Source: Candidatus Omnitrophota bacterium
GTDB taxonomy: Bacteria; Omnitrophota; Gorgyraeia; JAUYCX01
Assembly: GCA_030692045.1 (NCBI GenBank)
Contig: JAUYCX010000041.1
Location: 58,370 to 122,369, forward strand
DNA: 64,000 nt
Direction: 5' to 3'
The notes under the pieces were generated by a model. It worked only from the letters and a program-made list of their open reading frames with translations. It was not told the DNA's origin and ran no database searches. A program made the position numbers and the translations under genes. Below, one piece after another: positions 1 through 64,000 of the stretch (position 1 is the stretch's first letter; every line of letters starts with the position of its first letter).

Positions 1-3000
1 GTCAAATTATCTACGCTATCGTATTGGTAAGTTACGGATGAGTTATCAGGATAGGTTTTTGAAGTCATCCGGTTTAAATTGTCATAGGCATAATTAATGA
101 TATCGCCATTTTGCTTTCTTTTGGAGGTTAAGTTTCCATTATCATCATAGGTAAAAAATTCATTGGTAGCATTTGGATAGTGAACATAAGTTAAGCGGTT
201 TAGGTCGTCATAATCATAGGAAATGTTATTTTGATTGGCATCAGTTATGGAAGCGAGGGTACCTACATACTCGTAAAAATACCGGGTAAAATGATTTTGG
301 GGGTCTGTGACTCTTGTCAATCGATTTTCAGAGTCATATTCATAGGTAGTGGTTTTAGAATTGGCATCAGTTACAGTTAGGCGATTGGCAACGCCCAAAT
401 GCAGGAAATTGGCTAAATCATAGGTATAGGTTGTAACTGTGTTATCAGGATTTGTCTGTCTAATTAAATTATTTGCCCAGTCATATGCATAAGAGGTGGT
501 TATGGTTCGATTGTTAAGATAAACCATTTGGGTTAAGCGGTTGCCTTGACCATCATAAGCATAACGCGTGATATTGCCTAAACTGTCAGTCGTCTTTATC
601 AAATTAGCGGCCCTGTCATACTCATAAGTCGTGGGAGAATTATTATTGGCATCCGTGGTTGAAATAAGCTCACTTAAAACATCATAAGTAAAATAAGTTG
701 TGTAGTTTAAAACATTTTTTGCCTCTACAATTCTTATGCGGTTGCCGTATGGGTCGTAGAAATATTCCGTGATATTGCCTCTGGCGTCGGTAACAGTTTT
801 TAAATTGCCGAATTCATCATAGGTCATTGTGGTTTCAAAATTAAATGGGACTGGGTCAATTATCCCAAGGAGATTTCCATTTGTTGGCTCATAGATAAAT
901 TGTGTGGTATTGCTGCGAGGGTCGGTGATTGAGGTAACCTGATTAAAAACAGGTTCGTAGGTAAATACAGTTACAACATCCGGCAAGCCGGTTCTATGTT
1001 TAATTATTCGAGTGCGGTTTCCTTGCGGGTCGTATTCATAGTCAGTAATGCGATTTAGTTTGTCCTCAAATCTTATCAAATTATGGTTATCATCATAGGT
1101 GCTTATTTCATCATTATAGAAAGTATCCCAGACAGCGGTTAAAAGGCTATCTGCGTATCCAAATTCATAGTCAACATGTTCGCCGCGGTTATTCTCAACA
1201 GATGTGATATTGGCTGAATAAAAAAAGCTGGTTATATTACCGCCTGGGTCAATTTCCTCCAAGACCTTATCGCTGTAGGAATAGTTATAGGTAGTGGTGT
1301 AATTGTTAGGGTCGGTGTAGGTGTGAAGATTTCCGGTTAAGGAGTAATAAGTGTAGAGTTTTTTGTAACCTGAAGGATAATCTGCCTCAATTAGATTGTT
1401 ACCGTCATAAATGTAATTGATTTCTCTATGGCCTGGAACTTCAGGAGCTGGATAGGTAACTTTTGAGAGCTTGCCATTTGCATTATATTCAAGACTTATC
1501 TGACGGCCAGAGGCTTCAGTAATGGTTTGGGGCCTTTGAATTCCACCTACGTCTGTATAGGAAATGTTAATCTGGTTATTGTTTCTGTCTGTTATGGAAA
1601 TAAGATTGCCGTTTAAATCAAAGGTATGCAGGGTACCGTTTTTTTCGCGTAAGGTATAGCCGGTTTCTGTCTTAGTTAAAACAGAATAAATTCCTCTAGG
1701 GTGCGCAAAAGAGCCATCAGATTTTTTAACATATTGCTCTTTTGCGCCATCAGCGCCTCTTATAGTTAAAGAGCCACTTAAAGAGTCTTCAAATATCTTG
1801 GTCTCATAAGTAAATGTCCAGCCATTGCCAAAAGCAGTATCATTAGTTAAATCTGGTAAATTAAAATCGTTAGCTAATGACGGTGAGCCATTTCGGATAG
1901 AAACATTATCAAAATGGACATGGGAGTTTTTTGCCTCTAAGGCAATTTTGCCTTCTGGTAAAGGGGTACCATCCCCGGCAGTTGCAACTAAAAGTTCATT
2001 TATCCAGACCCGGATATCGCCACCAATTGCAGATATTTTGATATTATTCCAATAAAGAGGGTCATAAGCAGGGTTTGCACCTTGAAAGTAAATTATTTCG
2101 TTTCCGTTTTTAAAACTGCCTAAAACCAATTGCTTATCCTGGGTAATATAAAAATAATAGCGGTTGCTGGGATTTTGGTAACGAAAATTAATCCAGCCAA
2201 CATCATCATTGCCTGTGCCTGGTGTAACTGTTTTCATCTGCAAAATAACTGTGGTATTTAAGGAAGAAACATCAGAAACTGAACGTCCATTTTCTCCAGA
2301 ATATTCTCCCTGCTCTACGTTCCAATTCTCAGGATTTTGTTCTGGTGTCCAGCCATTGGCATTGTTTTCAAAATCATTGCTTTGAATAATTGTAGAGCCA
2401 TCAACAATAGAAACATTATCAAAATGGGCATGGGAATTATAGGAAACCAAAGCCACTCTGCCGTTAAAAATGGAATTATTCGTGTCAGTATAATCAATTT
2501 CTAAATTATCATTTACATAAATTTGGATTTGGCTGCCTGAGGTAATAATTCTAATCCGATTCCATTCCAAAGGATTATATGTTGATGGCTGCTGGACTAA
2601 AGAATAATACCGACCATTTCTTATCTTGCTTAATTCGAGACTGCCATCTGTGTGGATTAGAAAAAAATAATAATACGCAGAGTTGTTAAAACGAAAATAT
2701 AAAGTTGCAACTTCATTATCAAATTCGCCAGCAGTAACGGTTTTTACATCTGCTTCAATCACAGCATCCTGATAACTGTATTTTGAAAAAGCCTCTCCGC
2801 CATCTCCAGAATATTCCAAATTCTCAATTAACCAGCTGCCAGAGCCATCTTCTGGCGCCCAGCCGTCGACAGTAGAGCTAAGCTGGGAATTATAGATGCG
2901 GGTTATATCCAAAGAAATGCCCCGGCCGGGAATTTGAATGTCCTGGCTGGTTAAAGAAAGGTCGCCATTTTGCAACAAGACCGGCTCTTTGGTGAAATTT

Positions 3001-3173
3001 CCTCTTCGGGAACCATTTTTACAGCGGGTGCAGACATCACCTTGCTGCCGTAGGAAATTTTGTTGGTCTTTATCTCTTATTATGCCCTCGCAAATACTAA
3101 AAGCAAAGGTGGGATTAAACAACAACGCGATTGAAATTAATACAAGATAAATGATTTTATTGACTTTACACAT
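1..3173 (-). CDS. RHS/YD-repeat surface protein, 5' part (runs off left edge)
   Basis: The frame is open from an ATG at 3171-3173 to the window edge, about 1,057 codons, with no stop. It begins with a signal peptide (MCKVNKIIYLVLISIALLF) and then an RHS N-terminal domain signature, IPGRGISLDITRIYNS. Two modules of about 165 residues follow. Each looks like a concanavalin/LamG-type lectin fold; both contain NGWTPE- or DGWAPED-type openings and HFDNVSI endings. From about nt 1500 leftward there are some twenty YD repeats, such as TDYEYDPQGNRTRI and TEYFYDPYGNRIRIV. RHS proteins form a beta-cage shell that often encloses a C-terminal toxin or adhesin. That end lies outside the window, so the cargo cannot be named. 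It is the first gene downstream of the glycosidase gene and has a weak AAGGGG ribosome site. Confidence 0.88.
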   Translation of the reverse strand, partial: MCKVNKIIYLVLISIALLFNPTFAFSICEGIIRDKDQQNFLRQQGDVCTRCKNGSRRGNFTKEPVLLQNGDLSLTSQDIQIPGRGISLDITRIYNSQLSSTVDGWAPEDGSGSWLIENLEYSGDGGEAFSKYSYQDAVIEADVKTVTAGEFDNEVATLYFRFNNSAYYYFFLIHTDGSLELSKIRNGRYYSLVQQPSTYNPLEWNRIRIITSGSQIQIYVNDNLEIDYTDTNNSIFNGRVALVSYNSHAHFDNVSIVDGSTIIQSNDFENNANGWTPEQNPENWNVEQGEYSGENGRSVSDVSSLNTTVILQMKTVTPGTGNDDVGWINFRYQNPSNRYYFYITQDKQLVLGSFKNGNEIIYFQGANPAYDPLYWNNIKISAIGGDIRVWINELLVATAGDGTPLPEGKIALEAKNSHVHFDNVSIRNGSPSLANDFNLPDLTNDTAFGNGWTFTYETKIFEDSLSGSLTIRGADGAKEQYVKKSDGSFAHPRGIYSVLTKTETGYTLREKNGTLHTFDLNGNLISITDRNNNQINISYTDVGGIQRPQTITEASGRQISLEYNANGKLSKVTYPAPEVPGHREINYIYDGNNLIEADYPSGYKKLYTYYSLTGNLHTYTDPNNYTTTYNYSYSDKVLEEIDPGGNITSFFYSANITSVENNRGEHVDYEFGYADSLLTAVWDTFYNDEISTYDDNHNLIRFEDKLNRITDYEYDPQGNRTRIIKHRTGLPDVVTVFTYEPVFNQVTSITDPRSNTTQFIYEPTNGNLLGIIDPVPFNFETTMTYDEFGNLKTVTDARGNITEYFYDPYGNRIRIVEAKNVLNYTTYFTYDVLSELISTTDANNNSPTTYEYDRAANLIKTTDSLGNITRYAYDGQGNRLTQMVYLNNRTITTSYAYDWANNLIRQTNPDNTVTTYTYDLANFLHLGVANRLTVTDANSKTTTYEYDSENRLTRVTDPQNHFTRYFYEYVGTLASITDANQNNISYDYDDLNRLTYVHYPNATNEFFTYDDNGNLTSKRKQNGDIINYAYDNLNRMTSKTYPDNSSVTYQYDSVDNL

Positions 3174-3189
3174 GTTTAACCCCTTAAAG

Positions 3190-3269
3190 AAAAGTTTCCT
3201 TCAGCGCTTTTCCCTAGTATAAACAAACGTCGAGATTACGATAATTGAAACAATAGAAAGGAAACTTTT
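3190..3269. repeat. 12-bp inverted repeat flanking the RHS promoter region
   Basis: AAAAGTTTCCTT at 3190-3201 is repeated in inverted form (AAGGAAACTTTT) at 3258-3269, 56 nt apart. The pair spans most of the 117-nt gap between the glycosidase stop and the RHS start. A TATACT-like -10 for the RHS gene lies between the arms (3215-3220, minus strand). It could be an operator or a weak terminator; no U-run follows it on the minus strand. Confidence 0.4.
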
Positions 3270-3290
3270 ATTTTTATACATTAAGAGCAT

Positions 3291-5612
3291 TTATTTTTCT
3301 CTCCAGATTCTCTGGTATTCATAATAACCTTTGCGTAGCTGCCTTAAAAACGGGCTTCTTAAGCCATCACCCTGAGAAGCAACTCCCAGCCATTCCTCAT
3401 GCATAAATCCGTCGGGAAATGGGCCGGCAAATAACCCCTTCGTATCGTGTACGCAAGGTTCATATGCCTTCCACCATTCATCTAACCATTCAAAAACAAC
3501 AGCGCCCAAGGCATTGCCTACACCCTCTTTACTGCCAGCTAAGTTATATTCGATATCCTCCCAACAACCTAAAAGATAATCTGCTTGCAAAGCCTCTGCT
3601 TCTTCAAAAGATTTGCCTTCTGCGTATGCAGGTGAGCCATACTCTGTGATAAATGCTGGCTTACCAGTTGCCTCATAAACCTGTTCCCAAAAAGAACCAA
3701 AGCCATAATCTCCTCTATAGGCATTAGCACCAAAGATATCAATGTCAGGCGCGTTTTTGGCAAAAATATCTAAAAATAATGTATCACCATTAGTAATTGC
3801 CACAGGGTGGTCGCTGTCAACTGACTTTATCCATTTAGCCACCGAATTGGCAAAGGCATAAAAATCTTTGGGTTTTTTATCAGCATTGCAGGCAACTCCA
3901 TAATTATTTTCATTACCTAAAAGCCAGAACAAAATATACGGCTCATGCTTAAATTCATTAACCATATTTTTTATGGAATTAAGCATATTTTCCTGATGTT
4001 TAGGATTGGAATAATCTGTTCCCTCATACCAACTGGCACCTGAACCAATTGCGTATTTGCCTAAGAAATCTCCCATAATCACCCGTATGCCATAATTATT
4101 ATAAAGCTCTCTTAGAAGCTCTTTATTAATTTTAAAATTTGCCTCAGGACGGTAATAAAGGCGGATGGTATTAACTCCCATTTCCTTTAACAGCTTAAAA
4201 TCACCAATAGTGGGCTCATCTTTGTCTTGAGTGTTATTTAAATTTTTATCCACCCAACTATCATAGGGACCGTCAATTTTATTATTTCTATCAGTATCCT
4301 CCTCCATCCAATTCTTTAAGGTTGCGTTATCTGGGCTCTGACACACCTTTGTAGGAGCATAGGTTATTCCTTTTATCACATAAGGCTTGCCATCAACCAT
4401 CATCTGCCAGTGATTGTTTTGGTACTGGACTAATTTCACTTTTCCCTTGCCAATTGTCTTTTTTATCTTGGACTTTTTTAAAGAAACTATTTTTGTAGTC
4501 TTAAGATTACAGATAAGTTGCATTATCTTGCCGGTTTTTTTTAAGGCGCCGGGATTAGTAATTACGATATCATTACTGACATCATTATCAAAGCCATTAA
4601 TTATCCTGATTTTCGCCCCTTCTAAACGTAAACCCAATTCCGGATGGCGCCGTAAAAGAAATCTTATCTTGGCAATGGCAGCTTGGCCTGGATACCAAGG
4701 CGTATGCCAATATGTCCAACCAATAGCTCCGGGAAAATTTACCACAATTGCATAGTAGGCTTTAACCGCTTCTTTATAAAGCTTTGCTCTTTCAAAAATA
4801 AAACCAATATAAAATAATTTTACACCCCCGGGCTCAGAAGCAGTTACCCACTTATAAAAACTTGCCTCCAAATCATCAGAATAAAGAAAATCCCAGTGGC
4901 TGCCTTCTAAACGGCCTTCTTTTTTTGCCTTTTTATAGCCTTCGCTTTTAAACAGAGAATTTGTATTAGGATATATTCCCTCGCCGGTTGCTTTAGCTAA
5001 CCCCACAGGATCAGTGATTTCCAATTTGTAACTCTTTGTGCCAATTCCTTTAAACCTTCCGTATTTTTTGTAATTAACTACATCCTCGGTCCCGGGAAAA
5101 GTTAATTTAAGTGTTGTCTTAATTTTAGGTTTTAGCTTTGGCAACTCAACAACGGTTGCGGGCTTTTGTTCTACTTTATTAAGGCTATCTTGACTTTTTT
5201 CTGCCACAGACCAAAACCAGCCACGAGGATCCCAAGCCTGGGCAAATTTATAATTCTTAATAATTTCCTTAAATACCTTTTTTGCTTCTTCAATTTTACC
5301 ATTGCGCATCAAAGCCTCAGCCTGGATAAACATACAGGTTGCCACATCATTCAATACCTGATATTCGTTTTCATGGCCTCGAAGAGGAAAATTAGAAAGC
5401 TGTGCCTCTAATTTATCAGCCTCTAACTTATAAAGTTCAATGCATTTATTGGTATATTCTAAAACCTTTTCTAAATTATTATTGCCAGAAGCCTCCCAGG
5501 ATTTAATTACAAAGTCATTAGAAGAAAGTTGTTCTTGCGCAAAAGAAAAAGTCCAAAATCCAAAAATCAAAATGCAAAATGACAATCCAAAATTAAAAAT
5601 CTTTTTAATCAT
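3291..5612 (-). CDS. Exported glycosidase with TPR-like N-terminus and GH2/GH5-like TIM barrel
   Basis: This 773-residue protein has a signal peptide (residues 1-25, ending SFAQ), a helical TPR-like part to about 330, and a C-terminal clan GH-A barrel from about 410. The barrel opens with MMVDGKPYVIKGITYAPT, as in GH2 catalytic domains. The acid/base glutamate is E568 in LLGNENNYG and the nucleophile is E657 in FITEYGSPAY. An acidic DTDRNNKID stretch near 450 resembles a calcium-binding loop. Its ATG overlaps the permease stop in an ATGA, so it is translationally coupled to the sugar importer and probably releases the sugar that the importer takes up. The substrate cannot be read from sequence; a beta-glucan fits the GH94 enzyme nearby. 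The usual GH2 N-terminal beta-sandwich domains are absent. Confidence 0.8.
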   Translation of the reverse strand: MIKKIFNFGLSFCILIFGFWTFSFAQEQLSSNDFVIKSWEASGNNNLEKVLEYTNKCIELYKLEADKLEAQLSNFPLRGHENEYQVLNDVATCMFIQAEALMRNGKIEEAKKVFKEIIKNYKFAQAWDPRGWFWSVAEKSQDSLNKVEQKPATVVELPKLKPKIKTTLKLTFPGTEDVVNYKKYGRFKGIGTKSYKLEITDPVGLAKATGEGIYPNTNSLFKSEGYKKAKKEGRLEGSHWDFLYSDDLEASFYKWVTASEPGGVKLFYIGFIFERAKLYKEAVKAYYAIVVNFPGAIGWTYWHTPWYPGQAAIAKIRFLLRRHPELGLRLEGAKIRIINGFDNDVSNDIVITNPGALKKTGKIMQLICNLKTTKIVSLKKSKIKKTIGKGKVKLVQYQNNHWQMMVDGKPYVIKGITYAPTKVCQSPDNATLKNWMEEDTDRNNKIDGPYDSWVDKNLNNTQDKDEPTIGDFKLLKEMGVNTIRLYYRPEANFKINKELLRELYNNYGIRVIMGDFLGKYAIGSGASWYEGTDYSNPKHQENMLNSIKNMVNEFKHEPYILFWLLGNENNYGVACNADKKPKDFYAFANSVAKWIKSVDSDHPVAITNGDTLFLDIFAKNAPDIDIFGANAYRGDYGFGSFWEQVYEATGKPAFITEYGSPAYAEGKSFEEAEALQADYLLGCWEDIEYNLAGSKEGVGNALGAVVFEWLDEWWKAYEPCVHDTKGLFAGPFPDGFMHEEWLGVASQGDGLRSPFLRQLRKGYYEYQRIWREK

Positions 5613-6553
5613 TCCACCAGCGCTCCTGCTGTAATTCCTTTAATAATATATTTCTGGAAAAATAAATAAACCAAAATAATCGGTAAGACAGAAATTGTTG
5701 TGCCTGCCATAAGCAAAGGATACTGAGTTAAGTGCTCGCCCATAAAGGTAGTTAAACCAGTCTGCAGCGGCATAAGCTTCCTGCTATCAAAAATAATCAA
5801 TGCCAAGATATATTCATTCCATACCGCAAGGGTATTAAAAATTACTACAACCGCAATTGCAGGGCGTGCTAAGGGAAACGCCACATTCCACCAAATACCC
5901 AGGCGCGAACAACCATCTATCCTGGCGGCATCCTCCAATTCCTTGGGCATCCTGTCGAAAAATGTCTTTAAAAGGTAAATACTGAAAGAAAGCCCCACGT
6001 TAACCATACACAGGATATAAGCGCTTCTGGGATAGAATTGATTTTTAATAAATTCTGTCAGGCTATAGACAAAACTCTGCGGAAAGAATTTTAAAAGAAC
6101 CGGCGAAGCCTCAGTCAAAAAATTAAACAGCAGGCTGCGTACTTTATTAACTAAAACATAAAGCGCAACAAAACTTCCCGGTAAAGGAATCATCATCGCA
6201 GCCAAGAACATATAAAATAAAAAATTCCTTCCGGGGAATTTCAGGCGAGAGAATGCATAGGCGGCAAGGGAAGAAACAATAACAATCCCTGTCACAACTA
6301 TTAGAGTATAAATCAAACTGTTTAAAAGGTATTTTTCGAAACCGCCGCTTACCCAGGCAGAAACATAATTTTCCCAGTGCATCACTTTTGGGAAAAGCGA
6401 CATATCCGAAAAAACACTGGTTTGCGTCTTGAGGCTGGAACCGACCATCCAAAGAAGAGGAAAAAGACAGGAAGCTGAAATTAAGATTAAAAATATATGA
6501 ATAGCGGTGTTTATGGAAAATTTTTTAAATTTATAATAGCCGTGGCCGTTCAT
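5609..6553 (-). CDS. Carbohydrate ABC transporter permease, MalG type
   Basis: An inner-membrane permease of 314 residues with about six membrane segments. The EAA loop that docks the ATPase is visible as LEDAARIDGCSRLGIWWNVA followed by FPLARP. This is the MalG/CUT1 family, which moves oligosaccharides together with a MalF partner, a binding protein and an MsmX/MalK-type ATPase. It lies 4 nt after the MalF-type gene, and its TGA overlaps the start of the glycosidase. No ATPase gene is in the window, so a shared ATPase encoded elsewhere is likely, as is common for CUT1 systems. Confidence 0.92.
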   Translation of the reverse strand: MNGHGYYKFKKFSINTAIHIFLILISASCLFPLLWMVGSSLKTQTSVFSDMSLFPKVMHWENYVSAWVSGGFEKYLLNSLIYTLIVVTGIVIVSSLAAYAFSRLKFPGRNFLFYMFLAAMMIPLPGSFVALYVLVNKVRSLLFNFLTEASPVLLKFFPQSFVYSLTEFIKNQFYPRSAYILCMVNVGLSFSIYLLKTFFDRMPKELEDAARIDGCSRLGIWWNVAFPLARPAIAVVVIFNTLAVWNEYILALIIFDSRKLMPLQTGLTTFMGEHLTQYPLLMAGTTISVLPIILVYLFFQKYIIKGITAGALVE

Positions 6554-6557
6554 TTTC

Positions 6558-7445
6558 TTAAACTTGTTTTAACTTCTTAGATAATCTAATCTGGACAAAG
6601 GAAACTACGAGCAAGATTAAACCAAAGATTATTCCCTGAGCGCAAGCATAACCATAGCGCGAAGAATATCTCATAGAAGCCAGTATTCTTGTAACTGGCA
6701 CTTCAGTGTGATATCCTGGCCCTCCTCCTGTCATAGAAAGTATCAACACAAATGCCTGCATTGAACCTAAAATCGTCAGTATCACAACCAGCACAAACAC
6801 AGGTATCATCAAGGGAATTGTAATATGTTTAAACACATGAAAAGCATTTGCGCCATCTACTCGCGCTGCCTCGTAAAGTTGGCGGGGAATTGTCTGTAAA
6901 CCTGCAAGCATAATAATAAATCCCCAGCCAAAACCCTTCCAAGAATGAATTATTGCAACAGCCGTTAAAGCGGTCTTTGGGTCATTGAGCCAGTCTCTGA
7001 CTAAATTTGTAAATCCAATTGAGGTAAGCCAATGATTAAGCAGTCCATAATTTCCGTCGTAAATCCAGCGCCAGATTAAACCTACAACTACCTCTGAGAG
7101 AACTGGCGGCAGATAAAATACAACTCGATAAAATTTGCCTGCTTTAATATCCCTGTCACAAGCCAGGGCTAAACATAAAGCCAGGGCATTCTGAAAGGTA
7201 AGCGCAATTAGGGTAATGTAACCTGCATTCCAGAAAGCGCCCCACCAAACCTTATCCTGGAGAATTATCTCCTTGAAATTGGAAAGACCCACAAACTGCA
7301 TTGTGGGCAAGATACCATCCCAATCAAAAAGGCCTAAGGTAAAAACTTTGTAAAAAGGATAGATATAAAATATGGAAAAGATAGCAACAGCCGGCAGGAC
7401 AAACAAATAATTTCCTAAGGTATAGTTTAACTTGTGAAGTCTCAT
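6558..7445 (-). CDS. Carbohydrate ABC transporter permease, MalF type
   Basis: A permease of 295 residues with six predicted membrane helices and an EAA loop (LYEAARVDGANAFHVFKHIT then IPLMIP). It has the short N-terminus typical of UgpA/LacF-like CUT1 permeases rather than the long periplasmic loop of E. coli MalF. It is separated from the binding-protein gene by a 177-nt gap containing a large imperfect hairpin, and is followed at 4 nt by the MalG-type gene. It should form the heterodimeric channel with that protein. Confidence 0.92.
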   Translation of the reverse strand: MRLHKLNYTLGNYLFVLPAVAIFSIFYIYPFYKVFTLGLFDWDGILPTMQFVGLSNFKEIILQDKVWWGAFWNAGYITLIALTFQNALALCLALACDRDIKAGKFYRVVFYLPPVLSEVVVGLIWRWIYDGNYGLLNHWLTSIGFTNLVRDWLNDPKTALTAVAIIHSWKGFGWGFIIMLAGLQTIPRQLYEAARVDGANAFHVFKHITIPLMIPVFVLVVILTILGSMQAFVLILSMTGGGPGYHTEVPVTRILASMRYSSRYGYACAQGIIFGLILLVVSFVQIRLSKKLKQV

Positions 7446-7468
7446 TATTTCATCTTTCGTCGATGGTG

Positions 7469-7601
7469 AAACTCTAAACCCTAAACACTAAATCCTAAAT
7501 AAACTCAAAACTCAAAATCCAAATTCTCCAAAAAAGTTTTGGGTTTTAGGTTTTGGGCTTTGGATTTGTTTAGAGTTTAGGGTTTGGGATTTAGGGTTTA
7601 A
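7469..7601. repeat. Imperfect inverted repeat of CCTAAA/CTCAAA units between binding protein and permeases
   Basis: The left arm is a run of degenerate 6-7-nt units (CTAAACC, CTAAACA, CTAAATC, ACTCAAA). The right arm is the inverted set (GGGTTTTAGG, GAGTTTAGG, GATTTAGGG). The outermost 11 bp, TAAACCCTAAA at 7475-7485 and its complement at 7590-7600, pair perfectly. On the transcript this would fold as a long stem just after the binding-protein stop. That position is typical of 3' stabilisers or attenuators that keep binding-protein mRNA in excess over permease mRNA. The units look like plant-type telomere repeats, but only by chance composition. Confidence 0.6.
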
Positions 7602-7622
7602 CATTTATCCGCGTTAAAAAAT

Positions 7623-8933
7623 TCACTTTCTCGCCTTGGCTTTATTCAATTCTCGTTTTTTTATCTCTTGAAGCTCCTTGGCCAAACCTTCTGGTGTCTT
7701 CTCGCCAATAATTATTGATTGAATTCCCTTATCAAATGCCTCGATAACTACGGGAAATTCTGAAACTCCCCAGATACTCGGATGGGTTGTATAATCCATA
7801 TCATCGGCAAACTGCGCTAGAATTTTGGGTACGCCAGATAGCGCATCTTTGTTAGAGGGTAAATTTTTGGTTTCTCGAGACAAAAAAACCTGCTGGTCTC
7901 TATCAGTAAACCATCTTAAAAATTCAATCGCCCTTTGCTTATTTGTAGAGCGTTCATTTACTAAAAATGATGAACCAGCTCCTCCCCAAATCATCATAGG
8001 AAACTTGTCACTCACTGCCGGCGGAAGAATGGCAGCGTAGTTTAAGTCGGGGTTCATGCCTGTATAAACATTGACACACCACGAACCATTAAAGGCAAAG
8101 GCGGCTTTTTCATTGGCAAACAATTGTTCGGCAGTTTTATTGACCATCGTAACCAAACCGCCTGCCAGAATTCCTGCATCCTTCATTTCCTTAAAAAGAC
8201 TAAATACCTTAATCCAATCAGGGTCAGTGTAGGCAATATCTCCTTTAATAGTTGCCAATACCTTATCTTTCCCCATAATATTAAATGCGTAATTTGAGGC
8301 AAAGCAATCTATCATCCAAATCTCACCCCAACCTGAAACCAAACCCTGAATGCCGAAATCTTTTAAACGCCTACCAACTGCAATAAATTCGGCCCAAGTC
8401 TTGGGTGGATTTTCAGGATTAAGCCCGGCTTTCTTAAACAGATTTTTATTGTAAAGCATTTCAATAGTCATTACATCAATAGGTATTCCATAAATGCCGG
8501 GTTTAACATCGTAAATATTTTTTGGCTCAAATTCATTAACTGCCAAGGCTTTCTCAAAAAATATCTTTTTCCAGACAGAATTATCCTTTTCTAATTCGGC
8601 AGTTAAATCTGCCACATGTTGGCTTTTAATAAAAGAGGCGAAATCCCTCTTTTCACTTAAAAGTCCGTAAATATCCGGAAGGGTTTTGCCCTGAGCAGCT
8701 GCGCGCACCTTTTGTGTATAGGCATCAGAGGGAGCATATAATTCGAAATTTACCTTTATACCGGTTTTTTGTTCATACTGATTGGCTAACTTCTGGAATG
8801 CATCTTGCCTGTCAGTCATCCAGTGCCAAATTGTAATTGTGGGTTTTTCTACGGCAGGTTTATTGGTGCAGCTATTTAGGGAGAGGAGAAATAAGATGGA
8901 CAGACAACAAGTAAAAATTCTCTTTCTCGTCAT
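7623..8933 (-). CDS. Sugar-binding lipoprotein of an ABC importer
   Basis: 436 residues, extracellular solute-binding protein family 1. The N-terminus is a lipoprotein signal peptide with lipobox LNSC (Cys22), so the mature protein is lipid-anchored outside the cytoplasmic membrane. The mature part starts TITIWHWMTDRQDAFQKLAN, as in MalE/UgpB-like proteins, and continues with GIPIDVMTIEMLYNKNLF and FAFNGSWCVN strands of the two-lobed fold. It is the first gene of the import operon. A GGAGG Shine-Dalgarno sequence lies 9 nt before the ATG. A promoter with a perfect TATAAT lies just upstream. Confidence 0.92.
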   Translation of the reverse strand: MTRKRIFTCCLSILFLLSLNSCTNKPAVEKPTITIWHWMTDRQDAFQKLANQYEQKTGIKVNFELYAPSDAYTQKVRAAAQGKTLPDIYGLLSEKRDFASFIKSQHVADLTAELEKDNSVWKKIFFEKALAVNEFEPKNIYDVKPGIYGIPIDVMTIEMLYNKNLFKKAGLNPENPPKTWAEFIAVGRRLKDFGIQGLVSGWGEIWMIDCFASNYAFNIMGKDKVLATIKGDIAYTDPDWIKVFSLFKEMKDAGILAGGLVTMVNKTAEQLFANEKAAFAFNGSWCVNVYTGMNPDLNYAAILPPAVSDKFPMMIWGGAGSSFLVNERSTNKQRAIEFLRWFTDRDQQVFLSRETKNLPSNKDALSGVPKILAQFADDMDYTTHPSIWGVSEFPVVIEAFDKGIQSIIIGEKTPEGLAKELQEIKKRELNKAKARK

Positions 8934-8997
8934 CGCTCAATGCCTCCGTTCTAAATTGCCTTCTCTTAACTTAAGCGTTAAATTCGATATTTTTGTT

Positions 8998-9027
8998 ATT
9001 ATACCAGACTCTTCAAATTTTAAAATT
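8998..9027 (-). promoter_or_regulatory. Probable promoter of the sugar-import operon
   Basis: A perfect -10 TATAAT reads on the minus strand at 9003-8998, about 64 nt before the ATG. The -35 region is AT-rich and poor (ATTTTA at 17 nt). It begins only about 40 nt after the stop of the upstream Hint-domain gene, which argues that the operon has its own start site. Confidence 0.5.
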
Positions 9028-9042
9028 GTTTTTTAGAACTTT

Positions 9043-12000
9043 TTAAGGAAATTCTAGCCGTTGCACTAATGCTCTTTTGTTGTGCACCAGACAACCGTTA
9101 GCAAAATAGTTATGGACATTGCCTACTTCCAAATCATAAACATCTGCGCTTTTTTGCTGAAGTTTTATGGAAGTAATTTTTGTCTTGATGAGCTTACTTT
9201 TCTTTAGGATTACAATTGTATCGCCCTTTTTTAAATCTGAAACTGTTTTATATTCAGTTCCAGTAAATAAGGGGTGCACTCCTGTGGCATTCAATCGTTG
9301 GCCATCTTCAGTTGTTACGATAAAGTATCCTTCAACCTTTGGGTGGCTAAATGTTTCCACAACCACAGCTTCCTGTAATTGATTTTCTCCAAAACCCAAA
9401 ACCTTATCTCCGACTTTGACTTTTTCAATTGGCATATGCCTTCCATCAGCAAGTTTTATACGTGTGCCTTTTAAGAAACAACCGCCTCCACCACCTATGT
9501 TGGTAATAGTTAGAGAGGCATCATCAAAATAAGCCCTGCCGCCAGCTGCATAAGGGTCAAATCTTTGCGCCGTAAAAGAAGCCGCAAAACGCACCTTTGC
9601 GGTGTTACTGGGTGCAATGGCGCTAACCGAAAGCTGACTCCAATCTACATTACCGCCAATTGATTGGGTGCGTAAATCCAAGACTTGGTCTGAAGAATTT
9701 AAGAAAAGTATTTCCAAGCCAGCGCGGGCAGCTGATAAAGCGTGTCCTACTGTTTTTGCCCAAAGTCTGGCAGTCACCAATTTGTTAGCTTGAGCAGCTA
9801 CCTCCTGACGCAGTTCTCCACGGTAGGCATCAGTTTCAACCTCGTCAATGGTAAATTTTGCCGCATAGCTCCCGGCGTGGACAAATTCCGTAGTCACAAA
9901 TGCTGGACGATAAAGATTATCCCAATCATTTAAACCATTTTCAAAACCCACATTTAATAATTGCGTATGCGCTGGAGGAGCAGGAATTTGTGTATAGGAA
10001 TAAACAAAATCATCAAAATTAACTGTTCCGCCAATTGCATTGGCATCGCCTTGAATGGCAAAGGCAAAACCACTAACCCTTACCCTTTTTGCTCCTGCAG
10101 GAATGGTTGCGGCAATGTAAACTTGTCGCCAGTTATTCACCGCGCTAATCTGGCTTTTGCCGATTTCGTGCGCCACATCTGAGGCGTCAAAATACTGCAG
10201 CATTATTCCGCCATTGGCTTGGGCTAAAACATTGATATTGGATTTTACATAGGCAGTCAGCCAAACATTCCGGTCTGCAGGAAAGGGCGCGCCTTGATTA
10301 TTGTAATAAATATCCTGATAAACAATACTAAAATAATCATTATCTGGAATTGCCACAATTGTTTTCTTGGCAGAATAAAGGCCGCTATGAGGCGCAACAT
10401 TATCTATCTGAGTGGGTGGACCAAATAAATCTGTCCAATCGCTCAAACCTGCTTCAAAACCTAAATTGGAAAGTGCAGTAGGAAAATCTGGCAAAGGAAG
10501 CGGGCTTCGCGAAGCCACCACATCATCAAAATAAGCTGCGCCTCCTAAATTTGCTTGCGCTCGAGGGCAAGTAGCAAATGGACTAATTCTTGCCTTTACA
10601 GTGCCAGAAGGCGCGGTTTCAGAAACATAAAGATATGACCAGCCAGTTTGTCCTGTGATTATGTCTTGTCTGGATAGTAAAACTACATCTGAGGCATTGA
10701 GAAACTCAATCTTAAGTCCTGCACTGGCAGTAGAAGTTGGTGGAATATTTGTTTTTGCCCAAAGTGTAGAATAAAGAATTTCTCCGGGACTAAAAGTAAA
10801 CTCTTGATAAATTCTTGACCAGTAATCTGCAGTGCCTGGCAATTCAATAGTTGCCTTAGCAGAATAACTGCCAGAATGGTGCTCTTCTGCAACAACCTGC
10901 ATTGGAAAACCCGTGCCATCTGTTGTCCAGCCGCTAAAGGCATCTTCAAATCCGGGATTAAAAATCAATTCACTGGGCGGATTATTGGAGAAGGTCATAT
11001 CGTCTATATAAACATTTCCATTAATTGTTGCTTGATTCTTTAAAGCCCAAGCATAGCCGCTAATTCTAACTTTCACAGTTCCAGTAGGAGCTAATTTATA
11101 GGTATAAAGCAATCGCCAGTCAGTGTTGCCGCCGACAAAAGCTGATGCCTCAGTTCCAATTAAACCACCTGAGGCATTATAAAATCCAATTTTTAAACCA
11201 CCGTTAGCTGTAAAGGTTGGACCAATAGCAGTTTTAACCCAGCCAGTAATAAAAGCAGTTTGTCCTGGAGAAAAAGGAATTTCCTGATAAATTTCAGCTA
11301 AATAATCAAAAGCGCCATTGGTATCACCAATTGTATGCTGTGCAGAAAAATTTCCTGAATGTTTAACTGTGCCAGAAGCCACAAAAGGACGAAATAGAAC
11401 TGACCAATCATTTACCCCATTTTCAAAACCCGGATTAATTAAATCCGAAGGTGGCGGTGGGGGCGGAAGTGGTGTAGTAGAAGCTGCAAAATCATCAATA
11501 TAAAATGTGCCATTCAAAGCAGCATTATCATTTTGGCCTGCCCAGAGAAAAGCGCCAACCCTAATTTTTGTGGTTCCAGTTGGCGCTGTATCATCAACAT
11601 ATAATTGACGCCAATCTACTCCAGTCCTGCCGCCAATTTCTGATTTACGTTCGCGAAGAACAGTGTTTGTGGCATTTAGAAATTGAATGATTAGTCCGCC
11701 TTTGGCTTGGGCTAATTCAGAAATATCTGTTTTGCCCCAAGCTGAAGCATAAAGGTGTAGGCCAGCAGAAAAAGGCCTTTCTTGAAAAATAAATCCATAA
11801 TAATTTTGAGAGCTAACACTGTCCACGCTATCAAACGCACTATAAGTTCCTGAATGCCTTTCTGCAGCTGTAATAGCAAAGGGATAAACCGGTCCTCCGG
11901 TTGTCCAGCCACTTAACGCCTGTTCAAAACCAGGATTAGTAATTATATCTCCCGGAGCTTGAATCTTATCAATAAAAAGGTCATCCACATAGGCGCTGCC

Positions 12001-12513
12001 ACCTACTGCGGCATTATCAAATCTTTGCGCAAAAATAAAAGCGCCTGCCCTCACTTTTGCTGTGCCAGCAGGCGCACTGCCTGTTACATAAATCCTAAAC
12101 CAGTCATTAACTCCGCCCAATTCTGTTTTTATAGCGGTATTGGGAATGGGCTGATTACTGCCATCTAAAAATTCCACCAAAACTCCTACCCTGGCAGTTG
12201 AGCCAATTGCAAAATCAGTCTTTACCCATCCCTCCATATAAACCAAATCTCCAGAAGCATAAGGCTGAATAATCTGATAAATTTGTCCGTAGTATTCCTG
12301 TTCCGTAACTGTGGTAATTGTGTTGGTTGCGGCATAAGGCGGGGTATGATTAACAACAGTGCCTTCAAAGGGATGACCAATGGCAGACCAGTCATTAACG
12401 CCATTATTAAAACTGGGGTCAGTAAAAAGATTGACAGCAAATGCTGGTTGTGAAGATAAAATTAGTATGCCTAAAATTAAACCCGTGCCCATAATTTTCC
12501 AAATTTTTTTCAT
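9043..12513 (-). CDS. Secreted six-repeat carbohydrate-binding-like protein with C-terminal Hint domain
   Basis: 1,156 residues. A signal peptide (ending QPAFA, residue 26) is followed by six repeats of about 165 residues. Each opens with a consensus NPGFENGVNDW and closes with YIDD or YFDD. This is the jelly-roll pattern of CenC-type carbohydrate-binding modules (CBM4/9-like), so the protein probably binds polysaccharide. After a GGGG linker comes a 134-residue Hint domain. It starts at C1012 (CFLKGTRIKLADG), has the block-B-like TGVHPLF histidine, and ends with NGCLVHN, H1144-N1145. Only 11 residues follow, beginning with K1146. Lysine cannot act as a splicing nucleophile, so cleavage or transfer to another nucleophile is more likely than splicing. 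This fits bacterial intein-like domains. Confidence 0.85.
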   Translation of the reverse strand: MKKIWKIMGTGLILGILILSSQPAFAVNLFTDPSFNNGVNDWSAIGHPFEGTVVNHTPPYAATNTITTVTEQEYYGQIYQIIQPYASGDLVYMEGWVKTDFAIGSTARVGVLVEFLDGSNQPIPNTAIKTELGGVNDWFRIYVTGSAPAGTAKVRAGAFIFAQRFDNAAVGGSAYVDDLFIDKIQAPGDIITNPGFEQALSGWTTGGPVYPFAITAAERHSGTYSAFDSVDSVSSQNYYGFIFQERPFSAGLHLYASAWGKTDISELAQAKGGLIIQFLNATNTVLRERKSEIGGRTGVDWRQLYVDDTAPTGTTKIRVGAFLWAGQNDNAALNGTFYIDDFAASTTPLPPPPPPSDLINPGFENGVNDWSVLFRPFVASGTVKHSGNFSAQHTIGDTNGAFDYLAEIYQEIPFSPGQTAFITGWVKTAIGPTFTANGGLKIGFYNASGGLIGTEASAFVGGNTDWRLLYTYKLAPTGTVKVRISGYAWALKNQATINGNVYIDDMTFSNNPPSELIFNPGFEDAFSGWTTDGTGFPMQVVAEEHHSGSYSAKATIELPGTADYWSRIYQEFTFSPGEILYSTLWAKTNIPPTSTASAGLKIEFLNASDVVLLSRQDIITGQTGWSYLYVSETAPSGTVKARISPFATCPRAQANLGGAAYFDDVVASRSPLPLPDFPTALSNLGFEAGLSDWTDLFGPPTQIDNVAPHSGLYSAKKTIVAIPDNDYFSIVYQDIYYNNQGAPFPADRNVWLTAYVKSNINVLAQANGGIMLQYFDASDVAHEIGKSQISAVNNWRQVYIAATIPAGAKRVRVSGFAFAIQGDANAIGGTVNFDDFVYSYTQIPAPPAHTQLLNVGFENGLNDWDNLYRPAFVTTEFVHAGSYAAKFTIDEVETDAYRGELRQEVAAQANKLVTARLWAKTVGHALSAARAGLEILFLNSSDQVLDLRTQSIGGNVDWSQLSVSAIAPSNTAKVRFAASFTAQRFDPYAAGGRAYFDDASLTITNIGGGGGCFLKGTRIKLADGRHMPIEKVKVGDKVLGFGENQLQEAVVVETFSHPKVEGYFIVTTEDGQRLNATGVHPLFTGTEYKTVSDLKKGDTIVILKKSKLIKTKITSIKLQQKSADVYDLEVGNVHNYFANGCLVHNKRALVQRLEFP

Positions 12514-12570
12514 TCCCGTCTCCCTTTTGAAAAACTTTTTAAAAGTTTTAAAACTTCTTTTATCTACATA

Positions 12571-12599
12571 AGTATAACATAGTTACAGCTAAAAGGCAA
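12571..12599 (-). promoter_or_regulatory. Promoter of the carbohydrate-binding Hint protein
   Basis: On the minus strand, TTGCCT (12599-12594), a 17-nt spacer and TATACT (12576-12571) form a good sigma-70-type promoter. It lies 58 nt before the ATG, which has a GGGAG ribosome site. It sits in the 115-nt gap after the GH94 gene. Confidence 0.6.
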
Positions 12600-12628
12600 G
12601 AAAAAGCAAGCGTTTTCTTTAATAAAAC

Positions 12629-15094
12629 TCAGCCTAAAACCACTCTCACCTTGTGGACTTTTTGGTCAGAAAAAGGAGTAATTAAGTTGCCTTGTATCAA
12701 CTTTCCATCCAGATAAACTTCTTTGACACCCTGTTCAACTGCTTTAGGATTATTAACTTCTATATCATAAATTGCACCTCTAAAAAGCCGCCTAATTGAA
12801 AATTTCTTCCAATTTTTCGGCACGCAAGGGTCAATCCTTAAACCCTCAAAATCCCGCCGGATACCTAAAATCCATTCAGTCCCAGCCATAAAACCCCAAC
12901 CCGAACTTCCTGTAACCCAGGTAAAAGCTCCTTCTCCGTAGAGATAGGGATGTTGGGGACCAACTAAATATTCTGCAAATACATAGGGCTCGGTTTTATA
13001 GAGGTCATAATCAGTTTGAGCGTTGGGCATTATTTTCTTAAGAGATTTGTAAGCACGATTGCCCTGCCCTGCTTGACAATAGGCTACAATCATAAAGGTT
13101 GCCGCATGACAAAATACCGCGGCGTTTTCTTTGGTCCCTTGGGAAAACATACTGATTCTGCCTAATTTTGGCTCCCATTTACTATATGCGGGATAAAACA
13201 ATGCCAGACCATGAGGCCCATCTAAATATTTATCCACGGATTTTAAAAGCTTTTTTAAATGCTCTTGTTCTACTACTCCAGCAAGAATTGCCCAGGATTG
13301 AGTATTGATAAAAATCTTTCCCTGTTTATTAACTTTACTTCCGTAAACACTTCCATCGTCAGTAAATCCGCGCTTGTACCAAGCCCCATCCCAACAAATG
13401 GTATTAATGCGCTCAGTCATAGTTTTTGCCATATGCAGGTATTTATCCTTTTTTACTTTGTCGTCGATAAATTCAAAAATGTCTGCTAAGAATTTTAAAG
13501 AACGCACCAGCGCCTGGGCAAGCCAGACACTTTCGCCCTTGTGTTCTATGCCAGCGGCATCAATTGCATCATTCCAGTCTGCATGGCCAATTAAAGGCAG
13601 GCCGCGTTCACCTACATTATTAAAGCTAAAGTTTAAATTCTTTTCCAAATGCTCCAGAAGCGTTCCCTCTCCATCAGAAACTGAGCCACCCTTCCAATTA
13701 ACATCAATTTCCCAGCCATTAAGCCACAGGTCTTTTAAATAGGGTACATATTCAAACAGAATTTCCTTATCGCCTGTTTCCTTAATATAGGCGCTCACAG
13801 TGGCTGTAAGCCAGATTTGATGGTCTTTATTGGGCCGGTGTTTTGCCGGACCGCTTGTATCTGACCAACCAGGAGCTGATGTGCCGTCCCTGCGGATTAA
13901 ACAGGCAAGTTTTAAAATTCTTTTTCTGGTAAGTTGCGGGTTTATGGAACAGATTGCTTCAGAATCCTGACAGCTGTCGCGATAACCCCTGCCGCCAGAA
14001 CCCTCGTGGTAATAGCTAGGCGAGCGCGACCAAAAGTTGCAAATGTATACCTGATATTTTAACCAGATATTCATCATTAAATCAAAATCTTTGTCTGGGG
14101 TTTTCACAATTATATTCTCGAGAATTCTTTTCTTCCAGATTTGTTGAGTACGGGCTAATTCTTTTTTTGCCGCACCAATCTTTCGATATTTTTTAATCGT
14201 ATGAAACACTAAAGCTTTGTTTTCATTTTGTCCTAAGACAATTGTGAATTCCTTAGTTTGACCCAACCCAAGCTTTAAATTGTGTTTGAAATTGGCAACC
14301 CCATCTTCTCCTGAACAAAAACTTACATTCTTGTAATTGTGATTAAGAATAACGGAGGGCTTTTCTTCAGTATTGTATTTTCCTAAAAAGGAAAATTTTC
14401 TGGTAATATGGCCTGCAACTGGAAGCGATGAGGCAAAAAATGCCATTCCTTTAAATGGCTGGATATTCATATCGCCCCAGGCAGCAGTTTTCTTGGCAAA
14501 TATTGCCTGATGGGTCTTGTCAAACCAGATGCGGTTGTAAAGATTCATTATGTTGCGATATCGCAGTTCCTGATGATAATCACCTAAAAGCCATTCTACA
14601 TAAGGATAAAGCTCTAAGTTACGCGTTTTCTTAGAGAGGTTGCTTATCTTAACTAACCAAACCTCGCAGTCATCATCCTCAGGCACAAAATAGGTAATTT
14701 GGGAATTTATTTGATGGTAGGTAGTTTCAATTGTGGTATATCCTAAACCGTGGCGAGCCTGGTAAAATTCAGGCTTTACGCGTAACGGCTGATAGGTAAG
14801 CGACCAAACATTCTGTCTTCTGTTTTCTGTTCTCTGTTTTCTGTTCTCTGTTTTCTGTTCTCTGACATAAATGTATCTTCCCGGTCTATCAAAATGCCAG
14901 CCTTCAGGAAGCCATCTTAAAATTCTGTCTGTGCGGCAATCTTTGTAAAAGCTGTATCCGCCGGCGCACTGAGAAATAATTGCGCAATACCTTTCGTTGG
15001 TTAAATAATTAATCCAAGGACGGGGAGTTGTAGGAGAGGTAATAATAAACTCAGCGCCATCAGTTGAAAAATGTCCGTATTTATTTTTGTTCAT
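12629..15094 (-). CDS. GH94 disaccharide phosphorylase (cellobiose phosphorylase-like)
   Basis: 821 residues, close to the usual length of GH94 cellobiose and chitobiose phosphorylases. The N-terminus (YGHFSTDGAEFIITSPTTPR then PWINYL) is typical of the family. GGRGYRDSCQD (around residue 370) is the substrate-site loop, and GHADWNDAID carries the DWND motif (506-509) with the general-acid aspartate. These enzymes are cytoplasmic and use phosphate to split a beta-linked disaccharide into a sugar 1-phosphate and free sugar. No signal peptide is seen. This is the logical intracellular partner of the importer at 5.6-8.9 kb, though the gene is separated from it by the Hint-protein gene. Residues around 80-96 are an odd low-complexity insertion (see repeat at 14815-14872). 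Confidence 0.88.
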   Translation of the reverse strand: MNKNKYGHFSTDGAEFIITSPTTPRPWINYLTNERYCAIISQCAGGYSFYKDCRTDRILRWLPEGWHFDRPGRYIYVREQKTENRKQRTENRRQNVWSLTYQPLRVKPEFYQARHGLGYTTIETTYHQINSQITYFVPEDDDCEVWLVKISNLSKKTRNLELYPYVEWLLGDYHQELRYRNIMNLYNRIWFDKTHQAIFAKKTAAWGDMNIQPFKGMAFFASSLPVAGHITRKFSFLGKYNTEEKPSVILNHNYKNVSFCSGEDGVANFKHNLKLGLGQTKEFTIVLGQNENKALVFHTIKKYRKIGAAKKELARTQQIWKKRILENIIVKTPDKDFDLMMNIWLKYQVYICNFWSRSPSYYHEGSGGRGYRDSCQDSEAICSINPQLTRKRILKLACLIRRDGTSAPGWSDTSGPAKHRPNKDHQIWLTATVSAYIKETGDKEILFEYVPYLKDLWLNGWEIDVNWKGGSVSDGEGTLLEHLEKNLNFSFNNVGERGLPLIGHADWNDAIDAAGIEHKGESVWLAQALVRSLKFLADIFEFIDDKVKKDKYLHMAKTMTERINTICWDGAWYKRGFTDDGSVYGSKVNKQGKIFINTQSWAILAGVVEQEHLKKLLKSVDKYLDGPHGLALFYPAYSKWEPKLGRISMFSQGTKENAAVFCHAATFMIVAYCQAGQGNRAYKSLKKIMPNAQTDYDLYKTEPYVFAEYLVGPQHPYLYGEGAFTWVTGSSGWGFMAGTEWILGIRRDFEGLRIDPCVPKNWKKFSIRRLFRGAIYDIEVNNPKAVEQGVKEVYLDGKLIQGNLITPFSDQKVHKVRVVLG
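14815..14872 (-). repeat. In-frame short tandem repeat inside the GH94 gene
   Basis: Three near-identical units of TTCTGTTCTCTGTTTTC type sit near the start of the GH94 frame. They encode a charged stretch of EQKTENRKQRTENRRQN type. The stretch has no counterpart in the normal GH94 N-terminal beta-sandwich, so it probably forms a surface loop created by repeat expansion. Confidence 0.7.
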
Positions 15095-15156
15095 TTCTCG
15101 AATTTAATCGCAGTGTAAAAACTGATTATGAAGTTTATCACAGGGTAAATTTGAGG

Positions 15157-15196
15157 TCAAGCAAAAATTGCCAACTGGTGTTTAATTTTTGCTTGA
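15157..15196. promoter_or_regulatory. Perfect 13-bp hairpin upstream of the GH94 gene
   Basis: TCAAGCAAAAATT (15157-15169) and its exact complement AATTTTTGCTTGA (15184-15196) flank a 14-nt loop. It lies 63 nt before the GH94 ATG and 131 nt after the PilZ stop. No T-run follows on the minus strand, so it is not a standard terminator. It could be an operator or a leader attenuator for the phosphorylase. Confidence 0.5.
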
Positions 15197-15326
15197 TGCA
15201 GCAAAGGCTTTTGCGGCGCAAGAGAAAATTATTGGCTGGATTTTCTTATGCCCCTTGCCGCCAGAGACGGGTTAATTCTTCCTTTCTAATCGGATTTCGA
15301 TATCGAGATTCGAATTTAAATCTATT

Positions 15327-15692
15327 TTAAGTTAATATGTCTTCTGTTTTAATTACAGGATTACGGTTCAACAGCCTATGACAATCCATTAGGTTTACAT
15401 TTTTAAAACTTATCCCTGCATCCCAAACATTCTTTCCCTCATCTCTTAGCCAGACCACCTTTCCCTGAAAATGTATGGGCTTATATCCGTCAGGAACCTC
15501 AATCCAAAAATCTATTTCTTTATCAATACTTAACTTTTGTTTGGTAATAACTTTAACTCCGCTGGCAGAGAAATTTCTAAGATAAATATCGGCTTTAAAG
15601 GGTTCTACTTTGGTAGTTAACCTTAGAGGATACTTTGCTTCTATTCTTTCAAAGAGTCGTCGGTCTTGAAAAGATAAATTACCGCCTATCAT
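15327..15692 (-). CDS. PilZ-domain protein (c-di-GMP receptor)
   Basis: 121 residues made of a single PilZ domain. The c-di-GMP-binding motifs are both present: RxxxR as RLFER near residue 12 and NxSxxG as NFSASG near residue 41. Downstream strands GKVVWLRDEG and AGISFKNVN match the PilZ barrel. Such stand-alone PilZ proteins change conformation on binding cyclic di-GMP and act on motility, exopolysaccharide or secretion machinery; the partner here is unknown. It lies 53 nt downstream of a second, divergent PilZ gene. Confidence 0.88.
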   Translation of the reverse strand: MIGGNLSFQDRRLFERIEAKYPLRLTTKVEPFKADIYLRNFSASGVKVITKQKLSIDKEIDFWIEVPDGYKPIHFQGKVVWLRDEGKNVWDAGISFKNVNLMDCHRLLNRNPVIKTEDILT

Positions 15693-15745
15693 CTAAAACG
15701 CCCCACTTATTTCCTGGATTACAATGAAGCCCAGCGGGCAGGCTA

Positions 15746-16069
15746 TTACTTTCCCAAATAATCTTCAAGACGATTCCCTGCTTGTGCAGAGATATCTGTA
15801 AAAGCCATGCCCACTCGATAACGCTCTTGGCTCCCAAGTTTTTGCACCCATTTAACTTTACCTACAGCCAAAAGTGGTTCGCTCTTCGGTGAAAGGGCTA
15901 TCTCCATAACCAAGTTTGAATTTAAAGGAATAAATTTGGAAGAGATAAGCCCCACTCCGCCTTTGCTTATGTCCATTGTTTGGCTGTTATCAAATAGGGT
16001 GCCTTTTCTGCAAAGGATGGGAACGCGACAACCAAATCGAGAGCAAGACCTTTTTTCATTCACTTCCAT
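15746..16069 (-). CDS. PilZ-domain protein (c-di-GMP receptor)
   Basis: 107 residues, a single PilZ domain. RSCSR (RxxxR) is near residue 7 and DISKGG (DxSxxG) near residue 33; GKVKWVQKLG and VGMAFTDIS follow. It differs greatly in sequence from the neighbouring PilZ gene, so the two are not a recent duplication. The pair may give two affinity levels or two targets for the same second messenger. The upstream gap carries inverted repeats. Confidence 0.88.
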   Translation of the reverse strand: MEVNEKRSCSRFGCRVPILCRKGTLFDNSQTMDISKGGVGLISSKFIPLNSNLVMEIALSPKSEPLLAVGKVKWVQKLGSQERYRVGMAFTDISAQAGNRLEDYLGK

Positions 16070-16086
16070 TTGACTTTCTTCAATGA

Positions 16087-16128
16087 GACCACGATTTACA
16101 GAACGAAGTGAATGTAAATCGTATGGTC
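16087..16128. repeat. Inverted repeat just upstream of the second PilZ gene
   Basis: GACCACGATTTACA (16087-16100) pairs with TGTAAATCGTATGGTC (16113-16128) with one bulge and a 12-nt loop. It lies 18 nt before the PilZ ATG, on the leader of that transcript, so it could hide the ribosome site or act as an operator. Confidence 0.5.
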
Positions 16129-16131
16129 GAA

Positions 16132-16247
16132 TTGAACCCCCACACCAATTTTTGAAACAGCTATTTATTCTTATTCTTTGGCATATCTTTAAATAAATCC
16201 CTATCTTAACCTTATCGCACCTTTACAAAAATTGGTGTGGGGGTCAA
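16132..16247. repeat. Long-range inverted repeat, arms of about 22 nt
   Basis: Part of the 391-nt gap 16070-16460. TTGAACCCCCACACCAATTT plus TTG (16132-16154) is matched in inverted form at 16226-16247 with one extra base in the left arm, around 71 nt of AT-rich sequence. It has the shape of a small non-autonomous mobile element or REP-like unit. No ORF lies inside. The rest of the gap (16299-16460) is AT-rich with a weak TTGCTTAAGAAGCAA dyad and nothing else I can name. Confidence 0.55.
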
Positions 16248-16298
16248 ATTCCCCCGCCGCTTTGCTTCGCAAAGCGAAGCAGGCGGGGTCATTTGACC
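16242..16298. repeat. GC-rich hairpin in the gap downstream of the metalloprotease gene
   Basis: GGTCAAAT at 16242 pairs with ATTTGACC at 16291-16298, CCCCGCC with GGCGGGG, and the inside is the palindrome GCTTTGCTTCGCAAAGC. It overlaps the right arm of the longer inverted repeat by six bases, so the two structures are alternatives. It may end the transcript from the gene at 16461. Confidence 0.55.
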
Positions 16299-16460
16299 TC
16301 CATTCAAATTTTAACACATTATTGCTTAAGAAGCAAGCGCTTTTTTAAAAGTTTTGTGCTCTAACTTGTTGCAATTTCTATAAATATATAAAATCAAGAT
16401 TGTTGCTTAGATTAATTTATGCACTGACTACCGTGAATTCTTACCGGTTTGTGTAATACT

Positions 16461-19400
16461 TCACAATTCCTCCCTCTCTATCTCACGAGGAGTTGCCTTT
16501 GAATTATGCACCAACACGCCTTGCGCAAAATAATTCTGCACCTCCTCCACTTCAAAATTGTATACATCAACTTGCTTTTTGATTTTTTCCATCATTTGGA
16601 TTTGAGATTTTTTAAGGATATCCCCTTCTAAAATCGATAAACTATCCCCCAGCTTAAGCTCTTTAACAGCTCGATAATCACCATTACTAAAAACACGGTG
16701 TTCTCCAGTTACCCGAAGTATTCGTCCATCTTCAGTTTTAATGCGGTAAAACTCAGCTACCTTGGGATGTTTAAAGGTTTTTAAGACCTTTCGACTTATT
16801 GGCTTTCCATGCTTTATTGCCAAGACTAAATCACCCACAGCAATTTTCTCAATAGGTTTGTTTGTTCCATCTGCCAAAGAAATCTTTGTTCCTTTTAATA
16901 AACAATTTCCCGGGCCCCTGACATCAATTGTAAATCTAATCGTATCCATTAAACCCACATTAATATCATCATAGATGTAAATGCTAAATTGATATTGCCC
17001 CAATGCTGTAGGAATCCAATTCCAATACCACTCTTGACCATTGTGTTGAAGTATGGGAGCTGGTACAGCATTGTTGTGATTTGCATGTGTCATAGTAATA
17101 TTCTCTGGATTGGAATCCGGGTCCTGCCAAATAACTGGCAGACTTAAGGCAAGGCCCACTTGCGCTGGCCTATTAAGGACTTGCTGATTACTTTCTGGAA
17201 ATCGCGGAGCTTGATTAGATAGAATTGCTCTGGGACTGCCTAAAATTTGTAAATTATCCACAAAACATATGGCATCGCTTCTGGTGGCAAAACTTATACG
17301 CGGATTCCAAGCTACATCAATGGATGTGGCATTGGGGGTTGTGGGCCGGGGTTCATCAGAGCGATAAACAAAAAGCTTAACGCTTTGATTAGGCAACCAC
17401 TCAAACTCCACCTTCCACCAGACATTAACATCATTTGTTCCCACATTTCTTATGGGTGTTAAGAATTCTGTTTCGCCAATGTAACGTTGTAAATAAATCT
17501 GATTGTCTTTGGCTACAATTCCAAATCTACGGTATACGCTTTCGCCTCTACGATTTCCCTCTAAAAATGCGTGAAAATGGGAATTTAGATTATTGAACTT
17601 AGAATCAGCTTTAAATGTCATTGCCTCATTCTTATCCAAATTTCTGCGCAGTAAAATCCCATCCTTTCTATCCGAGGCATTGATACTAGTAAGCTTTAAC
17701 ATCCCACTGGTAACCGAAGGATAATCAAACAGCGTCCAGATATCTCGATTTAGTGGACTATTAAAATACTCCTGATGTATAGTCTCGCTTGTGGTTATTT
17801 CATAGAGAAAACCGTTTGCATTAAACTCATCTCCGCTAAAGGCGATTCTACTACCCTCTACAGCCGGATGATTATTTGGCCAAAAGGGTTGATAGTCTAA
17901 GTCAATAACTTTTCCTGTGGTAAGATTCATCACTTTTACCATGCGCTCTTCTGAGTTATAATACAATAAGTGAGAACTGGAAATTTCTGGCTGCATTTCT
18001 GTGGAAAGTCCAGGGCTTAGCCGCATTTCGCCTAAGTCATCAGCTGTATACATCAAACCATCTGGTCCAAAATTGTAACCGTAAATAGAAAGATTTCCAT
18101 CCCGGCTGTCCTGCCAGACAATCCACTGATCACTTACCCTTGCCCAGCCTTGTTCATAGGTATCATTGGTTATGCGGTATACTCGCCTATCTGCCGAACA
18201 AAAGAAATAAACCTCAGAATCAGCTTGCCGTCGGTCAATCCAGGCGAAACCTTTTTCTGAAATACCTGCTGAATCCCACCACATATAAGTGTTGGGATAG
18301 GGTCCAGGAAAGTCTGTTACATAATGCGGACCCCCATCATCTTGAGTAAAATATTTCTTATCCGGACCCATATCATAATAGGCAATGTAGGAATAACTAT
18401 CGCCGGAGGGGTCGCTTTCCCAGGCTTTGTAAAATAAAATGTATCTTCCGGCAACCTTAGGATAAATCGCCTCATAATCATTGCCTTCAATCCAAGTACT
18501 CACACTAACCACATTGCCACCATTGCCGTCATCAGCAGTGCCAAAAATCAAATCGTCACCCAAGTCATAAAGTTTAACCTTCCATTTCTCAATTTCATCT
18601 TCTTGAGCCATCCAGACAACAGTGCGACCGTCAATGCTAGCGCGTGCAGCTACACTTCCCGCTTCATTTCTATAGGATTTTATTAAGCGTTCTTCTCGCG
18701 TGACAAGGTTATAAACTTTAACGGCAGTGTTAGACGCATAAGCAATGTTATTTCCAGAAAGGTCAAAATTTTTGTTTCGCGCCTCACCAATAGCATCTAC
18801 AATAGTTCGCTTAAACCCTAAAGCAAGTTTAACCTCTTTGTTAGAGTTAAACCGCTCTCCTGTATTACCTACGCTAAAGTCAAGAGCTAAATTTAAATTT
18901 AGCTCCTCTGCTAAGAAACCTTGTGCCGAGATATCCATAACATAGGTAACGTTTCTGAATTCATTTTGTGGAATTGTTCCATAACTGCCTTGTGCTACAA
19001 TTGCAGTAATGTAAGGGCTATCAGAAGTGAGTGTTGCGCTGTTTACCTGGATATCATAAGGCAAGTTCACCACAAAAAGCCCATTATAAATAGGAATGGT
19101 TAACTCGATACGCTCTCCTGGCTCAACAATACCATTGCCATTTCCCAAACTTAGACCGATATTATCATCATTAAAATTAACTGAATGATACCGGTCAATG
19201 AAAAGCCCGCTAAATTCGTGTTCTATGGCAAAGGCTTTATAGATTTCTTGAAAATGGGGTGTGCCATTTAAAATATTGGGCGGTTGCTCATCATCATCTG
19301 CTAATAAAATGCTGGTGAGAAAATCAGCAATTGTTCGTGGATGATAAGTAGCAAAAGCTGTTTTGACTAAATCAGCCGCCATTTGCGTTCCTAAGAGCTC

Positions 19401-21080
19401 TCGTAAATCCCAGAGCGCGCCAGAGATAATTGTGGACATAGAGTAAGTTTCGGAAATTAGGTCACTATAATACAAAAAGTTATTATCTACATTTCTTAAC
19501 CAAGCCTGGCCAGATTTCTCAAGATGAGCAGCCATTCTGGGGTCATTAAGAAAATCTGCAGCAAAATAATCTGAAAGCGCCTCATGAAGAACATATACTT
19601 CTAAATATTCTGGGGGGTCAAGTTCCCATTCAGGCATTAGCTGGCTTTTACCCAACAGGCCCAAACCAAAAACCCTATTGGAAACATAGTGCATATATTC
19701 GTGAGCCACAATGCTGGCATATTGGCCAAAATTCTGAAAAAAAGGCACACCTGTGCCAAATCCCAGAGTATCGCTTCCCGGACTATAATAGGCATTCCAA
19801 ATCCAAGGATACTCTGCAATTTCAACTGTAGTGCCTAAGCGAACTGTATTAGGTATAGTTCCTAATAACTGCGTGATATGATTATGAAAAACATTGGCAT
19901 GGGTAAACACATTGCGCTCGCTGGCAACAGTTTGATAATATGGGTCATCATGCAAGCCCCAGGTAAAATTATGCGTTTGGCCTGCATTAAGATTAGCGCT
20001 GTGTCTGCCATTTTCTATAATATCTCCTGGAATGCGGTCGTCAAAAAGATAAACCTTTAGATACTGCCCTTCCACAAGACTTCTTAAAGAGTGAAGGCTT
20101 CCTGGCACAAGACCAGTAAACTGATAATATCCATTTGCATCTGTGTTTCTGGTGGTGCTGCCATCCAACTTAATAGAATTATTTGGCGCACTGCGAACAA
20201 CAGGCGTATCAAAAGGTGTAGCAGGATAAATTGAAGAGCTGGCTGTTCCGTCAATATTGGCACGCATAACTGCATCATAGAACCTAAGAACCTCTCCTGT
20301 ATGGGCATCTACAAAATGCACAAAGTCGTGAACTGGCCTCGGAAGAGTTGTCTTAACCCGATAAGCTAAACGATAGCTGTAAGCGCCTTGCTCAAATTTA
20401 GGATAAATCACCAAGCGCGTTTGGTCTTCAACATCTCGCACAATTGGCCCCTCTAAATTAAGCTGTCTTAAAATCTGTTCATCTGTGATATTATTTGCTT
20501 CTTGAGAACTAAGTGTTGGCTCAATTGCGCAATCAATAAGAGAATGGTAATCTGAGCCCACAAAAACCAGTTTGCCATTTTGATTAATTCCCACATTTAC
20601 CAAGCCGCCAATAACCTGTAAACCCCTATAGGCTTGCTGAAACACAACAGACCAACCAGTTTGCTCTGAGCTTTGAATCCTGGCTAACAAAAGATTTTCC
20701 ACATTACCTACGCCTAAAATTGGCTCAGAAGAAATAAATTCTTTGACTGCTGCTTCCACCTCTTGTGGCTGTGACTCAGGACTAAGATTAAGCTCAATTG
20801 CGCCATTAAATACTCGGTGAGCTGTGGCTGTTGCAGTATTAAACACAACCTGCCAATTATCGCCATAATGGCGAGTAAATGCCTGCCAGTTGGCAGACTG
20901 CTTTAGCTCATTCTGTTGGATTTTATTGCTGTAAGGAGTATTTGCCAGTCTGGAATTGGGAATGTTTTGGGAAACTTCCTCTTTTAATCTTGCGGATAAA
21001 CTTTCTGGCATCACTGCCCAAACATATGGCATAAAAACTAAGCCCAGTAAAATTGTTACAAAAAGAATTTTTTTAAACAT
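16461..21080 (-). CDS. Secreted gluzincin metalloprotease with propeller, LamG-like and Ig-like modules and C-terminal Hint domain
   Basis: 1,539 residues. Signal peptide (1-22, ending VWA), FTP/PepSY-type propeptide (about 60-260), then a thermolysin/fungalysin-like catalytic domain. Zinc ligands are H460 and H464 in VAHEYMHYVSNR and E500 in LHEALSDYFA; the spacing favours family M36 over M4. A TolB-like beta-propeller runs from about 790 to 1130, a concanavalin-type domain from about 1130 to 1300 and a cadherin/Ig-like domain from about 1300 to 1390. A 134-residue Hint domain starts at C1393 (CLLKGTKISLADG) and ends LVHN at 1526, followed by S1527 and 12 more residues. Serine at +1 would permit a splicing-type step, unlike in the paralogue at 9043-12513. 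GGAGGT lies 6 nt before the ATG. It is probably a surface or secreted protease. Confidence 0.85.
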   Translation of the reverse strand: MFKKILFVTILLGLVFMPYVWAVMPESLSARLKEEVSQNIPNSRLANTPYSNKIQQNELKQSANWQAFTRHYGDNWQVVFNTATATAHRVFNGAIELNLSPESQPQEVEAAVKEFISSEPILGVGNVENLLLARIQSSEQTGWSVVFQQAYRGLQVIGGLVNVGINQNGKLVFVGSDYHSLIDCAIEPTLSSQEANNITDEQILRQLNLEGPIVRDVEDQTRLVIYPKFEQGAYSYRLAYRVKTTLPRPVHDFVHFVDAHTGEVLRFYDAVMRANIDGTASSSIYPATPFDTPVVRSAPNNSIKLDGSTTRNTDANGYYQFTGLVPGSLHSLRSLVEGQYLKVYLFDDRIPGDIIENGRHSANLNAGQTHNFTWGLHDDPYYQTVASERNVFTHANVFHNHITQLLGTIPNTVRLGTTVEIAEYPWIWNAYYSPGSDTLGFGTGVPFFQNFGQYASIVAHEYMHYVSNRVFGLGLLGKSQLMPEWELDPPEYLEVYVLHEALSDYFAADFLNDPRMAAHLEKSGQAWLRNVDNNFLYYSDLISETYSMSTIISGALWDLRELLGTQMAADLVKTAFATYHPRTIADFLTSILLADDDEQPPNILNGTPHFQEIYKAFAIEHEFSGLFIDRYHSVNFNDDNIGLSLGNGNGIVEPGERIELTIPIYNGLFVVNLPYDIQVNSATLTSDSPYITAIVAQGSYGTIPQNEFRNVTYVMDISAQGFLAEELNLNLALDFSVGNTGERFNSNKEVKLALGFKRTIVDAIGEARNKNFDLSGNNIAYASNTAVKVYNLVTREERLIKSYRNEAGSVAARASIDGRTVVWMAQEDEIEKWKVKLYDLGDDLIFGTADDGNGGNVVSVSTWIEGNDYEAIYPKVAGRYILFYKAWESDPSGDSYSYIAYYDMGPDKKYFTQDDGGPHYVTDFPGPYPNTYMWWDSAGISEKGFAWIDRRQADSEVYFFCSADRRVYRITNDTYEQGWARVSDQWIVWQDSRDGNLSIYGYNFGPDGLMYTADDLGEMRLSPGLSTEMQPEISSSHLLYYNSEERMVKVMNLTTGKVIDLDYQPFWPNNHPAVEGSRIAFSGDEFNANGFLYEITTSETIHQEYFNSPLNRDIWTLFDYPSVTSGMLKLTSINASDRKDGILLRRNLDKNEAMTFKADSKFNNLNSHFHAFLEGNRRGESVYRRFGIVAKDNQIYLQRYIGETEFLTPIRNVGTNDVNVWWKVEFEWLPNQSVKLFVYRSDEPRPTTPNATSIDVAWNPRISFATRSDAICFVDNLQILGSPRAILSNQAPRFPESNQQVLNRPAQVGLALSLPVIWQDPDSNPENITMTHANHNNAVPAPILQHNGQEWYWNWIPTALGQYQFSIYIYDDINVGLMDTIRFTIDVRGPGNCLLKGTKISLADGTNKPIEKIAVGDLVLAIKHGKPISRKVLKTFKHPKVAEFYRIKTEDGRILRVTGEHRVFSNGDYRAVKELKLGDSLSILEGDILKKSQIQMMEKIKKQVDVYNFEVEEVQNYFAQGVLVHNSKATPREIEREEL

Positions 21081-21114
21081 CTTACTACCTCCATTTTAGT
21101 GTTTCTGTTAATGA

Positions 21115-21369
21115 GCCCCGCCGCATTCTTGCAGAATGCAAGAGGCGGGGCGAATTAATCCCGAAGCCTCCCGTGGAATCGCTTTGCGATTCCCGGGATT
21201 CAATCCCCGAAATTGCATAAGCAATTTCTGGGGATATCCCGAAAATATCAAACCCTCTGGAATTTCACAAAGTGAAATTCCGAGGACTAAGTCCCGGGAA
21301 TTCTATGAATTCCTCGGGGGAGATTTTCGGGATGCTTAGCCCCTTCCTTAAAAGGTATCAGGAAGGGCT
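21115..21369. ncRNA. Cluster of six hairpins with a nested three-way stem (structured element)
   Basis: This fills the 323-nt gap between the giant ORF and the metalloprotease gene. Hairpins are at 21115-21151 (GCCCCGCC stem), 21169-21198, 21203-21235 (ATCCCCGAAATTGC arm), 21255-21284, 21293-21319 and 21338-21369. ATCCCGAAAAT at 21236-21246 pairs with ATTTTCGGGAT at 21323-21333, enclosing two of the hairpins. Loops are only 3-5 nt. It could be a processing or termination structure of the giant transcript, a leader of the protease mRNA, or a cluster of palindromic repeats; sequence alone cannot separate these. Confidence 0.55.
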
Positions 21370-21403
21370 ACCCATCTGGGTTAGGCGAGGGACAGACCTT
21401 TTT

Positions 21404-22260
21404 TCACCTCCCTTCATAATTCAATTCACCCTCAACCCAAACAAACCATTCATCAAATTCCGTAGAATAGAGCTGACCAGACAACGGGTCTGTAACGCGC
21501 AGCTTAAAGCTGTCTCTAATTTCCATTCTCAAAATTTTTCCCTCAGGGCTATGTAAGTAATAAATGCGCTGATTTTGTTTCTGGATTAGCCAGCTTTTAC
21601 CGTCTTTACCCTCAACCTTTTCTACTTCTGCGTCGGGGGCAAAATAAATAGTGCCTACAGGTTCATTCAGCGCCCAGTCACTGCTTTGCGGTTTTTTTAG
21701 CACAACGCGCTGGGCAATTCCTAAAATGTCTTTGGGATTGGTTGTTACTTTGGGTGGCTGGCAATCTTTCATATCCTTAAGATGAAACTCTGCTGAACCA
21801 GCTTTAAGCATCTTCCAATGTAGGTAAAGCATATGCGGCTTTTTAGTGGATGCGTTTCGATAATATTTAATTCCCTTTCGACGAGCATGCTGTTTGAGCC
21901 AATTACACAGAGCTGTGGCTATACCGTGTTTTTGATATTCTGGTAAGATATGCAATTCAATAAACCACAATTCTCCACTACTTATAACCCATTCAAAGCC
22001 AGTTATTTCACCTGGTGGCGGGTCATCAATGCGTAGATCACTAAACCATATCTCAAAATGCCCTCCATAAGGTACTGAATCACTACGAATGATTTCAAGT
22101 TGCCCTTCTGCTGATTTCTTAACCGTTGCCCAGACCAACTTACCATTTTTATCCAACCGCTCTATAGTGCCATCTGGATAAATTACGATACTGCTCCAAT
22201 GTCTGCGCCTCTTTGCTAAGCGGCAAAGCTGCTGTTCTGTTTTGTGATTATTTTTTGTGC
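21404..22260 (-). other. Giant ORF module 35: C-terminal GNAT acetyltransferase
   Basis: Residues about 13914-14198, the end of the giant protein. FIELHILPEYQKHGIATALC then NWLKQHARRKGIKYYRNAS is GNAT motif A (QxxGxA acetyl-CoA loop) with the following helix. GGHFEIWFSDLRIDD precedes it. A beta-rich tail of about 110 residues after it (VRLKV-, YFAPD-, YSTEFDEW-type strands) is unrecognised. GNAT enzymes move acetyl from acetyl-CoA to amines; the substrate is unknown. Confidence 0.7.
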
Positions 22261-25200
22261 CAGAATGTATTGCCGTGCCAAACGGCAGGAAAGATAACCA
22301 TAAAAGCAAACCAAAAACTGCGGTTAAGGGAAGGGAAAAGATTTCAAGCCCCAATGAGAGAATCGGGGCGCCGCCCGACATTCTGTCGGGCGGCGCCTGA
22401 GGCCAAATAGGATTAGCCGGCACTCCCGCCGCCCAGACGTTGGACGCACTCAACAATAATCCCAAAATACTTAAAAGCCCAATCGGCACCAAGACGCTAA
22501 CAGACGATTCGCCCTGTTGTACTTCTTGCTGATTGTAAAAATGAATATGCGCTGCATTTTCGGCTAATCCAATGAATTCAATAAGGATTTTTCCCTGTTC
22601 AATCGTTTTACTGTTGAGTTTGATTTTATAAAAGTAGGCATTGTCAGGAAATTTACCATACAGCAATATCACTTGACTGCCGGCTTTGCTTATAATTATT
22701 GAACCCGAAGCTATAATGTTTCCCTCTTTATCAACGACTTCTGCCTGTGCTATCCCCGTTAACAGCGTTTTAAATTGAAACAGAATGCTCAGTAAAGGAC
22801 GCTTTGCTTCTATATAAAAAATAGTTGGGTTAGGACTTTTTTCGAAATAACGCTCTTCAAGGCTGAAAGTCTCTGTTTTAGATAACGGCTGCGTTAACGG
22901 GGTATGCGCAAATGACCTAGTTAAACCCGCTACCAAACTCATCACAAAAAAGAGCATAACCGGCACCAAGGAACTCATAGATTGTCGGCTATTCGCACGA
23001 GCCTTCTTTGCAAAGGCGGCTTTTTCTCCTTTATTGAATCTTAAAACCTCACCCTTGACTTCTTGTAATTCGGGGTCCTTTAATCTTTCAATAACCGCTG
23101 CGCGAGAGAGATGGCATTTTTCAACCAGCATTTTGATTGTAATCACATCGCGGCCTTCTTCTTTAAGTCCTTGGTAGGCATCTAAAATTTTTCTCTGACT
23201 TTTGGCCCTTTTCGACCGCGCTATTGCTTCTGCACGTTTTTTGGTCCACTCTGTTGTCTTAGGAAGGCTATCCAACAATGGTTTCAAAAGCCGGTGATTT
23301 TTATATCGATAAAATGTCACTCTGGAAACCCCATTGGCAATAATAATCTGATCGTTAAATTCCTTAATTCTGCGCCTCATCCGGTTAATCTTGTCCATGA
23401 TGCCTTTGATTGTCGAATATTCTTTAACCGACAGGCTTAGCGCCAGCTGTTCTCTTTCTCTCTCTTTGGACTGGGGGCGATTTTGAACAGCATCCCGGAC
23501 TAAAGGATTAAGCCGCATTCGTCTGCGCAGTGTTGTACGGCAAATTCCGGCTTTGGCGCAGATAATTTTGATCATCACATTGGTCTCGCCAATGGACAGG
23601 TAATAATTAATAGCATCCGAGATCGCTTTATCAGTGCGGTTTGTCTTCGACGGAAAAGAGCGGTTTTCCGGGGACATGTACCTTTTTGTTTCTTCTGGAT
23701 TTTCGTAGCTAAATTCGCCTTTGCCGCTTGCCATTCCAAAAGCTAACGGGAAAATAAATAATGTCGCGGAAAAGGCGGCGTGAGGAAGTAAAATCCCCAG
23801 AAATGATAAGATAATGAATGGCAAAAGGTCTCCCAGATGAGAATTTCTCTTAGAGGAATCGCGCTTCGAATTCGGTTCTTGAGTTTTCCTCTGGAAAGGC
23901 ACTATTCGAGCACCCTGATTCCTTGTATTGTTATCTGCATTCGAACTGGCATGAGGATCATTTTTAAGTTTAAGAATATAGAAATTACGACCCAGCGATA
24001 TAAAATCAATTTCCGGAAAGGCTTCTTGAAGCATCGTAGTCAAAGCCACAGTATCACTAACTGCTTCATCTCCTGTAAAAGACTCAAGACGTAAAACTGC
24101 AAGATGTAGATACTTAGCCAAAAGTGACCTGGCGATGGAATTAAACACATTCATAAAGTCATCCCATGACATGCTCAGCGAAGAAATAAAGGGCACTTGC
24201 ATTTCTAAGGAATAAGCCACTTCCCTATTATTATGAAAAATAGCTGGCGTATTAAAAACAAGGCTGTCGCAACGTCCAATAAAAAGATTTTCGCCTGGCA
24301 AATCACGCACAATTTGAATTTGAATATCTGAAGGAAGTTCCCCTGTATCTCGCCAATACTGAACATTTACGCTCGCTAAGATGATATAAATTTGGAATAT
24401 GTCAGAAGCAGTTATGGACTTGGCGCCATAATCAGAAAGTGTAGCAATTAGAACCCCTGTTCCGGTACCTAAATCACGGACAGATTTACCCTCAAAGAAC
24501 TGAGGATATCGCCTGCGAACCTCATTTAATACCTCCCGGAAATCATAGCTGTTGATGTGATTCGCTGTCATAACAAGTTCCTGTTCATGACTAAAATCTT
24601 CCAAGGAGCGCTCGGTCAAAATAAACATCCTCCTTACCTTACTTCTACCTTCTTTTTGTGGAAATGTTACGATTGTTCTTTTTAATACGAAATATGTTGC
24701 CAGGCTTTTCCCAAAAGGATGAGGCAGGGCATTTGCGGTTTCTTCTGCCCATTGCCTTACACGGCTATGAAATACTCCGAAATAGTCTTCTTCTACTTTC
24801 TCTCGGACAAATAAATCAATAAAATCAATAAAAAGGATATTGTCTGCAAAATTTGCCAGAATTCCATAAGGCAAGACAGTCTCAGCTTGCGAATGCTCTT
24901 TTTCTAAAGCAATCTCTTGATTTCTTATGACGCGTGTTAGTAGATATGCCTCTTGGGCAAAGCCCATATCATAATTAACCCCTGCCAAATTCTCACCGCC
25001 TAAATTAGGATCTTCTCTTAAATCAAATTTAAGCAATTCCCAAATAAATTCCTTTCCCTCCTGAGTTAATTCAAATGGAATAACGCCGTTTCTTGAACTG
25101 ACTTGGGAAATAGGGAAATTGGGTTCTAAGCTTCCCAACGAATTCAATAGTAGTTTAAAAGATTTGAAGGTAACAAATGAACCGAAAATCTCCGCTAAAC

Positions 25201-28200
25201 GTGCGCTGGCAGGGTCTTCTGCATCAGAATCTAATGTCATTGCAAATGGAAAGGAAATAAAAGGAATAATAAGAAAAACAAAAGAAAAGAAGTAAGACAA
25301 GATTACGAAAAAGCCTTGCGATGCCTCTAACGGTGGTGCATGTGCCCAGGACAAAAGATTTTCTATAAACTCAAATAAAAATCCACCTAAACCAAAAAAT
25401 GCTATGCAGCAATTCAAGTTATTAACATCAAGGTCTGAACGAGCCATAGGACCTTGCACATATTGCTTTACAAGCTCTTTAAATTTTTCATCAATTTTTA
25501 ATCTACTGAGGCCTTTCTCCTGCCTTTGCTCATACTCTGTATGCTCTTCCTGCCAACGTAACAAAATACTCAACTCGTCAAAAACCTTTACTTGACTATC
25601 AGAAATTCTAAGTTCTTCTAATTCAGCTTCTAAGTCTTCCTCCTCTAATCTTTTTAAAATTGCTCTTTTGTTTAAAATATATTTGCAACTGCCTTTATAA
25701 TCCCATCCCTGTGGCGCCATATATTCGTTCACAAAACTCTTTGAAAATAAGCTATAAAACTTATCATCTTCTTGATTGAGTTCTGAGCGAGGTTTTTTAC
25801 TGCGTAATTTAAATTTTACTATTGCGACAATCTGTTCATCATTAAGCGGATTGTCTCTAAAATCTGCCAAATGCTTTGAAATAAATTCTTGTATTCTTTT
25901 ATTCAATTCTCCCAAGTACCAACTTGACTTAAGATTAGACCTTATGTGCCCACTTAGAGCCAGTCCTTTTTCTGCATCAGGATTAACCCTTTTGTATTCT
26001 TTCTCTAAATACTCTAACATCCTAGAGGTTGTAACTTTAGTATACAAAGGTATTCCTGTTATACTTTCGTAGAAGTATGTCAGTATCTCTAATAACTCAG
26101 GCCTATCTTCTGGAACATGTTTATGGAATGTGGCACACACGTGATAGACGCTAGGACCCCTCTTTCTATCCCATACATCAACTGTGCCAAAATGAATTTC
26201 TGCATCAGCACAAAAAGAACGTAATACAAATTGGGCAGTAACAGAGGTTGCTCCCATAGCCACTGCCTCATCAATAACAAAGACCTTTCTTTTTCTTAAA
26301 ATTCTTCCCCATCTTGTGTGTTTAAGCAATGCGTTTAGTAAGGGACGGCTTAAATGTTTAGCTTTGTCTTTATCTTCGCCCTGACAGAGATTAGACATTG
26401 CCTCTGCGCAACTTTTGAATAGCTCAATGTAAATCTTGCCAAAGGCAAATTCTCTATCTGGACTGTGTCTTGCTACATCAATCCTTAGGGCTAATTCATT
26501 ATTTATTCTTTTTAGCTGTTCGATGTGACTGTCCTCAACAACCCAACCATTTTCCCTTATTTCATCGCGAATCCTATAAATCTCGTATCTTTCATCAAGG
26601 ACTATCTCAGCAATATACATTAAGACCTTATGAAAAGGTCTTGATTTTAAGCTATTAAAACTCGTTATTGTCTCATCATCATCTTCCTTAGCCTTTAAAC
26701 GTATATACGCATTGACCCTCTCCTGCTCCTTGGGATGCAAATCTGTGAATGCCTTATATAATTCATCCCATAATTGCCCTTCAACATACTGTCTTTTTTC
26801 TCTCCAACTCAACATTGAGATTATCATCCCAGCCAATTCCCCTGACTGCCTGTAGCTATGGATATTGCAGGTTTTGAAATTTGCAGGTAACCTTATACCA
26901 TTCTCATTCAGATAGTTTATTAAATTTTCCCAAGAGTGAACTAACAATAAACTACCCCGCTCCAGAAATAAAGGTAGCATTTCATCTTCTTTAAATCTTT
27001 TCAAATAGGCAATCAAAGGCAGTAAATAAAGAAACATCTCTTCAGCCAATATTAAATCCTCTTGCCCCATAGGCCTTTTCAGGGACCCCAGAAAATTAAG
27101 TTGAAAATAGAACTTCAGACTTCTAAATAATGTTATGCTACGCAGGGTCTCTTTTTCTTCGCTTAAAGCCTCTTCATGCTCACGGGATTTGTAGCCAGCA
27201 GCAAAATCGTAAACTCTTATACCAACCTCTTTAGTTTCTTCTTTATCTTTTACTTGTAGAAAATAGAATCTACGCGTATTCCATCTTTTCTCCTGAGTAT
27301 CTATCTCCTCTAATGTCTTGTTAAGACCTCTTCGCCAACCCTTTATAATTATTGAACCTTTATCTAAGGTAGTTGTGTCTCTTGTCAAACGAGTAAGCTC
27401 TTCTTCTATATCTTTACCCAAATTACCTTCGGAAAGGTCTTCTAACAAAATCAAAACCTTTCCTTGCTCAATAAATCTTTTAAGTCCCTGAAGCCTGGGT
27501 TGGGAATGAATAAATTTAAGGATACTGCTAAGCTCAAGGCCAACTAAGCCTTTATCAAAGACAACCACAATTCTCCAAGAATTATTAGCCTTATCATTCT
27601 CATACTCTATTGCTTGCCTTAAAATATATAATAAATCTATTGCCATTTCTCCCACAGTTCCTGCAAAAAGTACCATTGGCCTTTTCCATTCAAATACTTT
27701 TTTACAAAAAAGTTCACCTGTATCGAAACTTAGCTTTGTTTGGGATAAATTCCTTAATTTTTTCATAAAAGTTTGTAATTTTTCATTAGCTACATCTTCT
27801 GCCTGAGAATTCAATGAATTAGATAGTGCTAAAACCTTCTCCCAATCATAAGCTGTAAATCTGGCTATATCTATGCCTTCAAATGCATCTAATACATTTT
27901 TATTTGCCCTCAAAACTCTATCTTCCCAATCAGATACTTTTGCACTGGCACCCAATAAGGCAACTGGCAAGAAAAAGAAAAAGGAAAGAAAAACAAAAAC
28001 TGCGGATAAGGGGTGGGAAAGGATTTCTAAGAATCCAAAAGGCGGTGCGCGGGTTAAATCCGTCATGCCTTGCATGGCCTGCGCGGCAAACACATCTTGC
28101 GCCAGCAAAATTCCCAGAAGCGGCAGTAAAATTAAAGCAAAATATTTAGGGAGGTTTCTGGATTTGTGCTTAAGTATGTCCCTGTGGGACACATCTGGCT

Positions 28201-31200
28201 TTGAATCCAGAAATGTCCCTATCCCCTTCTCAAAAATAGATTTTTCTTTTGCGCGAGGAAAAAGTTTAATAACCATTAAAAGTAAAACGCCCATACCAAC
28301 AAAACCAGGCATAAAGGGCAAAATCATAGCATACTGTAGAAAAGCAAGAAAACTATTCCACGCTCCATGCGCCACAATGGCCGTTATTAGTTTATTCGTG
28401 CGGACGTAAAGTGAAGTAATTACGATGCTCGTCATAAATTGAATCAAAAATCTGGCCAAAGGAATATCGGTCGGTTCAGTCAAAACATGAATCCAGGCAA
28501 CAATAATGCCGGAGATAATAAGACTCTTTCCTACACCAATTTTTAATTTTTTGACCAGTAAATTTCTAAAGATAAACCACGAATGGAGTATTTCTTCAGC
28601 GATCGGCGCAAAAACACAAGAACTCAACAACACAATCGGTGCAATAAAAGAATGCGGTACCAAATTTAATTCAGTTAAAAGACACAAGCTACCGACGATT
28701 GCTGCCGTAATCATGAAAAGGAAAAACTGTATATTTTCGTTCCATTTTTGCTTGGGTGGGATTTTGTCAGACCTGCTGTTTTGCTCATCGACAACAGATA
28801 ATCTTTCGTTTCTCTCTTCTGCCTTGACAAAAAATGGATATTCTTCGGGATGTTTTTCAACAGCTAAGACTGGAACAACCTGGATTTCCACCTTCATATT
28901 GGTTATTCCTTTATCCCAGAAATTCGTCAAAGACTGTCTATACCAAATTTCATCTGGAACCAAGATATAAACCATCTGGACTTCTTCTAATTTTCCTGAG
29001 GAGTGCCATATCTTTTCTTTTATAAAAGTTTTCATATTGAAGATGGCTTGGGGACCTACAATCTTAACAATGCTTTCTGCGGGAGCAATGCCGTTACCTT
29101 CATACCAATGGTAATAATCCCGAACACCTCTTAAAAGTTCCCAAGAATTCTCTTGAGGCAACCATCTTAAAATATGTGGACCCTTGGCACCCTGCAGAAA
29201 CACCTGAATGCCTTGCTCCTTTTTAAAATATATAAACAAGGGCTGGGTCAATCCTTGATGTCTTGTATTTTCAACATCTCCATATCCCACAGCCGTAGAT
29301 TCATCAGGATTTTTCAATGGTAAAATCTCGTATGCATCATTTCTGGTGGGTAAATAATCTTTAGCCAGTGACAGTGACCAATCAGCTGTTGCGTATTCTG
29401 CCCTAAATAGATACCCTGGCCGCCTAACAGGAGAATCAGTAAATGACCAAGGAGTAAAATCATAAATTTTCCCTTCTAATCTTTTGAATTGATTTAAAAT
29501 CTCAGGAATGCTTTCGAGTGTGGCTGTTTCTATATTGACGACACCATCATCTCTAGTTTGTTCATCTTTACTCTTTGTTATCCCTCTTGTTTCAAAATAA
29601 CGCCAGAGCAAATACGCAACAATGATAGCAACAACCAGAATTCCCGATGTCCATCCTAAAACAGGTATCACCATCATCGACTGGTTATAAAGTTTACTGG
29701 GAGACTGCCTGGCGCCATTTTGAATAGAAGGTATGCTTGTGCCTTGCCTAAAACCAATTTTATAACCCTTTTTAATTGCCAGGCCAAAGGTAGCGCGGCC
29801 AAATCCTCTCTCAGGATTAAAAACCAAAACAGACCAGCTGCGAAATCCTAAGCCCCATTCTTGAAGACGCGGCTGATTTGTTAAGCAAGCCCAAAACGAG
29901 TTGTATCTAAGCTCTAAAGAATTTTTCCTCTGGTTTATTCCCCTGGCTGTTTCCAGGCTAAAATCATTTAATTCAACTTGCGTAACTACTAATCCGGTAT
30001 TTTCCTGCTCGAACAAATAGTTAAATAATCCTCCAGTGGTTAAGGCAACAGGACCTAACTGAGTTTTTCTTTTAAGCCAGAAGCTATGGCCGTATTCTTC
30101 TTTCCAGGCCCAGGAACCCTCTGTATTTGCACGCGCTAATGAAAGACGCGTTCCCCAACTATTAAAGTCTGCAAATGTGCCAACGACATTCGGTTCAAGT
30201 CTTATTGAGCCAAAGTTCAATCTCGCCCCAGCATTTCCTGAGAAGACCTCGCTGTTGACGCGCTTAAAGCTCTGTGTTCTAAAGAATGTGCCAACATGGG
30301 AGTTAATGCGAAGTTGAGACTCAAAATTGCGAACAAGTTCATCTTCTCCTCTTCTGTAAATAGCGGCGCCACAGGAAATCCTGGAATCCCTTTCAGAATT
30401 CCTCCAATTAAGACGAATTCCACGCTGACTAACAGCGCCAGCATCATTTGCGTGGGCCAAAGAAATCAATTCCACATCGCTTGCGACGGATAAAGGCTTT
30501 TTCTTGCCAATAGTTCTTTGGGTATTGATAATGCGCTTTGTGCCAAAAGAAACACTGTTTGCATGATTCTGTATGCCAATTGTGGGTTTGGGAGATATGG
30601 AAATGGCATGCTGAGTATCCGAAGGAACCGCTAAAGGCATAAATTCTTCTCTTAAAATTTCCCGCTTTCTCTCATCAAATACCTTTTGCTTTAAATAATT
30701 TTCCTCCTCTTCATTTAAGTCGATGCTTCTTAAGGTATCTGGCAAAGGAAAATCAAATTGAGGTAGGGTTAATGTCGAATCTGAGGGAGGTTGTGGCAAA
30801 TCCACAGGCGGCAAAGGACTGGCAAGGCTTTGAGTAGCGCCCATTAAGAAAAATAGCATAAGAAATTTTAATGCTGTTCTGCGGCCTTGTTTTATCCTCT
30901 CAATTAATTGAACTGCCTCGTCAAAAAGCTGTGCATAAACTCCTGCATTAAACCATTGACTGAACCTCACAAAAAGAGTAATAGTTTTATGCTCTAAAGA
31001 AACAGAAACTACTCCTTTTGCCGACAGGAATCGTCTAACCAGAACAACCTTCAATTGCCAATCTTTTAAATCCCGTCCATTTTGTTTTTGCCAATTTTCC
31101 CAGAGCTTAAGATAAAAGCAAACCGGCCTATCATAATAGGTTCTATTTGTTCCGGGTAAACATAATTGTGTTTCCCATTGCTCAAGATATTTTCTGGATA

Positions 31201-34200
31201 AGAATTTTGTCCAGGATAAACGAAATTTATTTAGGAATGGAAGAGAAACAAAAGCCAACACAAATAAGGCAGGATAAATAAGAAAAGATAAGATTCCTAA
31301 AAAGCCAAAAGGCGGCGCGCGAGTTAAATCCGACATACCCCCCATTGCCTCCACGGCCCAGGCGGTTTGAGAGGTGAAAAATAATCCTAAAATACTTAAA
31401 AGCCCAACCAGCCCAAAGGCGCCGAGGTCGCCTTCTGACAACGACGTTCTTCTTGAAAGATCAAAAGCCTGCGCTTCATCATCGGTAATCTTGCCGCGCC
31501 GGCGTAACCATTCAAAAATGTGAATCACGTTAGCGTTAGGAATATGGGAAAGTTCCTGCGAAAGTTCAACGGCTTCCTCATAGGTTATACGATCACAAAT
31601 CTGACGCAGCAATCTAGCGCTTTTAAGCGTATCCTTAATCTTGATAATTCTTTCGAGTTCTTCAACGGGAATTCCTCTGATTAAAGAACAAACCTCTTCT
31701 TCGGTAGGTTCTCTATTTTGCTCAATCATTTTTCCCAAAATTTCACTTCCGGGCACTAACGATAATTCGTAATTAGCAGGAGGTATGCCCCTCGCAGCGA
31801 TACCCTGTCGCTTTAATTCTTCGACCACTCCTGTTTTTGTATGAATAATTCCGCGCACAACAATAATAACATAGTCGGGATTAGCCGTTAAAATATCTAT
31901 GATTTGTTGCATATATTCCTGGTCTCGTTCGACCATAAGAGTCCTAAATTTAGAAATCTGCTCAGTTGTTAATGCTGTAAACTCATTTCGATTTCCTAGA
32001 TAATATGCCTGCGGAACAAGAGTCATGAGCATCTCGAGTTGTGTAAATCCAATCCATATATTGGCAGAAGTCTCTTCAATGACAGCCTGCGTTTGCTGTT
32101 CAATCAAATATTCGGTAAGGGTATGATCGAACTCTCCATAAATAGGTGGAATATTACCGCTCCTTAAAGTTGTTCGATAACTATCGTTAAACCATGTTGT
32201 AAGTTCGCGATATCGTGTGGCGAGAAGGGAAATTGTCGCTGGGTCTTCAGAAAAAAAGTCTTCTAAATCCATATCCGGATATCTCTGAATAAATACTAAT
32301 GGCGGAATACCGCCTTGCTCAACCATGAAGAGAATTCTCTTTTCTTTATTTTTAGCTTCTGATAGGACTTGATTTAACGTTGTACGGATAAATTCAAAAT
32401 CTTCGCGGGTGTTGTGGGCAGAAAGCACAAACACAACCTCTCCTCCCCAGATGGAAAGGGGCAGACGGGAAACTATAAAAAAGTACATCATAGCCAAGAA
32501 CTGGCGGCTGCTAATACCGATTTTATCCGCGAGCTCTTTACTAGATATCGGTCCGGTAAGCAGTTTTTTTACTCCCCCATAGACATCATCAGAGAATATT
32601 TGTTTGGATTCCTCTAATTCAAATACTTGTAAAAGTTTATTTTTGGCCTGCGGGTCGGTTTCGAAGCGGCGGATCTGATCACTCAAAGCTCGATTAGAAA
32701 CGCTTCTTTTGATGCTAAGAAGGATGTTTTTAAATTCAGCCATAGTGTTAATTCTCTGCGTTTGCGATGACGCGGACGGATTGCCTTCGTCTCTGGAACT
32801 GTTTTCGTCTATCGCCATCCCCAAAATCGGCCCTGCCAGAAATATTCCCAATAATATTTGAACAAAAGACATTACTGACGACTGAATGTGAAGCAACAGC
32901 GGCGAATTCGCCATAATCCCCCCCGCCCAGGCGTTGTTAAAGCCCAGCAATAATCCCAAAACACTTAAAAGTACAACCGACACCAAGGCGCTTAAGGGTT
33001 TTTCGACATCGCCGCCTTCATCCATTTTCCTTACAGCAGGGTGCGTGCCCCCGGAATTCCCAATAGCCTTTAAGCCAGATCCTCTTTGTCTGCCAGAAGC
33101 GGCACCTCCGCGTTTCTTTTGATCTTTCTTTTTACGCTTCGCTACCTCTTGAGCGAACTTTATCAGCGTTCTCTCCTCTCCCTCGAACTGCCCTATGTCC
33201 GGCTCGCCGTTGTCAATTGCCTCTATCCATTGAATCAATAGATCTCGCTCTTTTTCACTGATGCTCATGGCGTCGGCTATCTTTATCCAATCTATTTTGT
33301 ACAAATCTCCATCAGGCCATGGATCCTGTGCGGCTAATGCCCCAACCCTATCTTCCGCTATCTCCTGCGGTCTGAGCCAAATCTTTTTGCGCTCAAAATA
33401 CCTGGCTATGTTTAAGGCCTTTTGAACATAATTGCTAAACCCGCCATGGCGCGCCGGACGGTAATTGAATATTCTCCGGATAATAATATTCTTTAGGGCC
33501 TGTTGAGAATCTTCACTCAGGAAAATCAGTTGAATCAGCGAGATGGCTTCCCCATTGGGCCTTTTAGCCTCCTCAATCAGAGGCTGCCAATCTTCGGCAG
33601 AGATTTCTCGCACATTGCGGCCAAGAATATGTTGATAAGGTTCTACGGCTTGCGCATCCAACATTGGCTGTAACCATCCCTGAATAATGCTTTTGGCAAC
33701 GGCATTGTCTATGGCCTCCTCATAGGTTTTCCCGCGCCCAAGGATGGGCAGATTGTTCTTCACGCCCTTCTTCAACCTCTCCAACAGTCCTACAATCACC
33801 ACCTCTTTCTTAAAGCCTAACACCAGGACATCACGGCTGAGTTTCTCTTCCCATTGAATCGTTGCTCGAGGCCGTGCGTTTTTGGCTAAACCCTTAATCT
33901 GAATCTGTTTATTGGTTTGAGGGTTGACATAGATTCTCCCGGATGGTGTTGTTGGGATGGTTTCACCAAAGTTTTCCTTCTTTTTATCAAAAAATTCTTT
34001 GTCTTCAATGTACAACCGCATGATATCCGTTAATAATATTTTGGCTATGGCCTTCTCATATGTCTTCCCGCGCCCAAGAATGGGCAGATTATTCATACCC
34101 TTCTTCAACCTCTCCAGCAGTCCTACAATCACCACCTCTTCCTTAAAGCCTAACACCAGAACATCACGGCTGAGTTTCTCTTCCCATTGAATCGTTGCTC

Positions 34201-37200
34201 GAGGCCGTGCGTTTTTGGCTAAACCCTTAATCTGAACACGTTTATTGATTTGAGGTCTGACATAGATTCTCCCGAATGGTGTGGTTGGGATGGTTTCAGC
34301 AAAGCTGCCTTTCTTTTGATCAAACGCTAACCTCTCTTCCACGTAAAGGCGCAGGATGTCGGCTAGGGCATCATAGGCTTGTTGGTATCCATTTATTAAC
34401 CGCGGCCTTCCGCGCCTTCTTGGTGAACCTCCAGTTTCCGGAAACACGCGCCTATTTGTTTCTTCTGGTTTTTTGTCTCTGGATTCGCCTTTGTTAATTG
34501 CCATTCCCAACGCAGCGAATGAAATGAGCGCAGTCCCGAGCGAAGCGAGGGAAACCGGTATGGAAATAGCCGAAAGAATTGAAAGAAGCAGAGAAATTGG
34601 ATTGGCAGAATTAACCTGCGCCGTCGCAGCCCAAGCGATTTGCGCCATCAAAATCCCCAGAAGCGGCAGGAAAATCAACGACAAGAAAACACCGAAATTA
34701 AGAGCTTTCTCTGGAATTTGATTTCCATGAAATATCTTAGAAGCCTTTCTTGCTGCCATAAATCCTAAGAAAATCCCTAATAAGATGGCAAAAAATATAG
34801 CCCATAAACCATGCTCCCAGGCTCCTAAAGGTAATAACATAAAGCTACCAAAATCTCCCCTTTCTTTGGAGGTTTGACTTCTTAACTCATCCCAAATTTC
34901 TTCTGTTAAGTCTTCGTCTAAATCCCAAGTTTCATTGGCAATCGCAATAAAATATTCTTTTGCACCTTTGCCCTTTGGCCTATTTCTAAATTCCCATACC
35001 AGAGCGCCAGCTACCTCCTGGGCATTTTCAATACAAGCCCTGTCTGTTTTGTCTAAATTACCATTTTCAATAATTAAATTGGTTATCTTTTTAATCAGAG
35101 CTATTTTAGTCTTATCATCGCCCGAGGGCTTGCTTTCTTGCAATAGAATCTCTTTTGTTTCTTTCTCTATTCTTGAGCATGATTTTCTCCTCTTTGGCCT
35201 TTCTTTTCTCTGCTCAATCCTGTGATTTAATTTTACAATATGCGTATTTACACAAACCCTTTCTACAAGTCTGCCGTGAAAAGCCATGCCGTCATCTGTT
35301 TCTAAGAAATCATGAATTAGTAAGGCCTTAGGTTTATGCTTAAGCAGAACCGCGTGTAAACCATAAAACATTCCTTCAGCATCTGAATTGGTTAAAATAG
35401 CCAACCTGTTTAAGGCACCTTTTCTCTTTATCTCTAAAGCAGACTTGTTTTGAGCTAAAACTATCTCTGGAAAAATAAGCTCTGGTAAAACCTTAAATCC
35501 CATAAGCTTAACCTCAACTATACCTTTATCATCTTCAACTATGCGTCCATCTTTTACTACAATTTCAACTGGATGGCCGGGATAGCCAGAGAAGTGTACC
35601 CTTGCATTGTAGAAATTTAGCCGGCCTCTTTCATTTAAATGAGCGCGAATAATACAATCGCCCAAACGCCTGAATTTTCTTTGAGTGATATCAAAGAATG
35701 AATTTATCAGCCTTCTTCCTGATGGCTCATAAACCAAGTAGGGTTTAATCCAGTTCTTTTTATCCGGCAATTTTACAGCAATGACAATGCCATTTTTGAT
35801 ACGTATATCCACAAATGCTTGTGAGTATCTTTTATCTCTGAATGATGTCCAGTACCTATTTCCTAAACTTAAAACACCTCCCTTACTTAATTGATGGTGC
35901 AGAATTGTATGGTTAGATAACCCTGCAAGCCTTTCTTTAGTAAGAGTTAGGTAAGAACCCTCTAATTTTTTTAATTTATTATCGAAGATTAAGGCTAAGG
36001 GATAAAGCTTAGACACCTTTCCTCTAAATAAAACCCTAACTTCAGTAACTATTCCTTTCATGACATCAAATTCAACCAGAGCCCGGGAGTGCTTTTTTAA
36101 TTCGCACCAGACCACGCCGCCTATTTCCAAGGCGCCACTTTTTTGTAGTCTCCAGTTTCTTATTGTGACATCGTCTAACTGGCTAAAAGTCCTTGAACCT
36201 GGATTTATAAACACACCGATTAACCTATTTTGTTTCTTCTCAAATAGCAAAGGGAGCTCTCTCTTAATTCTTGTGCCTGTAACCTTAACGCTTCTGGGAA
36301 TCCCCATTACCACCAAAACCTCAACTGGAGCATAAGACTTGGCTTCATCAAGGGTTACCAGATATTCCCCTGCCAAATATAATTGTTTCTCTTTGTTAAG
36401 GTGTGTTCTAACTGTTACATCTTCAAACCTTAAAAGCTCCTTTGCAAAAACACCGTGGCAATATGTTTTAATCAGTTTTTTGGTTTTATTATCAATCACT
36501 TGGATATACTGTGCGTAACTGTCATCATCTAAGAATTTGACACTCAAAATAAAACCATGCTTTAGCTCAATTTCTACATAGGAATTCTTGTGCTTTGCAA
36601 ATATACCCCGTAGATTGTTTTTTCCTGTCCTGGGGATTTCACCCTCTTGGTTTAATCTTATGCCTTTAATTATCACATGGCCTAAAGCCCCCAATTCTTC
36701 CTGATTCATCATCTGGGATGAGTTTCGATAATGGATAACTTTTGGCTTCCTTTCAAAAGTTACAGCTAATAATGTCAGAGGTAGAAATGATAACTCGCTC
36801 AACGAAAACAACAAACTTGGAAGCATGAAAAGAAGTAGTAAAGCCAGAAACATTTTCCCGAACTTTAATTTTGAAGCAAACCTGTAACGAGAACCCTGTT
36901 TTTTCTTGCTCTGATAAGGAATTTGCGCTTTCTGTAAGTGATAACGGATGGCATTAGAGCTCGTATGGAAATGCCAGGCAATGTCACGCAAACTGGCATC
37001 AGGATTTGCCTTAACGTATTCTGCTAAGGCAGTGTCACCAAGGAGGTTGCGACGACCGCCTTGACGGGAGGACTGCGCCTGATGCTTACCTTTGCCTTGT
37101 GCATCATTGCTTGCCAAACCTAAAACTACTAAAGAAATCAAAGACAATACAAAACTGCTAAAGAAATCAAAACCTAACATCGAGAATGATGCTGTATCAG

Positions 37201-40200
37201 TCTCAATGATTTTCTTGACAATGCGCGTTCCAGCTGTGGTTTGAGTAAGTGCTTCAAGGCAATGTGGGCTATCTGTGATAATGGCAAAGGCATTTGGGGA
37301 GGGAGATTTTGCTACAAATTCTGCACATGATTCTAACTTAGGACCCATACTGCCAGCAGGTGCCTGCTCTGGATAATGCTTTAAGATATATCTTGTTCGA
37401 GCAACACTCATCTGGGAAACCCGACGACGCTTACTGGGTTTATTAAAATCCAAATAAAATGCATCTACATTGGTTAAAATAATTAGGGCATCTGCCTCTA
37501 ATTCTAAAGCCAGTAAGGCAGATGCCCTATCCTTATCAATCACACCTTCAAATCCTTGCAATTTGCCATCCTTATCATAGTAAACTGGAACACCCCCACC
37601 TCCGCAGGCAATTACAATCTTATGCATCTCCATTAAATCTCTGATTGTCTCTATCCCAATAATCTTTAAGGGAATTGGGGAGGGAACATGCCTTCTAAAC
37701 CGACGAGGATTATCCGCCGGGATTTCTTGTCTTTCTAATATTTGCCAGCCTCTTTCTCTTTCTAATTTTTGCTTTTCTTCTAAGGCATAGAATGGGCCAA
37801 TGGGTTTGGTGGGTTTTTGGCTTGCAGGATTATCTTTATCAATGAGGACTTGGGTAAGAATATCGACAATTTCTCTTTTAATACCTCTTTGTCTAAATAC
37901 ATTGCTTGAGTTTCGTTCAATTAAATACCCCATAGAACCTTGGGTATCTGCATCTAACTCATCCAAAGGCCGAGGTGGTGAGCGCAGGACTTTAAGTTGA
38001 AAAGCCAATTCTTCTCGAATTAATGCCTTGCCTACTTGGGGCCCACTTCCGTGGGTAATTACAATTTGATAGCCTTGCTGAACTAAATCTGCAATTACCT
38101 CAGACATTTTAGCTAAGTTCTGAAAGTCATTGCCGCCCAAAGCTACAACAATTCTTCCCTGTATCTTTCCTGATGCAGTTTGTGGAGCCCTTCGCACAAT
38201 AAGTCTGATGTCATATGTGTAAAGAAAATATAATATCGTAAGTATAGCGGTAAAGAATAAAATATTACCTAACATTGAGAGAGCAAAAAGAATATCTTGG
38301 ACCCCCCAAATGCCCAAACCTATAAGGCCCACAAAACAGCTTAAATCGCCTTTATCCAGACCCTTGTGGTCTCTAGTTTTGTCTTCTGGTTCATAATTAA
38401 TGCCGTCTTCTCTTGCAAGTTCAATAAGTTCTACCATCATATTATCAAATCCGAACATAAAACCCCTAAATCTCTCTAAGTCAATAATCAGTAAGGCCTT
38501 TTGTATTAGACCAAGAACACCGCGAGACGAACCCTGTCTTATTCTCTGCAATAATATATCCACTATCTCTAACTCTTCCAATCTTTTCTTAAAACACTCA
38601 TAGGCAAATCCACAGACATCGCGCGTTGCCTGTCCAGCTGCTGCTTCCATTTCCTGCCGTTCTTCACTCTTGTGTAATCGGTTATCTTTCTCAGGACCAT
38701 AGGTACGGTCATAAACCATCAGTTGATGTATTAAACCAACAACCCGCGTTAATTTATTTTTATAGTCTGTTATTTCTTTGTCTATATCAAATAAATCAAG
38801 AGAAGATAATTTAGAAGATCTAACTAAGCCCTCGAATAGCATTGACATAATTCGAAATGTATACATAATTCGGCCTGCATATAACCAGATAAACAGCATA
38901 ATAGTAGCCATTGCTAATAGTAAAATGGCATATTCTTCATTAAATGGTAGCAAAATCAACAAGGTGTGGGGATGTATGCATTTCCCTGCTGCACGAGAAG
39001 TTTTCTGGTAATCTTGCCAGGTGTAACAACCGCTTATGCTATACAAAAGCTTAGAAGCAAAGCTATAACGAGAGCCTTGCCCCTTCTTGCTTTGATATCT
39101 AATCTGTGCGCTCTCAAGGTGATGTCGAATGGTATTTGAACTCGTATGGAAATGCCAAGCAATGTCACGTAAACTGGCATTAGGATTTGCCTTAACATAG
39201 GCAGCTAAGGCAGCATCATCCACACGGCCACGACGGTCTCCCTGACGCGGAAACGGCAGAGCTGCCAAATTTATATCGCGCTCTCTTACCAAAGCCCTGG
39301 GAATCAACTCTCTAAAATCTGAGGGCTTTAAATTAGAATTTAATTGCTTAAACATTGTTTCTATCGAGCCTAATCCCATAAACCAAAAGCTTCCTTTGCT
39401 TATGATAGAACTAGCACTCACTCCTCGAAACTGTTCTCTTTCTTTACAAGCCACATAATAATTTCCTTTTGCATCTAAAAGTACCGTATCACGGCTAGGT
39501 AATTTTTCCATTCTATTGGGAGAGATTACTAAGTTGTCTTGGTTGGTAAGTTTCTGAAGTCTTTCTATTAAATTACGCGCGATTTCTGCATAAGCCTCTC
39601 CATTCTGTTTTTGGCCCTCCCATTCAACTTTAGAAACTTCTTGAGTTTCCAAGCTTATGATAATTCTAACCAGCTCAATAATATCCTCAAGCTCAGCAAC
39701 TGGATCAATAGGAATTTCTAAATTCCTTTCTACAGTCTGTTTCAAGTCTTCCAGCGAAATATTATCTATTAAATTTGTCCAGCCAATTAACTCTAAATCT
39801 TCCAAAAGTCTAAATTGCGCTTCATTAGTTGGCGTAAATGGTTCTCCTGATTTCTTGGCTTCTTTAATTTCAATCAATAACCTACGTTGTTGCGGGGTTA
39901 AGGCTTGGATAATCCCTTGTGGAGTTCTAAGAAATACTTTCTCCAATGAAGGTGCTTCTAAATGCCATTTGTTGGCTAAATGCTCTGCTGACTCAAAATG
40001 AACCAATATCCGCTGTCGCATTTGTTCTGGCTCTAACTTAAGCTGTTTACGTACATCTTCCCATTTGGCAATCTCATAAAGCTCATGGGATAAAACAATT
40101 GCATCATCCTTAAAATCTGCATCAATATAGATTACTGGTTTTCCATATCTTTGACCTAAGCCAATATGAGCAAATTGGCCAGTTGTGGCAAAAAGTCCGG

Positions 40201-43200
40201 GTATGGGAATAACCGGAGCGCTTACTTTGTAAACCCTATCCTCAGCCAACTTATAATTGACGATATTGTCTCTACTGGCTTTTAAATCTTCGGGAAGTTT
40301 GTATCTAATATAATTATTAACTTTTAAATGGGTTTGAGTTTGTTTTCTTGCAGCAGCTAAATTAATATCTCTGTTGCCTTCGATAATATCTTTAAGCTTG
40401 CATAAGGAATGATTCCAAACCACATCATGCATAAACTTAGGGAAAAGAAGCTTAAATATTGACCAGAAAAGCTTTGACGCCAGATTTTCTCCTTTAGGAA
40501 AATTAAATGCCACATAAATGGATAACAGACTTTCCCCTTTTCTAATGCTGTCAACATCAAATATCAACACCCCACCTTTGGCAAAACCATCTCTAATGCG
40601 ATAAATCAAATAACGTCCTTGATGGATATTTTCTAAAACCAATCTAAATGAAAGCCTCTGGTTGCCTAAGATAACATATTGCACCACACAGCCAACTGCG
40701 TTAGCATTTCCTGAAATTCTTTCCACATTTATCATTCTGGGCTTAAAATATTCTCTATCTCTATCGCCAAATCTTCCTAACTCATTAATTATTTTTTCTT
40801 TTTCAGCCTTTATCCTGATGGAATACATCTTCTCAAATTCTGGAAGCCTTTCTAATTGATGCATACCCAAATCCGCAATAAGCTCTTGCCTCTTGGCTTC
40901 AACTTCTTCTTTATAAACTCCTGTGGGATATCTGCCAAAACCTTGCCAATTTAAGCCAAATAACAATTCTGTAAGATAATTTCTAAATGTTACCAACACG
41001 CCTCCAGTAAAGATTAACCACATTGTCTTTGGATGAATCATTGAGATAAAAATGCCTCTATATGTGCCATCGCCGCTGGCAATTCTCCATAAGATATCCT
41101 CTAATCTTCTTTTGCCTTCTTGGGTTTTCCTTTCGGTTATAATTGCCTGATATAAAATTCTACTTAACCAGGGGTGTCCAAACACAAGCTTATTAAACAT
41201 AAACACTAATTTGCCAAACTGGTTATCCCTTTCCAAGGCTTTAATTGTGGGCAAATAACCTCTGCTTAAACTATCTCTATCAATTCCTTGGTTTAACATA
41301 GCATTTGCCAAGGCTGAGGCTGTCAGATACGCAGAATAAATCCCATCTTTATACAACCGACAAGCAACTGCATCTCCTACTAAAGCCAACCTATCTGCAA
41401 AGGGATTTTTTGCCGCAGCCACAACCATATTTGGATTGCAGATACACTCTGTGGCAGGCTTAGCCTCGTTAGGTAATAATCGTTTTATATCTGGTAGTGC
41501 TTGGAACCTTTCTATGATATCGCGATTTTCTCGAAAACTCGCATGGTCAATGGCAGAGCCAATGAGAACAACTGTAAGAAATTTTCCTTTTGGCATTAAT
41601 GAACACATCTCTAATTTAAGCTGTTTAGAGCCGTATAAGACAAAATTTACTTCATCCTTCATCCCTTGCATAAATTCTTCGCCCACATCTAATTCAAAAA
41701 TCATTGACCTTCTTAGACGCGGCAGAGTAAACTTGGGGAGCAAGTCTTGTAAGGCTGTGAAAAGTTTTGCCTCTTGTAATCTCATCCCTGGAGTTTCATT
41801 AACACCTGCGGCAAATACCAGAAAATCTGCTTCAATTGGTTGACCGCCACTATAGAAAATCAAGGGTTTGCCTTTCTCTGAATATTGAATATTATTAACC
41901 TCTCCTGTAATAACCTTTGCTCCTTCATAACAAGCCTTTTCTAAGAGAAAGGCATCAAAATTCAAATGCCGATGTATTCTTGCCATTGGCCGGGAGCCTC
42001 GATAAACTGAATACATCTGTCTGTCTCTAGGAACTCTTAACTCAATATTTTTCCAATGTCCCTGGACTGTAATAGAATTGACCCTGCCTTGGATAATCTC
42101 CTCTGGTAAATTAAGTTTTGTCTCCTCTAAAACATCATTCATTCTGGGAGATATGCTCCCAGCACAATAATTACAGCCTTCTCTCTGAGCAATTGTATTT
42201 GTAGATTCAGAGTTTCTCAGCTCCTTTTTCTTTTCGATAATTTTAACCTCTATGTTTTTACCCAATGCCTTTGCTTTTCGTAACAACTCAATGGCAAAAA
42301 ATGAACCTGCCGGCCCTCCGCCGATAACTACAATCCTTGAGCCATTTTCTAATTGTAAGTGTTGTGATGTTCGCTTAGTAAGATATCTAACTATGAAATA
42401 AACCAAAGCTACCACCCCTGCCAGCAAAAGCCCAAAGCCAAGCGGGTCAATCAATGTAAATAAGCTAGGGTTTGAAGTCTTGAGGGCAAACTCTTCTAAA
42501 TTTCTAAATAGTAATTCCACAGATTCCTCATCCGAATTGACTATAACTAAGCCGGCTTCTGCTTTAAGCCTGGGCAACTCTGGAATTTTCTTATGACTCC
42601 TGGCAGATACTTCCTCTTGTGAAATTAATGGGTCGCGCCTTCTTATACGTTGTTCCAGCAATTCAATAATAGTCTTCTGTTGTTGTATACTTAAATTACC
42701 TTCAATGGCCATTGGCACTACTAATACCCTTTTGATTTCCGTTCCTGGCCAGAGACGCAGTATCTCTAAAGAGGTTGATTCTGAATCAATAAGTAAAATG
42801 CGCCCTGAGCGAATAACTCGGCATAATTCCTCTAATGTAATGCCAAGATGACTAAGGGGATACTCCCTAACACTAACAAACAATATTTTTCCAGCATTCT
42901 CTTCGTGGGCAAACTGTTTATCTGTTATAAATCGACGCTCTCCAAAAACAAATTTTTTATATCTCCCAGCTGGCCTTTCATCGAGACGGGGGCGACGTGT
43001 AGTTGTACGTATGACAGGTATAAATTTATCAGGGTAGCTTTTTGCCAGCATTTTGATGAAGGTTGATTTTCCCGCACCGCTGGGTCCAGTAAATAAAAGA
43101 ATCCTTGGTGGTCGTGTAGATATTTTTTTAATATCCTCAAAACAAGATACACGGTAGAGAGACAGAGACTTCAACCATAGCGCCAGCGCCAATATCATCA

Positions 43201-46200
43201 ATCCGCTGAGAATAATCATCACTGCAACAGACAAACACGCTGCTTGGGGTATTTGAGTCGTTACTAGGATTTCGTCTTGACTGTGTTGATGGGATGTGAT
43301 ATATTTATTTTGGAGGTAGTCAAATATGAGAATTAAAATCGTGCTTGAAAAAGGTGAAGATGGATATATAGTAGCGAGTGTTCCTTCGTTACCTGGCTGC
43401 CATAGCCAAGGCAAGAGTGAAAAAGAAGCCATTAAGAATATCAAAGAAGCTATCCTATTATATTTAGAACCCAACCCCAAGGATATTCGCCAAAATTCCT
43501 CCCATAAAGTCTTAAATCTTGCTTTATGAAGCCGCCTTTGCTTTCCGGCAACGAAATCGTTCTTGCTTTTCTGAGAGCAGGATACATCAAGACCGGCCAG
43601 CGCGGAAGTCATATCAAACTCTTTCATCCGGCCAAACAAATTACCCTGATCATCCCTAATCATAGAGAAGTCGACCGTTGGACCCTCAAGGGTATTATCA
43701 AAGACTCCGGCTTGACAGTTGAGGAATTCTTGAAGCTTGTTAAATGATTTTCTCCTAGAAGGCGGATAACTTAAAATTTTTCTAAACGACGGTGGTGCAT
43801 GACTGATGAAACCCTTAATTGCTTTAAGATTTCTCAGGATAAAAACCAAAACCGCAATTCCTGCCAGCAAAAGCCCAAAGCCAATTGGGTCAATCAATGT
43901 AAATAAGCCTAAGTTTGAAACTGAATCAGCTTGATTTTCTTCATCATTAATATTTGAGCTGAGTCTGCGTGTTTTAAGTTCGCTTATCAATTCTACAGTA
44001 ATCTCATCGGCCATTTTTTGATGGGCTATGATGAACTGTTCAGCTCTAACATGACCTTGCTTTAAGAAACCTTGTTGTAAAGCAGCTGCTACTATTGTAA
44101 TCGACCTGGATAAACTTTGATCATTGTAGTCTAATTGAAAATGCCATACGTCTAAAGCATCGTTATAAAATGCCATAAGACGATCTAACACTAATTTACC
44201 GAATAGATCAGGATACTTAACAGCGGCATGCACCCAATAAGCAATTCTGGCGTAGTCGCCAGGATACTGAAGATGTATCTCATAATGAATCTGGCCTTCT
44301 GCAGAATGATCATCCATCTCAAATCGAATGCCTAACATATGGTAATTAAAGGTCATCTGTCGATGGCCCTCTGTAAGTTTGCCATTGCAAACCGCCTTAC
44401 TCGTCTCTGTTTTTCTGGTATTTACCGCGTGCCAAATCATTGCACTGGGACTGCCTAAACCCTCTTTGTCTGTGGGTAAAACTTCTCCCCCTGTGGCTAC
44501 CATGTCTTTATAAACCCTGTCTAAGAAAAAGCTGGCCGCCGCTATCATCACACCGTACAAACTATCTAAATATCCCTCAACTGTAGTGGCATAACTGGAA
44601 CTGATAATTTCTTCCTCATTAAATAATCCGAATTCTTTGGTATAAAGGTCTAATATTCGCCGGGTCATTTTATAATGAGAAGGGAGGATTCTTAATTCTA
44701 CAGAATCATGTTCAATGGCCGACGGCCTTACGCCGGGAATTTTGCCATTTTGTAGGCGCATAAAGAAATTAAATACGGGTATCCATTGCTTAGCATGGCG
44801 CTGTCTTGTCTTTATGCGTGCGCTAATTTGTTTTTTCGGGTTATATCCATCAACAATAGCTTGGTCTTTGATGGCTTGTTTTTCTTCCTCTGATAGATTA
44901 AAAGGCACTCCTATTTCGCAGCCAGTTGTGGGAAGATAGGAATACTCCTTTTCCTCTTGTCTTAATTTGTCTATTTCCTGTGCAATGGCTGTGGCTATTT
45001 CTTCAACAGATTTCCCTTCCAGTAAATATTTTTTAAAGATAAGCATTTTAATATACTGCTGTGTGCCCAGCATAAGGTCATCAATAGGTAAACTTCCAAA
45101 AAGTCGCAGCAACGCTCTCCTCGCGCCTGCTGAAATCCTTCGATTATTTTTTCTCGAGGCAAACTCGGCTAATGTATTTGTTGCAAAGAGAAATTCTTTA
45201 ATTCTGCTTACTATTCTTTTTGTAAACCTTATGAATAGTTTGATAAGCGGGAAGCCGGCGATAAGGCCCAACCAGAAAATGAACGGCATGCTCAATAGCT
45301 TCCTATGATCGTATATCATGACTATGTTGGATATAATCAGGAGGGCTAACGTGCCTATTGTTAAATCTTCTTTAGAGGTGCGGAAAGCTCCAAACTTATT
45401 CGTTAGATTTCTAATAACCATATTAAGAACTATATTAAACAAGTAAGAGATAGCTAAAGCAAATACAAGCATAATGACCCACAATATTAGCTTTGAGCCT
45501 TCATTTATAGCTTCTGTGCCTTGAGCAAACAATAAGGAAGGAATTATCAATAGTAAAGCGGCGATAACCGAAGTGATAATGACGAGTGGAACACTCAAAC
45601 CTACTGGCACTGACTCAGGCTCTTCTATTGGTTTTTCTACAGGTTGCGGCTGTGGGTCTTTTTCCGGCTTTGTGGGTTCAGTCTGAGGTTTTTTAATGGG
45701 CTTGGCGGGCTCATGTTGAGGTATCCGACGAGGAACGGTCTGCGGCTTCTGGCGCTTTCTCTTGGTCATTGAAGGTAATTGGTTATTATCTTTCGGCGGT
45801 GCGCGGCTGGCTTTAATGGCAGCAAAAGCTCTTTGTCTTAAAAATAACCTTATCCAGAGTACAAACGTTAATATCAATAAACCTGCTAAAATAAGATTCC
45901 CTTCATCAGGCAAACCCAGCGCCAAGAGCCATAAGGACTTATCAGGATGAGGTGTTCTCTGGCGTGTTTCTGTTGAAGGTGTAAATCCCTGTCTTGGTCT
46001 TCTTGTAGGGATACTAACTTTTGGCGCTTCTCTTTTTGGCTGAGGTACTTTGGTCTTAACAGCGTCGCAGGCATCATTGTAAGTAAGCCAATGTTCTCTT
46101 TCTTGCTGAACCATTTGCACAAAATTTTCTCTGCTGGGATACAACACACCTAGCGTTTGAATGATCAGCCGATTCATTTGTGTAATAACTTCTTTTCTTA

Positions 46201-49200
46201 TTCTTCTATGATTGTTATTAGACTCATCAGGATGTTTACGGTAAATTGCAGTTAGTTCTTGCATTAACTGATGATATACAGGATATCTACTTGAGGCTCT
46301 GGTGCCTATCTGTCTAATTTTGGCTGAGGTTAATTGTGTTCTAAATTCCGCAATATCTTTAAGTTCAGGATTTTTTTGCTCTGCCTGTCTGATGAGCTCT
46401 TCAAAAAGAACAAAATTCTTTCTTCTTAAACTCTCTTCAACTTGAGCGCGCCATTGGCTATATTTTTCTCTTTCTTCTTGTGCAGTCTGTTGCAAGGATT
46501 CTCCCGGCGGGGTTTGAGGGAAATTCGGTCGCCAATTTAGCGAACTGTCAGCTAACATTGCTGAAGCCTCAGTAAATTTCCATTGTCTAATTAAATTTCT
46601 AACGCCCTTTACTAATTTATTCTCTTCTTCAATTTCCGCAGTCAACTTTTCTTTTAATTCTCTTGCCTTTTCAAGAGACAAAACTCCAGGTGTTTCTAAT
46701 GCAACCAGCGCTTCTTCCCAATGATAAGTACTGACTTTAGCTGTTGCAGTATGAAAAACTGTTTCAACAATTATATTTTTAACTCCCAATTGTCTTTCTG
46801 TCTCATTTCTTTTATCAGCCAACTGATGACTTGTTTTTAATTCTGCTGGAAGGCGGTCAAATTTTGCTTCAACCTCAGCAAATAATATTCTGGCTTGAGC
46901 TACATCATCTTTATTAAGGGAGCCCTGAACACTTGTATAGCCCAACAATAGTTCAGCAAGCCTTTTAGCTGTTAAAGCGCGGTTTAATTGTTCTTTTAGA
47001 TTCCATAATTCTTGCACAAGAACTATTTTTTCATCACCATCTTGCAAGGTTAAAAGTTTGTTTTCAGCTTCAAGGACAAGCCTAAGTCCTTTTTCAAACT
47101 CTCCGAGTTTATTTGCATTTCTAGCTTTATCGCGTAGTGTCTTAATGGCTTTGATTAGTTCACGTCTTTGGTATTCTTCAGGACTCATTCTTCTTACTGT
47201 TTCTTTCTCAGGTTCAAGCGGAACCACTGTTTTAGCTTGATCAGCTGGCAGTGGCTGTGGTTTATCTACACCTGCTGGAGTAATCGTTTCTTCAGTCTTA
47301 ATCTGTTGCCATTTTGCATTCACCTCATTATTGACTTTAGTCAAATCTGAAGGATTAAGGCAGGCAAGAACCCGACGTATACCCACAATAATTTCCGTTA
47401 CCATTGGATTAGAATCCAACACGTGTTCCTTAATCCACAAAAGTGTGTCAACTATTCGTGATGCCTGCTCGGGCGTGAGAAGCCGTTGCTGCTTTTTTCC
47501 CACAGCAACCCTCAATTGTCGAATTTCTTCTAAGGTCAAGGGTTGTTGGGTTATGGAAACTGTCATTGCATTAGAGGATAAATGCTCAACAGATTCAACC
47601 TTCCCATGGTACAAGGCAGGTAATGTGCGGCTAAAAATAAAACTCAAGCTGGCAGAAAGATATTTTCTTAGAAAATAGACTAATCGTAAAATTCCTTTGA
47701 CAAGACAACTAATAATTGGCCTTAATATTTGTTTTAATTGTGGCGGTGCGCGGCTGGAAATAAAATCTGAAATCTCTGCTCGATGCCTTATGATGAAATA
47801 AACTAAAGCTAAGCCTAGTAGCACTAAAGGCAGCAGGAATAAACTTTCAATTCCTGTAATGCCCGTTACAAAACAGCCTAAATTTGAATTACCTGGATTA
47901 TCTTTTTTGCCTGCGTCAGCATGAATTTCACACATTCTCTCAACAAGTGACTCAACCGCCAGCCACGATGGCGGATTATTGCCGTGAACCGTCTTCCATT
48001 CTTGTAATGCCTGTTCAATTGAATCGGTGTCAAGGCCTGTTTCCCTTACTACATCGGCAATCATACGTACAACACTTTTATTCGATGGTTTTCCATTGAA
48101 AATAGTCAGGTGTAACGCTTCAATAACACTTTCTAAAGAAACCTCAGCATCAATGTCTAAAGTTCTAAATTGTCTTGCAATATCTTCTGGTAAAATATTG
48201 CTTTGGCAACGATAAAAACCTCCGGTTAGAAAACTATCAGTATCAGGGTTATCAGGATAGAGTGCAACGCCATCTTTAAGACCCAAAGCCTTAATTGTTT
48301 TTAGACCCCGGCTGATAATCAAATGCCTGTCAAGGGCAACACAATTACACATCTGAAGATGTAACTCTTCGTTATCCACTAAAACAATATCTAAATCATG
48401 GCGTTGAGCAAGGTTCTTTAATGCCGCCTCTTCAAACCCAAAATATTGCGGGTCAATTAGAAGCCTAGAGCGTCCATCCTGCGTCAATCTAGCAGGGATA
48501 GAGGCGATTACGCCATCAATATGATGTATTACTTCATGAAATAATTGACCCTTATATTCAATAGTGATAAATCCTGGATGAACAGGAACAATTTCCAAAT
48601 CAGGCAATTGTTGTTTAAGCCAAAGTATCTCATCTTTTCTTATTTCGGAAGATACAAAGAGAAATTTTCCTTTTTTACTTTCTCCTGGAATAACCGAGCC
48701 GCCTTCTGATAAAGTCTGGCCTGGATGCCTTAGGCTACTTACAATGTAATGTTCGTTGTCAACCCAAGTAATAATATCGCGTGGCCAAGTAAAACTTTTT
48801 GTATGAATATTAACAACGCATATATTTACCCCCTGGGCGCGCAATCTTCTTGCAAAAGACTTGATATCTTCGGTAACGAATTCTTCTGGCCTCATTGTAG
48901 AATCAATCATACCGGCTAAATTAAATACATCTGAAGGGATAATATTCAATCCCGGATATGTCCTCTGGGCTTCGTGATAGTCTTCAATTATTTTCTCGGT
49001 AAGTGTCTCTAAAATTTCTGCCGCTGTGCCTTTTGCGCGCTCAAGGAGTGGCATAAGTTTACGCAATGCACTGCTGTGCTGGAGGGGCCATTGCCGCATT
49101 GCCTGATCTCTTAGAAAACCTTTCAGTTGAGTAGCACGAAATAAAGCCTTCCCTGCTGGCGATTCAATAAATTCTTTATAGAGAATTGCAGCGCTCATCG

Positions 49201-52200
49201 CCGTCTCTTTATTAATAACCGTCCTCTGTGTAGCAAATACAAAGACTAACGAACTATCAGCTTTGCGTTTCAAAAAAAGCAAATCTGCAGCATCCATTTC
49301 CGAAGCAAGAGACATCTCTAATAGGCCCCTTAGCAAATCTACAGGATGCGGGGCATCTGTCACACCAGGCAAATCTTTAAAAATTTCATCAAGAAAATCG
49401 CCAAGAGGATTCCTATCAGATTCCTTAGTTGCGACGGCAAATACCTTCTCCAATCTGGGATAGATATGCGGAAAGGCATCTTTGGTGGCTTGGTCTGCTT
49501 CTGGGTGGGATAATCCCTTGACTTCTTCTAAGTATTCGTGGAAGGCAACTGCTTCGAGGGCGAGACCAAGGTTATTGGAGAAATGGGATTTGAATTTCTC
49601 AACTAGGGCTGATGACGAGAAATAAATTTCTAAAACGCCGTTGTTGAATCTTGCCCAAATGAAGCCTTCTGGGGGCGCTCGAGGAATATTTTCTGTAAAG
49701 ACTCGCCAGCGGATTTTCTTGCCTTTTATTTCAGATAAGATGCTATCAAGTTCCTCGAGCGCCCCCCATTTTCCCACATCAGCCAAAATATTGGCATCTT
49801 TTCTGTGCTGTTCATCCAGATTGCCAAGATAGCCGTGAGGTTCAATATCTTCCTTGCGGCTGGGGGTGGAAGTGTCATCTTCTGCCGCGGCGGCGGGTCG
49901 CCGATTGCTATCAAATGAATCGGCGGGCCCTGCGATAGGCTCAGCGTTTGGTTTCTGAATCCGGTATAGTTTAAATAAAGAGCGGTCATCATACTGGAGT
50001 TCCTGAAATTCCCTCACGATAGTCAGATCCCATCCTCTTTGCGCATAGTAATCTCTAAAATGTCTCTCAAAGATTTCACACTCAAATCCATATTCCATAT
50101 TAATCAAAGCATCTCCATGCAGGATAAATCCATTGTGCGCTACTACTCTCAACACTGCATCAAATAATCTTTGTTTATCAGGAGCAAGCGAAGAAACATT
50201 AGTCATTATAATACCCTTGGCTAATCCATCGGCTAATGGTGCATTCTCTATCAAGCTATCAATATAAGAAATAGATCCTAAGGAATTGGTGCCAGGAACA
50301 GCCATGACTTTTCCTTTGGCACGTTCGATCCTTTCTCTGAGCCATTCATTTTGATTGAATACTTCACGATACTCGTAAGGCTGCACGACAATAACCTCAA
50401 TCCCAAGGCCTGCGACCATAAGAGGCACATAATGGAACTGTGCTGCTCCAACAATAACCACTGTACTATCCCTTCCCAGGGACATTAAATCTACAGCATC
50501 AACTGTTATTCTCCGCATTGCTGAACTATCAGCTCCCCTATACCAACCCAAATTCTCACATAGCTCTCTGGCGCTACCCAATCTAACCGCAGAGCTGTTT
50601 TCTACCATAGCCTCTTGACTCTCTGCGGCGGCAGGCGGTTGCTCAGCCGCAGGAAAGATCTTTTCTAATTTAGGATAGATGATCGGATAGGCTTTTTTGG
50701 TGGCTTGGTCTGCTTCTAGATGGGATAATTTTTCAACTTCTTCAAGATATTCATGGAAGGCGACTGCTTTAAGTGCAGTTTCGAGGTCTCTGGTTTCGGG
50801 GAATCCTGATTTAAATTTGTTGCAGAGTTCTTGTGACGAGAAATAAATTTCTAAAACGCCGTTATTGAATCTTGCCCAAACAAAGCCTTCTGGGGGCGCT
50901 CGAGGAATATCTTTTGTAAAGACTCTCCACTGGATTTTCTTTCCCTTTATCTCAGATAGAATGCCATTTAGTTCCTCGAGCGCCCCCCATTTGCCCCCAT
51001 CAGCCAAAATATTGGCATCTTGTTTATGCTGTTCATCGAGATTACCAAGATATCCTTGAGGCTCCTGTCTTTCCTTTGGTTTTTCTCGCTTATCTCTCGA
51101 CCGTTTCTCCTGATAGAGTTTCCAGCGGTCAATCCTGACATCAGAAGAAGCCTTAAATCGCAACTTAGCAGAGTTGTCCACAATGCGCGTGAGCGTTACG
51201 GTTGACAGTTGACGCCAGTGTGTGGGGTCTGGCTTGCCCACATCAAATAAAAACACGCGTTCTTCTCGTCTCAGGTAAATACCCAATCCTACTGTTGGCC
51301 TGTTACCAGACCGAGCCGTATGTCTGTCCTGTAGAAATTCACGAATGATTTCCTGTCCAGCGGCTGTTACCAGACCACCGGCTTGCTGGACATCGTGCCA
51401 GATTTTATTCCAAAGTTGCTCTCGGAAAATCAGCACAGTTTTTGGCGCCAGAAAATGCAGATGGGCTGCATTATTTCCCTTAATCCTCGTGACCAAAACC
51501 TGGACAATTTCATCATCTGGATGAAAGCCCCAGATGACCGCGCTAACTTCTTGTGCCTGCTCATAGGAAGGGCGTTCCTTGAGAGTAAGGTACGTCTTGT
51601 GAGTTAATCTCAAAGCTGTCTTTAAAGAATTAGCTATTCGTAAAATCCCTTTGCCCAAGAATTTAATAAGTGGCTCAATGGGCGTGCAAAAAAGCGTAAC
51701 AGCGCCTGTTCTAGTTTCTTCAACCGAAACTAACGCTATTTGTTGTTTAAGACCAGTGAATAATTTATCAAATGAGGTTTGCGAATACTTCGTCACAACT
51801 TGAATAGCCTTTCCGTCTTGACTTTGAGTGCCAATACTGAGTATCAAAATTTTCTTTTGTTTGGGCTCTAATTTTAGCACAATAAATACTTTCTCAATGC
51901 CTTGGACTTTACGCCTTGCGCTAAAGAAATATTCTTTTTCAAGATTAGCTATATATATATCTGAAAAGGGAGGAGTTTGTGTGATGGAGTTTAAGAATCT
52001 AATTATGCTTTGTGAATAATCAGCGTATTTTCTTAAGTCTTGGCCGCTAACTAACATCTTAAACCTAAAGACTTGATAGCCATTAACAACCAGCGGTCTC
52101 TTAAGAGTTGGTTTTTGTTCTACGGGCTTAGTTTTTGGCATACTTTCTTCTGTTAGAGGTTGTCCGGTTATAGAACTTATTAAGGATTCAATTTCTGTTA

Positions 52201-55200
52201 AAACTTCTTGAACTTGCGCCAGCGCATCCTTTTGCATGGCGTTGAGTCTGGTTTTGGTTAGAAGTATCTGCTTTGTTCTCTTCAGCTCGTCCATTTTCTG
52301 GTGAAGATATTTTAAGGCTGGGGTTTTATCTATACTGGAATCATTAATTGAACTTCTTATTTGCTTAAGCCTTTGCCTTATTCTGGGTAAATCTTTCAGA
52401 ATAGCCGGTGCAACTGCCATAGCCAAGAAAATTTCTGGGTGGTCTTGAGAGGTATTTAAAATTAATATGATTACAAAGATTAAAAAGTAGATTACAGTGA
52501 TTATTTTTCGTTGAGAAATTAGGGCGATTGCGGCAGTCTTTGCCCTCCCACCAGCCACGGATGAGGTAAAAGCAAAGATTAATGAAACTTTCTGCCGCAA
52601 TCGCCCGATAAATCTTAATAACTTTCTTGCTTTAGGCAGCCCCCTCATTAAAGTCGTCAATAACATAGTTATAAAACCACTCAGGCCTAAAAATCCCAAA
52701 GACTTAATGTGTCTCATGACAACGATATTTTTTATCTCTCTAAAATTATCTGTCTTAAGCTCAATAATATAAACCCCGCTGGCAATAGGTTGTTGATTAT
52801 TATTGCGGCCGTCCCAAACTATTTTGTGTGTGCCAGCCGGCAGAGCTTTATCTTCTAAAAGATTTCTAATTAATCTTCCTTTAACATCATAAATACGCAA
52901 GGTTACAGGCTGTTGCTTATTGAGCTCAAAAGGAATTGTTACTGAAGAACTGGCTGGATTAGGATAGGGGTCTTCTAATTGATTTGTAAACACAGGCAAT
53001 TGGTCTGGTATTTGGGGAACTACACGAAAAGAAGCTATAGCGCCGATATCTGTAATGGAATTGTCTTCGTCTAATGGTCGGAAAATAGGGTCGCCATTAT
53101 TTATTAATGGCTCTAAAGGATAAAAATTAGGTTGCCGAGTAGGTAAGTCGCCAATTGGGTCAACAAATAATTCTCTGGCATCTGGCCAAGTGCCATCAGC
53201 ACGAATGCGGCTGTAATTTTCTGTTGCTGCATCAATTGTAATGTTTCCATCTAACCTGCCAGCAATCAAAGAATAATAAATATCCATGGGAGAAAGTTGA
53301 AGACCATTATCAATAATAATCCTGCCTTGTGGAGAGGAGGCAATGACAGTATTGGTTATCTTAACCTGTGCACCTTCTGCCTCATTTTCTGGTCTTAGAA
53401 CTACAATTACTGGTAATACCACAGAATCAGTCTTAACAATTGTGAGATGGTCCAAAGTTACTTTTGTGGCGTGAGGTATGGTATGATAAATCACAATTCC
53501 CTGCAGCTGATTAATATTAATCATACCGTAAGAAACCTCTACTTCTGAATTGACTATTCTTAAAAGTGTAAGCAGAGGTTGGCCAAACGGAGGCCTTGTG
53601 TATAATCTGTGTAAATATAATCCCTTAAGATGCACTCCCTGAGAATTCTCAATGGAAATACACTCTGCTATGTATGGTGGCTGCCGAGGGTCTTCAATAA
53701 AAACTCTTTCTCCTTTAAAAGCAACATTCTCAATTGTTACATCTTCAACTGCCCTAATTACAATTGCTGGGCCAGGTCTATTTCCCACAAGGATTAATAA
53801 ATTAACAAACCCTGTGTGTGACTTTGGAATTAACGTCGTCTCTTGAATTCTAATAGTTACAGGATTACCTGAAATATTGGGCTCATTAATTCCTCTTAAG
53901 GTAACACCTTGTTTTAAGGTACCATTAACCAAATCATACACGCCATTTGAACCCTCATCTTCATTATGAAAGAGAGCAATCACATCGCCATCTGTTGCAT
54001 TTGCCATAGCAGAGTTGAATTCTGTTTGATGGCGCACCTCAAAGTCTGCTTGTTGTTGAGTCTGGCTTGCAACATTGGCAAAGCCATAAAATTGTTGCTC
54101 TCTTGCATATAGTGTTTCAGAAATAAAAACTGCATTGCCCATAACACCCAAGACTAAGGCAAACAAAAATATTCGCCGGAATAGATTTTTGATTGCATTT
54201 CGATATTTAATGATGAAATAAACTCCCAATACAATCCCTGCTAAAACTAAATTTATCCCTGCAGGCAACATTAATAAAGCCGGATTGCCTTGTTCTCCAT
54301 TAGGTGATTTACCATCAATATTTTTAGCTGCAAATTTAGGTGTAATCCTATCAAGTATTCTTAAGAAGATTTCTCTGCCATCCTCTACATTTAAAATAAA
54401 TTTATTCAAAAGTGATGTTGCTAAACCAACTACATCCCCTGCCGGTTTAGGAAATCTAAATTCTTTATCTATTACATTGGCAAGTCCTTCTATTGCAGAT
54501 TGATGAAGCTGCTTTTCCTCTGCTAATGTGTTATTGGCTAAGAAATTAACATTAACCTTTGCCAAAGCCAAAACTGCTACAGAATAAATTCTTCTTTCAG
54601 GGCTATGCAAGGCAGAAATAACCAAGCTTACAACTTCGACTTCAGTTGGAAAATGGGATAATTTCTCAATGATTGTGGCCATCTTGTCTATTCTTTGCTC
54701 CGGGGTTAAGTCTTTATCAGCTATGGCAAGCCTTAAATCGCTCTCTGGAATTTGAGAAGTGTCTATCTTGCCCATAGATAATAATCTGTATTGCTTAATG
54801 AGAAGCCGCATTAGGTTTTTATTCCTATTATTTTCTGGAATTGCCATTCCAAGAATGAAAAATAGCTGGGACAGCTTTACGATTGCCATCAAAGACGTCC
54901 CTGCCTCAAGGCTGTTAGGCGAACCGTTGCCAGTCAGCGAGAATTCTATAACTTGGCTAAAGCCCATACCGGCGAACAGGACAATGGGCATAAGCAGCCC
55001 ACAAATCATCTGTTTGGGATGGGCCTGTGTCCAGAGCCAGCGCCGTATCTTAAGCTTGATGTACCCAGGGAGATGATTGCGAAACCAACTCAAAGGGTTG
55101 TAGCGTGCCCCAACTGGCGCCAGCGCATTCCAAATTTCCCAAGCCAAGTCCAAGGGACTTCGCACTAATCGAGCAGCTTCGTCCAATCGTGCCCGATCAT

Positions 55201-58200
55201 ACTCCAATAGTTTTAACCGAATAACCTCATCTCTGAACCGAGCTACGAACTCTGCGGCAGTATAGATGGTTTCAGGATGGTCGTCAGATTGTTTGTAACG
55301 CATTACACCCTGCGGCCCCACCACCAGCAGGCGGTCGCGAATCCCTAAGACACTTCCACTTTCATACACTGGCTTGGGCAAGCTGTTATTCACCAGCCAT
55401 AACAGTGGTATGTTCAGAATAATGCTCAGACGGTGCAAGATGTGTGGGTCAAGATAGTCCAACGGGTTGATGGCAGTGTCTGGTCCGAACATTGCTTGGA
55501 GATAAGGGTCATTTTCCAATGTGTAGAGGAAATTCCCTTGTTCATCCACTTGACTTAAATGCTCTTCAATGATGCGCACCACTTGCAGATAATTCTCGTC
55601 CAGGTCTCGAAGCGGCACGGCAAAGTTTGCCCCGCCGCCAATGTACAACGCCCCGTTGGTGCCTCGGACCATTAGTTTCGCGCGCCTGCGGATGAGCCGG
55701 TAGATTCGCTCAAGAGCGGGATTCTTTAAGAAACTCTTAAGCAGTACAACGTTATTCTCTGCGCTATGCAAGAATGCCTCGCGCCAAGCCTTGAGCTCGC
55801 TCCAATTGACGCCGAACGCCTCCAGCCAAGGACGAAATCGGGTTTCCCAACCGATAAGTGATACAAGCGCTTGAGGATTTTCCATCTGCGCAGCCAAAAA
55901 CATATATTCATCCTGGCCAATCAATGGAGTGATTCTGAAGCGCTTGTGCAGCTGGCTTGGGACCTTGCGTGCGGTAAGAGGATCCATGCCAAAGACTTCA
56001 CAAAAGACACTAAAGAAATCGCTAATCTGCTTGTTGGCTTTCACCAGCGGCAACCAGTCACCATTGAGATAGAATGGGATGGACTCTTGGCGAGCAGGAA
56101 TATTGGCCTCAATGTCACAAAGGCGCGGCATCCAGCTGTGCACATCGCCGTTCAAATTGGAAATGGAAACCTCAGTTCTTAAATCACCACGGTCAATGTA
56201 GCGAAGCTTTGCCTCATAGGCAGCCAGATGACCACGACGCTGCTGGCTAAACCGCACTTGTCCAAGCTCGGTTACATCCAGGGCGTTAAGCCGACGCACA
56301 AATTCCCGCATCCCTGGCTTATCAAACACCAAGCGCACATAGGGAGTGTCAACCAAAGTCCAGCGCGCTGTGGGGTGTGCCGTACGAATCACAATATGCT
56401 CTGCAACAGACCAAGCTGCCCTGGCCACGAATTGGAACGCAGGATTACTGTGCAGCTTTGATTCGCGCAGAAAAACCACCACCAACCCCCCAGGACTAAG
56501 GATGTCTGCAAGCGCCTTTGTAACTGTGCGGGTATTCTCCAAGGGACGACCTGGTTCGATTAGCTGAGATGGGTCGTAGTAGATAACCAGGTCCACGCCA
56601 TCAACCAACATCGGCTGATACATCGGGTCTTCCAAGTGGCGCAGATCGCCTTGGATTAAGACAACCTTCTCTGACATTCCAAACAGTTTGAGAACCTGGC
56701 GTCCATGCTCTACGTTCTCAGCATCAAGATCAAACCCTATAATCCCAAACCACAGGTCTTTGCGCTTGAGACGAGCTTTCACCACTTCAGTAGCTAGCAC
56801 AATATGCGGGATGGCTCGCAAGCGCTCAAATGCCGCCAGTAGAATTAAGAAGTGCTGTTTGTCTGGCTGGGCTTTGACTACGTAGAGCAAATCATCCACT
56901 CGTTGCCTCATTGTCCGTACATCAAAATACACCCGATCAGCCAGATAACGCAAAGGAGACTCTGGACGGAACATCCGACCCTGAAACCGCTTTTGCAAAT
57001 AGGGATAAAAATAGTCCACGTAGAACTCTAATAAACCTACCTCCTTAAACAGCGCAAGCTCGCGGCGGCCAAGCGGACGCTTGAGTCCCTGCTTTGCCTC
57101 AGCCTGGTCCTCAACGAGAATAGCTCGCCAAGCGCAGGCAAACTGCTGGGCGTGCTCAACGTTCATCCATAGGGGAACGTAAATTCCTTCATTGCGCATC
57201 AGATGGCTATGGAACAAAAGATTTGTCAGAAGCGGTTGTTCAGTGATGAGGCCGTTGAGTATCTCAACTTCCTGGTCACAAAGCCCTTTATTTGCCTGAC
57301 GCACTACCTGAAGCGCAAGCTGCCGCTTTTCCTCATCAAATGGCTCTACATCAGCCAACCTCACCTTGATATACTCAGAGGCCTGCACGCGCTCAAGATA
57401 GGTAAGGTACTCAACTAATTCCTGACTGACCTGTGCCAGACCTTGGAAGGTTCGGCTCCAATGAGTGCGATGAACAATTGCCAAAAACAAACGTTTAAGC
57501 TCCCTTGGTTGTTTGCTGTACAAGATAGAATCAATTGCTTGACGCTGTGGAGCGCGCGGGAATCTCGCAGGAGAAAGTTTAAAAATCTTGCGCTCGTGTT
57601 GCAGCCACTGCGTCAACCACTCCACAGAGCCAACAGATGCGCCCTTATCTGCACTACTTGCTATCCCAAAAATTCCCATTGCTACTGGAATTAAATCAGC
57701 GGTGACAAGGAATAATCCGGCAACAATACTGATTGTAATCAAGGCGATAAATATTGCTAATCTTGTGTGTATGTGGCCTATGTTTCTTGGCTTATCGATT
57801 GGATTGATACCAGTTTTATTTTCCTTGTATAAATGCCTTAGCAAAACAGGAAGTGTTTCATTCCATTCTTTCTTAAACCAATCGCGTTGCTCAATAGGAA
57901 TATTAACCTCTTGCAGGGCTTCATTAAAAGTCAATCCGCTATCTATCAATTCTCCAACTTCTATAAGCCATCCAATCTGATAAGGCTCGTAGTGAGTATT
58001 CAGGATTTGGATAATTTTATCGTGAAGTTCTCGGACTGCGGCTTTAACTTCCGGATTATCAGAAGCCTTGATATTTTGATAGCGATAACCTTGCGGGTCA
58101 ACAGGACGATACAAGACAACCGTACGCCATCCCATCCGTCTGCGGTATTCACAATTTCTTAACCATTCCCGGGCTGTTTGTAAATCAGGTGCGCGTGCCC

Positions 58201-61200
58201 GATTGCGAGCTGAGGTTACTAATTGGTATCCTCTATTGATACCTTGAATTTCTCTATAATTTGTTACATCAAAACCTATGACCTCTTCTTCCCTTGCAAA
58301 ATATAATCTAAGCCCAATTCCCTGCTCCCAGTAGGGATAAATTCTGTAAGATTGATTAGGGGTTAAGTTACTAAAAGTGATTGTTCTATATCGTAATGGC
58401 GTTAAGGAATACCATCCTCTAACAGAAGAAGCAGTGGCCGTGTATCCTTTTGCCCTGAAGGCAGCTAACCTTGACTCCAAGGCAACCAAAGCCAATGGGT
58501 CTGGCTTATTTTGACTTAAGCTTAAAGAATCTAAAATTATTCTACATAATTGTTCCTTACGATTACTTAACGCCATCTCAAGATTTGGCGCGCGAACTCG
58601 CACATGAGCATAAAAATATGGCGCTGATGTGACTTGAGGGGTTTCTGAATAGGTTTCGCTTTCAATTTCATAACCAATGATTTCTGTTTTTCCCACGAAA
58701 TAAAGACGTAATCCAAACTCCGGCTCCCAATATGGCTGAAGCACATAATTAGTTTTAGGTTTTAAATGTGGGAAGACCAAAATCCTTTTTTCGGATAATG
58801 TGATGGAATAGTGTCCGCTTAAATCACTCTCAACTACAAAACCTTGTTCTCTGAACGCAATCAATTGAGATTCCAATGATTTAAGGGAAACCTCATCGGG
58901 ATTCTTTTGATTCAAAGCTAAAACATTATTGAGTAAAACAACCAACTGTTCCCTGCGTTTAGCCCTTGCCGATTGAAGGTCAAAAGCGCGTATTTGAAGA
59001 TGCGCAAAAGTTCTTTTCAATTCTTTAAACAGGGGCTTAACTCCTTTATATGAATCTACGTCACATCCAATCACCTCATGAGGTGCAATAAAATAAAGAC
59101 GAAGCCCAAATCCGGTTTCCCAATAAGGCTCAAGTTCATAAGTTTGATTAGGAGTTAGATGTTCAAAGCAAATCTGTTGGTTTTTAACGGGAGTGATGCT
59201 ATACCAGCCAACTCGATTAGCAATTACTTTAAACCCCCTTGATCGAAGGATTGAAAGTCCGGTATTAAGCTTAGTTAATTCTGCCGGATTTGGATTATTG
59301 GAATCTAAAGATAAGGCATCTAATATGAGGTTATTTAATCTTTGTCTTTGAAGGTTTCTCGCACTTTCAAGATCTGCCGCGCGAACTTCAATATGAGCAG
59401 AGATTGTCCGTTTCTGTTTTTCTCGAGGTAGAATATTGTTGTAGGCTTTCACAGCGTAACCAACGACTTCCTTGTCGCTGATAAAATAAATCCTAAGGCC
59501 GCGGTCTTGTTCCCAATAGATTTGAATGGAGTAAGATTCTTGGGGAGTCAAACCCATGAATGACAGCCAAAATCTCTTGAAGAGTTTAATCAAAAAGTGG
59601 CCTCTATGAAAAACCTTAATTTTAAACCAGAACCAGCGTACCCTAAAACCAGCCAGTTTTGATTCCAATGCTTCGACTGATTTCAAGTCAGGATTTTGGG
59701 AATCCAATTTTAAAGCATCCAGAATAATAGCTCCTAATTCCTTTTTCATCCTCTTTTCTTCTAATTTTACATTAGAGGTTACTATTCCCAATACCATCAC
59801 CAATACAGCACTGATATCTAAAACTACTGTAACAAAGAATAATCCAACAACAATACTGATTGTAATCAAGGCGATAAATATTGCTAATCTTGTGTGTATC
59901 TTGCCGTTGTTTCTTGGCTGGCTGTCTGGAGATTCGTTTTCTTCAAGCATTTGTTGGGCTTCTCTGTACACACGGTTAAACTCATCCACAATCTCTTGGA
60001 ATAACTTTCTACTTTCAGCAGAGAGCCTTTCTTGTTGTTCGATAATCCAGCTCCAGGTTTTAGCGCCTACATCAAAAAGGTTGTTTGACATTCTGGTTGC
60101 AATCTCGCTAAACCAAACCTCTAACATCTCATCTGAAAGATGTTCCACTAATCTAAATAGTTTTGGATCTAAGGCGCCCTGTATATAAATATTTTTCATA
60201 AGCTCGGCTAAAGCAACTGCCATAAGTTCTTCAATAAGTAATCTTCTTCCTTTAGCAGTTTCCTGCGATGGCATTTCTTCTTGTGCATAGCGGCAACTGG
60301 TTAATATAGTAACATTATTATCAAGCCTAAAAACGCTTTGCTGTCTCAAGCCCCTATCATAAAGTGCATCAGTAAGAAAAGTAAGCTCTCCATGCATACC
60401 CCCGCGTAACACAAAATGCACTGTCTCAGGAGAATTTCGATGATAATTGGTAATCTCATTTGCAGATGCTACATCGCGTATACGTATTGAATCACTATCA
60501 TAAAGGTAAAATAAATTTAACATCTTAATCGCATCTTGGGGTAAACCTTGCTCTAATAAATCAAAGGCTTTTCTGCGCGCTGCCATACTTCTTAAGAAAA
60601 CAAGAAGCGCTTCAAAAATTGGCTCTTCCCATTTTAAACCCACATTCCATTCTTGGCCTCGTAATGCTACAATACTATCTCGTATGGCTACTTGGTTTAA
60701 AGGAGGCTCTGCTATAAATTCTCTTTCTATTTCTCTAGAGGCTCCTCTTTCTATATTACATTCCCTAAAGATAGCCTCTAAAATACTCTTTGGTTGCTCA
60801 TCCATAGGCTGCTTTAATAATTCATCCTGCCAATTAAGATTAATATTTATTTCACCTTCCTCATTTAATCGAGCGAAAAATTCCTCTAACTCTGCTATTG
60901 TTAGTGGCATTCCGGGAGGAACACCTTCCTCCAGCCATATCGCTACTGGACGCTTTGATTCTAATTCTTTTAACATTTCCTGCATTTGTTTAGCTGACCA
61001 AACAAAATCATCAGCGCTACCATGTGCAGAGAAAATCAAGCGTGCTGACTCTCTTAATGGCTCAATAAGGGGTTTTAATCTCTGACGCAATTGGGCAATA
61101 TTACTGGCACCAATGCCTCGAATCTGAGTAAGTTCGTTCAAATCTGTAAACTGACCTTTCTCTTGACGCCACTCAATAATCCCTTTTGTGGCTCCGTCTG

Positions 61201-64000: not shown

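Follow-up and report, generated by a model that had tools for sequence, protein, structure and literature searches.

Giant open reading frames (ORFs) with many transmembrane (TM) helices are already in print for the Omnitrophota (Seymour et al., 2023; PMC10066038); the first-pass annotation of the present DNA had mentioned giant genes in this phylum. Ca. Velamenicoccus archaeovorus encodes a 39,678-amino-acid (aa) protein with 42 predicted TM helices and a proposed role in the envelope; a surface or predation role has been proposed for this organism, and an attached or predatory life for the phylum (PMC10066038). Omnitrophota giants are known but unexplained, because few domains have been recognised in them and little of them has been aligned.

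The window, which is the whole stretch of 64,000 nt analysed here, carries a gene of this known kind, an Omnitrophota giant ORF. Its host belongs to the phylum, its length is well over 20 kb (42.6 kb in the window and 59.0 kb together with the overlapping contig, C97), it has multiple TM segments, and few domains are recognised in its poorly conserved chain. The link to Omnitrophota drawn in the first-pass annotation is confirmed by RpoB, which is 72–76% identical (best segment) to that of the nearest relatives, all of them Omnitrophota MAGs, and 48–60% identical to that of other phyla.

Extent and coding character of the giant frame

The frame occupies the minus strand and has no internal stop across 14,198 aa, in a window without any N; the longest stop-free run in the three plus-strand frames of the window is 192 codons. 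At its right edge the window reaches the end of its contig, C76 (122,369 bp). Contig C97 (16,508 bp) ends in an exact match to the last 70 bp of C76, the overlap on which the joining rests, and a 601-bp probe from the window end has only two matches in the genome, the C76 end and C97. In register with the giant frame, C97 has no stop in 5,502 codons, and its other five frames have 229–537 stops. The first-pass claim of a single frame of at least 14,198 codons, still open at the window edge, therefore stands, and if C97 joins C76 as the overlap suggests, the joint frame comprises at least 19,677 codons. Further upstream, bases 5–478 of C97 are 93% identical to the last 474 bp of contig C10 (3,584 bp), in which one frame is open along the whole contig. 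This layout is as expected for adjacent contigs from slightly different strains, and since C10 both matches the start of C97 and is wholly open in one frame, the giant frame probably extends about 1,036 codons further. The upstream search that had been suggested for the true start thus lengthened the frame without reaching a start codon in C76, C97 or C10, so that all lengths given are minima.

Codon-usage scoring with a model built from the contig's ordinary genes selects the giant frame in 194 of 195 scored pieces of 600 nt (joint frame, both contigs), and the other frames carry stops at 3.8–9.2% of codons. A chance open frame is ruled out by the absence of stops and by this codon signal, in agreement with the earlier judgement. 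The sole piece that does not favour the giant frame begins at joint residue 801 on C97 (locus L003, approximately 2400–3000), and the surrounding stretch may be an insertion that left the frame open.

Copies within the chain, together with the C10/C97 pair, allowed dN/dS to be estimated (Nei-Gojobori). The ratio is below 1 in all six informative comparisons (range 0.11–0.59): 0.11 for the HTH copies, 0.16 for joints S3/S4, 0.34 for the C10/C97 pair, 0.38 and 0.46 for module copies, and 0.59 for the joint pair 6838/7547. Three more comparisons are not counted among the six: a self-aligned repeat, a pair whose synonymous sites are saturated, and a pair of 41% identity that aligns weakly (ratio 0.33). 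The synonymous excess has p < 0.05 (uncorrected) in five of the six, and p = 0.17 for the joint pair 6838/7547. By this measure purifying selection acts on several internal duplicates, one joint pair included. Given the codon signal and the duplicates with dN/dS below 1, the giant frame is constrained coding sequence, and the one constrained frame of the first-pass annotation is upheld.

The reading of independent genes taken as one was rejected. Internal ATGs preceded by an SD lie at background in the giant frame (9/312 versus 10/315), a test with little power because an SD precedes any of the first four ATGs in only 16/45 reference ORFs, and terminator-like sites are near the level of shuffles (21 versus 18.6, sd 3.9) in the 20-kb piece scanned, 21404–41403. 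Promoter-like sites on both strands number 59 inside the frame (shuffles 45.9, sd 6.4; an excess of about 2 sd) and 58 outside it (shuffles 51.2, sd 7.0). The window and C97 contain nothing that Rfam recognises at gathering scores.

Modules and membrane joints of the chain

The features of the window are collected in Table 1. Pfam matches over cut-offs fall at seven places in the window's 14,198 aa (HHH, Por_Secre_tail/FlgD_ig, Guanylate_kin, Lycopene_cycl, AA_kinase, Rce1-like and Acetyltransf_1), and C97 adds TPR, HTH_3, HD_4 and RelA_SpoT; where the guanylate-kinase P-loop lies, a Rad17 match also exceeds its cut-off. As had been claimed, one chain does combine metabolic-type enzymes with membrane spacers and surface-type modules. 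The further claim of about 35 modules, many of them matching complete known enzymes with intact motifs, was overstated, as only carbamate kinase is clearly full length.

Table 1. Features of the giant frame and its neighbours (window coordinates)
Feature	Position	Strand	Basis or remark
Giant coding frame	21404..64000	-	14,198 codons, open at contig end; at least 19,677 codons via C97
TPR + GH2-type protein	3291..5612	-	Conserved neighbour, 55% in G102
Two ABC permeases	5609..7445	-	Conserved neighbours, 60% and 69% in G102
Solute-binding protein, sugar-type ABC importer	7623..8933	-	Conserved neighbour, 65% in G102
GNAT acetyltransferase module near C terminus	21863..21979	-	Pfam
Membrane joint S4	27929..28147	-	Internal comparison
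Rce1/CPBP-type membrane protease module	28352..28639	-	Pfam, 48.8 bits
Outer-membrane-barrel-like stretch after signal-peptide-like segment	29678..30811	-	By eye and crude topology
Small module, 44% identical to G099 giant	30947..31258	-	Sequence comparison
Membrane joint S3, 29 aa at 69% common with S4	31220..31426	-	Internal comparison
TraB/ChaN-like module	31460..32446	-	Pfam match below cut-off
Membrane joint: two hydrophobic segments, turn with AWA	32798..33001	-	Hydropathy
HTH module copy 2, duplicate of 39038-39247	36857..37066	-	Internal comparison
Carbamate kinase module, full length	37214..38152	-	TIGR00746 3-309, 278 bits (model cut-off 358 bits)
HTH module copy 1, 74% identical to 36857-37066	39038..39247	-	Internal comparison
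FAD reductase, geranylgeranyl-reductase/lycopene-cyclase type	41789..42334	-	Pfam
Guanylate-kinase-like module	42755..43105	-	Pfam 3-109 of 182 positions; P-loop kept
Conserved module without name + membrane joint	43751..45157	-	About 30% identical to G116 giant
Guanidino-modifying-enzyme-like stretch	48041..49033	-	By eye only
Module copy 2, duplicate of 50438-51076	49226..49855	-	Internal comparison
Module copy 1, 58% identical to 49226-49855	50438..51076	-	Internal comparison
Por_Secre_tail/FlgD_ig type domain	52718..52966	-	Pfam; preceded by beta-helix-like stretch (by eye)
Membrane joint, duplicate of 59750-59893	57656..57766	-	Hydropathy and internal comparison
Tandem repeats of about 130 aa, 37–38% identical	58172..59737	-	Internal comparison
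Membrane joint, duplicated with 57656-57766	59750..59893	-	Hydropathy and internal comparison
Helix-hairpin-helix module	61076..61198	-	PF12836, 28.6 bits

The carbamate kinase module aligns across the PDB enzymes with its conserved blocks kept, and the other TIGR00746 matches in the genome are two, both partial and weak (29 and 27 bits). Guanylate kinase is partial in the giant and has a canonical copy elsewhere, on contig C98. Homologues of the TraB/ChaN-like module occur in 8 of 98 relatives (which share the class of the present genome but neither its order nor its family) as separate frames of 337–530 aa, and the loci viewed look signal-peptide-like by eye. In the Rce1/CPBP-type module, one residue of what we take to be the family motif looks replaced (by eye). 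For the guanidino-modifying-enzyme-like stretch no homologue was found, and its structure model is too poor for use. The module at 43931–45133 (minus strand) lacks a Pfam match and is well conserved; it occurs in two Omnitrophota giants, the present one and that of genome G116, which have the adjoining joint in common as well, and its homologues outside the phylum are a Patescibacteria protein (40%) and a Desantisbacteria protein (partial record, 53%). A look for adhesion-type extracellular domains gave one Por/FlgD-type tail and no discoidin, laminin or dockerin match at E ≤ 0.01 over 19,677 aa. A modular synthase (PKS/NRPS) was considered and rejected, there being no carrier, condensation or ketosynthase domain at the same threshold and over the same length.

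Hydropathy, which is not a trained predictor, places 67 hydrophobic segments in 40 groups along the 19,677 aa. Several of the joints so formed are copies of each other although the flanking modules are unrelated. A motif chosen after inspection of the joints (hydrophobic-Gly-hydrophobic-small) ends 13/48 hydrophobic regions, compared with 9/102 for ordinary proteins (p = 0.006); shuffled sequences give 3.1 on average and 8 at most. Other giants seldom have it (7/91 regions), so this joint type is not general. A crude topology model leaves the sides ambiguous, its two best paths scoring 110.9 and 109.4, and would put the FAD reductase and a methyltransferase-like module on the outer side.

Giant frames and neighbourhoods in relatives

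Nine further giant frames of 2,966–16,007 codons occur in 8 of 18 Omnitrophota genomes reached via RpoB, and a tenth (3,694 codons) occupies the start of G107:C67. They were met through searches for modules and neighbours rather than by an exhaustive scan. Each frame meets at least one contig end, so that lengths are again minima; over the stretches seen, 20 kb is exceeded in G102, G107 and G116 only. Their Pfam content differs. For instance, the G102 giant holds FolD, FTCD, a response regulator, PanB, PPDK and SecA; the first G099 frame a PRPP-synthetase-like domain, CheB, CN-hydrolase and FtsK; the second G099 frame (4,910 codons) HD, RelA_SpoT and an alpha/beta hydrolase; and the G100 giant sigma-70 region 4. 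The G107 giant (16,007 codons) has SLT, M23, glucan synthase, GlgB, GH77 and PALP, and the G116 giant (10,142 codons) GT5, GNAT and ACT. In G113 (Omnitrophota MAG CG1_02_40_15), GH116, GH77, GDE, GH13 and glycogen synthase (GT5) share a single frame, 4,876 codons or longer (L147, 660–15287, minus strand), and make up much of a glycogen pathway. The Pfam scan of the relatives' frames covered all but the final 164 aa in G116, 1,910 of the 4,910 aa in the second frame of G099, single codons where stretches ended, and the whole of the 3,694-codon frame of G107 and of the giants of G101 and G108.

Five enzymes aligned to full-length PDB relatives keep their conserved blocks, namely the carbamate kinase of the present chain, PanB and SecA of G102, and CheB and FtsK of G099; the residues kept are those that we take to be catalytic. 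G102 has a canonical PanB elsewhere in its genome. In a PanB tree of 13 canonical copies and the G102 giant copy, the latter is a very long branch and 7 of the 11 inner branches are open; the tree does not indicate where the copy arose. Glycogen synthase is found in an ordinary-sized frame in 18 of 19 genomes (468–516 aa, one of 1,037), and in four of these 18 (G113, G116, G101 and G108) a giant frame holds a further, diverged copy.

The genes beside the giant are steadier than the giant itself. The ABC neighbours and the TPR/GH2 gene stand in the same order beside the G102 giant and are 55–69% identical, and only 150 of the 8,199 residues of that giant (1.8%) can be aligned to the present one; at most 618 of the 19,677 aa align to any one of nine other giants. 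At a second site, the giants of G107 and G116 both end beside mutL (MutL 52% identical over 612 aa) and have no residues in common at E ≤ 0.001. By these alignments, the flanking genes stay at two conserved neighbourhoods while the giant's content differs almost wholly. The permease was found in 12 genomes, five of which offer long upstream DNA. A giant frame lies upstream of it in G102 and G113 (in G113 directly, without an intervening solute-binding protein) and not in G116 and G107 (20 kb seen). G111 has none in 13.4 kb, where a giant could be missed because the present one lies 14.0 kb from its permease. The other seven genomes end too soon, three by the fetched stretches and four by coordinates.

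Other ORFs near the giant were also viewed. Two large ORFs downstream, at 9043–12513 and 16461–21080 (both minus strand), have signal-peptide-like starts (by eye), C-terminal domains of Hint/intein-splicing type (PF14890, PF07591) and VHN-type ends. Between them, near the sugar ABC importer, lies a GH94 phosphorylase (12629–15094, minus strand), and an RHS-repeat protein with a 3-keto-disaccharide-hydrolase domain (3–3173, minus strand) runs past the left edge of the window.

An HD + RelA/SpoT unit lies on the C97 part of the giant frame. PF04607 is reported in 3 of 19 genomes (the present one and 18 relatives), each time inside a giant frame, and is clear in two: the present genome (45–48 bits) and G099 (34.5–39.9 bits, in its 4,910-codon frame). 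The match in the 16,007-codon G107 frame is unconfirmed, scoring 26.8 bits (27.1 with neighbours) at a cut-off of 27, and was recovered neither by hmmscan of the chunk or of a 701-aa piece (E up to 1) nor by PDB comparison. No separate RelA/SpoT copy was found in the 19 genomes, some of them incomplete (the present one is 95.7% complete), by a search that was positive in 11 of 14 known genomes used as controls. The RelA/SpoT module of the present chain is weak against PDB chains. By eye, residues presumed to serve the HD function are lost and some presumed synthetase residues are kept, so the unit looks hydrolase-dead.

Interpretation and comparison with known systems

With its open frame and coding signal, its joints recurring between unrelated modules, and the different enzymes of its relatives, the locus is read here, at about even odds (probability roughly 0.5), as one constrained frame whose product is a chain threaded through the membrane and made up of enzyme and surface modules; duplicated membrane joints would be the places where modules are gained and replaced, with the frame kept open. 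Ribosomes would make a single chain from the whole frame, the joints would be membrane hairpins, and modules would turn over by recombination at the joints. The enzyme modules would be active at the inner face of the envelope, and the chain may serve the mode of life, attached or predatory, that has been suggested for members of the phylum. A bolder version, which we consider unlikely, is a lineage-wide module slot: a fixed position at which the frame is kept open and modules with their joints are captured, diverge and are replaced in each species. Some modules, the RelA/SpoT-like ones seen only in giants among them, would then target a neighbouring cell and not their maker.

Other readings were weighed, among them an error of assembly, frameshifts that the assembly has masked, or a pseudogene read through neutrally. 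The assembly is of metagenome type (119 contigs, contamination estimate 7.5%), but the window has no N, the codon signal is continuous, the duplicates are constrained and giant frames are present in eight other genomes, and we give this explanation hardly any credence. A bacterial polyprotein is a good deal more plausible, if still doubtful: envelope proteases (signal peptidase I, for example) would cleave the complete chain at its joints, leaving separately anchored enzymes. Several joints consist of two hydrophobic segments with an AxA-bearing turn, a beta-helix-like module is preceded by a stretch resembling an anchor plus a signal peptide (by eye), and the relatives of the TraB/ChaN-like module elsewhere are separate, exported-looking proteins. 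On the other hand, AxA is not clearly enriched after hydrophobic segments (16/92, some overlapping and counted more than once, versus 4/48 controls), a weak test because AxA occurs in only 2/10 of the positive-control set of N-terminal segments. Eukaryotic-virus-type polyproteins also join many functional domains and membrane segments in one frame; neither a processing protease nor its cleavage sites are established for the present chain.

It is improbable, though in keeping with the published proposal for the phylum (PMC10066038), that the product is a giant surface coat or predation weapon as for Velamenicoccus, its enzyme folds being scaffold, or wall- and sugar-cutting tools outside the cell. 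The giants of relatives do contain peptidoglycan-hydrolase-type SLT and M23 domains and alpha-glucan enzymes, the present chain has a surface-type tail, and the giant adjoins a sugar ABC importer here and in 2 of the 5 relatives with enough upstream DNA. Cytosol-type enzymes that use NTPs or cofactors (SecA, FtsK, PanB, carbamate kinase) have kept their active sites, however, which scaffold use would not preserve. The membrane-threaded chain with modules replaced at its joints is the reading that we prefer. Recognisable enzymes on hydrophobic joints, stable neighbours with changing content, and RelA/SpoT seen only in giants (among 19 genomes) offer testable handles on giant genes.

In literature searches with bioRxiv outside the scope, none of the top-listed papers paired RelA/ppGpp, domain shuffling or module swapping with Omnitrophota or giant genes in title or abstract, and content replacement at a fixed neighbourhood and RelA/SpoT confined to giant frames did not come up. 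West-Roberts et al. in 2023 reportedly described giant genes of Omnitrophota that have TM regions, SecA domains of divergent type and sugar-import neighbours; a SecA domain is seen here in the G102 giant and is absent from the 19,677 aa of the present chain, which lacks its start. The likeness to the Velamenicoccus protein, drawn by description, lies in phylum, size class, many TM helices and a proposed envelope role. More generally, the present gene and the published Omnitrophota giants are alike in length (well over 20 kb), in their many hydrophobic segments and in being poorly conserved with few annotated domains (PMC10066038). The first-pass view that the architecture is undescribed was only partly right, as giant multi-TM ORFs had been published (PMC10066038) and mixed enzymes occur in the scanned relatives too. 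What appears new is that relatives' giants carry different housekeeping-type enzymes, with catalytic residues apparently kept in SecA, FtsK, PanB and CheB. The published account, in the parts considered here, stresses adhesion domains and unknown content (PMC10066038), whereas here enzymes of housekeeping type are found in the giants, catalytic residues being kept in some of them, and giants at matching positions differ almost wholly in content.
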